From Asterochloris sp. CNOR1 (taxonomy: Eukaryota > Chlorophyta > Trebouxiophyceae > Trebouxiales > Trebouxiaceae): DNA of 64,000 nucleotides. The position numbers and the translations under genes are program-made. The notes under the pieces were generated by a model. That model saw nothing but the letters and a program-made list of their open reading frames with translations. It was not told where the DNA came from and did not search any database. How positions within the stretch are numbered: the first letter of the stretch is position 1; each line of letters opens with the position of its first letter. Shown in pieces: positions 1-64,000 of the stretch. The stretch covers positions 372,001 through 436,000 of the forward strand of contig OZ017747.1 of assembly GCA_963969365.1 (NCBI GenBank), given 5' to 3'.

Positions 1-1672
1 AGTGGCCCTGTAGCTTAACAAGGGGTCTTCAGGACGCACTGCATTGTAAAAATCCTCCTGAGCGTCACAAGGCTGGTTGCATTGCCAGGATCTGCTCTGA
101 GCTGCAGGCCGCACCACACAACTATGACTGCTGTTCTGTACATGTTGCTTGTGTCAATTAACATGAATGCTGCACATACTGTGCCTATGTTTGGCATCCT
201 GTCATGTCCATCAAGTTGCTGCCATCTGAGACGCTCAGGTTTGAAATGAATTTGCCTTAAATTACCCGCCGCAAAATGTCTTAGCGCACTGGAAGCACCC
301 TGTAGACACTAGCACAACGGATGGCCGTCAGGTCCCAGCCAGGGACTGCCTGCAATCACATTGACTGCCAGAGCTCTGCTTGGAAGGGAACTTGCATTTG
401 TGACATTTGCTTTGATTTCTAGCCCCAGCTTGCTGCTGGGTGCTGTTTCAACTCTCCGCGTATGCCCCAGGTCACAAGAAGACTGTGGAAGGATCAGGTA
501 CCTCCACATGCCGACCAGAATCAAGGATGCATCTGGGTGCTAAACAGATGCATGCACTCCTGAGCCTGCCAGCGGCTTGTCATGCTATGAAGACAAGACA
601 ACAAGCCTTGTTTCCATGACATTCCCTTGTACTGTGCCAGCTTTGTCCTGATTAACATTTGGCAACATGAAAAGAACGGCATGGGTGCAACCAGCGTGGG
701 GGCTTTGCCAAGCTGCAACTTCAGCTTCTGGCCAGAACTTCCATGGAGCATGTCAATGCCCATGACACTTGCGGGGCAGTTTGCCTCCAGAACTGCAATT
801 TTGCCTAATGTGCATGTGGGTGCCAGACATGTCGTCTGGCAAGATGCGATTGGTGTCCCTCAGCACTGTCATGGCTGAGTGGCCCAAGTAGAAAGCAGCA
901 GAGGATCCAATATCACGATCTTGGGCGCTCCCTTAACGCTGATTTTTGAACCTGCAGGTACCTTTGTGTCGAAGAGCCACCTAATGGCAAGGCAGGCTGC
1001 TCAGAACTGCATGCCCACTCTTTCCACGCCCTTGCAATTGGCAGGTCCTCTTGCGCTCTTGAAACCAGAGCTCTTCTCAGATAGGGTGGTGGACCATCTT
1101 TTGATGTCAACATGCACCCGGCCTTGCTTGCCTGTAGGACTGCTTCCATGTCGAGATCAGCGACCCTTGCAATGCAGGGCCACAAGTGATGCCTGTTGTC
1201 TGAGGGCCAAGACACCGCAATCCCATCAGCTTCATAAGATTTAGTGCTCACCTGGGGCAATGGCAGAGCTGGACACCCCACCAGCTGGCTCTGCTCATCG
1301 GCGGAACCAGGGCAATGGCATGCAATTTGGGATGGATGATCATGGTTCTGAGGGCTGGTCAGATGTCCCCAACAGCGCCCAGGTCAGCCAGCCTCATGCA
1401 AGCGCCTGGCATTGGCTCAGCTGCGTGTCTGCACGCTCCCAGATCAGAGCAAAGACAGACCACGCTTCCACCTCCCTGCATGCGACATGTCACAGCACTG
1501 CTGGCAGCTGCCTGTGCACAGCAGCCCCCTCCATTTGCCAGTCAGGACTGCCACGTGGTCCCTCCCTCTTTGTGACCTGAATCAATGCGACCACTGTAAT
1601 CACTCCCAGCAGACCAGTCTTAACCACCTGCAGGGTTTTGAGCGCCCAGACCAGACTGTGTTTGACCTTTCC
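1..1672. other. Upstream flank of the aminopeptidase gene, no confident gene
   Basis: No family is recognised on either strand. The only mildly protein-like stretch is on the minus strand at about 1281-913. Its reading contains PYLRRALVSRAQEDLP followed by IARAWKEWACSSEQ and could end at a donor near 965. I cannot connect it to further exons. The plus-strand aminopeptidase start at 1673 lies at the right edge, so its promoter and 5' UTR should fall in the last few hundred bases. No TATA box or other clear element was seen. Confidence 0.3.
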
Positions 1673-4600
1673 ATGGAGTATAGCGATGATGATGTGCTGC
1701 TGGACTGGGAGCAGTACACAGGTGACCTCAGGCAGCATTTAGCCTGTGCCCATGCCTCTGTGTGGCTGTCAGCTTCAGGATCTGCTCTGCCGCCAGTACT
1801 ACTGCGTACTGCATGGCCCAGGTCTGCCTAGTCTGGCAAATGCCAGGCAGTGCAGGACCGTGCATGCATGAAGCTGTCACATTCCTTTCATACCTGCGCT
1901 AGACTCATCTGAACCAGCTTTTGGCTGTGGCAAGGCTGCATGCTCCCAACTTCCGGGGACACTAGCCTTGCCCTTCCAGATCAACAAGCAGGAGACCTTT
2001 TGTATTTGTGCAGGAATGCATGCTCCCTTCAAGGAGCTGAAGCACCAGTAAAGTGTCAACCCATAGCATCAGCGAGGGAGCTCATGTGTTTCTGCTGCAG
2101 GGATGAAGCGCCTGCGCTTCTGTGGGCGGGACTGCAGTTGGGTGCTGCGGTGGATGCCCTTTGTGCCGGTGGCGCCAGAGTGGTGGTATCGGTGAGCGTC
2201 TGCTGCCTGCCTTACAATATTGCTTCGTCGCTCGGGAGGTGCCCGAGCTGCCATTCCTGCTTTGGGCCGCCTGCGTAAACAGCCCCAGCCTGTTACAGGA
2301 GTGTGCTGCGTTTGGGATGAAACAGTAAAGCTAGCAAAGCAGACTCAAGCTTAGGCAGCTTCTGAAGCCGCCATGCACTCCACAATCCCACCACTGCTGC
2401 AGCATTCAAGGGCAGCTCAATTCTTCCAGCTCCTTCCTCCTGCAGTGGGTCAAGTTGCCAGCGCAGGCTGATCTCGAGGATTTCAGAATCCTTGAACCCG
2501 AACTCAAGCTCTGGCGTCTAAATCAAGCTCTGCCCTTCAACTCGCAGGGGGTCTTGGTGCCAGCACAGGCTCATTGCAGCTTGACAAGTAGCTTCAAATC
2601 TCAAGTCCAGCTGTTTTTTTGGCTGATTATCCCTGCAGGGTCTCGTGGCGCCAGCACAAGCCATGTCTCCGTTTGTGGCGCTACCCCGGCGCTGACAAGG
2701 CTTTGGTCACTGCTCCTGCAGGTTCTCCCGGCGCCAGCGCAAGCTGATCCTGATCATGCTGGCAGGCGCCAGCATCCTGATTGGGCTGATTGTTGCCTTC
2801 TCGGTGCTGGCCGCTCTCCTTCGGAAGGGGCAGCACCACCAGGCGCCCAGCAGCAACCAGGGAGGCCTCACTGCAGCAGAGTACGCCAGTTACGACACCT
2901 GCAGCTGGTCGCAGTGGCGCCTGCCCACAGGTAAGACTGACTGCTGCATGGAACAGCTGTACATCAGTGTGCAGGGCTGGCTGGTTGCAGATGGTCTCAG
3001 ATCCACCGCTGGTCGCAGTGGCGCCTGCCAGAGGTAAGACTGACTGCTGCATGGAACACATGTAGTGGAGTGATGTTAGGTTTGATGAAGGTGCTCTCAG
3101 GATTGCTGCCGGGTGCACGGGAGCTGCCTACAGAGGTGAAGACTATATCTGGTGAAGACCGCTTGGCTGGTCTCACCTGGGCAAGCTGCACTGCAGCCAA
3201 ATGTGGGCCTGAGTGCAACCTGCACTGACTGTCTCTTGTAACAGACTTGTGGGCTGACGGTGTCTCCCAGACATGCTCGCTCACTAGTGGTGGAACAGGT
3301 GGGTAGAGGATGCAGGTGAAAATGTGACTTAGCTGCAAGGAGTCTCAGTCCCAGTGCCAGGCATAGCAGCGCCTGGCCACTGATTCATTGGTGAGGAAGC
3401 TGTGGCAGAGGTTGGCAGAGGTGACGCGGAGGCAAGGGCTCTCTATTCTGCTGCTGGACGTTTTTATGCGTGTGGCGCCTGCTTGTAGGTGGGTTGGAGG
3501 GGCTTAGGCCCTACCAGTGTGCAATATAGGCATGCCGGAGCCAGCCGCCATGAGTGCTGCAGCTCGTCCCAGTGGCCACTCACCCAAGGTCAGGTGTTAG
3601 GCAAAAGGGTTGCAACAAAAGGTCATCAGGTGTCAGGGAACGGAGGTCCTATCCGAAGAAAGTGCTATGTGTCGGAAGCGCATTCCAACGTAATTCACAG
3701 ACCCTCCGACTGCCAGCAGGGAGCTTGGCTTTGAGCCCAGCTCCCTCACCTGTGAGCAGGCGACAGCACCAAGTCCCTGCCTGACTGGCCTCAGTGAGGA
3801 TTGCTGACAGGACGCCTCACTTCCAATGGCAATGACTGGCCAGCAGTTTCCCTCACCTTCTTCCCTCAGAATCGCAGTGGGCTCAGTATCCTCATTTTCA
3901 GCACGACTCCACTGTCTGCAGGAGTGAAGCCAACCCTGTACAGCCTGCAGCTGGAGACCGATATGCAGGAGCCCTACGATGTGACTGGTCACGTGAACAT
4001 CCAGCTGGAGGTGGCTGAAGACACTCCCTGCATCGTGCTGCACAGCGAAGGCATGTACCTGGGAGAGGTCTCTCTGGACGGGGTTGAGCAGCCAGGTGGG
4101 CACCTGAGTACGCTGCAGCATCGTAAGCTTGTTTGACTTTCGACAACATCTGCAACAATATTGCCTGCTTGTGGTATGCCACTGTCTTTTAAAGCATTTA
4201 CGCTTATTGCTTTGCTTTCGCGTGTGAGTGGGTCCGCCTTTGACATTATTCAGCTGCAAACAAGCTGCAAAATGTTTGCAAGGAAGCTGGGGGCCTGCCT
4301 CAGCTGGTCGTCTCTGCAGGCCGCTGAGGGTGCTGATTGCCGGTGTGCTTTGGGCCAAGCAGTAACAAAGTACCCGACAGGCATGCTATGTGTGTTTGTG
4401 GGACAACAAAAGCTGCACAAATCATTTGCCTGTCGGCTGACAGGTTGCCATCCAGGTTCCTCTTGACAAGGCTGCGCTCATCTCATGCCAAGTCCTGCCT
4501 GCTGCTTCGTTTTGGGCCCACCAGGGTGGATTGCAGTGTGTCTGTGTGGCACGGCCATGCTGCACACGACCAGCAGGTCGAGGGCTGCCTTGCTGCTGCA

Positions 4601-7600
4601 GAAGTCGTGGTGACACAGACATTGACTCCAGCGAGCAGACCATGCCGGCAACATATGAGTGCACAGAGGCTGCTTTGCTGCTGCAGGCGTCCAGCTGACA
4701 CACAACGACTCCAGTGAGCAGACCACGCTGCAGCTGGAAAGGGTGCTCAAGGGGTCCTCCACAGTGACCCTGGGTCTCGTCTTCAACTACACGCTGGCTC
4801 CTGGCCTGTCAGGCTTCTACCGCAGCACCTTCACAGGTGAGTCCAGAAGGGGTGCCGCTGTCTGTGTTTAGAGTCATGTTGGTGGACACAATTCAAGCCT
4901 GTCCAAATTGTCCATGAGTGTGGGCCTACAAGCTGGTCGGGCTGCCATTCTGTGCTCAGCAGGTGCCTGCCCGGGGAGCTGTGTTACTCAGGCCAGCCAC
5001 CAGAGCTGGTGTGTTTGCAACAGGCTCTCTGACAGCGCCTGCTGGAGTGGTGGGTTTGCGATGTGGGCCAGCATTGCATGGAGGCGGTCACCCCAGAGAG
5101 CCTGCATGCAGTGCTCTCTGGCCTGCTCACAGGCCATGCCGGCAGGCAGTGCGGGAGTACTGGGTCACCTTCAGGGCTGTGTCTGCATGCAGTGGTGGAC
5201 TTGTTGGTGTGCTTTTTAGAGGCTATCGCCCCAGAGCGCCTGCATGCAGTGCTGCCTGCCATGCAGCGCAGGATGGCACGCCCCAGACCCTGGCAACGAC
5301 ACAGTTTGAGGCTGGGAGCGCACATGAGGCCTTCCCCTGCTTTGACGAGCCTGCTCTCAAGGTGTGGAGCCAGGCCCTGCTGTGCAGAGAGTACACTCCC
5401 CACCCTGTTGAGCCCCCTGCCTTGCCTGGCGTGCAGCAGCAGATGGGCAGGTGCACACCCTGGCTGTGACACAGCTGTGGTCGCAATATGCGCGCAGAGC
5501 CTTCCCCTGCTTTGATGAGCTCTCCCTCAAGGTGTGTTGGGCCCGGAAGGGCTAATCTGCAAGCACTAGTCTGAGTCTTCACCTGGCTTGGTCAGCTCCT
5601 TCCCCAAATATGCTGAGGTCACCAGGGTTGGCTCACATGCATATTGCAGCAGTAGCATCTGACATCCACCCTCCTGCTGTGTACTCCACAGAGGTGCCTG
5701 CCTGAACTGACATGACTCCTGACATGCAGTAGCATCCTCACCTGCTGTCGAATCCACAGGTAACACTGGAGCAGTGGGTGTGCAAAGGATGCTTTGATCA
5801 TCACAGCATCTCCCACCTGCAGGCAGCCTTTGAGATCAAGCTGAGGACCCCCGTGGGGTTGACAGCGCTGACCAACATGCCCCTGGAGCACACCCATCCA
5901 GCTGAGGGCGGCCTGCAGACCAGTCACTTCCAAACCAGCCCCCCAATGTCCACCTACCTGGTCGCCTTCATAGTGGGGAATCTGACCCACGTGTCCACCA
6001 CCGTGCCTGCGCCTGCGGGCGCTGCGTCAGGAGAATCCCGACCAGTCTCTATCTATGGCACCCCTCAGAGGTTAGCAAAAGGCAGAAGGCAACTCATCAC
6101 TGCAGGGTGTGGAGGCTGGGTCTGCAAGTCAGCATGTTCGAGCCTGAGTGGAGCTGATGGACATCTGCCCACAATGTGTAGTGCTGGGTGCAAACAGCTC
6201 AACCACGTCACTTCCGAGAGACTGCCGTCATTCTGCTTGCTGCCCCCACCAGCAGAGTCTAAGGCAGCACCATGCGCATTGCATGTTGTCTTTGGCCAGA
6301 AATTGGTGGCCAAGCAGTGTCACACCCCAAATGCTTGCAAACGATAGGTCATTTTGCTTACTTTCCCGTTCAACTGTGTCAATGCTCCTGAACGTCGCCA
6401 CCTGCAGGGCACAGCAGCTACAGTTTGCCCTCACCGTGACTGCTGCTGTCCTGACGGCCTTTGAGCAGCTCTTTGGGGTGCCCTTCACGCTACCAAAGCT
6501 GGACTTGGTTGCCATCCCAGACTTTGGTGCAGGCGCCATGGAGAATTGGGGGCTCATCACCTACAGGTGCGCTGCCCTGGTGTCTGCGCCATGGAGGGCT
6601 GGGGGCGCATCGCCTACAAGTGTGCTGCCTTCTCTGTGGCTGCATGCTTTGAGCTGCTTAGGTCAGGAGGGTGGTGTCATGGTGAAGTGGGAAAGGGCAC
6701 GGATGTGCCTCATGCTCGTGCTTTTGCTGCATGACCTGGAGGTGGCAGCACATGCACATACTCACCACTCCTCATTGGCTGCCACCTTTTTGCCTTTATA
6801 GTTCACAGCTATAAGGCATCTTGCTTGCTGTGGGATGCTGCCCTGAGCTGGGCCCTTCACGAGGTTTCGTGCTGCTGCCCACACCTGCCCTGCTGCTTTG
6901 TAGCTCAGGCAGCACTGTGCATCTCTGTGCAGCGTCACGAGCTAGGTCTGGGTCAGGGTTCAGTTTTCAAGGTGTGACACCTGCTGTGCAGGGAGACTGC
7001 TCTGCTCATTGACCCAGCCAGCGCTAGCATCCAGGATTACAGATATGTGTCAAATGTCATTGCTCACGAGATGACTCACCAGGTGGGCGCCGTTCATGGC
7101 TGGCCAGGCTTATCAACCTTCAAGGACTTTACCTGTGCTGGATCACTGTTGGCCAAACTGCACAGTACCTGATCCCTGGTGCAGCTGCATGCAATCCTGG
7201 CAGGGGCAGAACCTGGCATGTGATGCATGTCAAACCATTGTTCTATCACTGATGACCTTGAAGACAACCACACCTCAGACACCCTGATGCCTCATCTCTG
7301 CTCCTGCCCATACTATCCACCTGCTCCCCACCCCGCTGGCCTTCCCATTCACCTTTTGCCAGTCTTGCCAGGGCAGACAAGGCCTGCTGCACTGCAGTGG
7401 TTTGGCGACCTAGTCACCATGGACTACTGGGGGGAGTTGTGGCTCAATGAGGGATTTGCCACATACTTTGAGGAGCATGGAGCCACAGCTGCCCAGCCCA
7501 GCTATAGGTGACCGCAGTGCCATGCAGCCTGAGTTCAGCTCGTAGCAGGCATTGCCACAGGTAGCACGCATCACGCTCCCTACCTGACAGCAACACTGCA

Positions 7601-10600
7601 TCAGCACCACTAGTGGCGTTGCGTGTGTAAAATGGAACCTTCTGTGCTCAGGCAGCGTGGGCAGCTGGCTTGAGACAGTTCAGGTGCACACATGCTGCTA
7701 CAAATCATTCAGCAAGAAGTCACCTTGACTTCTCCGTGCTTGCATGCCTGCCCATTTGCCTCTGCAAGTGGACTTGGGCTACCCACAGGGGCACACTGGC
7801 CTGCAGGTTTTATGACACCTTCTTTGGCCGCACCACTGCTCGCGCAATGAGGGAGGACGCCAAGAATGGGAGCACTCACCCTCTGGCCACACTGACAGGT
7901 GGGCTTGTTGGCTGTGTGTTGCGCCTGGAGCAGGTCATCAGCATCATGGCGTCGGCGCCATACCTCACTAAGATGATGACTTGGCTCAGGAGGGGCACTC
8001 GCCCCCAGATTTGAAGCTACATTGCAGCTGGTGAACCTAGAGTCAGTGCCTTCACGCCTTTTTGGCCACTGGGCTCCACCATCTGCAATAAGTCACAGGA
8101 CTGACCTGTCTTTTTGCGCCTCTGTACAGGCATGCTGACACGCGGTATCAGGTTTACTGACTTACCACAATGCTGTCTTGCCCACAGGGGTTGACTCGAC
8201 AGGGGTCATTGAGTACTTCTTTGACGGCATCAGCTACCAGAAGGGCGGGGCAGTGCTGCACATGATCAGAGCCTACCTCAACCGGGACCAGCTTGGGGCC
8301 AACCAGTACGGCCTCAGGCGTCGGCTCCTACAGGTGAGCAGCAGCAGCCGCTGTGTCTACTTGCACAGGTGCTAGATCCAGGGGAAGCTGTGAGAACTGC
8401 ACCACACCTCAGTGCAGCTGGGTCAAGCCAGTGTGGCCTGAATGGCAGACTGACGCAGGCGCACAAACTTGGGAGTGCTTGGGTGCTGGCGGCTACCCTT
8501 CATAGCCGCCACTTGCAGCCCAGCGGCTGCTGTGTCTGCCTGCACAGCTGCCAGGTCCAGCCGAAGCCTGTGTGAACTGCAACATACCTCAGTGCAGATT
8601 GCCATTCAGGGTCTAACAAGTGCGGCCTGGGATCCAGACTGATGTGGCCGCGCTGCATTCGCAGGCAGGCTGTTGTGCGCTGCTACATGCCTCAGTGCAC
8701 CTGCCCGTCTGCCTGCAGGCAAGAATCATCATCCAGACCCCTGATGTAGGGCCTGCAGCATCCACTGAACGCCAGCAGGGCTCCGCAATCAGCTCTTACT
8801 GACCACCCGGTCTGCTTGCCTGTAGGAGGCACCCCATCAGACCAGAGTCTATGGGGCATTACGGCATGCAGTGTCCACAAGATCATGATGAGGGCTACTC
8901 TCTTCAGATTCAGCACAGAGTGCTGCAAAGTCTCACCTGGCTGCAAATGCTCAGATAGGATGCCTCCTTGCCTGCAGGCAGACGCCTTCATTCAGGGGCT
9001 CCAGGCCTATCTGAATCAGCATGCGCTGGGCACAGCCACAAGCGCGGAGCTGTGGGCAGCAGTGGCAGCCGCCACAGGGCAGCCTGTGGGGGACTGGATG
9101 CAGAAGTGGACGTATGAGTCAGGCTTCCCGCTGCTCAATGTGACGCTGAGCGGGGCAGGGGGGCTGGCTGTCAGCGTCTCCCAGGCAAGTGAAGGCTGCT
9201 GCGTGTGGTGGTGTTGTGCTTATATTAGGTATTCAGGGACTGGGCACTGCAGTTGCTGGCCGCCTTCAGACTGGATGTACTAGTGATATAGCGTTACCTG
9301 CTCAAGCAACATGGAAAGCATCACAAAGGTCTGGCTGTGCAGCAAGGGGGGAGCCTGGTGCAGGGACATGAGGAACAGCTCATAATCTTGTACTGTGCAG
9401 CAGTGAAAGAAGGAAAGCTGCCTGGTGCACGAAGGCAACAGTGCAACAATCTTTCCGTGCAAGCCGCTCTCCCCTGCACTTATGGGCTTCACAAAGCCTG
9501 CTGAAAATTTTTAATGGAAAAGAAAGATCAGTGAGATGTGTATAGTAAGACTGCTCAGTCCAGCTGCATGAGAGCCCAGCGATACTGATACTTGTGGCTC
9601 AGCGCAACACTTGTCGTGTGCAGGGCCCCCCACCGTCTCAGGCCCCATGCAGACTCTAAAGCTGCATGACAGTCCAGAAACCCTGCACCTGGTGGCTCAG
9701 CAAAACACCTGTGCTGCGCAGGCACCATTTGCCACCACAGGGCCCGGCACCTGCACCTCCCCCTGGTGGGTGCCCCTCAGCTACATCACCAGAAACGCCT
9801 CCAGCGCAGCCTGGAGCCCCTTTCAGAGCTGCACGACGACAGCGCCAGTCTACACCCTCCAGGACAGCTCAGACTGGGTTAAGCTCAATGCGGAGCAGTA
9901 CGGCATGTACCGAGTTAACTACCCTGTCAGCATGTGGGCCAACCTGGCGGCTGCAGCTGCAAACGCAACAGGTGGGCTCAGTGCCAGGGGTGCTGCTTGA
10001 GGCAGCGGCAACCCTGCCGGCACATGCTGACCTGTGCTGAGGCCCTGCTTGCTGCCACTCCGCTGCCATTCTGGGGTTGCAGTTTCAGGGACTTGGGGGG
10101 CTCCCAGCATTTTTCAAATTTTTGTGGCCACATCACATGTGCGTGATGCATGTGGGCCAAGCTGGCTCCGCACCTGCAATTGCAGCAGATGACCGCAAGG
10201 CTGGTGGATGCGACTGTGCCATGGCTGCTGCTATACATGCTCAAGCCCATCTTGCTGCACCTCGGTGGGACAGAGGAATCAGCTTGGGTGCATTACCAGC
10301 TGCGAGCAGTGTGTGCAGGCCAGCCTGCCCTCTGCAGCTCATGCTAGCACAGACTTCAGTGGATCTGGGCATTACACATGACTGAGGGTGAAAATCTGCT
10401 GCAGGAGTGGACGGCGCCACAGCCATCTCTGCCAACGATCTGGCAGGGCTGCTGAGCGATGCATGGGCCCTGTCTGAGACGGGTGTGCAGAGCATCGCTG
10501 TCTACCTGGAGCTCCTCAGGTGGGGCATGTGTGCAGCTTCAGCAGGACCCTGATGCCTAGCAAGCCCCTGCGACTTAGGCTTCAAGAGAGGTGGTTTTCC

Positions 10601-13029
10601 AGGGATATGCTGCATGTGGGGCTGCACTGACAGCACACCCGCTTGTCTGAGGCAGCCGAGGCCTCTCATGCACTTGCACTGTGTTAAGCACACCTCCTCT
10701 ACCCCAGCGCCATCGCGGGTGAGCCCTACCCCTGATGCACTCCCTCTCAAGCATGCTTTTCCTGCCGCAGCTGAGACCAGAAACGCCATGCAGCACCTTG
10801 AAAAGTGGCAGTTACAAGAAATGCCTGATGATCATCAGTCATGTTTTGCTGCCTTGTCCGCATGTCGTTGCTGCCCCTGCAGAGCCCTGGGCAGGCGTGT
10901 GGCCCCCGAGGACGCCCCATGGTCCATTGCAGCAGGAGAACTACAGAACATGAGGCAGCTGCTTCAGCTGCAGCCTGATGGCGCAGCCTGCATCACCAAT
11001 CTTGATTCCTTTGTGGGCAACAACCTGACGGGACCCTGGCTGGCTGGGGTCAACACAGGTGTGATGGCCCCACATTCATTTTGCCTGACTACATGTCATC
11101 GTGCATAGCACCTCTTGACTCCTTTGTTGCAAGATCCTGAAAGGGTTCTGGCAGCTGCAGGGGCTGACACACGTGTGTTGGGCCCCAAACTTGGCTTGCC
11201 TGCATGTTTTCTGGCATAGTGCCAGCGCTGCAAGAGCTGCTGCACTGGACTGGATCACAAAAGTCTCCAGTAGCACGGACCTTCCAGTTGTGTTACATGC
11301 TGCTGCAGGCAATGAGCTGGGGGTCTCCCTTGGCACCGGCCTCGCGATGGCGCCACCAGAGTCCAGTCCACTGCGGCTTGCCCGGTACACGGTGCTGTCG
11401 CTGGCGGCAGACTTCAACAGCAGCAGCCTGTCGGGGCAGGCAGTCACCCTGCTGCAAAAGTCGCAGGAGAGCAACGCTCCTCTGGAACCGGACACACGGC
11501 TGCTGGTCTACCGCCTGGCCATTGCCGGGGGCGGCAGCACTGTCTGGAACACCCTGAAGCAGCTGTACATACAGGTGTGCAGCATACTGGGGATGTGCTG
11601 TTGAGTGTCCAGTTGTCACAGTACGCCTGCCGGCAGCAAGTGAGTGGCAGGTCTGCACCTGGGCCTTTCACTTCTGCTTGTCACATTCTCTGCAGCTTGC
11701 TGGCTGCACTTGGCCCGCCTGCTTCATGTGGCGTGTCGAGCAACTGCTGCTACCCTTTGGACAGCGGCATCCCCTCCTGAGCTGCCTCGGGACACCTTCA
11801 GAGCTGCATGGCATGCCTGGCCAACATCCAGGGTGTAATCTTCCAAGTCAGCACTACTTCCCTTCTTAACAGTGCATGGCCTGCCAGGCCTGTTGGCCAA
11901 CAGTCCGTCCGCTCCTTGCTGCTGGCCTCCCTTCCGCAGCATGGCATGCCTGCACTGACAGCCTGCCCACTCCCATCCTGCCGCTTTGCCAGCACAGATC
12001 TCCCCTTCATACCATTGCAGACCTCAGACGCCACTGAGAAGGACAACCTGCTACGGGCGCTGACCTTTGCCACAGACCCCCAGGTCATCCAGCAGACCCT
12101 GCAGCTGGCGCTGGACCCTGTGGTCCGGCCACAGGACATGGCCACAGTGGTGGTCGGGGTGGCTGCCAAGGGTGGTGTCAGCCTGCAGCAGAGCTGGGCC
12201 TTCCTGCAGAGGTGAGGGCGGGCTGCTGTCCGTTTGGGTGGGGGCACAAGGACTGGCTTGCAAACTTTTGTGCATGGACTGGCCGGCACAGAGGACTACT
12301 ACACTGCTCAGCAATGATCAGGTTGGTTGTACCTAAAAGCTGCTGCGTCTTGTGCCTCTGCTGCATGGCATGTGGAGCAGGCACTGGGGCTTGGCCTCCC
12401 TGAAGACCTGCCGCTTGACAGTTAAACATCTTTGTGGGACCGCTGGGCCCTTCAGACGCACTGAGCTGGCTGATTTGCCCAAGTGCTCATGGCGCTTGTG
12501 CCTCTGTGCTGCTGCTCTGGGAGCAGTCAATGCATTTAGATTGTGGTGCAGCCTGCAGTGCACCCCAGAAGCCCCGCTGAAGATAATTGCTGTCTCACAC
12601 CAGCTGCCTCACAATTGGGTGTGTGTCTGTGTTGCAGCAACTACTCTCAAATACAAGGGCGCCTGGGCAGCACCCCGGACTCTGAGCGTACTATGGGCAG
12701 GATGACGCAGGGGGTGGGCTCATACTTTGCCACACAGTCAGCCATAGATGAGGTGAACTAGACGTACTTTACAGGACTCTTGTGTGCAATGAGAGAGGTG
12801 GCATCACAGGTTGTGCTGTCTGCCTCGTTCACGCAGTCTCCTGTGCTGCAGCTTCCATTGCCCACTCACCTCTGGCTTATCATGCCTGCAGTTGAATGCA
12901 TTCTCTCTCCAGCATCCAGAGCTAGAGTCCAGATACTTTGAGAACGCAATTGCAAGTGTACAGAGTAGCATGGACTGGCTCCAACACAATGCAAATGCAA
13001 GCTGTGAATGGCTCAGACAACTTGGCTAA
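1673..13029 (+). CDS. M1-family membrane aminopeptidase (aminopeptidase N type)
   Basis: This is a zinc exopeptidase that removes N-terminal residues from peptides. Twenty exons join with consistent phase into 1023 codons: 1673-1721, 2101-2191, 2722-2930, 3922-4095, 4687-4836, 5267-5361, 5823-6070, 6408-6566, 6992-7082, 7398-7507, 7807-7898, 8188-8333, 8978-9184, 9722-9971, 10405-10519, 10883-11058, 11309-11574, 12021-12211, 12638-12752 and 12892-13029. The start at 1673 sits in CCATGG and gives a short acidic, then basic, cytosolic tail. Exon 3 holds the signal anchor (LILIMLAGASILIGLIV), so the protein is type II with its catalytic domain outside or luminal. WRLPTGVKPTLYSL opens the M1 fold. 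GAMEN is in exon 8, the zinc motif HEMTH in exon 9, the third ligand in NEGFA (exon 10), and the transition-state Tyr region SYQKGG in exon 12. The ERAP1-like C-terminal helical domain follows. The intron after exon 13 has a GC donor. Several introns carry ghost copies of exon edges. Confidence 0.93.
2905..3058 (+). repeat. Ghost copy of aminopeptidase exon 3 end plus donor
   Basis: The last bases of exon 3 and its donor (WSQWRLPTG then gtaaga, 2905-2954) recur almost unchanged at 3008-3058, about 103 bp downstream inside intron 3. The copy carries its own gtaagactgactgctgcatg donor context. Confidence 0.85.
4585..4735 (+). repeat. Ghost copy of aminopeptidase exon 5 start plus acceptor
   Basis: The acceptor and first 45 or so bases of exon 5 (4671-4730) have a diverged copy at 4585-4645 within intron 4, offset 86 bp. 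Both contain tgctgctgcag followed by a run ending in gagcagacca. Confidence 0.8.
5267..5537 (+). repeat. Duplicated aminopeptidase exon 6 inside intron 6
   Basis: Exon 6 (5267-5361, encoding FPCFDEPALK at its end) has a diverged copy at about 5447-5532. The copy reads AFPCFDELSLK and is again followed by ggtgtg, offset about 169 bp. A weaker third copy may lie near 5575-5612. The duplicate does not keep the frame needed to join its neighbours cleanly, so I treat it as non-coding. Confidence 0.8.
6533..6638 (+). repeat. 53-bp tandem duplication of the GAMEN exon end
   Basis: Positions 6533-6585 (GAMENWGLITY and its donor) are repeated at 6586-6638 as GAMEGWGRIAYK. The second copy has agtgtg where the real donor has aggtgc, so the splice site is probably lost. 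Confidence 0.88.
8334..8660 (+). repeat. Two-unit imperfect tandem repeat in aminopeptidase intron 12
   Basis: Two units of about 180-190 bp start near 8348 and 8530. Each has a gctgtgtct core, an aactgca segment and cctcagtgcag. They lie directly downstream of the exon 12 donor. Confidence 0.75.
9558..9755 (+). repeat. Tandem duplication over the aminopeptidase exon 14 acceptor
   Basis: A unit of about 98 bp at 9558-9655 is repeated at 9657-9755. The second unit contains the true acceptor and start of exon 14 (9722). The first contains a matching gtgcaggg pseudo-acceptor. Confidence 0.78.
11001..11185 (+). repeat. Ghost copy of aminopeptidase exon 16 end
   Basis: The end of exon 16 with its donor (11001-11072, LDSFVGNNLTGPW region) recurs diverged at 11113-11185, offset 112 bp. 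Both finish in a gtgtg-ggcccca context. Confidence 0.78.
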
Positions 13030-13161
13030 AAGTGCTTTGAGTTGTACGCCTGTAGTTTCTCTGGATTGAATCAGCTCTGTTTGTTGTGAGTAATTCAGGT
13101 CCCCAGTGCAGTGGTATCAAGGCATCTTAGGAGACATGTTGAGCAGATTGAGGCCAAAAGA

Positions 13162-16100
13162 CTAAGCAGATGGGTGCAGCGCTGCTTCAGCATCTCTAAG
13201 GTGGTGGCAATTCTAGGGATTCATTGGGCAGATAGGGAGATGCCAGAGGCAGCGAGGGAATGTTGGGCAGGGTGCTGAAGTAAGGAGCACTGGAGTCATA
13301 CCAGAGCGCTCACCTCCCAGCAAAAAATCTATGTTTCAGAGCACTGCTGCATGGGAGGCGCCCCCGCTGAAACTTATCGCGCTCACAAATGAGCTTAGTG
13401 ACCAGATCCCATCCAGCACTATTGTTTCTGTCTAGCAATGAGAAGTCGGGGCGTCGACCTATGCTACCTGACGCCTCTCTACGTTTCCTGCAGTGCAGGG
13501 GCAGATGACTTCAAAAGTCACCAGCCAACAGTTTGACACTTTCAGTTACATGCCCAGGCTGATTGTGGCAAGGCAATGCACACAGAGATCTGGAGTGCCA
13601 TGCAGGGCCGCAAGCCAAAGGCCTGGCTGAGGATCTGGTGACTGCAATGTTCAAAAGTTCACCTCCAAACTCTCATGTCAAATTCTGCATTGGCCAGCTC
13701 GCCTTGCAGGGACCGCACAGCGCCGGCGGACCTCAGCTCAGGCACTGCAGGACAGGAATGGCACTGTCAGAAGCCAGACAGCAGCCGAACGTCACTACCA
13801 GGCACAGCATGCGAATTTTCCCAAGCTTGCCCATGATGTACACAGGCTGGGGCCACAGCATTGAGCCGCGGCTTCAGCTGCCATCATCTGGGGCCTTCTG
13901 TGTTGCCAGGAAATTACAGTCAATGTGATCAAAGTCTGCACAATTGCCTGCTGCACAGCCCAAAGCAGAACACAAGTGCAAGCCTTTTGTGACGTGCCAC
14001 TCACCTGCCATCTGGAGCATGATCACGCCCGCGCTGTAGGAGTCAAAGAGGTTGGGGCGCCCCAGCTGCCACGCGAGAGGCGAGAGCAGCGCGGCAAAGA
14101 GGGGGATTCTGATACGGGGCCATGACTGAGGCAGCACCAGCTCCTCAGGGGGGCTAAACCAACAAGAGCAATGCTGGTCAGTCAGTCAGTCAGTTGAGGC
14201 CTCAACATGCAGGGGCCAGGCTTGAGCATCACAAGCTCTCCTGTTTGGTTGCACGCCAGGGCAGCTCAGCTTCATTGTGTATACTGACGAGCCTCATGCG
14301 AGTGCTGGTGGGGTCAAATTGGGCAGATAACCCAATTATGGCGCAGCTTATGCTGAGATGCCCAGACCAGCTGCCACAAAGTAGGCCTGGTCAAAAGTGC
14401 TCTGCCAAAGCACGAGCAGGGCGTTTGGCAGGGTTGTTGATAGGGCCAGGAATCCATGATGCTAAGCACAACAGGTAGCGCCTGCATTGTTCGTCGACAA
14501 GCAGAGCAGCTGCCGTGCTGGGCACCTCTGCAGGGCTGTCCTGTGGGCCATTGTGTCAGAAACCGGCAGATAAGCAGTGCTCAGCCCACATCTGACCCGC
14601 TCAGCCCCACACAGAGCAGGCCAAGCACTGTGTCCAGCAAACACAGCAAGTGAGCAAAGACCCTCTCCACCAGCACGGAGAGGCACAGCACTCACCAGTA
14701 GCGAGGATCGAGCATGCCGTAGAGGGGGTTGAAGTTGATGCCCGTGCACAGATCCACGGCGGCACCAAAGTCGATGATTTTCAGCTCGCCCCTCGAGGTG
14801 ATGAGGATGTTCTCAGGCTTCACATCCCTGCACAGCAAGCAACCAGTGCTGCAATCGTGGCAGCCGTCGCAGCAGCGCTGCATACACCCTGCAGACAGGG
14901 GGAGCCACCTGCAGCGGCAGGCTGCAAGCCTTAGCAGGTCGTGGAAGATGCAGACCAGCCGTTGCCGCAGTCGGGCTGTTTGCATCTCATCTCACAGTGA
15001 TTGGAGACATACATGCAGTCACCACATCCAGTCACCAGACTCTCTGAGTGCATCTCAGGGTGGAAAAGCTTGTTGATCAGAAGCAGTCTTGCATGACTGG
15101 AGTTATGTGACGTGGATCAAGCTGGTGCTCCTCACGCTGGTGCTCCTTACGCTGCCAGCACATGCAAGGGCTGACTGGCGTCAGCTGCATGTTCTAGGTG
15201 AAGCGCGCCGCATTTCAGCCAGTCCACAGCAGGCTGAGCCACTGTCTGGGAGCTGCTCTGAACAGCATTTCAGGTCTGACATGCACCGCACAAGGGGCGG
15301 CCCGCGCTTTAGTTGCGAGTCTGACTGATTGGTATGCTACACATGAGACAGACATGTAAGTGGTATGCAGGGGTGTACAAGAGATCAGTTTTTGGCTTAC
15401 CTGTGGATGATGCCCAAGCTGTGTATTCTCCGCAGGTTGACCAGCAGCGTACGCATGGTTTTCTGCAGGCAGATCCTCTCTGAGTAGTCCAGAAAAGGAT
15501 GCGTTCAGCACAGTCAGGCTGTGTACAGCGAAATGCATGAGACGTTGCCCTTCTGTCAGAGCACACACTGAGATGGTACAAGCATATCTGATGGAAACAA
15601 TTGGCCAGAGCGAGCTGCCAAGGCCTGCTGGGGCGCTAGCAGGCCAGAAAGCAACACAAGGCAGTCTCAAATGAAGGCAAGCCTGTGCTTCATCTGATTG
15701 CAAACAGTTTGAGGGCCAGACCTGTTGCCAACTGCTGCTGACCTGCACGATGAGGAAGTCCAATGTGGCCTCATCAAGGGTGTTGAGCTGCCGCTGTGAC
15801 AGCATGAACTGCCCTAGGCACTGTGGGAAGTCCCCAATGGTGCCCTGAAGGCACACAACGACCGAGCTCAGACACGAATGTGATGCGTATTGCAGTTGGG
15901 TGCCGTGCATCACCAGGACATCTGACGGAGGACTCATACCATCGGACTGGACCGCATGCGAAGCAAAGGGTTGGCAACATGTGAGACACGGTGTGGGGGT
16001 ATGTTGAGGCCCTTCGGCCTGTGAAACACGCCAGCGGGAGTCTGGGTGGTATGAGGTTGGCTGCCCAGTCGCAGATGTGGATGGGGTGGGTCACGACAGA

Positions 16101-19100
16101 CAAGGTTGGCATGTGGCAACTCAACATCAGCACACACTGAGGTCTTGCCATTGCCCAAGAGGTGGCCAGCACCTGTGCGATCACATGTCTGTGCTGCGCC
16201 ATACGGCCCTCATGAACAGGTTGAGGGCCTTTGGCCAGCAGAGTCTGCTGATGCAGGGGCAGAGGTCCCAATGCTGCGTGACCTGGGATTCCACATTGCC
16301 ATCTGGATCATCAGATCATCTGTGCAGACAGGGGTGCAGCTGGTTTTCGCATCGTCATGTCTCCCTGCAAGCATGGCTGCCCAGGCGCGGTGGACAGCAC
16401 AGCCCAGCACAGCTGTGCTGCGCCAGCCTGTTCGTGCTGGGGCAGGCTGGTGGGCCCCACCTGCATGGCGTCTGCCAGCGTGGCGTCGCTCTCAAAGCGC
16501 CATACCAGCCACTGGGCGCCCTTGACAAAGCCCCGCTCGCTCACGTCCGCCACAAACTCGCCTGCACAGCACGCTTGCCATTGACTGCCCTGCTGGAGCT
16601 GTTCACTTTGGCTCTGCTTGTGCAGCTATGATCTTGCTTGGCTTTACGGTCCCTGATCCTTGGTGTGGTCCAAGCATCAACCACTCCTCCCACCACATTC
16701 AGATCGGGCCGTCTAATCTGGCACAGGAGCCCTACTCAGCACAGGCCTGCCGCTGCCACAGGCGTAGCTTGTGCCGAGGCCAGGTGAAGCCTTGCACAGA
16801 CCCTCACTGGGTCTGCCTGCAGTCAGCAGCGATCAGCGCATCAGGCCGCCTCACCTAGGTACTCTGCGGCCGCGCGCTTGACTGCAGGGCTGCGCTGAAT
16901 GCGGGAGTTCATGTATGCCTCTGCCTGCCCTGTCTCCCCAGCTCCCTGCAGGCATGCCAGGAATCACATGAGTCACAAAGCAAGATGTCGCTGCCTCCAG
17001 CCCCAGCCCACACCTGCCTTGCACCAACCTCAGATACTCACTACTTTAGAGGGTGGCCAGACAAAGTGTGTGCAGCTGTCCTATGCAGACATCCTTCCCT
17101 CAGCAGAGACAAAGTGGGCTGCAGCAGGCGGCAAGGAACCTTGTCTCTCATGCTCAGCAGTGCCTCTGCTTGCAGGGGAGTGCACCTCTCCCATGCCTTT
17201 CACCCCAGGCCTCTCCCTTCCTGAACAGCAGCCCGCATTTATTCCTTGCCTGCACTGAGCCAGGGCTCCCTCTCGTGTTGCAATCTCAGCAGTGCCTCTA
17301 CTTGTGCAATAATGCCTCTCTCTTGCCTGCACCCATGCCTCTCCCTGCCTCACCAGCAGCCCGCCTTGGCCTTGAACACAGCTGGGTCCTCGTGTCCATG
17401 CACCGTGCACAGTACTGTCTCTACCTGACCACTCTCTACCTGCCCAGCAATGCAATCTTACACTATGTCCCCAGCCCGCCCTGAGTGCTGACATCAGTCA
17501 CCCTCCCCAGTGGCATGAGTGACAATGCCCGACCATCAGGCACCTGACCTCGGCCAGAGTCCCCAGTTGTATCACAGGCATCTGACCACAGGCAAACAAA
17601 CACTGCAGATTCCCTCTGGGTGCGCCTTCCCACAGCACATGCAGCGGTCCACGCTGCCCAGCAACCCGCCTCAGCCAGGACACCCGTCTTGGTCACCAGC
17701 CAGCGTAAACCCAAGAGGTGAACAACTGCTGCACTGGAAAAATTCACTCCAAGCCGCTTGTCTATGTCACATGCACTGCCCCCCACTGCCTGCGCAGCAG
17801 CTCACCTTGGCCATTGTCCCTGACTTGAGGAAGTTGGCCCGAACCTCCACGCGATCCAGGTTCACCCTTTTGAGCACCACTCGCCGCTTCTTCTCGTCGG
17901 CTGACAGCTCAGCTGCCTGCTCCTGGCTCTTGCCCTTGGTGATGAGGCCAGCATACACCTGCTGGCAGGCACGGAGTTAAGCTGAGCAGTCAGCACACCA
18001 GCACAACCCCCCTTGACGCCCATGGTTTGGTGCCTCAGCGTCGCTCAGCAGGCAGGAGGTTGCCCTTGCTTTCGACATTTGCAGACATCTACGAACTGAA
18101 GTTGCCTCCCTAAGAGGTCTGCAGCCAGATAGCACGGTGCACTGATCGGGCGGACGGGCAGGCAGAGGAAAGAGGTAGCCCAGCTGCTGCGTGGTACAAG
18201 ACCGGCACTGATCCAGGTGAGCATGCACAGTGCAGAACCCAGTGCAGCATGTTCACGCGGGGCTCTGACTGAGCCCAGCCCTGTTGCTGCCAGCTCTGCC
18301 AGTCATCATCCTGCTGCAGCTCACACTGAGCTTCTGCTGGCCACCCAGAAGTTGATACACGCAGCCTGCAGTGGTGACAGACATGCAACTCCAGCCTAGG
18401 TAGGAAGACCAGCCCCACCCTGCAGGGCTGGCGACATTTGCAGCCTATCTGATGGACTACTGAGTGCAGATGCATAACACAGCAGGACCCGGGCCTGCCG
18501 GGGTGCCACACAGGTGAGCCTTACAGAGCTTGCCTGGCCATAGTTGCCGCCTCCCAGACGTTCTCGCAACTGCAGGTTCTCCACTCGCCACTTCCGGCTG
18601 GCTGCCTTGCTCACAGGGTTGAGCACAAAGAAATCCCAGATGCCAAAAAAAGGGCTGGGCCTGCAGGCAGGGCCAGAGACTCCTGAGCAGGGAGCACATC
18701 ATCACACTGAAATGCGGGCAGGGCATATGCGCAGCGGCCTGTCGGCATCTTCAGCTCTAAGCGCAGGTGCTGGTGTCTTTGACTTCAGAGCCTTGTGTGG
18801 TGCAGCCGCTGCAGCGTGAGGTGGCGGACGCCAAAGCCGATGCGTCTGTGAGGACGTACCTTGTGCCGAAGAAGTACCAGATGGCCTGCAGCAAAGAAGG
18901 CATGAATTAGCAGCGAGCTCTGCACATGCCAGTGCCAACAATGCAGGCCTGCCCCTATGCCCAGCATTGTACATGGAGGGCAGCCTGCAGCTGCCGGGCT
19001 GGTCCTCTCTCCCCATGAGAACTACACAACCTGTCTTCTCACCCCAAGACGCGACAGGGATCCAGGTCCGGCCCTCAACGCCACAGTGTCTGCCAAGTCC

Positions 19101-19351
19101 TTGCCAAGCACCCTGATGGTTGGCTTCAGCAGCTGCGGAGCTGTCGCTGTCAGGGTCTGGCTGCTGGACGTAATGGCAGAAGATGCCTGGTCTAAAAGTG
19201 GCAGCAGGCCAGCCAGCTTATCTACGACTGCAAGCTCACTGCGCACCCTCAGCTGCAGGACCCTGTGTTTGTGGTGCCTTGGGCGGGATACAATGACAGG
19301 CCTGGAGATAACAGTCCTGCCAGAGGTGCTGGGCAGGCTACATGCGCACAT
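13162..19351 (-). CDS. STN8: STN8-like chloroplast thylakoid Ser/Thr protein kinase
   Basis: In plants STN8 phosphorylates photosystem II core proteins at the thylakoid. Thirteen exons phase to about 518 codons: 19351-19043, 18885-18860, 18660-18534, 17958-17806, 16945-16855, 16561-16461, 15844-15743, 15477-15401, 14827-14696, 14153-14005, 13744-13663, 13487-13314 and 13195-13162. The proposed start (ATG at 19351) gives an S/R/T-rich, acid-poor N-terminus suited to a transit peptide. Visible kinase parts are RLGGGNYGQ (glycine loop), VVLKRVNLDR (Lys), HRDVKPENILI (catalytic loop) and IIDFGAAVDLCTGINF (DFG). The LYGMLDPRY and PPEELVLPQSWPR segments and C-terminal DFSLLDRNNSAGWDLV match the STN8 branch better than STN7. 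Intron 3 has a GC donor. The last exon (34 nt, stop at 13162) and the first exon are the least certain. The gene ends 132 bp from the convergent aminopeptidase stop. Confidence 0.9.
17140..17820 (-). repeat. Array of degenerate donor-junction repeats in STN8 intron 4
   Basis: At least four diverged segments resemble the junction after the VYAG exon. On the plus strand they are cagcagcccgc-like cores at about 17226, 17357, 17468 and 17659. The real junction (cgcagcagctcaccttggcc) is at 17795-17813. Spacing is about 110-190 bp. They alternate with cctctgcttgc / cctctacttg motifs. Confidence 0.6.
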
Positions 19352-20552
19352 TGCGGTGCAGCAATAGCACAAAGCGACCCGAACCTGACTGGAAAGCTAT
19401 CCGATAGGAAGGTCAAACAATCTACACATGCTGTGTTCTGTAAGTTTCCTGCCCTGCAATGCAACCAAGCGATCCAATCGAGGCATGGGCAACAAATGGT
19501 CAGACTGCTTGCTAGTACAGCTTCTGTGTTAATACTAGTACATCAGCTGGTGGTGCCTGCCCACACAGAAGCTTGCAAACACAATTGTGGCTTTCAGCTC
19601 CTGTTGGCTGCCGGTGCCAAGCAATATATGTGGCATTCCTACAAGCAAACAGGCGCCACCCTGCAACGTGTACACTTCATCTTGGGCGGCAGGGCCAACA
19701 GAGGACTTTTCTGCGCAGCATGTTTTGATTGCCTACGCAAGAGCGTGCATGCTCAGCGTACATTTGAGCGAGCTTAAGGCCATCATTCTGAGTCAGTGCC
19801 CATGCCACCTGCTCCAATGCGCACCCGCAACAGTATGGACGCATCATGCCCTGAAAATTCACAAGATGGTGGAGGGTAGACGAGGAGGATGCATGTGAAG
19901 CTTGGGAATACTAGGGAATAGCTTGGCCCAAGCAACTCAGGTTGCCATGTGCAGCAGAGCTGAGCTTTGTCCATCTGGGGATGAGGACGATGCACTATAA
20001 TGCAGTAGACGTGTGCTCTGCTATTTTCAACAGGTTTCCCAAGCCTGCTCCATCCTGCAGATAGTGGGCTGAGTCAGCGACGCCTCAGCTGCACAAGTCA
20101 CTCCATCACAGCTCAGACCATGCGCACCAGCAATTGCAAGCCATCCCCAGCACATGGGGCTTGTAGCCAGATTTCTTTTCAGGTTGAGTTCTGAGGTCAC
20201 CTGTAAGTTTTGCTGCATTCCCATTCCATGAGCTCTGCCTACCAATTCAATTGAGCTTCTTACAGTACTGGTGCAATGCATATGGCCTCATTTTCCTCCT
20301 GCAGGTCTTTTTGAGTATTAGTTCTGGGGTGCGCAACAGGGCCACTTGATTGCCATGTTGACTATTGTGCAGTAAGGCTTGCCATATGCAGCTGCCCCAC
20401 TTGAGCACGCACAGACCTTTTAGTACTGCCAATGGCCTACAGTCTCTGCTCAAGCCCAGCTCACTGCGCGGCGTCTATAGCACTTTAAAGCCAGGCGATA
20501 TTGCTAAGCATAGTGGCACATGATGCCTGAAGAGGGGGCCTGGTTCACTCAC
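19352..20552. other. Intergenic stretch, nothing recognised
   Basis: This lies between the STN8-like start and the 3' end of dehydrogenase copy C. A plus-strand open frame runs 19265-19777 but resembles no family and partly overlaps the kinase first exon on the other strand. The segment should contain the kinase promoter and the dehydrogenase 3' UTR. No RNA gene or mobile element was seen. Confidence 0.5.
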
Positions 20553-23250
20553 TCAGTATCCATGGTGCTTATCAACCTGATTTGGCAACTCCTTGCCACT
20601 CAGGAAGTGCTGCGAAATGTTGACAAACTGCTGCACAGCTTCAAATTGAAAGGTCATTGTCCTGTCAGCAGAGTGAGGACTGAGGAGCACATTGTCCAGT
20701 TCCCACAAGGGGCTCTCAGCTGGCAGAGGCTCTGTTGCAACCACATCCAGGCCAGCGCCCCTGATGTTGTTTTGCTGCAGGGCTGCAACAAGTTAAGGAA
20801 AAAAGTTGTGCTGGTCCTGGTGACAAACAAGCAGCATCTGCTGCATGGAAGATACCATGTAAAGTGTGGGCTGCAGCAGGCGTGTGACCAGGCAAAATCT
20901 GCAGCACAGTGAAAACCATGCACTGCAGCAGAGGCTGACATGCCTGCCCCAAAAAGACACATGCAGTCAGCAGCTCCCTGCAGATGCTGTTCAGCAACCC
21001 GAATCTATGCGGCCATCTTTACTCAGGCACAGGCAGCCAGCTGCAATGCTGACCTTGGATGAGTGCCTGCTCGTCTACTGTCTTCCCTCTGCCAACATTG
21101 ACGAATACTCCCCTGCTCCTCATACTGCCAATGGCCTCTGCATTGATGAACTTGTCTGTCTTGTCTGTGTAGGGAAGGGCTGCCACCACGTAGTCACTGT
21201 CAGCCATGAGCTGATTGAGCTTGTCTGGTGTGTAAACCTGCAGGTTAACAGCTAATATGAGAGGAAGCAGCCGCTCTTTGATTGACAACACTGCAGTGTA
21301 AGAACATGAGGTACAATCGCCTGCAGGTAGACAGCAGTGTGAGAAGAAGCAGCTGCTATTGAGTGACATTGCTGCAGTGCAGAGGCATAAGGTATCCACA
21401 ATTGCACGTAAACAGCAATTTGAGGTTGGACAAGCACTGATGGAAGTCACTGTGCTGTAATGCAGGAGCATGAACGCGTTGTCTGCACTGCATCGGCTCA
21501 ACATGACTGCGGACAAGCTGGGCCTACCACAGGTTGCCACTGCACAGGCAGCGCCACAGCGGCTTGGGGTTGCAGCACACCAAGAGCTGCACAAAACTGA
21601 GGGCCACCGAACAGCAGTTGTGAAGGCCACAGCACATTGTGGGCTGAGTAGCATGTGAGGGCCACAGCTAGTGGCAATATCTGACATCCACAAAGCCTTG
21701 AGGCCGCAGCAGGCGGCAGGCAACAGCCTTGCCTTCAAGCCTTGCTCCTTTTCCTCTGTGGAGAGATCAGCTCGCCGCCTGAGAGCAATGATGTTCATCT
21801 TGAAGGCACGCGCAATGCGTCCGCACTCCTGGCCAATGCTCCCATAACCCACGATGCCCATGGTCTTGCCTCTGCACGGCAGCGCACCCTGATGTTTGGA
21901 CCATGACAACTTGCATGCGGAGGTCTCATCCCAGCTGCACTGCAGCACTGGCCGCTGGACCAGGTCCTGTGTGCCTCGCAGCTTGGCTGCAAGAGAGAAG
22001 AACAAGGCTTGTGGCAGACAGCAGGCTGCGCTTCGCCCTGCAGAGCAGCTGCAGAGCCTTGAGGGTCAGCAGAGCCTCTGACACTGTTGCCCAGCCAGCT
22101 CTCTGCAGGCTGCCTGCAGTGGCTGAGCAGATGCCGTTCACAGTGTTACAGAAGCACTTGTGGCACTGTTGGCAGGCCATGCTGCAGTGCCAGAAATCTG
22201 CCAATTGTGGATCAGTCATCAGAGCTTGCATGTGCATCAGCCTGGTGGCCTGCTCAGATGCAAGCAGATTGCTTGGCAAACCCACCTGAGTTCCTCCACG
22301 TACAGCTGTCCCCAGTGCTTGTTCTTCTGTTGGGCGCGCACTCGTGGGAGCTCCTTAGCAAACCAGTTGCATGCCGTGAGGGCCCACTCCGCCAGCGAGT
22401 GACTGTAGTTGCCCTGCACGGAGGCACTGATTTTCAGTGCTGTGGCCACACGCCATGTGCTGTAGCTGTGCCTGGCAGCGGTTACACAACCGTCTGCGTG
22501 TGCTAGAGGACACTTGTCACTGGCAAGGCAGCAGCCGCTTGAGCACAAAAGTGTTGAGGCTTCTGTAGCAATGCAGCTGGTGCAGAAGAGTCTGGCACCC
22601 CACACAGACGTCATGGGCGAAGCAGCAGCACTGCACTGCTGTGCAGAAGCTTTCACAGAAGAACAATTTATATTTTTTGTGCTGCAGAAGTTGTAGCGGA
22701 CCTTGGCATTGGTCACGACCACAGACGACTCAACCAGCCCTGGGAAGAGGAGGCTCTCCACGCCGGCTTGTGCAGAGTGCAGCCACCGCAAGTTGCGCAG
22801 CTTTCCCCAAACTTTCTGCAGCAGCGCATGGGTCAAAATATTACTCCAAGGTCAGGTCTCGCTGCTGTCACTGGAGACAGATGCATACTTTTTGCATAAG
22901 GTGTCACAATGGCAGTGGTTCAGTAGGGCACTGGCTGCACCTGGATGTCAGTCCCCTTGCCTGCCTTGTCTAGAACTCCGCAGCAGAGCAGAACCTCAAT
23001 GCTGTCCCACTGCTGCTCTGTGAGGCCTACACAGACACGATATGCTGATGCATGCCAGTCAGCACAGCAGAGCAGAGGCCTCAGCATCATCCAAGCGCTG
23101 AGAAGACGCATGCCTCCGACCTGACAGCTCCTGCGGTGTCTTGCCAGTAGCAATGATTTCTAGCTGTGGGGGCAGGTCCTTCAGCTCTGAAAGCTCCTCG
23201 CTCTCAGGGCTGGAGAACACCAACAAGCCGATGCGCTTGTCCCTAGCCAT
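20553..23250 (-). CDS. D-isomer-specific 2-hydroxyacid dehydrogenase, copy C
   Basis: This is an NAD(P)-dependent oxidoreductase of the D-2-hydroxyacid dehydrogenase family (hydroxypyruvate/glyoxylate reductase or phosphoglycerate dehydrogenase-like; substrate unknown). Seven exons phase to 336 codons: 23250-23121, 23026-22941, 22815-22702, 22413-22286, 21871-21733, 21237-21054 and 20782-20553. Visible signatures are GIVGYGSIGQ (Rossmann loop), [13 protein letters not shown] (catalytic Arg), ATEPLP (Glu) and LLSPHSAD (His). The start ATG at 23250 gives MARDKRIGLLVFSSPESEEL, collinear with copy B. Exon 5 equals two exons of copies A and B, so it has one intron fewer. The intron after it has a GC donor (AAG, then gcaagg). 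Confidence 0.92.
21228..21440 (-). repeat. Tandem repeats of about 83 bp next to a dehydrogenase C exon acceptor
   Basis: Three imperfect units begin near 21228, 21311 and 21400. Each has a cctgcag or related core followed by taaacagc/tagacagc/ttaacagc, an aagcagc segment and an attgctgcagtg-like end. The first unit includes the acceptor of the VYTPDKL exon. Confidence 0.7.
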
Positions 23251-23788
23251 TGCCTGCACCAGATGGAGGCCTGCACCACGGCGCGCACCCAGCTGCCTGT
23301 GTGACCACCTCTGTGGATTTCTGCATGGCTGCCATGCACAGTACTGCCTCCAGATCCTCTGACTTGTGCAATAACTCATGGCAGCAGCCCACCTGGTTGG
23401 ATGCTGGTTGCAGAGGGATTGTGCGCAGCACAACCCTATATCCCTCGTGTGCGCGACAGAGGCTTGGTCGAAGAAAGCAAACAATACCCACAGATCTGGC
23501 CATATTGACAATGCTGTGATATATGTGCACTGCTTAGCAGCATTTGTGCAGAAAGATGTTGAGGCAGAACTGCCCCAAGGACCCTTCCTGTCTTGAATAC
23601 TTTGGAGACATTCCTGGCATCCTGGGTTCACACTGCACTGCATCCCATGCAGCCTGCATGCCCATCTTGTGCTTCACCCAGCGCCTTAACCTGACTAGTG
23701 AGAAGTGGCCTGGCCAGTAAGAGGGAAAGAGTTCACATGCTTCAAAAGTGCCTGCTTCAATGCTTTCAGCGCGCAGCAGAACTTTAAA
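23251..23788. other. Spacer between dehydrogenase C and eL22
   Basis: This 538 bp interval lies between the stop of eL22 and the start of dehydrogenase C, both on the minus strand. It should hold the dehydrogenase promoter and the eL22 3' UTR. A minus-strand frame stays open upstream of the dehydrogenase ATG to 23643, but it resembles no known family and is not needed for the protein. Confidence 0.5.
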
Positions 23789-25671
<1,883 letters not shown>

Positions 25672-26021
25672 GGCTGCTACCTGCTGCTCCTGCTACTGCG
25701 TGCTCCTGCTTCCCTGCGCCCTGCATTGACATGTATACTCTTGCAGCAGCTGAAAGGTAGCACTGCCTGGTGATGGGCCTCCTGCTGATTGCCATGCACA
25801 ACACGCAGTCATGCAAGGCTGCAGCACAACTTATGGCGTCCTCACCTGCTGGCGGCAGCAGTCGAATTAGGTGGCTGCCGATCAGCCGTGATGGCTCCTG
25901 TAGCCTCCTGCTGCGGGTCTCAAAGGCTGCTCAGATCGGCTGACCTAGAGGTCATTCCTGGAGACGACTAGGGTTTTCCCTGAGCACATCAGCAAGCTTT
26001 CTGCCTGCAGCCTTACCAAGC
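25672..26021. promoter_or_regulatory. Shared upstream region of eL22 (-) and NFU (+)
   Basis: These 350 bases lie between two divergent start codons, so they must contain both promoters and 5' UTRs. No defined element is visible. A short plus-strand open frame at 25789-25971 looks incidental. Confidence 0.45.
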
Positions 26022-27854
26022 ATGCATCAGAGGGTTTTCATGCAAACTTCAAGAACAACATCTGGTGCAAGTGCCAGCTGCTCTCCTCGCTGTGCTGCAC
26101 ACGCCCACATCAGCTGCACACTGCCCATTGGCAGCCGCAGATGCTTCCCTAGCAGACAGGTGCAGAGCCTGGACCATCAGGTGCACCAGCCCTGGAACTG
26201 GAGGGCCAGACACACACTGCACAGTGCTGGTAGGGCTCCCTGGAGCAGCAAATCAAGAGGCACTGCCTATCTGCTGTCCAGGAAGCAGGGCATGCATTGG
26301 TGCGCAGGCGTGCCACACTCATGCCAACTGCTGTCTGCCTGCAGTGGTATGTGCAGTCACAGCAGACTCCCCCACACGGGAGCGGCCTCAGTCAGATAAG
26401 TTGGAGCTGACGGCAGACAATGTCGAGATGGTGCTGGATGAGGTGAATGCCAGCTCCAGGAGGCTGCGTCAACCTGCTGGGCTGCAAGACTGCTTGGCTG
26501 AGGCCTCTACGCAGCAGCTGGCTCCTCTCTGATCTCAACCGCTGGCTCCTCGTTGCTGTCTCACCGCTGGCTGCTTCTGTCTCCACGTCACGTGCGGCCA
26601 CTGCTTGTGCTGCATCGCTTGTGGGGCAGAGTGCTTGACTGCATTCCTGCACTGCAGTGCTGTGGCCTGTGAGCCAACCACTGCAAGCTGGCCTCTAGTG
26701 TTTTATACCGTCCTTGAGCGTCTGCACCCAATGCACTCCCATGCTTTCACATCTTGCGTTCCTGCAGATTCGGCCGTACCTGATCTCAGATGGTGGGAAC
26801 GTGGCGCTGCACGACATTGACGGCCCCATTGTGCAGCTCAAGCTGCAGGGTGCCTGCGGATCCTGCCCCAGCAGCATGACTACCATGACCATGGGCATCA
26901 AGCGCAGGCTGATGGAGAAGATCCCTGTGAGCATAGGCTTGAAGATGTACATCATTGCTTGTGGTGGCATGGCTACAGGCAGTAGGCAGCTTGACAGCTC
27001 AATTCATATCCTGATTGGTCAGGATGGCAGTGCAGTTTTGGTGATGATAAGATTTTGTGCTGTTCATGTGAGATGCCAGTCGTCATGCACTGACTGGCAG
27101 ACTGTTGTGTGTGTGGCTGCATCAGCAAGTTGTCTGCACGTGTTGCAGCCTGTCCACCAGAGTGTTCCAGGAATTGGCCAAGGATTGATCACACGGGCTT
27201 GCAGAATGATTTGAGTAGTGCACCAGGGAACGACCTCATAGTTCTGCTATCGCAGGAACTTCAGGATTGTGCACCAGAAATTAATCTCAAGTCTCTGGTC
27301 TGCAGGAAATTCTAGATGTGGAGCAGCTGATGGAGGACGCCTCTGGGCTGGAGCTCACAGCCCAGAATGTTGAGGCGACGCTGGATGAAATCAGGTGGGC
27401 TGCAGGCCTCTGCCTTGGTCGGCAGATCTCTGACCAGCTTTTGGGGTCCATGTGCTACGCTGGCTGTCCAGCTCCACTGAGCCTGCTGACCGGGAGCTCA
27501 GGGGTTCTGTATGTCACATGCTGCCTGCTGATTGCGCGGTCTGACATGCATGAGTCTGGTCTGGTGCTCAGCCTTCACTGCAGAACATCTCTGCCTAAAT
27601 GCCAATAGCGTGATGGAAGCACGCAATTGTTTGTGCGTTATGCGCGAGCTTGACACACATGGCTCCCACCTGCCTGCAGGCCGTACTTGGTTGGGGCTTC
27701 GGGCGGCGGCCTGGAGCTGGTCGAGCTGGCAACCCCTGTAGTCAAAGTGCGCATCACAGGCCCTGCCGCCAAGGTCATGACAGTGCGGGTGGCCGTCACC
27801 CAGAAGCTGAGAGAGAAAATCCCAAGCATAGCAGCTGTGCAACTTGTAAACTGA
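26022..27854 (+). CDS. NFU: NFU-type iron-sulfur cluster scaffold (plastid type)
   Basis: It assembles and delivers Fe-S clusters. Plant plastid NFU1-3 proteins have one complete NifU-like domain followed by a second that lacks the cysteines, and this gene has that layout. Domain 1 is [18 protein letters not shown] with the cluster motif [20 protein letters not shown]. Domain 2 is [19 protein letters not shown] and has no CxxC. Exons: 26022-26159 (tentative), 26308-26442 (tentative acceptor), 26768-26926, 27306-27394 and 27680-27854, about 231 codons. The proposed ATG at 26022 begins [19 protein letters not shown], an S/T/R-rich, acid-free stretch fitting a transit peptide. The downstream frame has no usable in-frame ATG, so an upstream exon of this kind is needed. 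Confidence 0.88.
27252..27323 (+). repeat. Possible ghost copy of an NFU exon start
   Basis: The acceptor and start of exon 4 (gcaggaaattctagatgtgg, from 27302) have a close relative 47 bp upstream at 27255 (gcaggaacttcaggattgtg). The match is short and could be chance. Confidence 0.5.
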
Positions 27855-28066
27855 TGCCCCTTGCAATATGTGAACTTGCATTCCAGCAGAGACCTTTGCA
27901 CCCATTTTGATTTCATTCTGAGCTCTGTGCCCTGATTGATTGCGATCTTTGATGAATGTGGGAAAACCTGTTGAGATGGCAGCATGGAAGGGGAGCAAAA
28001 CCTATGTGACATGCCAGCAAGTCGCATTGCTGGGGCCCCCAGTCGCAGCTCTGAGCTTGGGAGACG

Positions 28067-30648
28067 ATGAATGACAGAAATGTGACTACTCCTGCCGATC
28101 TGGGAGCAAGATCTCGTCTGCTGGCTGACAAGCATGCGGCCTACATCAAGAGGGTTGCTGAGGTGAGCCTTGGCCTGCTGACTTGCAACCAGGTCTCTGT
28201 TGATTACATCAAAGGAGCTGACTTGCTTGCAGGACAACAGCAGCCTGGAGTATCATCTGACAGAGCATTTTCGTCTCAGTGGCATTTACTGGGGCATGAC
28301 TGCCCTCTATCTTGTGGATAAAATGGACATGGTTGATGGCAACGCCATTGTGCAGTGGGTGGGGTTTGCCTATACCTATGTAGGCTGCCACTGCATCCCA
28401 AGGCACGGCGTATTGTGCTGAGAGGTAGCAGTGTTGCCTTCCACTGCAGCATGCAGAGCTGCAGACGTGCAGCCAGCTCTGTTGCTGGGTGCATGCTGCA
28501 CCAGACAACCTCCAGTTTTCTCCCACATTCTATGCTGTCAACAAACCCTACTGCAGGTGCTGCAATGTCAGAAACCCAGCGCTGGCTTCGGCGGCAGCCC
28601 ACGGCATGACGCCCACATCCTGTACACGCTCAGTGCCGTGCAAATATTGGCCCTTTACAACAAAACGGACCTGCTGGATGCAGATGCAGTGGCAGCATGT
28701 GAGCTGGGGTTTCTGCAGGCTTGTGCAAGATTGACCAGCATGCCAGTGCTGTGCCTCTGTCCCTGTCCAGATGGCCGTCAAGTGCTGTGGTGCTTGATCA
28801 TAACAGGGAGTGAGCTGCAGTTTTGGCGACTAGTGAATTTCTGATCATTGCCTGCACTCAATGTGGCGTATTCTCCATGCAGACATTGCCAAGCTGCAGC
28901 AGCCAGATGGGTCCTTTGCAGGTGATGAGTGGGGCGAGGTAGATACTAGGTGCGCCTGCAACTGCATGATCTCACCACATGGCTCCCTTTGAGTTTTATT
29001 GCTGCAACATGGTCTCGGCCTTGCAAGGTGCGGGCACTGCTCTTCGGCTCGCACTTCACTCAATGGTGGTATGTAGTGTATTCGATCTTGGTGCTGCTGT
29101 GTGCTGTGGCTGAGCCTGTGCACCTGCGTTGTAGGTTCTCATACATCGCTCTGAACTGCTGCTCCCTTCTGGATCGCTTGGAGGTGTTAAATGTCCCTCG
29201 GGCTGTTGACTTCCTGGTGCGCTGCAAGAATTTTGATGGCAGCTTTGGACATATTCCAGGTCAGCACTCTCTGCTTGCATGCCCAGCTGCGTGCTTCCAG
29301 CGTTCCCTCCTGGCAGCGGGCAACATGTTTGCTGGACCAAGCTTGCTTGGCGGCTGCAGCTTTGCTGTTTGCTGTGATACTGCACTCAGCACCTGCTGAG
29401 AGGATTCTTCTGGCAGCTGCACCCTGATCTCGGACACAGGTTGGGGTTCAACGAGGAGTGAAGCAACAGTTTCGGTGGTCTGTCACCTCCCAGTCATTTG
29501 ATTGTTTGTCTCCTGCTGCATGCAGGGGCTGAGTCACATTCTGGACATTCATTCACAAGTGTGGCAGCTCTTGCAATTGCTGATGGGCTTCAGCACATGG
29601 ATACAGAGCTGCTATGCTGGTGGTGAGCACTTCAGTCCAAGGCCTCTCTTGCCCACCAGTGGCCAGGAGGGAGAACCACGCTGCTTGCTCTCATGCAATG
29701 CCCCATGCTGTCTGCTGAGCATGACTCATCCTGCCCGTGCGCCATTGTTGGTTCAGAGAACTCTGCCGTCACTGCCAACTCGTGCTGCAGCAGTGCCTTC
29801 ACTTGAGATGTATTGCTGCTGCAGGCTGGCCGAACGGCAGACAGCCAGTGGCGGGCTGAATGGGCGGCCTGAGAAGCTTCAAGATGTGAGCAGCTGCCAG
29901 CGCTGCGAAGCACAAATGCAGCACTTCACCCTGCTTCTGCACATTGCCTATTGCCACCGTAGCTGACATGGGCTCTCCTCCAGGTCTGTTACTCTTGGTG
30001 GTGCCTGTCTGCCCTGTCCATCCTAGGACGGCTCCATTGGATTGATCAACAGGAGCTCACACGCTTCATCCTCTTCTGCCAGGTGAGGGAAGCAGGCTAC
30101 AAATCTGTGTGGTGAGGGTCCTGTGATGCCATGTACCCCACTCCTCAAATTAATCACAACACGAATGTCTCTCTTCTCCCTGCGGATGTGCTACTTCGAC
30201 TGTGCGCCGATGTGAACAAGGGCATGCAGCACGAGGGCTGCCTGGGTCCAAGTGCTGCATGCACAGGGTTATGAGCTGCCATTCAGTGCCAGGCCGGTCA
30301 CGTGCCACTCTGCTTGACTGCCAGTGCTTTAGCCTGTTCCTGCAGGTACCTGTGTGTGCAACGCCAGTGTCTGAACATAAACACCTGCACTGATCACTCT
30401 GTTGGATTCTAGTGCTTCAGCAAACCCCTGCAGAAATTCAGCTTCCCCCTTCTCTGCAGGATGAAGAGGATGGCGGCATCTCCGACAGGCCAGAGGATGC
30501 AGTGGATGCTTTCCACACCTTTTTTGGCATGGCCGCATTGTCTCTGCTGGGATACGAGGGCCTCAAAAGCATTGATCCTGTGTTTGCCCTGCCCGTGGAG
30601 GTAATGCAGCGACTCAGAGCCCAGCAGAAGCACAAAGCTCCTGCCTGA
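28067..30648 (+). CDS. RABGGTB: Rab geranylgeranyltransferase (GGTase II) beta subunit
   Basis: This is the catalytic beta subunit that, with the alpha subunit and REP, adds geranylgeranyl groups to C-terminal cysteines of Rab GTPases. Nine exons phase to 333 codons: 28067-28162, 28233-28358, 28557-28698, 28883-28949, 29135-29259, 29526-29622, 29825-29885, 29984-30082 and 30460-30648. Prenyltransferase repeats are visible as [37 protein letters not shown] and [18 protein letters not shown]. Zinc ligands fit the Asp and Cys in LQDVC and the His in [11 protein letters not shown]. Length is normal for the family. The ATG at 28067 gives [15 protein letters not shown]. It converges on the next minus-strand gene with 247 bp between stops. 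Confidence 0.95.
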
Positions 30649-30895
30649 GTGTACCTGTTCCAAAACTCTTAAGGCAGCACACCACTGGCACGCAGCGTCT
30701 TGGGGCGGTCGTGAAATGAACCAGCTGGTGTGACTGCAAGAATCTCACCTGCAGTCTGAGAGGCAAAGCTGCTCTGCAGAAAGTCATAAAACTCCAGTCA
30801 CTGAGGGAACATGTCAAAAGCGGAAGGAAGTCAGAAATGGCCTTCAGACAGAGAATGAAATGGCCTGCTGTCAGAAAGCTGACACTAAAGTCCTG

Positions 30896-32206
30896 CTAGA
30901 AAACTCGGAAGACCACTCGCCTGCCGCCAACACAGCAGGGACACTCAAAGCTGTGGCCTTCATCCTCGTCGTCGCTGTCTGCTACGGCTTGTGAAGCCTC
31001 CGGCTGCCTGCTGCCGCTGATCCCGTTTGTCAGGAATGAGTCCTTGCTGGCTACGGCATCTGCCTGGTTGCTGGCCTTCTGCAGGCTCCGCAGGTCCACT
31101 GTGGAGTCGCCGTCGTCTTTCACGGCTGGCACGAAGCGTGGCGGCCTGGATGCAGGCAGCAGGGTCTCAACGAACGAGCTTAGGGCTGCTTGGTGTCGGC
31201 CTGAAGATGCTGAGGCACCGCATCCACATGACACAGCTGGGGTGGCTTGGCCTTGCCAGTGCAGGCACGGTCCGCAGCAGGTGCACAGCGTGCCTCATGT
31301 CGCCAACACCCACTGGTCTGCACTCTCGCGCTGCTGGTGCCTTGTGAGTGTCAGAGGCCCAAGCAGCAATACTGCCGTGTCTGCGATATGCAGGGGGACC
31401 TTGGCTGCATTGGGCAGACCTGTGCCAAGCTGCCAAGCATTGCATGAGCAGGCCACAGACAGGGTCTGCATCACAACACTGCAATTGTTGCAGCCTTTCT
31501 TGCATCATGTAGGTAGACCTGAAATCTCAAGCGAGCTTTTCATTGCCTCATGCAGCAGTCGGGGCGGCCCACGCTCTGCAGACAGAGGCCACACGAGAGC
31601 TAGGCTGCCCTACTGAGAGATCTGCAGCACCTGCGCACCACCTGCCAGAATGCACCGCTCTCACATGAGACCCTGTTTTGTCAGGTCGGGGATGGCCTCG
31701 TCGCTCAGCACCGTCAGTGCCTGCCAGCCGGGGGTCGCTGCCTGAGGCGCCGCCTGTGCATCTGTATGCCAAACAGCAAAGAAGCCTGAGCCCTTCAGCA
31801 TGAGGTCTTGCTGCACCCTGGCAGGCAGCTGGCAGCTGACAACCCGCCCATCTGCAAGCTCCACCTGCATGTGGACAACAAAATGGTCATGGCACATTGT
31901 GCTTTTTGAGAAGTTGAGCATCCAGGCGGGGGACAGCACCTCTGCATCATAGGTCAGCAGGCGTCTCGTCTTGGCAATCTGGGCCCCTGCCTCCAGCAGC
32001 TGCTGAAGTGGCTGCTCCTCTGGCGCCCGCCTGGCCCTGCTCAGCCTGTCAGCAGGCATGCTGGTGCACCAACGCTGGGAAAGGCGTGGCAGCACTTCTG
32101 GGAGGGTGCAGAGCAACTCAAGTCTTCTAAGGGCTCTGGTCATCTTGCCGAGAAAGGGAGCGGAATTGCAAAACCGCCAACAAGGGGCCAGGGCTGGCCT
32201 GCTCAT
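30896..32206 (-). CDS. Unrecognised two-exon protein with a C-terminal CPCC motif
   Basis: I do not recognise the family. Exon 1 (32206-31672) starts at an ATG and is open throughout. Joined to 31236-30896 it gives 291 codons with consistent phase. The donor (CAGG, then gtctca) is not ideal, so the junction is tentative. The N-terminus (MSRPALAPCWRFCNSAPF) is basic and acid-free, compatible with organelle import. The middle has a compact-domain look (LSPAWMLNFSKSTMCHDHFV and VELADGRVVSCQLPA). The tail has an acidic stretch (DSDDEDEG) followed by FECPCCVGGRRVVFRVF, possibly half of a zinc site. Function is unknown. Confidence 0.55.
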
Positions 32207-32446
32207 TCAGAGCAGATTGATGATCACATGTGCTTGAACAACACTGAACTTCTGACCTTCCTGACCAGATTCTGGTGATGCAATTCCAGCGATGTTTGAT
32301 TGGAACTGCCACATGCAATGAGCATGCTATGGTGCGCCACCTACTGACTTCATCGGTGTTTGGGGCGACCATTAAATGCTTGATTCAGCCAAAGAGGCGG
32401 TGTTCAGGGGCTGTGTCAAGAGTGCTAAAAGGGCTGACTATGAACC

Positions 32447-32821
32447 TCAAGGGTGAGACTGCAGGCGCTTGACAGCATCCAGCGAGTCCTCAAGGCTGGT
32501 GTTGAACAGAAACTTGGCCTTGGGGGCCAGCTCGTGCACTGCATTCACCACCTGCTCGAAGTAAATGGTGAGCCCAGGGATGCTGCGCATGCCAAAGCCA
32601 ATCAGCGCGGCGTCCCAGTGCTGAGAGGCCAGCGTCTTCCTGACAGCCTCAATATCCTGTCCAGGTTCTGAGACGAACACCAGGTCTGCGCCGGTCTCTG
32701 AACGGCACTTAGCTGCTACATCCTCTAAAGTGTGCTTGAGGCCAGCCTTAGCATGGTCAGGGACCATTGGGTCCTGCCAGTGAACACCGAACCACGCAAT
32801 CTGGGGGGCTTTGGAGCTCAT
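32447..32821 (-). CDS. Small intronless conserved protein of bacterial look
   Basis: This is a single open frame of 124 codons starting at ATG 32821 (MSSKAPQIAWFGVHWQDP). It has no intron, unlike almost every neighbour. Recognisable blocks are GADLVFVSEPGQDIEAV, HWDAALIGFGMRSIPGLT and FEQVVNAVHELAPKAKFLFN. From memory these resemble small uncharacterised bacterial proteins with an IGxGxR...N.VH...FNT pattern. That resemblance is recalled, not searched. The alternating strand/helix pattern suggests a flavodoxin-like fold (inference). The same frame is open upstream to 32917, but the ATG at 32821 matches the start of the decayed copy at 33964. Confidence 0.7.
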   Translation of the reverse strand: MSSKAPQIAWFGVHWQDPMVPDHAKAGLKHTLEDVAAKCRSETGADLVFVSEPGQDIEAVRKTLASQHWDAALIGFGMRSIPGLTIYFEQVVNAVHELAPKAKFLFNTSLEDSLDAVKRLQSHP

Positions 32822-33784
32822 GGCGTCTGCATCCAAATGGAGAGTGGAGGTAGACGTCCAGCTACCTGTGAATGTGCAACATGCATCCTCATCAGGCTCA
32901 AGCATTGCAAAACACATAGGATGAATAGTGGGTGCAGAGGCTAACTGGGACCCAGGGCGTCATTGGCATCCGCTGGGGCTGCTGACTCACCTTCTGTATT
33001 GCTGGAGCTTGGCTCCAAGGCTGGATGCCTTTTTATCGTGTCTGAATAGCACAGGTTTCTGTGGCACCTGAAAGCTGCTTGATGAATGATTTGCCCGACT
33101 GGTGGACACGAAATTGCGTACTGGAAGCTGCTGAGTTCAGCTGCACCCTGTGGTGACAGATGGAAAACCTAGGCCAGGTTTGGAATGACCTGCCGGGCTG
33201 CTTTGCAACGGCCTCTTGCCTGTGCAAGGTGAGGTGCCGAGGCAACAGTGGACTCTAGTGACCCAAAGGTCATCTTTAGCTAGAACAGGCAATCTTGAGA
33301 TCGCTCATTCAGGGGCAGCTTGGGGGCCATGCACTGCCCCATGGCGTTTGTTCAGCATGCAGCAGGGGCTGTTGCTTCCTCTGTGTTTGCACTGAATAGT
33401 ATGGTAGTCCTGCTTTGCTGCATCTTAAACCCAACATATATGCATGCATGCTTCTGAGAAAAGGCTTTCTTGCTGTGCACCCTATGCGACATGAGGTCAC
33501 ATTACTAGTTGTCTGCAGTCCCGAGGTTTCTGCACGCGACAGCATGCGCCGGCATAGGCCAGCCAGATTGCGGCAACGGCGCAACAATCTTTTACAGGTC
33601 GACCTGCCAATCAAGCAATCAACAGAATGGGATCTGCTGGAATTCCTGCAATCCCTGCTCTCGAGGCGTTCAAGGCTTCAGCAGAGAGTACCCCTTCGGC
33701 AGAGGCCAAATTCGATGTCGCAGTGGGTCAGATCGATGCAGGCAACACATGGGAGCACAGCCTTCGAAGCCTCTCCCCCCTGGG

Positions 33785-33964
33785 TACAGCTTCAACATCC
33801 TCTTTGGAGCCTGAGATGAGCACCAGGTATGCACCAGTCTCCTAGCAGCACTTGACCGCAAGGTCCTTGGTGGTCTGCTTTGTGCTCAGCACTAAAACGC
33901 CAGGGTCAGCTGATTTCAGCCAGTGAAGACCAAGCCAGGCAATCTGGGGGGCTGTGGAGCTCAT
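33785..33964 (-). pseudogene. Decayed paralogue of the small intronless protein
   Basis: Read from ATG 33964, the sequence MSSTAPQIAWLGLHW aligns without gaps to the start of the gene at 32821. Codon 41 is a stop (TAG, 33844-33842). Beyond it the frame still aligns (ETGAYLVLISGSKEDVEAV against ETGADLVFVSEPGQDIEAV), and then similarity ends near 33785. This is a truncated, stop-bearing duplicate about 1.1 kb from the intact gene and in the same orientation. Confidence 0.85.
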
Positions 33965-34487
33965 GGTGTCTGCAGCACAGTTTCCAGATGGTAGAGGCAT
34001 GGGCCCAGCTACCTCTGAGCACTGTCAGCGAGACCATCAGGGTGCCTGCTAGATGAGGACCTGGGCCCCAATGGCAATTGGGCCTCTGCCCCCGTTATAA
34101 TGCGATTTTCATTGATACTCATGCTGAGGAAGCACACTTGCATCTTCAGAGGCGCTTCGCTGCCTCCAAAGCACTAAACACAAGAATTACATATTTGGAC
34201 TTATGCCCAGGATACCCTGACAAAACACATATGCGTACCTGAATGCCTTAAGATGATTGCTGCTATGTGCAGAGAGCAGAGATCAGTGGGAGCCCTCCGG
34301 CACGATACATGCTCTTGCCCTGTCCTCACCTGCACAGACTGTGCTGCCCTCAAGCCAACCAAGCCTGGCTTATCACTTCAGGGGTGCACTTCTGCTCCAA
34401 GTCTGCAATGCTATGCCCTGTGCTGCATGCAGTCGGACCTGACATGCACGTGTCTCCTGCTGCAGCACTGGCGCCACTAGTGCAGTC
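33965..34487. other. Spacer upstream of dehydrogenase A
   Basis: No gene is recognised. Parts (for example 34253-34460) are similar to the region upstream of dehydrogenase B (37290-37500), including gcagagatcagtggga and a cacctg-acagactgtgctg run. The tandem duplication of the dehydrogenases therefore includes upstream sequence. Confidence 0.6.
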
Positions 34488-36981
34488 ACGGCATCTGCCG
34501 GCAAGCGCAAGGGGCTGCTGGTGTTCTGCAGCCCAGAGAGTCCCGAGGTGGCAGAGTTAAGAAAGCTGCCACCCGAACTTGAAGTGGTTGCCGTCGGCAG
34601 GACAGAAGCAGAGCTTTCTGGTGGGACATTGCACCCTGTGCCACTGGCTTCTGTCAGCACTCCATGCTGGACAACATCCGCAGCAAACGTTCATGCAACC
34701 TCCGAAAGCACGCTACTGCCTGTTCATGCACAGGAGCACCAAACTAGGCTTATCTGACCTGCAACAAGCAGTAAACACACCTGCCCACCATGAAGGCCTC
34801 TCCGAGCAGCAGTGGAGCAGCATTGAGGTGGTGCTGCGCTGCGGCCTCAAGGCCTTGAACCACAAGGGCACGACCGCAGAGCTTCAGGCAGGTGCATACT
34901 TTTTAGGGATATCATCTGGAGTATGTGCAGAGGAGGCATGCTGAAGGCCACTTTGAGGGGTGTGTTGTCAATATTGTGCCTCCTTTGCAGAGCAGGCCAC
35001 AGCCTGTTGAGCGGTTGCTGTTTCTGGCACTCTGAGCGCTGCCTGGCTGTGCTCTGTATGCATGGTCCCCCCTTGAGCTTCAGCTGCTACTGTGGCATCC
35101 TGCTGCAGGGTTTTGACAGTGGCTAACTGCAGCAGCAGCATTGATTGATTGTAACCCTGATGAGCTGGTGCTCAAGCTCTTTTGTTGGCAGCCTGCTCAG
35201 GCTGTGCCTGCCATCTGCCAACTCTGCTGGCTAAGTCAGCTCTGGACGTGCTGATGTTGGCCGCGCAAATGTGCAACCTGATGCATGTAGAGAATCTGGC
35301 CCAAGATGCCCAACCTGCGCTGGCTGCACTCTCACGCGGCTGGACTGGAGGGCATCCTGTTCCCTGAACTGGTGGATTCCACCATCATCTTCACGAATGG
35401 CAAGGTGAGTAAGCTCCAGCACTGTGCACCTATGTGTGCTGGATAGCTGCGCAATCTCAGGCAGTGGAAGGCTGGCAGCAGCAGAGCTCATCAGTACCGC
35501 CCCACCCTTAGCCCTCTTCTGCTGTGTGCTGCCTGCAATGTATGAGATGGAAGCACGTCATAGCAGCCCTGACATGTGATCGCCCGCATCCCAGCCATCT
35601 GCCACCAGACTGGCTACTGAGGTGGCTGAGTCTGAAGACGAGGAGCTGCCCAACACTGCAGAGTATGCAGTTGCTGCCTGCAGGGCTCCTACAGCCACTC
35701 TCTGGCGGAGTGGACTCTGGCAGCCTGCAGCTGGTTTGCCAAGCAGCTCCCACGCTTGAAAGAAAAGCAAAATGTCGGCGCATGGGAAAAGACTAAAGTG
35801 CAGGAGCTTAGGTGAGCCTTGTTACACGGGCAGCTGCTTCTTACTAGGCGCCATACTCGACCTGCAGGGGCTGCCTGTCATAATGTGCCCCATATACAGA
35901 CACGGACAGACACACAGGCTTACGAAGTGACATGTGCCCTTGGGCACAAGCCAGACCATGAGTTGCCTCACCCCTTTGGGCTGCAGACCCACTGTGCCGC
36001 GGCAACTCACCAAGTGCCATGCTGCTGGGCTGCAGAGGCAAGACCATGGGCATCATTGGGTACGGAAGCATTGGACAGGCTTGTGCCAGCATTGCCAGAG
36101 CATACAGGTGTGGCCCTCTGCATGACAACCTGCACTCCTATCCCAGCATGCTTGCTGAGTGTGCTCCAAAGCTTCCCTGCTGCAGGATGGACATCATTGC
36201 CCTGAGAAGGCGGCCAGAGCGCTCTGCAGAGGAGCAGGCGCAGGGCCTCAGGGTGAGTGGCCGGCCCCACGTAGCTTCCAGGATGCCTTTCTTTTGGAGA
36301 TTGAACTATATTACCAGATGCGGTCGGCACGTGCATGGCAGCCTCCTTCCGTGTTTCTGGTTTTCTAGTCGCAATTGGTGCAGCTGTCCCCTTTTATTGC
36401 GCTTTGCAGGTTTATACCCCTGACAAGCTCCACCAGCTGATGTCTGAGAGCCACTATGTGGTGGCTGTGCTTCCCAGCACTCCCGAGACAAAAGGCTACA
36501 TCAGTGCAGAGGCCATTGCTAGCATGCACAGCGATGCTGTGTTCATCAATATCGGTCGAGGGAAGACAGTGGATGAGGAAGCATTGATCAAAGGTCAGAT
36601 GTCACACGCAAACTTTGCAGCAGCTGCTTGTTATGGCAGTCTGGGCAGCAGGTCTGGCATTGCAGACACAGTGGCCTCCTGCATAAGTGGTACTCTTGTG
36701 TAGCAGTCACTGGACGGGCGTTGCAAATTAGCTCAGTCCAGCCGCTTCCCCATGCAGCCCTCCAGGAACGCCGTATCAAGGGCGCTGGCCTGGACGTATT
36801 TGCAACAGAGCCTCTACCACTCGACAGCCCACTCTGGAAGCTCGACAATGTGCTCATGTCTCCCCACAGCGCATGCTGGACAGACCAGCATGAGGCCATT
36901 CAGCAGTTTGTGACCCTTGCAGAGCAATACCTGGCCGGCCAAGAGCTTCCCAACCAGCCTGACAGAAAGGCAGGTTATTGA
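34488..36981 (+). CDS. D-isomer-specific 2-hydroxyacid dehydrogenase, copy A (start codon ACG)
   Basis: Same family and exon plan as copy B. Exons: 34488-34620, 34796-34887, 35291-35404, 35684-35811, 36036-36107, 36186-36252, 36410-36593 and 36758-36981. All frames join and no internal stop is present. Signatures kept are [47 protein letters not shown] and LMSPHSA. The codon aligned to the ATG of copies B and C is ACG (34488-34490). A stop at 34440-34442 lies upstream in the same frame with no ATG between. Either translation starts at ACG, an upstream exon supplies the start, or the copy is newly silent. The exon 2 donor is GC. Exon 8 is two codons shorter than in B, and exon 2 is two codons longer. 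Confidence 0.85.
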
Positions 36982-37509
36982 GCACCTCTGAACCGAGCCT
37001 TGTTCTTCTATTCTTTGCTTCACGCAGCACTGAGCAGCACGCGTTTGGACTCGATGGGAATCAAACATATTGTAACATCAGAACTCGAGGCAGAGGCCCA
37101 GCTGGTAGTCAGATTCTCATTGGCTCCCTGGTGGTCCTGCTGACATTGTGATTCAACTTCTGTAGGTTTGATACATAACAAAGGCGCTTGGACAAATTTA
37201 ATAAACTAAATCCAAGAAAATAGATTCAGATTCATGCCCAGGTCAACTTGATAACACTGTCTTTTCTTGAATCCTGAATGCCTGAGGTGATTACTGGGAA
37301 GTGCAGAAAGCAGAGATCAGTGGGATTCCCCTGACCTCATTCATGTCCTTGTCCTGCTCTCACCTGTACAGACTGTGCTGCCCTCGGCCTCAGCAGGCCT
37401 GGCTTCTCAGATCCAGGGGAGCACTGAGATCCTTCTGCTCCAGGTCTGCATTGCTGTGCCTCATGATGCATGCATTGTATCTGACATATCCTCCTGCTGC
37501 AGTACAGTC
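36982..37509. other. Spacer between dehydrogenases A and B
   Basis: It contains the 3' flank of copy A, including tgtaac at 37071-37076 (TGTAA is the usual green-algal polyadenylation signal), and the upstream region of copy B. The latter is duplicated from, or with, the region before copy A. Confidence 0.5.
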
Positions 37510-40208
37510 ATGGCATCTGTGGGCAAGCGCAAGGGGCTGCTGGTGTTTTGCAGCCCAGAGAGTCCCGAGCTATCAGAGCTTAGAAAACTGCCGCCTGAAC
37601 TGGAAGTGGTTGCCATGGGCAAGACAGAGGCAGAGCTGTCTGGTGAGACACTGCGACTCTTGACGTTGGCTTCAGTCAGCAACTCGTGCCTGGCAACTGG
37701 CGCCAATCTGCAGGGAGTGGCCATGCATCCTCTCAAAGCACTTTGCTGCCTGGTTATGCACAAAGCAACTGAGCAAAAATGTAGGCTGAATGGACCTGAG
37801 GCAAGCAGCACTGCCCCGTGCAGGCCTCTCCGAGCAGCAGTGGGGCAGCATTGAGGTGGTGCTGCGCTGCGGCATCCAGGACCGCAAGGGCACGACCTCA
37901 GAGCTGCAGGCAGGTGCATGCTCATCCTGGGTAGCACCTGGAATTTGTGAAGAAGATGCCTGCCTGAGGGGCACTATGAAGCGTGGGTGGTCGAGCATCA
38001 TGCCTCCTGTACAGAGCAGGCCACAGCCTGTTGAGCAGTTGCTGTTTCTGGCATTCTGACTGCTGCCTGGCTGTGCTCTGTCTGAATGGTGTGCATGCCT
38101 CTTCAGAAGGCCTGCATGCCTAAACGCCCTGCCACCCCTCTTCAACTTTGCCGCCCCTGTGGCATCCTGCGGCAGACTTTTGATAGTGGCAGATCTGAGG
38201 CCGTGCCTGGATGCTAACTGCCGCAGCGGTGTCAACCCTGATCAGCTGATGCTCAAGCTCCTTTTCTGGCAGGCAGCCCAGACTGTGCCTGCCATCTGCC
38301 GACTCTGCTGGCTAGGGCAGCCCTGGGTGTGCTGAAAGTTGCTGCACAATACTGCAACCTGATCATGCAGAAAATATGGCCCAAAATGCGTAACCTGCGC
38401 TGGCTGCACTCTCACGCGGCTGGACTCGATGGCATCCTGTTCCCTGAATTGGTGGACTCCTCCATCATCCTCACAAATGGAAAGGTGAGCGACTGTCAGC
38501 ACTGGGCACCTGTGTGCTGAGTACCTCTGTGACTCCAGGTACTGGAAGGCTGGCAGCAGCAGAGCTCATCAGTACTGCCCATTCCTGCATCCTCACTCGC
38601 TGTGTGCTGCCTGCGACATCTGAGATGAGCATGTCACGGCAGCCCTGCCATACGGTTGCCCGTCTCCCAAGGGTCCCACCAGACTGACTGCTGAGGTGGC
38701 TTTGGAGGGATACTCACAACACAGAGCTGCCCAGCACTGCAGAGATGCAGTGGCTGCCTGCAGGGCTCCTACAGCCACTCTCTGCATCTGGTGCGCCAAG
38801 CAGCTTCCACACCGGTATCCAAATCAATTAGCTGCGGACAGAGCTGCCCAGCACTGCAGAAATGCAGTGGCTGCCTGCAGGGCTTCTACAGCCACTCTCT
38901 GGCGGAGTGGGCCCTGGCAGCCTGCAGCTGGTTTGCCAAGCAGCTCCCACGCTTGAAAGCATACCAAGAAGCCGGCACCTGGGAGAAGTTCTACGTGCAG
39001 GAGCTCAGGTGACTCATCTAAGAGGGCAGCCGCTCTCTCTGAGCACTGTACTTGGCATGCAGAGGCTGCCCGTCATGAACTGCCCCATACGCATACTTGA
39101 TGGACAACAGGCTTCCACAAGTGGGATGTGCCCTCAAGCACAAGCCAGTGACCATTTATGACCCTGAGCCGCATCACGCCGTCAAGCTGCAGTCAGACTG
39201 TGCCGCTGCAACTCACCAAGAAACCCTGTGCTGCAGAGGCAAGACCATGGGCATCATTGGGTATGGAAGCATTGGACAGGCTTGTGCCAGCATTGCCAGA
39301 GCATATAGGTGTGGCCCTCTGCATGACAACCTGCACCTCTGCTTCAGCATGCTCACCTCTCAGGTGCACTCCAATATCTGTTCACAACTTCCCTGCTGCA
39401 GGATGGACATCATCGCCCTGAGAAGGCGGCCAGAGCGATCTGCAGAGGAGCAGGCGCAGGGCCTCAGGGTGAGTGGTCAGCCCCACATGGCTTCCAGGGT
39501 GCCTGTCGAAGCAAAGGTATGTTGAACAATGCGGTCGGCACTCGTACCTGGAGTGCACAGCAGCCTCCATCTGTGACTCTGATGTCTTCAGCCGCGCTCA
39601 AGGCAGCTGTCACCCTCATCAGTCCTTTCCAGGTCTACACCCCTGACAAGCTCCACCAGCTGATGTCTGAGAGCCACTATGTGGTGGCTGCGCTTCCCAG
39701 CACTACGGAAACAGAAGGCTACATCAGTGCAGAGGCCATTGCTAGCATGCGCAGCGATGCTGTGTTCATTAACATCGGCCGAGGGAAAACAGTAGATGAG
39801 GTAGCACTGATCAAAGGTCAGGTTCCACACATGCTGTGCAGCAGCTGCTTGTTGTGGCAGTCTGGGCAGCAGGTCTGGCATTGCAGACACAGTGGCCTCC
39901 TGCATAAGTGGTACTCTTGTGTAGCAGTCACTGGAGGGGGGTTGCAAATTAGCTCAGTCCAGCCGCTTCCCCATGCAGCCCTCCAGGAACGCCGTATTAA
40001 GGGCGCTGGCCTGGACGTATTTGCAACAGAGCCACTACCACTCGACAGCCCACTCTGGAAGCTCGACAATGTGCTCATGTCTCCCCACAGCGCAGACTGG
40101 ACAGACACATTCCAACATGAGGCCATTCAGCAGTTTGTGACATTTGCTGAGCAATACCTTGCCGGCCAAGAGCTTCCTAATCAGCCTGACAAAAGGGCAG
40201 GGTACTGA
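37510..40208 (+). CDS. D-isomer-specific 2-hydroxyacid dehydrogenase, copy B
   Basis: Eight exons phase to 337 codons: 37510-37642, 37824-37909, 38371-38484, 38881-39008, 39237-39308, 39402-39468, 39633-39816 and 39979-40208. The ATG at 37510 gives [20 protein letters not shown]. The Rossmann loop is [10 protein letters not shown], with the catalytic Arg in [10 protein letters not shown], Glu in ATEPLP and His in LMSPHSAD. It has high nucleotide similarity to copy A even in introns (for example the stretch before the last exon), indicating a recent tandem duplication. The exon 2 donor is GC (CAG, then gcaggt). Its stop is 71 bp from the convergent MINDY gene stop. The substrate cannot be told from sequence; hydroxypyruvate or glyoxylate are the usual options. 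Confidence 0.94.
38735..38950 (+). repeat. Decayed duplicate of dehydrogenase B exon 4
   Basis: The acceptor region and exon 4 (38853-38950; [20 protein letters not shown]) have an upstream copy at 38735-38812 in intron 3. The copy keeps the ctgcctgcag acceptor and SYSHSL, lacks about 30 bp internally, and resumes at gccaagcagctt. It cannot replace the real exon in frame. Confidence 0.88.
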
Positions 40209-40279
40209 GCACCTGTGAACTGAAGTTCTTCGCATCAATTATCACTGAGCAGCATGTGCATTGGAGTAAATAGAGTACA

Positions 40280-43200
40280 TCACAGCAGTGGTTCAGAGCC
40301 ATTCCATCCTATTTCAGCTCCAGACCATTTCGTTCTGATGACATGTTCAAGCGGGGCAGTGTTGTCGTTCTGGATGCGTTTTGCTGTCACCGCAGAGGTG
40401 ACCCTGTGCGGCACTATAGTCAGCAGGTAGACCTGCTGCTGGTTGGCAAGCTCATCGTAATACAGCAGATCAAAGGGCTTCTCTGCTCCAGACTCATCCT
40501 CCAGAGCAATTAGCGCATTCTGCTGGTCCGCAGCAAACAGGATGGTGAAGTGTGACTCAGCACAGACGACCCAGATGGGCAGCCGCGGGCTCTTCAGGTG
40601 GCTGCAGCGCACACAGAGATTGGCTTGACAGCCAAGCTGGGGCGGAGTGAGTGTGCTGGGCAGTGTCAGTCCACAAGGCATCGGCTGCCCCTTGTACAAG
40701 AGCCCTGCCAGTACAAGGCGCTGCAGCCATGAGGCCTGCTGCAGCTACATGCAGCGACAGTGCTTTTTGATCAGCTCCATCTTAAAACACCCACACTGCA
40801 CATGTGGCAGCAGCTTCAGGCCGGCACTCCCTCAAACAATGACACGCCTTGACCTCCACGGTCGGTCTTGTCAGCTCACCCACTCACCTCCACAGCAGGG
40901 AGCTTGGCAGCTCACCTGCTCACCTCCAGCACAGAGAGCGGGGCAGCTCACCTGCCACCCTCCAGCACAGGGAGCACACCTGCTCACCTGCCACCCTGCA
41001 GCACAGAGAGCGCAGCAGCTCACCTGCCAACCTCCAGGTGCCCGTAGTGCTCAAAAAGGGTGAGGAATCCCAGGTCGCCCTGGGCTGGCACCCCACGGCA
41101 GGTGCTGCCAGCCACCTCCTTGGTGCCGTTGAAGCAGTTGGTGGCCGCGCAGCCGACCAGCAGCAGGTTCACCAGGTCCTGACTGCAGTAGCCATACGCA
41201 GCAATGAGGGGCGTGGTGGGCTCATCCATCTCGGCACGTGTCCGCCTGCAGCGCAGATTCTGATGCATGTGATGCCTCTTTGCACAGCTGCAGTGTGCTG
41301 AAATTGCGGCAACACAGGTGCTGATGCTCATGTTGATGTGGTCTACACAGCTTAAGTAACTGCTTACTGCATTGCTGACACGAGTATACCTGCGGAAACT
41401 CAAGTAAGCCCATGGCTGCTGCGTCCATGCTCAGCAAAAGGAGAGGAGTGCAGAGCAACGCCGCCACAAGCTGCTGTGTGGATTGCTGTGCAGAATGGTC
41501 TGCCAGCAGTCAGCCGAAAGTTCCCGACTGCACCATGCGATGCCTGCAGAGGACAAGAGGAGGCCCACAGAGTGACCACCGCCACAGCCGGGCGGCCCGT
41601 TGCGACGCCACTCACTCCACGCTGTGCGACAGCAGCACGCTCCACAGCAGCAGCAGCAGCCCGTAGCCAGCGGCCTCAGTGTACTGCCCCAGCCGCAGCT
41701 GCAGCAGCTGGGACAGCTCTTCCTGGCTTCTGGCTGTGCTGTACACGGCTGAGTGGCACAGCTGGTCCAGGCGCAGGGCGCTTGTGGCTCCCTGGCTGCA
41801 GCTGACCACCTGCGCCCTCCTGCCGTCGCCTGCCTGCAGGCATGGTGTGGCGTGGTGAGTGCCGTCTACAGTCCTGCCGCCGCCGCCCTTCAGGTGCGAG
41901 GTGGCGCCTGGAGTGCACCTTTGTGTGGCTCCCTGCATGCAACTGACTACCTGCCGCCCCCGGCATTGCCAGTCTACAGGCGTGCTGTGGCATTGTGCAT
42001 GAAATTGGGTCCTGCTATTGTCGGCCTGCACGCGCAACCTGGTGCCATGAGTACAGCAATGTCCTGCCATTGCCTGCCTGTGGCTCCCTGCCTGCAGCGG
42101 ACTACCTGGACCTTTCTGGTATCGTCGGCTTGCATGGTGTGCATACCCACCAATCACCAGGCAGGGAGTATTGGGGAGAGAGATTTTAAGCCTCCGCCCA
42201 ACCCTGATGACAGTGATGACTGCATGTGTGAGCAGCATGCACCAGCACCAGGGGGCCCATGGCAGCTTGTCCCAAGTGGTTGCTGCCCACGCGCACGCCG
42301 GCTTCTGAAGCAGAAAGGACAACCCAGACGCTCTGCTGCCCCAACTGGGTGCACAAGCAGCTGGGCTGGCAGCTGCAGGATGTTTGACAGTGCGGCAACC
42401 ATCCAAACAAGCACTGCATGGCACAGGGTCCCTGCAGCAGAGCGGTCCTACACACGCAGAGACCCACAGTCAACAGTTATGGCCGCCCAAACCCCAACGT
42501 CAGCCATCCGAGACAGACTTTATATCCTAGAAGACCTCCTGGTATGGCATTGCTATGTACTCCTCCACCCAATCTGACAGCAGGATAGAGCCCTTCAATG
42601 ACTAAATGACTACAGTCGCCCCACCAGCCAGATGACAGTGGTCAGCGCCTGAACCAGCACGGCCTCCTGCTGCAGGCTGCTCAGGTCCAGCATCTGCAGC
42701 GCTGCGCCCTGCTGCCACAGGGCTGCTATCAGATGGGCCTGCAGGGCAAGAAGGTGCGTCATCAACTGTCATGGCACATCGCGCAGCCATGCAACAGGCC
42801 ACCCCATGGCAGGGAGGCAGTAGACCATGGCCTCATGTGGCTTCAGGGGGTTAGGCAGCGCTTCACAACTGCAGCGCCTCCCTATGTCTCAGAAGATACT
42901 GTTGCTGCCAGGAGGCAGTGAGGTTGCCTGCCCCATTGGGTGAGTTTCAGGCTTGAGCAGCAGCTGCTGCAAGGCAGGCCGCTGCCACATGCGATACAAG
43001 CGGGGCTTGGCGTCACAAGGGAGGGCACTATCTGCCGAGAAGCACCCCTAACACAATGAGGTTGTGCATGCCTCATTGAAAGGCGGTGTCAGCTGCAGTG
43101 AAGGGTGCTGCCTGGCAAAAGGCTGATTTTTGCACCTGCACAGCTGCCAGGACGCCACAGGGTCCCCCTTGACGCTGCACCAGACCCCACTGCAGCCCTG

Positions 43201-45205
43201 GGTGCGTGCAGAAGAAGAAGCCCTGCTTCCAGGCAGGCCACTGCAGCGTCTGCTGCCCGCTGGGCGGCGATGCCCACAGCAGCTGCTGCATGGCTTGCAT
43301 CTGCACAGCAGCATCACGTTTGTCAGCTTACAACTTGAGCAGGTCTGCTGAACATAAAGCAAGCATGCTGACAGGCACCTGCAGAACACCACGTTCATGG
43401 CCTGCATCTGCAGGGCGGCAGGTGCCTCCGGAGACGACAGCAACCTTTTGAACAGGACCTGTTGCGGGGCATGCAGGTCTGCACCTGTTTTGACTGTGCA
43501 GCAGACACGCGGCTGCACTTTCTTTATCAAGAAGGGCTGTAGCATTCTAGTGCTGCAATGGGGAAAGCAAACATTTCGCTCTGCAACAATGTGCAACAGC
43601 CTATCCACCCTAAGACCCATACCTGTTCGAGTCCTACAGGGTGCCAGGTGTTCATGGTGCTAGCTCGGGCACGGCTGCCGGCTGGTGCTTGCATCCCCAA
43701 GGCCTCCTGCACATCCAGCTCTGCCAGTTGATCCTCTACATCCTGCACGGCACTTAGACAAATGACTTGCGGAAGATATGGCACTAGCTGCATGCTGCCC
43801 GTGCCAGAGCTGGCCGCAGGTAATAAGCAATGTGGCAGACTGAACGTTTATGAGGGGCCCGCAGAGCAGAGCTTAGGCAGCTGTCTTGGGTAGGCGCAGC
43901 AGAGATCAATGGGGCAGCAATCCTGAGGAAAACAATGCCTGGCGCTGGGTAGGGTTGTGTCGTAGCAGTGAGCCTCAACTTGGCAGAGCTGCAACTCTGC
44001 AAGCTGCTCATATGTTGACCTGTATTGAGCAGATCTCAGAGGCAAGAGTGACAGGCTGGCTTAAAAACAGCGCTGAGCCCTTTCCTGGTCCTGCTGACCT
44101 GAACAAGAATCTCAGCGCTCTCCTCTGGGGCAAGGGCAGCAGCGGTGTCCACTGCTCGCCCTGACGGCATCGCAAACACATCTGGAGGTATGCCTGACTG
44201 GCTGGCCGGCCTATGCAAGCTGGGGGAGGAAGGCACCCTGCGTTGGGGTGCCATGCCAGCGAAGCTGCTGCCCTGCAGGCCAAGCAGAGCCGCATTGCAT
44301 TTTCAACAGAATGCTGCTTGGCATCCACTGATGGCATGATATGAGCAAATAACACTGGTCTTCGTCGACCAGAGCAGCACCACCATGGTAGTCTTGAGTC
44401 AGGATGGCTGGCATTGCGGCAGGAGCCGTCAAATGCTTGGGCAAACACATTCTGCTGTCCCTGACAGCCAATGGTATGAGAATTCACCTGCGCAGCCGTG
44501 CCTGCAGATGGCATTGTCCGGCCTCTGGCTCTGACTTGCTGGCCCTCGATGCTGCTGGCTGTGCCAGGCCGGCTTGCGTGTGCAGAGGCTGCACCTGTAG
44601 GGCTTGCAGTCCCTGCTTGCGAGTAAGCCATCTTCTTGAGCTGAAACCTGTAGGATGCAGTGGCAACATCCTCTAAAGCTGCCTGCAGCAGCCTGCTGCA
44701 TCGCTGCCACGGCATGCCTGATGCGCAGTAGCATGGAGGATGTGCTCAGACCATACAGGCCTGAGCAGAATGTGCTGTGAGGACTCACTCTACCCATAGC
44801 AACAGCACTGGCGGCAGCGGCTGGTCAGGATTCTGCTGTTTGAGCCTGGCGACGTAAGAGTTCAGACCCAGGGCCTTGCGCAGCGAATGGCGGCTTGAGA
44901 TGCTGGAGCTTGTGCGGGGCTGCATGACATCAGTGACAATGACGATGGATGGTGCACATTGTGCATCGCTGGAAGCTGTACAGGCCCTGCAGATGACAGC
45001 TTGGCACACATCAAGCGTGCACACCTGCTCCCGTTCAAAGCTTTTGGCGGTCTCAACGAGACCTTGATTCTGCAGATACTCCCTGATCAAGGCCTGCAGT
45101 ATAAATGAACTATGCTCAGGTGGCTGACACCGATCTCGTTTTGTCTGATGTTTCGTGAAATCTCACTTGTGCAACTGTTGAGGCACTGAGTTCGGCACCG
45201 GCCAT
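40280..45205 (-). CDS. MINDY-family (MINDY-3/4, FAM188-like) deubiquitinase with LisH motif
   Basis: This is a cysteine deubiquitinase; the family trims K48-linked ubiquitin chains. Twelve exons phase to 557 codons: 45205-45167, 45093-45025, 44919-44789, 44647-44488, 44197-44099, 43742-43623, 43458-43379, 43259-43136, 42738-42625, 41809-41616, 41245-41024 and 40601-40280. The N-terminus has a LisH-like motif (LIREYLQNQGLVETAKSFER) and then low-complexity linkers. The catalytic Cys lies in GLVQRQGGPCGVLAAVQ. The C-terminal domain shows TPLIAAYGYCSQDLVNLLL and FLTLFEHYGHLEVG. The catalytic His is in IWVVCAESHFTILFAA, and the end is WSGAEIGWNGSEPLL. An extra small exon (near 42980, QLLLKPETHPMGQ) may lie between exons 8 and 9 but would need a poor GC donor. 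Junctions of exons 5 and 7 are tentative. Confidence 0.9.
40870..41040 (-). repeat. Minisatellite of about 40 bp spanning a MINDY splice donor
   Basis: Four to five imperfect units on the plus strand share cagctcacctgc(c/t)cacc and cagcacag(a/g)gagc. The outermost unit contains the true donor of exon 11 (GGCAG, then gtgagc, exon end 41024). Each further unit offers another ggcaggtgagc-like donor within the intron. Confidence 0.85.
41784..42108 (-). repeat. Three copies of a MINDY exon acceptor region
   Basis: Plus-strand gtggctccctg(g/c) followed by tgcagctgac(t)acctg occurs at 41784, 41923 and 42079. The first contains the real acceptor and start of exon 10 (reads VVSCSQGAT). The second reads VVSCMQGAT, and the third is more diverged. 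Spacing is 139 and 156 bp. Confidence 0.82.
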
Positions 45206-46317
45206 AATGCAAAAGCATTGATGACGAGCGGTGCAAATGATCGCATGCCTGGTCAGATCTTCTCATTGACCACCAATATTTACAGGAGCTGGGGACTTTC
45301 AATGTTGCTCAGGTGCACTCATGCGGTGCAGTGCTACATGCAATGACTTGGACATTCAGTGAGGGCTGCCAGATTTTCGGCAGACCCTGGGGAGTGGGAT
45401 GCCAGCGCTGGTACAGGAGCGACCCAGCGCTCCCATTTCATGTTCCGATAGCGCTGAAGCAGGAGTCACTGGGCGGCTCCAGGGCACTCTCTAGCAGCAG
45501 CAGATCATGCAGTCAGTGATGCGCAAGCATGAGGCAGACTAGGTGTGCTTTGCAATTGCCCAGTCGGGTGGTGTGGCAGCAATTCAGCAGTGGCAACTCC
45601 AGCTGCTACTTTGGGAGGTTCTCCGATGTGCAGGGCTTTCCACTCTGTGAAGCTGCCATCAGGATTTTCTAGCACAGCGCAGGGCTCTTCTGGTGAATAA
45701 GCTGGACAAGCAGAGCACTGAGTGCAACGGCCACCGCAATATTGCATCAATGCAATTGATTCCAGGCATGAAGCGCTTCGAGGTGCTCTTAGATCATTAC
45801 TGTGAAGAATGCAAATATGGCTGCGTGCAGTAGACCTTTGTGTGCAGGTGCCCCCAGCCACTTGACTCACACTGCATGTCAAGCGTATGCCTCAAGCTGG
45901 CATAGCCAGTCGTCATCAGGTGCGCCACTGACCTTGGGCTGACATTATCGCATGGCCACTGTGTGCTGGGAGCAATGCATGCATGGGCGCTTCGGGCCAG
46001 GTCTGTGTCAGATGTGTCGTCTACTGCTCTTTGTGAGCCAAGGTCTGTGGCCTCCCAAGCATCCTATAAAGGGTAGTATCTCCTGAGTCACATTTCATTG
46101 AGGCTGTGAGGTGGCCTTTCCCCCAACTATGTCTGTGGCTACCCCCAGCTGAGGCATGACTGTGCCAGGCATCAGCTGCGGCAAAATGGCAGCAGGCAAC
46201 CCTAGAGGTGTTGAAGGCTGTCACACAGTACTCTCTTACATGAGGTGCAGAGGCGCCAAAAGGGCTGTCACAAGTCTGCAGCCAGAGTAGCTGAAAGCCA
46301 GACACTGTATGCAACAG
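45206..46317. other. Intergenic stretch between MINDY and nitrile hydratase
   Basis: The 1.1 kb between the nitrile hydratase stop (46318) and the MINDY start (45205), both minus strand, shows no recognisable gene. Short open frames (45505-45882, 46021-46314, both minus) resemble nothing known. It should hold the MINDY promoter. Confidence 0.5.
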
Positions 46318-49300
46318 CTACTGTGCTGGCATCTTTGCTCGGGCCACGCCAAGCATCGAGTCTCGGGTGACAAGTTCCATCAGCTTCTCAGGGCTCCAGC
46401 CTTCTGTGTTGGATGGTCGCTGGGGTAGCACCATGTAGCGCATGTCGGCTGTTGAGTCGTGCACACGGACGGCCACGTCAGGGTCCACCTCCAGCCCAAA
46501 CTCTGACAGCACTGCTCTGGGCTCCCTAATGGCGCGGGCACGATAACTTCTGCACGCAGCATGCAAAAGTTCTTGACTGGCAATAGGCACAGAGCACGGT
46601 CACTACAGTCATAAAGCATGCATGATAGTGGATCATGGGCCCCCATGTCTGGCACAAGGCTTGAACCAAGCACAGTAACTCCTGCAAGCAGCATGTCGTG
46701 GGCACAGTTACAGCCTCCAGCAGCTGGTGGTAGGATGCAAGAAGACAGCTCTGCAGGCATGCTGCAGAGCAAAAATCACACTGCAGCTGCAACATGTGAA
46801 ATTGTGCATCAATGCATAACGAGGCACTGCAGGGTGCCATGTGCCTTGCAAGGTTTTGCTGTGCAGCTGACCTGCTCTTATACCATGGCGGGGAGGCACC
46901 AAGAACACTGATCTGCAACACCAATAGCAATGTCAGTAGCCGACACACAGATACTTCAGGCTCAGAATAAAGCTGGCACACAATGCACCCACCGGGTAGC
47001 AGCTGCAGAGAGTGCACACAATCAGATTGTGAACCTGCAGGGCACGTAGTCTTGTCAAGAGCAGCCTCTGGAAGACTTCATCAGGAAACAGTGATAGGCC
47101 AGCATGGTAAAATGACTGCAGCAAGGAGTGCAGGAAGTCTGCTTGCCTGGTCAGTGTTCTCCACCACAGTGAGGACAGTGCCGGCCAGACTGGGCGCACC
47201 AGTGGGGGCCTTGTAGCCTGCAGCAGAGTGGTGCTGCTGTGGGCCACCACCCAACAGATGCGAGCAGATGAGCCAGATTGATACAAGCCGCCGAGAACAT
47301 TGTAGCCTGCAGCATATGTTTATGAGGGACTGATGCAGCCACCTGCTGCCCCACACCTCGGGACCACCCTGATCAGTTAAGTCAATTCCTTGTCCCAATC
47401 CACCAGGCGCAGGCCCCTGCAGGCATGCAACGTCCGGATGCAGTTCCCATCACCGCAGCCACAGCCTCTGAGTTTGCACCAAACATGCTTGGCAGGTCAT
47501 TGGGCAGGCCAATTCGTGCCCTGCTCAGGACAGCTGTGGGATGCCCTTCTGTGGGCATCTGCAGCCCACCTGGCGGTAGTTCCTTGGGAGTGAAATTGCT
47601 GGACGGAATTCCCATTTCCGCAGCCGCACCCGCAGCGTTCTTCAGCAAGCGCGCTTTGAAGGGTGGGTCGGTCCAGGCCCGTGCCACGAGCTGTGCCCCC
47701 AGCTGCTTGCGTCCCTTTGAGTCCAGAGCCTCAGTGGCCTCCCTCAATTCATTTGCTGTAATGATGCCCTTGCTGGTGAAGATCTGCAGGCACAAATATG
47801 AGTGACGGGCAATATTGGTAATTGCAGGCCCTAGCACCTTGTAATGCCTCATTTAAACGGCCGAGATGGTGCCCTTGCTGATGAAACCCTGCAGGCAAAT
47901 CTTTGATTGGGGGGCGTTTCTGGCCCCTGTGGCATGCGCACTTTTGCCAATTGGCCACGATAGGGCCCTGGCAGGTGAGCACCTGCAAGCACGTGTTGGG
48001 GTTGGAAGGGCGCTTTCAATGTGCGGGTCCCAGCCTTGCCTGCGAACACCTGAATTTTTTAAGTTTGAACATCAGGCTCTGTTGCAGGACACTGCTGGTG
48101 TTTGCAGGCGCCAGTGGCCTCACCCAGCTGGTGGACAGACATGATCCTATGCTGGCGCAGACCTGAAGACGGACCCTGAGTTCGTTTTAAGTTGACTGTG
48201 AGCCGCAGACAGCTCAGCAGAGGACAGCAGACTCCTGCAGACAAGTGCAGCAAACAAGTGCAGCAGGAGGTGCAGCGCAGTCAGCAAGGCAGCCGGCCCG
48301 AGCTGCACTTCCTGTCTGCAATGCTGGATGACCCCTGCAACAGCATCTCGTTCCCTCAGCTTCAGGCCAGCTGCAAATGCATTGTGCACGGTAGACTCCA
48401 CATGGGGTGGCCACCTCACACAAGGCTGACCTTGACAAGCGCATCAGTCAGCCGCCGCCGCTCCTGATCATCCCCCTCGGCGTCCACAGCATTCTGCTCC
48501 ACCACGGAGCGCCCCTCGTGCACATGGTCATGCCCATGCTCGTGGCTGTGCTCATGACCGTGCTCATGCCCATGCGTATGCTCATGGCTGTGCTCATGCT
48601 GTTGGGGTTGGCCGTGGCCTTGGCTGTGGCTGTGGGAGTGCTCGTGTGCGGGGTCCTGCCGCTGCTGCGTGATGAGGCTGCTGCGACGCTGGGCGTCCTC
48701 GAGCTGGCTCTGCAGCTGCTCCTGGGAGCCAGGCTCCAGCCAGGGCTGCAGCAGGCAGTCGCTTGCAGCCTGATGCAGGCATTGGCCCTCCAGCTGATGC
48801 AGGGAGGCAGGCTACAGCCAGGGCTATCAAGCGGCACCTTTCACAAGGTGAATATGGTGTGTTACTGAACTGAATGCCAGCAGGCATGCTGTCTCTACAT
48901 CGCCCCTCGGCACTTGACGCCCAATGGCAGTCACAGTGACTAACTCCAATGCTTGCCACAACCGCATACCATACCTGGCTAGCATAGGTGGCAGGCACCA
49001 GTCGTGCCGAGAACTCTGCCCAGCCACGCGAGTGGCCAGCCAGGTACACGCAGCTGTACCTCAGGACATGTCATGCGCAGCACAGAAGGTTCACCTGGTA
49101 GGTTTCAACATCCGCGGTGTCCTTTGCGAAGCCTGTGTAGCCTTCCCAGAGAGCCTGCAGGGCAGCAGCGGGCAGGTGGACACTTCTGCTGGCCTCCTCT
49201 GCTGGACCAGCTGACTAGGTCAAGGGCTGGTGCGGGCACCTGCAGCTGCTGGTGCTGCTGCAGGAGGCTGGGCGCACTCCACAGGAAGAGCACCCAGGGC

Positions 49301-51192
49301 CAGCTCCAACAGGACGAGCAGCACAAGTATCAACCTGGGCTGCGGCCAAAGCCCAGGGAAACAGCGCAGGCCTCCACGCCATCAAGCTGACTGAAGATGG
49401 CCCCAGTACAGCAGGGGCTGATGCCTGCTTCTTGGTGGTTGCAGCTGGCATAGCACACCTGACTGCTCATGACGACACAGGTCAGCAGCTGCCTGCCAGG
49501 CTCAGGCTGGGGGCCTCTCTGCCTTCCAAATGTGACCAGCAGTGGCAGCAACACGGGCGGCCTAGTGCCAGCTTTGCAGGGTACACAGGTCATGACAGCC
49601 TGAAGGGCGACAAGCTCACCCCATCTGTCCATGGGGAGCACAGCTGAGGGGTGTCTTACCTGCTGGTGGAAGCGCACTCTGTACAGAGGCTGCCGAGGAA
49701 TGTTCTGCCGGAAGGCCAGACCTTCCGGGTGCTCTGCATAACCCACGCACTCCCTCTCAACGACGCCGCACACTCCAAACAGGTAGCCTGCAGGCCACAT
49801 TTTAGCTTGCGGCTGTGTGCTAGCGAAAGCCTCAAACCCCAGGACGCCCTCTGCAGACAGCACTGCGGTGTCTGCCTTGATTGGCAAGACTTTGCTGCTG
49901 CATGCCACACGGCCACTCTCATGATTGTGAAAGCTGACACTAGAGTCTCAGCAAGTTAGCTGAGAGTACGACGAGGCATCAATGAGACACTGGCATCTTC
50001 GTGTCACTACTCCTCAATGCGCACCTGGCGTCCTCAAGTGGGGCCTCCGCCAGCGCACTGCAGAGTCCTCCCTTCTCACCCGCACCACATCGCCCTCCTT
50101 GAACCTGCAAGCAACAGGCCTATGCTGCTGCTGACGACAGTCAAAAGGGCTGGCTCAGCGAGCGCATGCTACTGCATGCAGCTGCACCACTGGAGTGGGG
50201 TCAAGGCATGTTATAGGCCGGCCCGACACCCCACAAAGTTCTATTGTTGATACATGCTGATTCCCAGCTTTGTCCCGGTCACTTTACAGACAGTCCTCTG
50301 CCCGTTCGACACCTGCTGGCTCGACACTTCAGCTCTGTCACAGGCAGGCATGCAGCCCTTTGCCTCAAGCATGCCACAGGCGGCCAGGCAGCAGATAGCC
50401 CCTGCCATTGAAAGACACGAGCTCACTTGACCTCTGGCTCAGTCACAGGCTTGCCCATGGCAGCATCGATGTCCCTCTGCGAGATGTTGCCCCGCTCCAT
50501 CTGGATGCTGGCCACGCTGGCTGCCCACTTCTCATAGTAGCTGCGGTGCTTGTAGGCTGCCTCTGGCAGATCCTCGAGGCCGCGGCGCAGCTCGTCAACG
50601 CTCAGAAGGCCCTTGGTCGACAGCTGCACAGGGCCGCAGCGCTGGCAGTCAGGACAAGGCAATTGGCGACAGGCCAGACTGGGGTGAGAGAGGATCTGGC
50701 AAAGTCTGAAGTCTAGGAAGAGACTGATAGAGCTCATCAGCTCTCAAAAAGCCCTTGACAGACAGCTGCAGTGCAGCCAGCGAGGTGCAGCAGCTGCAGC
50801 GGCACGACGGCTAGCGCCAGTCCACCAAGATACCCTGCTTAGCACCAAGCATGGACGTCCATGGTGCTTGCCACAAAGGCAGGACACTTGAGGCGGGACA
50901 TGAAGTGGACTGGGGGAACACAGCAGGTGAGGATCAATCATTCGCTGGTGAGCACACATGGGTCTCATTGGAGATATGAGGTGAGGCTAGTGGCAGGCCC
51001 TCCTGATCAGCAGCAGCAACAACCATGTGCATAGAAAGCAGGTGCCTCTTATGCACTACTCAGAAAGCTCACCAGGGATACCAGGGAGTGTGTCTGCAAT
51101 TCCCACTCCTGCAGCGTCTTCTCGGTGCGATCAATGGGGCCCATGTCCTCCTCCCTGCCCCCAATGTCTTGCTGCCCAATGCGCATAGACAT
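46318..51192 (-). CDS. Nitrile hydratase, beta and alpha subunits fused via a His-rich linker
   Basis: This is a metalloenzyme that hydrates nitriles to amides. Eleven exons phase to 521 codons: 51192-51073, 50623-50427, 50104-50025, 49787-49660, 49154-49095, 48811-48431, 47783-47570, 47217-47147, 47034-46993, 46912-46872 and 46549-46318. The beta part comes first: [67 protein letters not shown] and [14 protein letters not shown] linker with 19 His in about 44 residues (48517-48648; [17 protein letters not shown]) follows. The alpha part is [34 protein letters not shown] (metal site, cobalt-type CTLCSC), PPWYKS and [18 protein letters not shown], ending [17 protein letters not shown]. The exon 8 donor is GC. 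Bacteria usually encode the subunits separately; a fused His-rich form is known from the choanoflagellate Monosiga. The beta arginine region is only loosely conserved. Confidence 0.92.
47760..47995 (-). repeat. Ghost exon starts beside the nitrile hydratase alpha exon
   Basis: The acceptor and start of exon 7 (47783, [12 protein letters not shown]) have a copy 109 bp upstream in the gene (near 47891, FISKGTI with gcag before it). A third copy lies near 47983 ([11 protein letters not shown] after ttgcag). All lie in the intron after the His-rich exon, in the same orientation. Confidence 0.82.
50700..50775 (-). repeat. Ghost copy of nitrile hydratase exon 2 start
   Basis: After a cactgcag acceptor at about 50773 the minus strand reads [12 protein letters not shown], matching the start of the real exon 2 at 50623 ([12 protein letters not shown]). 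The copy diverges after some 45 bp. Confidence 0.82.
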
Positions 51193-51767
51193 GCCTGCAT
51201 ATGCAAGGGCACTGGATCATGATAGGTGTGCCTGCACAAACATGATCTCTCACCTTGAACAAGCTCACCAGGTCACTTTTTTTGGGAGTGGACGGCTCCT
51301 TGTTAGAGGTGCTGCCAAAGTTCCTATAGTGTTGTGTGCTCAGATGGTTTCAGAGCTGTCATCAGATAGGATTGCATACTTCCAGAATAGCTAGCTCATG
51401 TGGCTTGGCAGTGGCCGAGTGACGGGCTGTGGTGTTTGCTGCAAGCCAAATCTGACCGTCCCATCAATTTTCAGCAGAGGCAGCTTGGACCATTGTCAAC
51501 TTTGTGCAGCAAGACAAATACCTCTCAGACCAGCTGCTCAGCACCGATCGTCTTGTACTGTTGGCAGAAGCAGCAGCCTGCTCTGCAATCCTGGATGCTT
51601 GCTAGCACCCCGCCTCAGGCAAAGAAGCTCTGTGCTCGTCAGGTGCCCTCCATAGCCCCCGCAAGCGCAGTGTGTTGTCATGACAGAGTCTTCTGACTGC
51701 CTGTTCGTGGGGTTGCAGGTCAGCACCGCCAGAGCACTCTCCACAAAACCACCCGGATCCACAGGAC
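51193..51767. other. Divergent upstream region with a short orphan open frame
   Basis: It lies between the minus-strand nitrile hydratase start and the first possible plus-strand nuclease exon. On the plus strand, 51474-51605 follows a tttcag acceptor and reads AAWTIVNFVQQDKYLSDQLL and then LLAEAAACSAILDAC before a stop. It looks protein-like but has no identified partner exon. Confidence 0.35.
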
Positions 51768-54700
51768 ATGGCAGCCAAGTTGCTCAAGGCGCTGAGCTAT
51801 GAGCAGGCCCAGCGCTTTTGCAATGCGCCGGTGGGTTTGACCCAGCATGCCGCTGCCTCCACGCCCTGCTGCTGCTCAGCACACAGCATTTGTGCATTTC
51901 CGCACAGACCTGTCTTTGCTGAGATAATGCTGACAGCCTGCGCCACCATGCACATGCAGGGCCGTGCCAGCTGCTTCAACAGGTTTGCCCAGACCCAGCT
52001 GGCGTCTCTGCAGCTTGCGCTGCCCAATGTCTTTCAGCAGCAGGCCTGTTGTAAGCTTAATTCAGGTGCGCTATCTCCCTGTCTGCAACACCAAGCTGCA
52101 TTGTGCAGGCTGGCACAGTTGGGCCAAATCCCACATGCCCTCTACAGGGGCTTCAATCAAAGCCTGGCATGTGTACTTTTGCCTGTTGAGAGTGTGTCCA
52201 GCCATGAATCTGAGGGCCGTACATGCCCACAAGGCACCACCTTGTGGAGTCATTCAGCATGACGGGGTGTCACTTCAGCCAGAGCCCAAAATCTCTGCCT
52301 TGCCACGCTGCTGCACCACGCGCTGCCTGCAGATTGGCAAAGTACGCTGCCTGTTGATGCTTGGCAAGCATCATCATTTAGACATCCCTACCAGAGACCT
52401 GCATCCTGCTCTCCATGCAGACCATGCAAAGTGCCAAAGCCTGCATCCCCTGTGCACGCAGAATTTGCAAAGTATCCGGCCATGCCGGAACAGGACCGGC
52501 GCCAGTTGGTGCTCCAGACTGCCAGGGCAGTCATGGCCTGGGAGCCCAGCCTCATGAACCCTCAGCTCATTGCACAGAAGCAGCAGCAGGCGCAGTGGGG
52601 CAGGGTGAGGCAGGCAAAGTCGGGCTCCCAGGTCTCCGGTCCTTTGAGCTTGGCAGCGACTCAGCCCCAGCAGCCAGCGACGTTTAGCCAGCGCTTGGAG
52701 GAGCCTGCTCAGGCACAGTCACCGCCTGGACACTCGAGCAGGGCTGCTGCTGGCTTGCGGCCTGGAGTTGCTGAGGTGCAGCCAGCCAGGCGGCCACCTG
52801 ATGCAGCTGCCAGCCTGGCCCCTGCAGGCCTGCAACAGGCTCCACATATGGCCTCCTCTGCTCTGGCGATAGGCACCATAGGGAGCGAGGAGGCTGCTAG
52901 AAGCACAGGCAGCTCCCTAGCTGCCATTCAGCAACTTCCATCAGGCAGCTTGCTGAATGTATCCTCAGAGCATGACAGCTCCCCTGAAACCCCCTTGGCC
53001 CCGATTGATCCTTCGACAACAGATGCATCCTCCTCCCCTGAACTGGATGCCACCCGCAGAGGGACAAAGGCAGAGACCCTTGCATTCAGAACCAGCTTCA
53101 TCGCTTCAGCTGCTGCTGCCTCCTCAGCTGCTCAGCTCAGCCTGGCCCAGCCAGAGGAAGCAGGCACTCCAGGAGCCTCTCTTGGAGATGGGGAGCAGAG
53201 GACAGCCAAGTGGCATGCACTACGTGAGGGGCGCCTGACCGCAAGTGCCTTCGGCAATGCCCTCGGGTGAGCTGCAGCGCCCTACACGGAGATGCTCTGC
53301 AGCTGCCAGCGCCATTGGAGACGCCCTTTGATGCACTGCTGCTCTCCTCTGCTCCTCTTGATCGTGACAACCTCCTAGGTATGGACATGAAGCAGGGGTG
53401 TTACTTGAGGGGGCCATCACAACACTTGGCATGTGAGCTGGCCATCCAAGCTGTGCTGCTAAGCGGCTGCTGCACTTCCTTCTTTGCTCTGCTGCCGTGA
53501 CAACAATCACATGGCTATGTACCACGAAGCAACCTTTTCTTGTCCTGCCCACCTGCTGATATCTGCTGTGCCTGCATGTGCAGCTTCTGGGACGGCGGCA
53601 GGAGTGCCCTGTGGGAGGAGAAGCTCAAGCTGCGGCCACGCTTTGCCGGCAACGCAGCCACCATGTGGGGGACCAGCAGCGAGGATCTTGCGCTGCAGAG
53701 GTGCGCGCTGCGAGCGACTGCGATGTCACATGCCCTCAAGCAGTTGCCAGCTCCAGGCGTCAGCAGTGGCAGTGCAACAGACTTCTCTGGTTGGGATGTA
53801 TAAAGAGTATTTAGACCTTTTTCATTCCATGCGTAATGATGACACTGCAGCAGTGGACTGGTGCCAGCTGCTATGGCGTGGCAGATTTCCAAGCAAGCAT
53901 TGTGCAGGCAGACCCAAGGCATCTAGAACACCACTCCAAGCGGCCAGCATCCCCACTCTGAGCTGCTGTGCAGGTACCAGCAGATCACAGGGCACCAGGT
54001 GCAGGCCTGTCGCTTCCATGTGCTGCGCGACGACCTGGTGCACGGCTGGCTGGGGGCATCTCCAGACGGCCTGGTGGATGCGCTTGGTGCTCAGCCAGGT
54101 AAGTGCCTCCTTGCAATGTTGCTGCGTGGCTCTGCAGGCTGCCTTGCAACTGAGGCGTAAGCTCGGGGCGTTAACCTGCTTGTTGGCTGCTTGAAGGCTG
54201 CCGTACCAGGATGCCTTGAAGGCCTGCTTTAGAAATAGCTCCATCCTCAGATGTGCTGGTTGCAGTGTTGGACGTTCGAAACAGGTGGGTATGCTGGCAT
54301 GTTGCTGACTCTGCTGTAGCAGACAAGGACATGGCAGCCTGCAGAGGCAGCTTGGGACAGGAAAGTTGGGGGTTGTCCCAAAATGTACTGATGAACTGGC
54401 GAACACTTAAGAGGCACCCTCTGCCACTTGCTGCAAGAGGTTGCAGCTCTTGTCAGCAATGCAGGGCGTCGTGAGGCCCTGTCTACTGCTACCACTCAAC
54501 AGTGCCCTCGCCTTGCCCCATGTCCTGCAGGAGACCTGTCAGCGTCAGACCTTGTGGTTGGGCAGGGTGCGGGGATCCTTGCGGGGGAAGGGCCAGGGGT
54601 GCTTGAAATAAAGTGCCCCTTCAATCGCGGCAATCCTCAGGATGCAGCGCCGCCCAAGCTCCCGCAATGGTACTACATGCCCCAGGTCATTGCTTGCCTT

Positions 54701-55480
54701 TTAGCAAAACCACACACTGCAAGCTGCTCTGCAATGTGCTCCCTGACGGGGATATGTATTACAGGCTCTACGTGCTCTGAGCACAGGTGCATCGCTGCCA
54801 TTCACTCCCTGTTGTGGTCTGCATAGTTGGGTACAGCATCTCCCCCCTCAGCAGAATGCTTCAACCTTGCAAGTTGAAGCCTGTAAGGCTGCTCATACAG
54901 GATGTGAGCACTGTCAACTGCTGTCAGACAGCTTAGTCCCCCTGCTGCTGCGCAGGTGCAAGGCCTGATGGAGGTGTTTGACAGGGAGTGGTGCAATATG
55001 TTTATCTGGACCCAGAATGGCAGCGGCCTGTTCCATGTCAAGCGTGATCGCAGCTACTGGGATGCCTGCTTTGACGTGCTGGCCCAGTTCTGGTGGCAGC
55101 ATGTGGTCCCCGCAAAGCATGCTTTGCAGGCTGGCGACATGGAGAGCGCTCTGAGCTACAGGTGGGTGTCTTTGCCTCAGATGTGTTGTGTGCGTCAACA
55201 CAGCAGTACTCTGCTGCTTCACATTGTGGCACAAAACTGTGCTCCATGGTGTCCTGATTGAGGGCTTGCAAGCAGGACGGCCCAGCTCTATAAACCATCC
55301 ATTGGCTGCTGCAGGCCACATGAGGAGCACCCGCTTACCAAAACAGTCATGGCTCTGAGCAAGGACATGGCTTTTGGTGCTGCTGCAACAATGTACCCAC
55401 CAGACTTTGCTGGGCGGCAGACCAAAGTGCAGCTGGCCCCAAAAGCGCAGCTTGTGGCCCCACTGACAGCAAAAGAGTGA
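51768..55480 (+). CDS. YqaJ-type (lambda exonuclease family) nuclease
   Basis: This is a PD-(D/E)XK DNA exonuclease domain of the YqaJ/lambda exonuclease group, also found in plant and algal genomes. Firm exons: about 52395-53266, 53584-53700, 53974-54098, 54531-54685, 54956-55161 and 55315-55480. Core motifs are WHALREGRLTASAFGNALG, TMWGTSSEDLALQRYQQITG, GASPDGLVDA (catalytic Asp), VLEIKCPFN (Glu-x-Lys) and WYYMPQVQGLMEVF. Before the domain is a segment of about 200 residues rich in Q, A, P and S (about 52560-53140) with no recognised fold. The true start is unclear: an ATG at 51768 (MAAKLLKALSYEQAQRFCNA) is attractive but its phase does not join any strong acceptor. The first ATG in the main exon is 52482. 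Organelle or nuclear repair is a possible role (inference). Confidence 0.85.
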
Positions 55481-55685
55481 ACTTTCAGCGACCATCAATT
55501 CATTTGATAATGCAATGACATCAGTTGTTTGCAACCTGCTTTCAGTTTGGAATTTGCTTGTGAATTTCTTGAGCGTCATCAAGATCAGCGTCATCAAGAT
55601 CAGCCTGCCAGCTGGAACCATGCATCTTGATGGCGCTCACGAAACAGTTTATTTGCTTTTGCCCAGATATCATGAAAGCTCCAGC

Positions 55686-56231
55686 TCACTTCCTTTTGCC
55701 TTTGTCAGGGTTCTTTGGGCCCTTCTGCTGCGACTGCCGCGGTGGAGGTGGAGGGATGACACCAGCTTGCCCCAAGAGCCGCCCCACTGTTACAGATGGC
55801 TGGGCTCCAACTGACATCCAATACCTGCAGAGAGACCAGGTGTCAGGGTAGTGGATGCCAGGCAGGAGCTTTTGCAGGCCAGGCAGCTGTGGACTTACTT
55901 GATGCGATCGATGTCAAGGGTAATGTGTTTATTGCCGTCCTTCCCTGCAGCCCATAGGTTCTGAGTCGCACCCCCGCCCCCTTTGGCATGTTAGTGGGGA
56001 CCTTGCGCAGCAAGCCAATCCCATCTGACCTGGCAGTGGATCGTAGTGTCCTACCACCTCCAGGTGCCTGCCGTCTCTGGGAGCCCTGGCATCAGCTGCA
56101 AAGATTCTATAGAAGGGGAGATGCTGCAGCAGAATGAAACAATTTCAGTCAGCCCAGCCAGACCTGCCACACCTGAACAGCAAGAGACCTGCCTTGCGCC
56201 CAAAGCGAGCAAGCCTTAGTCTGACCACCAT
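55686..56231 (-). CDS. RPS16: Small-subunit ribosomal protein bS16, probably mitochondrial
   Basis: This is a component of the bacterial-type 30S subunit. Four exons phase to 105 codons: 56231-56193, 56123-56030, 55944-55899 and 55824-55686. Diagnostic segments are [64 protein letters not shown] and [13 protein letters not shown], with a basic tail. The first intron must use a GC donor (CGCAAG, then gcaggt), since the GT three bases later breaks the frame. There is no obvious transit peptide, as is common for nuclear-encoded S16. Assignment to mitochondrion rather than plastid is inference. It starts head to head with the GET3 gene. Confidence 0.93.
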
Positions 56232-56379
56232 GGCATCAGCTCGTGCCGGCTGCCTGTCCTCCAGCCGGTAGCATGGCCTGTCAACTGGTCCTGGTCAATG
56301 TTTCTCCTCTCTTGCTTTGCACGATCTGAGCTGAGCCCAGCAAGGCCCTGATCAACCCAGCGGGGCCTAAGCTAACATC
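56232..56379. promoter_or_regulatory. Compact bidirectional promoter, bS16 (-) and GET3 (+)
   Basis: Only 148 bp separate the two divergent start codons, so both promoters and 5' UTRs must lie here. A pyrimidine-rich run (tttctcctctcttgctttgc) at 56300-56319 is the only notable motif. No TATA box is apparent. Confidence 0.55.
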
Positions 56380-59300
56380 ATGGCTGAGACAGAAGCTCAA
56401 GAGCATGATGCCACTCTTCTGAGTGTGCTGGAGAACACTGACCTGAAGTGGATCTTTGTTGGGGGCAAGGGAGGAGTGGGTGAGCCAAGATAATACACCA
56501 ATGCTGAGTGGAAGTTTGTCAATGTCAATGCTACAGATGTTCCAGGAGCTCTTGCTGCACAGAGTGCATTGTCACAACTAAGGCACATTGGCCCCAACAT
56601 TGCAGGCAAGACCACAACCTCCTGCAGCCTGGCTGTGCAGCTGGCAGCGGTGCGCAGGAACGTACTTGTCATCTCAACAGACCCAGCACACAACCTCAGC
56701 GACGCCTTCAGCCAGAAGTTCACCAAGCACCCCGCCCTGGTGGAGGGCTTCACCAACCTCTATGCCATGGTGCGTTGTACATACTTCCCAGACATTGCAG
56801 CAATGCGTACTGCCGCAGCACCAAGACCGTTCAGGACAGCAGACTCCAGCCTTGGCAAGATGGCATTGTTGCATCTGCTGAGAGAGTCCCGTGCCGAGGG
56901 TCTGCACCTCCCTTTGTCAAGGTTCTAAACCAAGCTGCACTGGCACTTAACTCTGTCAAGGTCTTGAGCTGAGCTGTCTCAGTTGTATGGCTGCATTTGG
57001 CATCCTGCCTGCTCCACGGCCATGCTGCTGCTTGGCAGCGTTGCCCTCCTGCATTGTTCTCTATGCCCAAATGGGTATTGTCTCAGCTTGAGAGGGTGCA
57101 GGTGAGCAAGGTGCTGCCCTTGCCACACAAGTTCCTGCTGCACTGCGGTCTGCAGACCCAACTCATACTCTGCTGCAGGATATCGTCCGACCCAGGACGA
57201 GGGTGACGCTACGCCAAGTGACTCTGATTCCTACTGCCTCAACCGGCACACTCACTCCACAATGTTACGCTTTGCTGCAGGAGATTGATCCCACCCCAGA
57301 AGAGGGTGACACAGACGGCTTGGGGGGTGAGTCAGGCTCCTTCCTGGGGGAGCTGGCAGGCGCCATCCCTGGCATTGACGAGGCCATGAGCTTTGCGGAA
57401 GTCATGCGGCAGGTGGGGCTTTACGTTCCAGCCGGCCTGCTGGGCCTGGAGCGGCCATAACTGAGCTTGTGCCCCATATGCAGGCAGGTGCAGTGCAGGA
57501 ATCACAAGGTTCAGCTACGCTCAGCATGTCTGTCTCCTCCAGGCGGTTGATCCCTTCCCTGCTGCACTACACCAGGGCCGATCAGCTGAGCAAAGAACCT
57601 GCGAACAAAGCTGCAGGGTCCTTTTCTGGTGGCAAACATTGCTGTGCCAGGCCATTTGGCTTATTTCGACAGTGACATTGACCCTAAGGCCTCCGTATGT
57701 TGCGTTGCACAACGCCAAACAGTTCAGCTGGTAATGCTCTTCGTTGTGCTGCTCGCCGGGGCCAGCGTTACACTCCGTCAGGCGGCGCAGGTCAGGCAGG
57801 CGCTGCGCCTGCACCGCTGGTATTGAGTCGGCCTCCGCTCGGCTCGACTGCCGACTGCCTTTCTGCATGAGCGGTATGCTGCTGGCCCAGCCACATTTTG
57901 TCTTTCCAGCCATGAGGCAGGCGGGCCCTTTGCCTGCAGCCCCAGCAGGGCTTCTGCTCATCCTGATCTCCCTGAGTCACTGTTGCCATGCAGGCTATCA
58001 TGCCCTTCTGGAAGGTACTACCCCAGAAGCTATCCCTCTTCCTGCTGCAGGTACAGTCCATGGATTACAGCTGCATCGTCTTCGACACAGCCCCCACAGG
58101 GCACACCCTGCGGCTGCTGCAGTTCCCCACCACCCTCCAGAAGGGGCTGCAGAAGCTGATGAGCCTGAAGGGCGCCTTCGGGGGCATCATGAGCCAGGTG
58201 GCGGGGCTGATGGGCATGGGCAATGCCAGTGAGGTGCAGGACCAGCTGCTGGGCAAGCTGGAAACCCTCAAGGTGGGTACCGGGAAACCTCAAGGACGTG
58301 GGCCCTATTGGGTTCTTGGGCAGCAGCAAGCTGCTGGATGTCAGCCGTGAGGTCACAGCTTGCCGCGATGCGTGACTGGCTTCAGCTGCAGGCACTGGAA
58401 GGCTCTGAGGGCAGGCAGAGGTGTTCAGGGGGGTCCAGTGCCTCATTTGAAGGCTCACTCAGGCTTGCCCTTGATTTGATCCACAGTATGCTTCAGGCAC
58501 TGTCAATGCGCATCAACGGGCTTTCATGCCTTGTCTTCCAGCCCACGCTGGTGTCAGCATGGTATGGGCTAGCCCGCTTGTGCATGGCAAGTCTGAAGGC
58601 TGTACATGACCTGTTCCCCGCCCGCCTGCAGCTTTATAGCCTCCAAGAAAGTGGCATTCTGTCGAGCCCTGTTTACACCTGCTGCGGGGTGATGCTCAGC
58701 TCAAGACTGATGCAGATAGCCTTCGACCTGCTCAGGCTCACATGGTCAGCCCTGCCAGCAGCCCTGCAAGCAGCAGTGAGTGGGGCAGCATGCTGCTATA
58801 CATTCTGGGCAGCAACCCACAATCGGCCTTTGCCAGCGGCAGTCATGAGCACCCTAGAGGCTGATGTAGCCCCCCACATGAGTTGGGCCCCCCCACCTTT
58901 GCCTACCCCTGCTGCAGTCCGTCATTGAGGAGGTCAACATCCAGTTCAAGGACCCCAACCTGACCACCTTCATCTGCGTGTGCATCCCCGAGTTCCTGTC
59001 GCTGTACGAAACGGAGCGGCTAGTGCAGGAGCTGGCCAAGTTTGAGATCGACAGCAGCAACATTGTCATCAACCAGGTCATCTTCCCAGAGGTGGGTAGT
59101 GGCATGCTGTGCCTGATGCTGTCAGGATGCTTACAGAGTGCCCTTTCTGCAGGGTTGCAGTGCCCTAGCTGCTCCTTGCGTACGTTTTTCTGTGGCAACC
59201 TGGCAGCAGCTCTGACTGAAGGCCTCACTCAGCTCTGCGCTGATCAGCTGGGCCCTCACGCCTCTTGAGGAGAGTGAGTGTGCAGCATTGCAGATAGCAG

Positions 59301-60434
59301 TACCTGCTGCTGAAGCCTCCTCCGCAGCTGTGCAGGAGATTGGGTCCTCGCGCCTGCTGAGAGCGCGGGTGCGCATGCAGCAAAAGTACTTGGAGCAGTA
59401 TTACGACCTGTATGAGGACTTCCACATCGTCAAGCTGCCCCTGCTGGAGGAAGAGGTCAGCCCGTGTGTCCCAATATGCTGCAGACCTGTCTCAGATTGG
59501 TCAAGCTGCCGCTGCTGAAGGTCCTTGCTGTAGTAACAGGCAGCCTGTGTGCCCTTAACAGTCAGCTGCTGGATAGGTAAGTTTTGGCTGCGATATGTTC
59601 GCTGTTTTGGCCGCCGCATACGTGCCTCGGGGTCAGGTGGGGCTTTCGAGCACATTGGTCAGCTGCACCTCACATGCTGGAAGCATGCGGTGTCTCCCTT
59701 TAAACAGGCTGCTGAGTGAGTTTGCGTGCCGGGGCCTGCAATGCAGTGATGATATTGGGGTCTGCAGCTGTGCTGGCTGCTGAACTTCCCTTGTTGTATG
59801 CATATCTCAAGCAGCCCCTGTGGGTGCAGGAGCTCAGCCTGTGTGACGTGCAAGCAAGTCGCACACGTGGAACAAGTGTGGGTTGCACAGGACTCTTTTG
59901 CAATGCTTAGTACCGCTGTGATGACTGTCAGGTGCATCCTTAGGGGTCTCAGCTGGATTATCTTTTCATATCAGCAATCTGCTCTGCTGGAGGATGAGCT
60001 GGGCTAGATTGAATGTTTCTGCAAGTTCTCAAAATAGGGACTTGTCTGGTGTTGAGTACGTCAGACTGCCTTGCCCGACCTGCAAGTGGGCACCATCTTG
60101 TGTTCAGCCCTTGTGATCAGTCAGGACAATGTGCATGGCATGCCAATCTCTCAGGCAGCTGTCTGCGACAATTGGCTAAACACTGAATGGCTCGCCATGC
60201 CAATATCTCGCAGCAGGCAGCACAACCTTGGGCACCCTCTGACTGCAGATTGCTGTGTTCTGGTGCATGCAGGTTAGGGGAACAGAAGCCATCAAGGAGT
60301 TTTCAAATTTCCTGCTCACTCCATATGTACCTGAGGCGCGCCCAGAGATCACGGACAGAGTTGAGCAGTTGCAAGAGCAGGTCGAGCAGCTCCAACAAAA
60401 GTGTCAGCAGCTTCAGGCTCAGCTGGACAAATGA
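56380..60434 (+). CDS. GET3: GET3/ArsA-type ATPase for tail-anchored protein targeting
   Basis: This is a dimeric P-loop ATPase that carries tail-anchored membrane proteins to the ER. Seven exons phase to 357 codons: 56380-56479, 56606-56769, 57281-57412, 58051-58272, 58918-59091, 59336-59455 and 60273-60434. Motifs are [20 protein letters not shown] (deviant Walker A), [16 protein letters not shown] (switch I), [30 protein letters not shown] (switch II) and [20 protein letters not shown]. In the late segment [20 protein letters not shown] the CxxC zinc pair of yeast and animal GET3 is absent. The C-terminus ends in a short coiled coil ([20 protein letters not shown]). Loss of CxxC is typical of some plant/organellar GET3 paralogues, so a plastid or mitochondrial form is possible, although no clear transit peptide precedes the P-loop. 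Confidence 0.93.
57172..57320 (+). repeat. Ghost copy of GET3 exon 3 start
   Basis: The acceptor and start of exon 3 (57272-57320, tttgctgcag then [10 protein letters not shown]) have a diverged copy at 57172-57220 (tctgctgcag, then atatcg.ccgacccagga.gagggtgac), offset 100 bp, within intron 2. Confidence 0.8.
59425..59536 (+). repeat. Ghost copy of GET3 exon 6 end
   Basis: The end of exon 6 (cgtcaagctgcccctgctgg, 59428-59447) recurs as ggtcaagctgccgctgctga at 59498-59517, about 70 bp downstream in the intron. Confidence 0.7.
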
Positions 60435-61653
60435 TGTGTCTCACACGAAACCACCAGTCTCTACACGCCCTGAGTACTTGTGTGCGATGCCTGAGAGCTG
60501 CAGGATGCAGCCATGACTGCCTCCCTTGCCATTTCATCGATTTGGTTGCCCAACATCTTATTCCTCCAGCTGCAAGGACGGTGCAGCTGTGGTGTTGTAG
60601 CAGTTGCAGTGTCTGAGGTCGACCAGTTGATGTGCGCTTTTCCAAACAAGCATGTCAACTGGCAGTGCTCAAAAGGCCCAAATATCCATCCGTATACTAA
60701 GCAGTGTCTGGGACTCGGAGTTGTGCTAACAGGTCCACTCTTGGCAGGTTAAGCATTGGGTCCCTGTCACTCTCAACTTGACGTTTTGCTGTGAGTGTTG
60801 TGCTTCAGTGTTTGGGGCAGGGATGCAATTCCATCCAAGATTATCCTTGGACCTGGAATGCAGCTGGCATTCTGCAGCAACGCCTTCAAGGCTGGCTATA
60901 GTCTGCAACAAGGCCCGTCAGTCACTATGCAGCAGTTGAAGAGCGTTCACAACATGTGCTCTGGAGCTTGCTCTGAAGGCCCAAAATCCTCTGGAGGTCT
61001 TTGCGCAGCAGATGGACCCAGGGAGGCTACTGCTCAGTCTGCAGCTTGTGGGAAAGAGGGCTTTGCAGATTGTGGCAGCCACCACAATGCAGTGTTTTCC
61101 TGGACAACAATTGCTTCCAGCTGTTGTTGGATCATGGTCGTGATGCATAGGTTGCTGTGTACAGTGGCTTGACAAGGAGGGGGAAATGGCTTTCAGGTCT
61201 GCAGGTCAGCATCATGCCATTGTGGCCATCGTGTACCACTTGCACCCTCAGAAACATGACACACAGACAGAAGGCAGCCTTCTGCGTTCCTTGTCTGTCT
61301 TGCAGCCTGCCATGGTACAGCAACCAAGGCCGCCACTCCTGCACATCATAAAATCCCTGTGAGGATCCTCGCCCCATACTCACCCATAGTGTTATGTCCT
61401 TTGATTGCGGCTGCATTTGCTGAACAAGTCGCCAGACCTGTCCATGTAACACCATGTGTGCCACATTTTGCTGCCCATTAACCCCAAGACTTATGTGCCA
61501 TCTCAATATTATTGTTATCAAAGCAGCCATCAAGGGCTTCAATTCCAAGATATGCTTTCAGTCTTGTACAGCATCCTTCAATCTGCTCACAAAGCCAGGA
61601 CTGGCTGGGTTACTTGACTAGTCCTTTAATCGTCTGCTCAAGCAACAACAGCT
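60435..61653. other. Intergenic stretch after GET3
   Basis: No gene is recognised between the GET3 stop and the ankyrin copy. A minus-strand open frame of 138 codons (61132-61548) has an ordinary composition but no recognised motif or splice partner and is not called. Confidence 0.45.
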
Positions 61654-62570
61654 CTAAGAAAATGCCAAGTTCACGATGCCAAGCACAACTTCATGGGGAG
61701 TCCTGTCAGGCAGAGCTGCTCTGAGTGATAGAAATGCGTATGTCATCTTTGTGGCAGCAACACGAGCCTTAGCAAGGTGTGGGGCATGCAAGTGCGCTCG
61801 CTGTTGTACCAGGTACACGAGCATACAGGGGCCAACTGGATCGCGGATACGGCACTCTAGACGCTCCTGGCAGGACCACAAAGGGCAGGGAGGTTGCTGT
61901 TGTCGAGCCCACCTCAACAGTTCAAGATGGTTGTTGACAGCTGCTTGGCGACTTGTGTGGCTATCCCACTGGCATCCATGGTGGCGCAGCCACTTCAGAA
62001 TGTTGAGGTGGCCGTGTTTAGCAGCTGCACTGCAGACCATTGGACCCCACTCACAGCCATTCTGGCGGGCAACTGCAGCACTGCCAGGTGGCCCCCTCCA
62101 GCTGCAGCTGTGCATGTGCCTGGGCTCCAGGCACAGCCCTTCTGCCGGGCATACTGCAGCACTGCCAGGTGGCCCCCGGCGGCTGCAGCCTCGCATGTGC
62201 TTGAGCGCCAGGCACAGCCGTGGTGCCGTGCCCATCTCAGTACCGCCAAGTGTCCATTGCGTGCAGCAGCTGCACAGGTGCGCCAATCCCAGTGACAGCC
62301 CTGCTCCCGTGCCCACTGCAGCACTTCCAGATGCCCTCCTCTGGCTGCGCAGAGGCAGATCTCCTCAGTTGTATACCCAGCAAGATTCTGAGCCTTCGAC
62401 TGCAGGAACTGCAATTCCCCAGCTTCGGCAGCTCTTGAGCACCTGCAAGAGGAGCAAGAGCACCTGCAGGAGGAGGTGTGGAATATCTGAGGCCTGGGGA
62501 CTGATCTTTGAGCCCTTCAGGCGACACATGCAACTGCTTTGCCTAGCACTCACTCGTCCCACAAAGACAT
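61654..62570 (-). pseudogene. Ankyrin-repeat protein, copy 1, frameshifted
   Basis: Exon 1 (62570-62554, MSLWDE) joins a long exon from 62452. The protein is a series of 27-33 residue ankyrin-type repeats with the pattern GHLAVLRWARHHGCAW and GHLAVLQYARQKGCAW. Near 62070 one base is missing relative to the repeat consensus (gggcaactgcag against gggcatactgcag in the sister repeat). The frame shifts there and continues in another frame as NGCEWGPMVCSAAAKHGHLN to a stop at 61654. Such repeats mediate protein binding; the target is unknown. It may be a pseudogene or a truncated protein. Confidence 0.75.
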
Positions 62571-63297
62571 GCCTGTAGTCCATGGTCCAGCTCTAGGGCG
62601 CAGGAAGGGAGAGAGGTATCAGATAGCATCAGCAAAAGGGCAGGGCGGGAATAGCAGCTGTGGACTCCCAACACAACAGAGAGCTTTGCTTGGAAAGGAA
62701 TGCACCGATCAGCAAAGTTCTCAGTGGAAGATCCCCCTGCTCTGGACTGCCCCATGCTGCTTACTCAGCCAGACCTTTTGATTGCAGCGCGGGCACTGCT
62801 AAATCCAGCTCAGAGTGCGACATGGAAGCCAGTCAGGGAGCCAGGTCCAGACCGGCCAAAACTGGACAGGGGTCAGCTGCTCCTGGTTGTTGAGGCTCAC
62901 AGCTGGATGTGCACAGCAAGGGGTCCTGAGCTCAGCATTTCTGCCTAGCCCATTTAGCAAAAGGGCTTCCAGTGGCCCTCTGACAGCAGGAGCCTGCTCT
63001 CCACCTTCTGCTGGGAGCATAGGGCCACACCTTGCACTGCTTGTGCTGCAGCTCCTTCACCTGCTCCTCTGACAGCTACCTTGGAGCCTGCTGTCTACTC
63101 TTTGTGGGGAGCATGGGGCCACACCTTGCACAGCTCACTGCAAAGTCCTCAACACAGCCTCAGTGCGCAGCGTGACAGCCCTCAGTGTTGCTATTGTATC
63201 TTGCTTGAACAAGCAATCAACAGACAGGCAGCAGGCTTTCTCCGGCACCACCCTGCCACAAGTAGGGGCCCCCCATGCGGGATGCATGCTCGCCAAG
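62571..63297. other. Spacer between the two ankyrin copies
   Basis: No gene is recognised. A short direct repeat built on ggccacaccttgcac occurs at about 63022 and 63117 with similar flanks. The gap presumably holds the 3' end of copy 2 and the promoter of copy 1. Confidence 0.45.
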
Positions 63298-63972
63298 TTA
63301 CACAAGCATACAGGGATCCATATCATGAGGCAACAGGTGCATGGACAAGTCATGGCACTTTTGGCGGGACCACAAAGGGCAGGGAGGTTGCTGTTGACGA
63401 GCCCAACGCAAGAGTTAATGTTGTTGTTGACAGCTGCATGATAACTTGTGCGGTGATCCCACGGGCAGCCATGCTGCCGCAGCCACTTCACAATGTTGAG
63501 GTTGCCATGTCGAGCAGCTGCACTACAGACCTTTGGACTCCACTCACAGCCGTTCTGGTGGGCATACTGCAGCACAGCCAGGTGGCCTTCTCTTGCTGCA
63601 GCCACGAACGTGCTTGACCTCCAGGCACAGCCGTGGTGCCGCGCCCATCTCAGTGCCACCAAGTGTCCATTGCCTGCAGCGGCTGCACAGGTGCGTGCAC
63701 CCAAGGGGCAGCCCTGCTCCCGCACCCACTGCAGCACTCCCACATGGCCTCCGCTGGCGGCGTAGATGCTGATCTCATCAAGCCTACCCACCCTAAGATT
63801 GTGAGCCTCTGATCGCAGAAACTGCAGATCTCCAGTTCTGGCAACATTCAAGCACCTGCAAGAGCAATTATGACATATCTGAGGCTGAGTCTGATCCTTG
63901 AGCCATTCAGGCTACACATGCAACGGCCTAGCCCAGCACTTACTCGCCCCGTAAAGCCCAATACGTGGACAT
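63298..63972 (-). pseudogene. Ankyrin-repeat protein, copy 2, frameshifted
   Basis: Exon 1 (63972-63944, MSTYWALRGE at the junction) joins exon 2 from 63855 with the same phase as copy 1, beginning CLNVARTGDLQFLRSE. Repeats include GHVGVLQWVREQGCPLGART, GHLVALRWARHHGCAW and GNLNIVKWLRQHGCPW. Near 63418 a one-base loss relative to copy 1 shifts the frame inside the last repeat (copy 1 has NNHLELLRWARQQQP). The matching frame resumes as LLRWARQQQPPCPLWS and stops at 63298. If the shifted frame is used, translation continues to 63135. It is a tandem paralogue of copy 1, in the same orientation, about 1.4 kb apart. Confidence 0.72.
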
Positions 63973-64000
63973 GCCAGAGGGAGTCCTTGAAACAGCAACA

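Follow-up and report, generated by a model that had tools for sequence, protein, structure and literature searches.

Diverged copies of exon edges in Asterochloris introns are most likely a dense record of ordinary tandem duplication

Several genes in the window, the 64-kb stretch of an intron-rich green-algal genome analysed here, have introns that hold a second or third, diverged copy of the adjoining exon edge together with its splice site. We asked what these copies, which we call ghosts, represent: a process directed at introns and splice junctions, a new kind of element, or an ordinary mutation process that also acts elsewhere in the genome. For the aminopeptidase gene there is a spliced sequence, P0001 (1077 amino acids, from a contig of 4084 bases), which agrees with the real exons; gene models outside this gene are predictions. 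The features between 2437 and 9624, those of the aminopeptidase among them, are as follows.

2437-2473, plus strand: ghost of the acceptor and start of the exon beginning at 2722, the farthest of three; 28 of 37 bases identical to 2713-2749, offset 276; absent from P0001
2544-2570, plus strand: second ghost of the acceptor edge of the exon at 2722; 22 of 27 identical to the third ghost at 2635-2661
2632-2661, plus strand: third ghost of the acceptor edge of the exon at 2722, CTGCAG intact; 26 of 30 identical to 2715-2744, offset 83; acceptor score 8.5 (median of real acceptors 8.1)
2722-2930, plus strand: real exon, both edges duplicated; P0001 matches 2720-2932 at 100%
3008-3064, plus strand: ghost of exon end, donor and intron start, source 2904-2961; 22 of 22 and 34 of 37 identical, offset 103-104; donor GAG/GTAAGA, score 5.2; skipped in P0001
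4583-4645, plus strand: ghost of the acceptor and start of the exon at 4687; 29 of 35 and 26 of 31 identical to 4668-4728
5267-5361, plus strand: real exon coding ...TTQFEAGSAHEAFPCFDEPALK; P0001 residues 279-310, 100% on 5266-5361
5423-5536, plus strand: ghost of the whole exon 5267-5361, its frame open and its two splice sites present, exon-like over 5437-5531, a possible mutually exclusive exon; 36 of 52 identical to 5253-5304 and 33 of 38 to 5329-5366, offset 170; absent from P0001
6578-6629, plus strand: ghost of an exon end with its donor (exon end at 6566); 42 of 52 identical to 6525-6576, offset 53
9562-9624, plus strand: ghost of the intronic part of the acceptor edge before the exon at 9722; 47 of 63 identical to 9660-9722, offset 98

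The lead pair (2904-2961 and 3008-3064) takes in the exon end, the donor GTAAGA and some 30 bases of intron. P0001, one spliced sequence and thus blind to rare isoforms, uses none of five ghost regions in the aminopeptidase; of the exon pair 5267-5361 and 5437-5531, this single sequence carries the first copy only.

The first-pass annotation had named eight genes with ghosts, NFU as a possible case. They stand in the aminopeptidase, dehydrogenase C, MINDY, nitrile hydratase and GET3 genes and, weakly, in the STN8-like kinase gene; dehydrogenase B and NFU drop out, the former with no local repeat and the latter with only two, even when the score was lowered to 13. The features beyond 9624, outside the dehydrogenase genes, are as follows.

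17336-17371, minus strand: STN8-like kinase, weak ghost of the donor edge of the exon 17806-17958, GT changed to GC; 28 of 36 identical to 17777-17812, offset 441
40867-41037, minus strand: MINDY, 36-bp array of donor-like CAGGTGAGC at the edge of the predicted exon 41024-41245; 110 of 135 identical at offset 36; ghost donor score 9.1
42079-42108, minus strand: MINDY, ghost of the acceptor edge of the predicted exon 41616-41932; 27 of 30 identical to 41924-41953; acceptor score low, 1.4
46670-46695, minus strand: nitrile hydratase, ghost of the acceptor edge of the exon 46318-46549; 22 of 26 identical to 46538-46563
47847-47915, minus strand: nitrile hydratase, ghost of the acceptor edge of the exon 47570-47783; 49 of 69 identical to 47742-47810
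50731-50770, minus strand: nitrile hydratase, ghost of the acceptor edge of the exon 50427-50623; 32 of 40 identical to 50589-50628
59500-59521, plus strand: GET3, ghost of an exon end, source the exon ending at 59455; 20 of 22 identical to 59429-59450, offset 71
59807-59845, plus strand: GET3, second ghost, exon end and former donor, GT now CT; 31 of 39 identical to 59430-59468, offset 377

A protein search with nitrile hydratase matched gene models of Astpho2 (Asterochloris glomerata), which points to a genome like that of Asterochloris, a lichen alga; the matches listed (at least 120) for the aminopeptidase and for dehydrogenase C included no Astpho2 entry.

The two dehydrogenase genes allow a comparison of states before and after duplication.

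38721-38837, plus strand: dehydrogenase C, ghost of the acceptor, the exon start and the coding part, shortened by a deletion of 23 bases and in tandem ahead of the real copy; 62 of 64 identical to 38838-38901, then 37 of 51 to 38922-38972
38838-39008, plus strand: dehydrogenase C, second copy, which runs on into the predicted coding exon 38881-39008 (gene model; alignment with dehydrogenase B)

Dehydrogenase C has one clear full tandem unit, with a deletion in its ghost copy, and the paralogue dehydrogenase B (35637-35790) has a single copy of the segment that is duplicated across the acceptor in C. Since B lacks any local repeat, it serves as the unduplicated comparator. In their alignment, the paralogues show the duplication step itself, with the segment single in B and doubled across the junction in C. 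None of the matches listed for the dehydrogenase C protein exceeded 65% identity, so that they include no own-species sequence and no splice evidence for this gene.

We then searched for such repeats in the window and in 20 other 10-kb samples from fixed arbitrary positions (18 sampled contigs). Together these had 221 direct and 2 inverted local repeats 20-449 bp apart, compared to 0, 3 and 0 repeats in shuffled sequence. The window alone held 43 direct versus 1 inverted (20-300 bp apart; ungapped score of at least 18), and the 20 outside samples held 155 versus 1, with at least one direct repeat in all 20. Thus, as first described, the ghosts of exon ends exist and greatly exceed chance, the copies are in direct orientation, and the process is genome-wide.

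A further idea, that the process acts only on introns or on exon edges, finds no support in its distribution: repeats of the same kind also occur in intron interiors, in exons and in intergenic DNA, and the share of bases covered by copies is 4.7% in intergenic DNA, 6.2% in introns and 7.6% in exons. Exon edges are favoured mildly. A recognisable ghost is present at 49 of 506 confidently predicted junctions in this one genome, and repeats occurred at 48 of 486 junctions compared to 84 of 1700 intron points (odds ratio 2.1, or 1.76 when only scores of at least 24 are counted). We considered splice-site targeting, based on the 64 junction pairs seen relative to 27.2 expected if repeat pairs were placed at random. 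However, the odds ratio of junctions to intron points is just 2.1, and simulated constraint on exons (0.35 of neutral) likewise doubled the ratio of junction to intron pairs (0.53 compared to 0.26). We therefore claim no targeting, although the excess at the level of pairs stays unexplained. The duplications are not tied to splicing.

We propose that short stretches of DNA, about 20-450 bp, would have been duplicated head to tail and in the same orientation across the genome, presumably by ordinary replication slippage or microhomology-mediated tandem duplication. Where a unit spanned a splice junction, the original site would stay in use and the gene would still work, with the extra exon edge and splice site spliced out within the now longer intron. 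The spare copy would decay, mostly neutrally, and most copies would now be dead; units inside introns or between genes would decay likewise. Copies of exon edges would stay recognisable for longer, and so stand out, since the real exon they are paired with is conserved. The ghosts are probably old local tandem duplications, in and out of genes, that decay after being spliced out. The genome-wide local repeats and the dehydrogenase pair support the earlier proposal that tandem duplication lengthens introns, sometimes across a splice junction.

Copies from near-identical to faint do occur, as had been noted, but all ages are not evenly represented: among pairs with an offset of at least 60, identity reached at least 0.90 in only 16 of 169, such that most copies are old; young duplications are few, which plain tandem duplication leaves unaccounted for. 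The ratio of junction-spanning to intron-only pairs was 1.49 (64 to 43), compared to 0.44-0.63 in simulations, and was 0.86 for young and 2.09 for old pairs (about 0.6 and 0.5 simulated). Simulated ratios came near the observed value in just two runs (1.02 and 1.26), which combined strong exon constraint with older duplications, but in those runs intron-only pairs with identity of at least 0.85 made up 15% and 35% of their class (49% observed), and there were 2.07 and 6.26 pairs classed as 'other' per intron-only pair (1.49 observed). Since no simulation run fits every measure, there is room for retention beyond neutrality.

One reading that makes use of this room is that a past burst of short tandem duplication in the lineage was a main source of its intron sequence, and that selection kept some of the copied exon edges for use as alternative exons or acceptors. 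It would account for the scarcity of young copies, for the excess of old junction-spanning pairs over every fitting simulation and for the retention of AG at ghost acceptors (below), but we consider it unlikely. The aminopeptidase ghost exon 5437-5531 is a candidate retained exon under a burst followed by selection.

It also seems improbable that many of the ghosts are retained for a function, as regulated or mutually exclusive sites or exons, although ghost splice sites often still resemble real ones. Twenty-seven of 36 acceptor and 14 of 28 donor comparisons scored above the weakest tenth of real sites, AG was retained in 30 of 36 acceptors compared to 24.7 predicted by the surrounding block (about 2 standard deviations above), and the excess of old junction-spanning pairs points the same way. 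In contrast, GT at ghost donors decays along with the block (16 of 28 comparisons, 18.4 expected), and P0001 uses none of five aminopeptidase ghost regions; the suggestion of decoy or alternative sites thus holds for their site-like sequence but not for their use in this spliced sequence. The ghost exon 5437-5531, in addition to its two sites and open frame, retains the arginine of the family, lost from the used exon and present in all 18 relatives listed. We rejected this arginine as proof of function, since it shows only that the duplication is older than the loss. The ghost exon is 95 bases long, and thus inclusion of both copies would shift the frame.

Short blocks of high identity first suggested gene conversion or templated insertion to us. 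In templated (copy-paste) break repair, a nearby segment of 20-60 bp would be copied in and an unrelated spacer left. In agreement with this, most identity classes have a median block that spans about 0.3-0.5 of the offset, and two blocks are sharp, with little similarity alongside: 2904-2961, where 58 of 104 bp are covered at 95% identity, and L004, 6386-6437, where the block is 52 of 175 bp at 92%. However, simulated plain tandem duplication with 0.10-0.30 substitutions per site per copy roughly reproduced the observed identities and short blocks. Moreover, the flanks of 115 spaced pairs have residual similarity (local score 9.64 compared to 8.06 in re-paired controls). Templated insertions occur in both orientations, whereas the repeats here are almost all direct. 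Since old tandem copies give similar blocks, neither conversion nor templated insertion is needed, although the few sharp pairs may differ: long, near-identical but partial pairs were 4 of 169 observed compared to 1 of 401, 0 of 398 and 12 of 397 pairs across three simulation runs, and pairs with identity of at least 0.90 were 9% compared to 4%, 3% and 12%, above two of the three. We regard templated repair as a quite unlikely source of the ghosts.

The introns themselves might have been born by tandem duplication of an AGGT-containing exon segment, such that intron ends resemble exon ends. Intron gain through short tandem duplications within genes is a known mechanism, with 188 events in one review (PMC3443670), a Drosophila survey (PMC2891723) and a potato RdRp gene in which the unit, as here, spans an intron-exon boundary (PMC4974935). 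In those cases a new intron arises; here existing introns lengthen. Among 526 predicted introns, donor and acceptor flanks in register matched at 4.55 of 18 positions compared to 4.60 in shuffled pairs, and only 1 intron reached 11 matches (0.6 expected). Furthermore, the ghosts carry existing junction and intron sequence, and the intron must therefore predate the duplication. Intron gain, which the first-pass annotation had also offered, thus finds no signature in the register test and is very unlikely as the origin of the bulk of the introns.

An assembly artefact, either uncollapsed haplotypes or chimeras, is highly improbable: we found nothing for it, and it could apply only to the few near-identical pairs. 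An independent sequence confirms the aminopeptidase exons, and 137 of 200 chains have identities below 0.85, too diverged for haplotypes. Mobile elements resembling introners, or a repeat family dispersed through the genome, are extremely unlikely: 138 of 526 predicted introns do hold a repeat copy, but similarity is local, with a spanning local repeat at a score of at least 18 in 96 of 1500 test segments and a match in a foreign locus (one 900-base stretch per segment) in 0 of 1500 at score 18 and 1 of 1500 at 16, and the lead aminopeptidase example has one match in the whole genome. Introners (PMC9860276) resemble the ghosts in a mass change of intron content across genes, but the loci sampled here share no sequence at score 18.

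Thus, the ghosts are most likely the dense record that an ordinary mutation process has left behind, and not an element of a new kind: real, genome-wide and mechanistically ordinary. Gao and Lynch (2009) are said to have found internal gene duplication ubiquitous. To judge by its title, that work shares with ours common duplication within genes across eukaryotes, with uncertain overlap, whereas the record here consists mostly of decayed intronic remnants of exon edges. Tandemly duplicated, mutually exclusive exons (PMC9013439) share their anatomy with exon 5267-5361 and its ghost; here one whole exon was examined closely, and a single copy is used in the spliced sequence. Our literature search, with most subscription journals outside its scope, returned no genome-wide description of exon-edge ghosts, and one case of tandem duplication across an intron-exon boundary in print, the single potato gene (PMC4974935).

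A gene finder trained here took ghost edges as exons, in the aminopeptidase gene among others. Gene annotators should be aware that ghost edges can be called as exons. With ghosts at 49 of 506 junctions, intron lengthening and the birth and decay of decoy splice sites can be counted within one genome. Since the relative Astpho2 has been sequenced and is probably close enough for introns to be aligned, the rates of these events would be directly measurable.

To survey local repeats, we used an offset scan for ungapped similarity, both direct and inverted, on the window (64 kb; the whole genome has 56.4 Mb, in 21 contigs) and on 20 samples of 10 kb at fixed arbitrary positions, spread over 18 contigs. 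At a score of at least 18 and a spacing of 20-300 bp, we found 43 direct repeats and 1 inverted repeat in the window, and 155 direct and 1 inverted in the samples, each of which (20/20) held at least one direct repeat. With spacing of up to 449 bp, the pooled 264 kb yielded 221 direct compared to 2 inverted repeats, while dinucleotide shuffles yielded 0, 3 and 0. Based on the predominance of direct repeats, their short spacing and their presence in every sample, we conclude that the duplication process is local, same-strand and widespread, in agreement with the first-pass annotation, which had described ghosts (diverged second or third copies of an exon edge and its splice site, inside an intron) as directly oriented copies and as the likely product of a genome-wide process. 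At 2-5 kb spacing, there were 36 direct and 2 inverted repeats in the 264 kb; 28 of the 36 lie in the window, a share that we put down mainly to a pair (B and C, offset 3.0-3.2 kb) among three D-isomer hydroxyacid dehydrogenase paralogues:

20707-23326, minus strand, first paralogue
33816-37583, plus strand, dehydrogenase B
37615-40208, plus strand, dehydrogenase C

The densest sample (L007) had 21 repeat chains per 10 kb; at its positions 7195-9302 are nested arrays in which acceptors and small exons are repeated. Seven of the 39 window chains begin within 61650-63911 (minus strand), a region of ankyrin-like repeat proteins (labelled by eye) with ~81-base periodicity, and resemble coding repeats rather than ghosts.

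Gene models were seeded with 16 aminopeptidase exons assembled by hand; training of the gene finder on the full 264 kb followed, giving 631 exons with donor CAG|GTGAGC and acceptor CTGCAG|G. For Asterochloris glomerata, the genome paper gives 56 Mb and 9 introns per gene (PMC6652019). The aminopeptidase models could be compared with P0001, an independent 1077-residue protein on a 4084-base contig, which matched the full 892-residue query at 100% identity. Its source, lgn, presumably consists of assembled reads; the contig is necessarily spliced, because the gene occupies ~11.8 kb in the window. Placed on the window, P0001 includes exon 2722-2930, exon starts at 3922 and 4687, exon 5267-5361 and an exon end at 6566, and lacks the ghosts at 2437-2661, 3008-3064, 4583-4645, 5423-5536 and 6578-6629. 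P0001 also agrees with an apparent GC donor (CAG|GCAAGT) at exon end 9184 (9183-9186).

We found that 64 of 200 repeat chains crossed one confidently predicted junction, compared to 27.2 when placed at random (none of 500 simulations reached 64), while 43 were purely intronic, compared to 69.6. Among chains with identity of at least 0.85, the corresponding values were 18 (6.7 expected) and 21 (23.1 expected). These pairs are not independent: the 64 represent 49 junctions and the 43 represent 34 clusters. Counted by position, a spanning local repeat was present at 40/420 junctions, 26/420 intron, 22/420 exon and 8/240 intergenic points, and a foreign-stretch control matched at 0/1500 positions at score 18. 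In a larger sample, spanning repeats occurred at 48/486 junctions, at 39/875 exon points and at 84/1700 intron points, of which 46/700 were close to junctions and 38/1000 far from them; the junction-to-intron odds ratio was 2.1 (P = 1.4e-4), or 1.76 (P = 0.02) at score 24. The proposed placement of copies at exon edges holds only mildly, since copies cover 7.6% of exon, 6.2% of intron and 4.7% of intergenic bases.

In simulations that placed duplications on the genes as actually laid out, the ratio of junction to intron pairs was 0.26 when exons were unconstrained and 0.52-0.58 when they were constrained, compared to 1.49 observed. Since constraint doubles the ratio, conservation of the real exon accounts for the doubling in the position counts. 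Short units gave 0.44 and stronger constraint 0.63; stronger constraint with older copies reached 1.02 and 1.26, and both runs misfit other measures. The pair-level excess is concentrated in old pairs (2.09 observed compared to ~0.5 simulated) and may in part go beyond real-exon conservation.

With respect to the kind of event, repeat blocks are short compared with their offset, and when tandem duplications were simulated with each copy carrying 0.10-0.30 substitutions per site, the identity and length distributions were roughly as observed. Uniform ages from zero gave 32% or 49% of detected pairs at least 90% identical, compared to 9% observed. Flanks past the blocks of 115 spaced pairs retain weak similarity (9.64, compared to 8.06 in re-paired controls).

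Among the eight genes originally named as carrying ghosts, the aminopeptidase, kinase, dehydrogenase C, MINDY and nitrile hydratase genes have repeats across predicted junctions, and GET3 has one exon end with two ghosts; in contrast, no local repeat was found in dehydrogenase B at score 13, and NFU had just two at that score. A Pfam scan of three predicted proteins confirmed MINDY-3/4, protein kinase and ArsA/GET3 domains. The predicted fused nitrile hydratase gene is based on precomputed Pfam domains in the listed relatives, which we take to be nitrile hydratase domains; this reading fits the names given. In Astpho2, a set of Asterochloris gene models, its whole-protein matches have identities of 88% and 90%; in the first, 8 of 10 exon-type matches were at 95-100% and two at 75-90%, leaving out two spurious histidine-rich matches. 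We accordingly regard the genome as that of an Asterochloris, though no Astpho2 entry was among the matches listed for the aminopeptidase or dehydrogenase C. A histidine-rich stretch lies within this gene at 48419-48811 (minus strand). Elsewhere, the predicted protein at 51768-55480 (plus strand) appears by eye to resemble a YqaJ-type nuclease.

Dehydrogenases B and C, a tandem pair with ~74-83% DNA identity, supply the before and after states of a duplication: the acceptor and exon start are single in B and double in C, where the first copy lacks 23 bases and its exon part has drifted. The C copies (38721-38972) are 97% identical over the first 64 bases (62/64) and only 72% over the next 51 (37/51), a poor fit to uniform neutral drift, suggesting a later local event or possibly a short conversion tract.

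Earlier papers describe well the origin of new introns by tandem duplication (PMC2891723, PMC3443670, PMC4974935), and that of alternative exons by tandem exon duplication (PMC9013439). Searches of one open-access library listed no alga in which decaying exon edges form a dense record. The suggestion that introns were gained here by tandem duplication is not supported, in that the expected donor/acceptor register was not found in 526 predicted introns. Ghosts of an intron's own high-confidence edge occur in 31 of these 526 introns (380 have such an edge), and 49 of 506 high-confidence junctions have a ghost, in 17 of 21 sequences (window and samples). Ghost donors have GT in 16 of 28 comparisons, in line with the rest of the block (18.4 expected), and ghost acceptors have AG in 30 of 36, somewhat above the 24.7 expected; many ghosts still score as splice sites.
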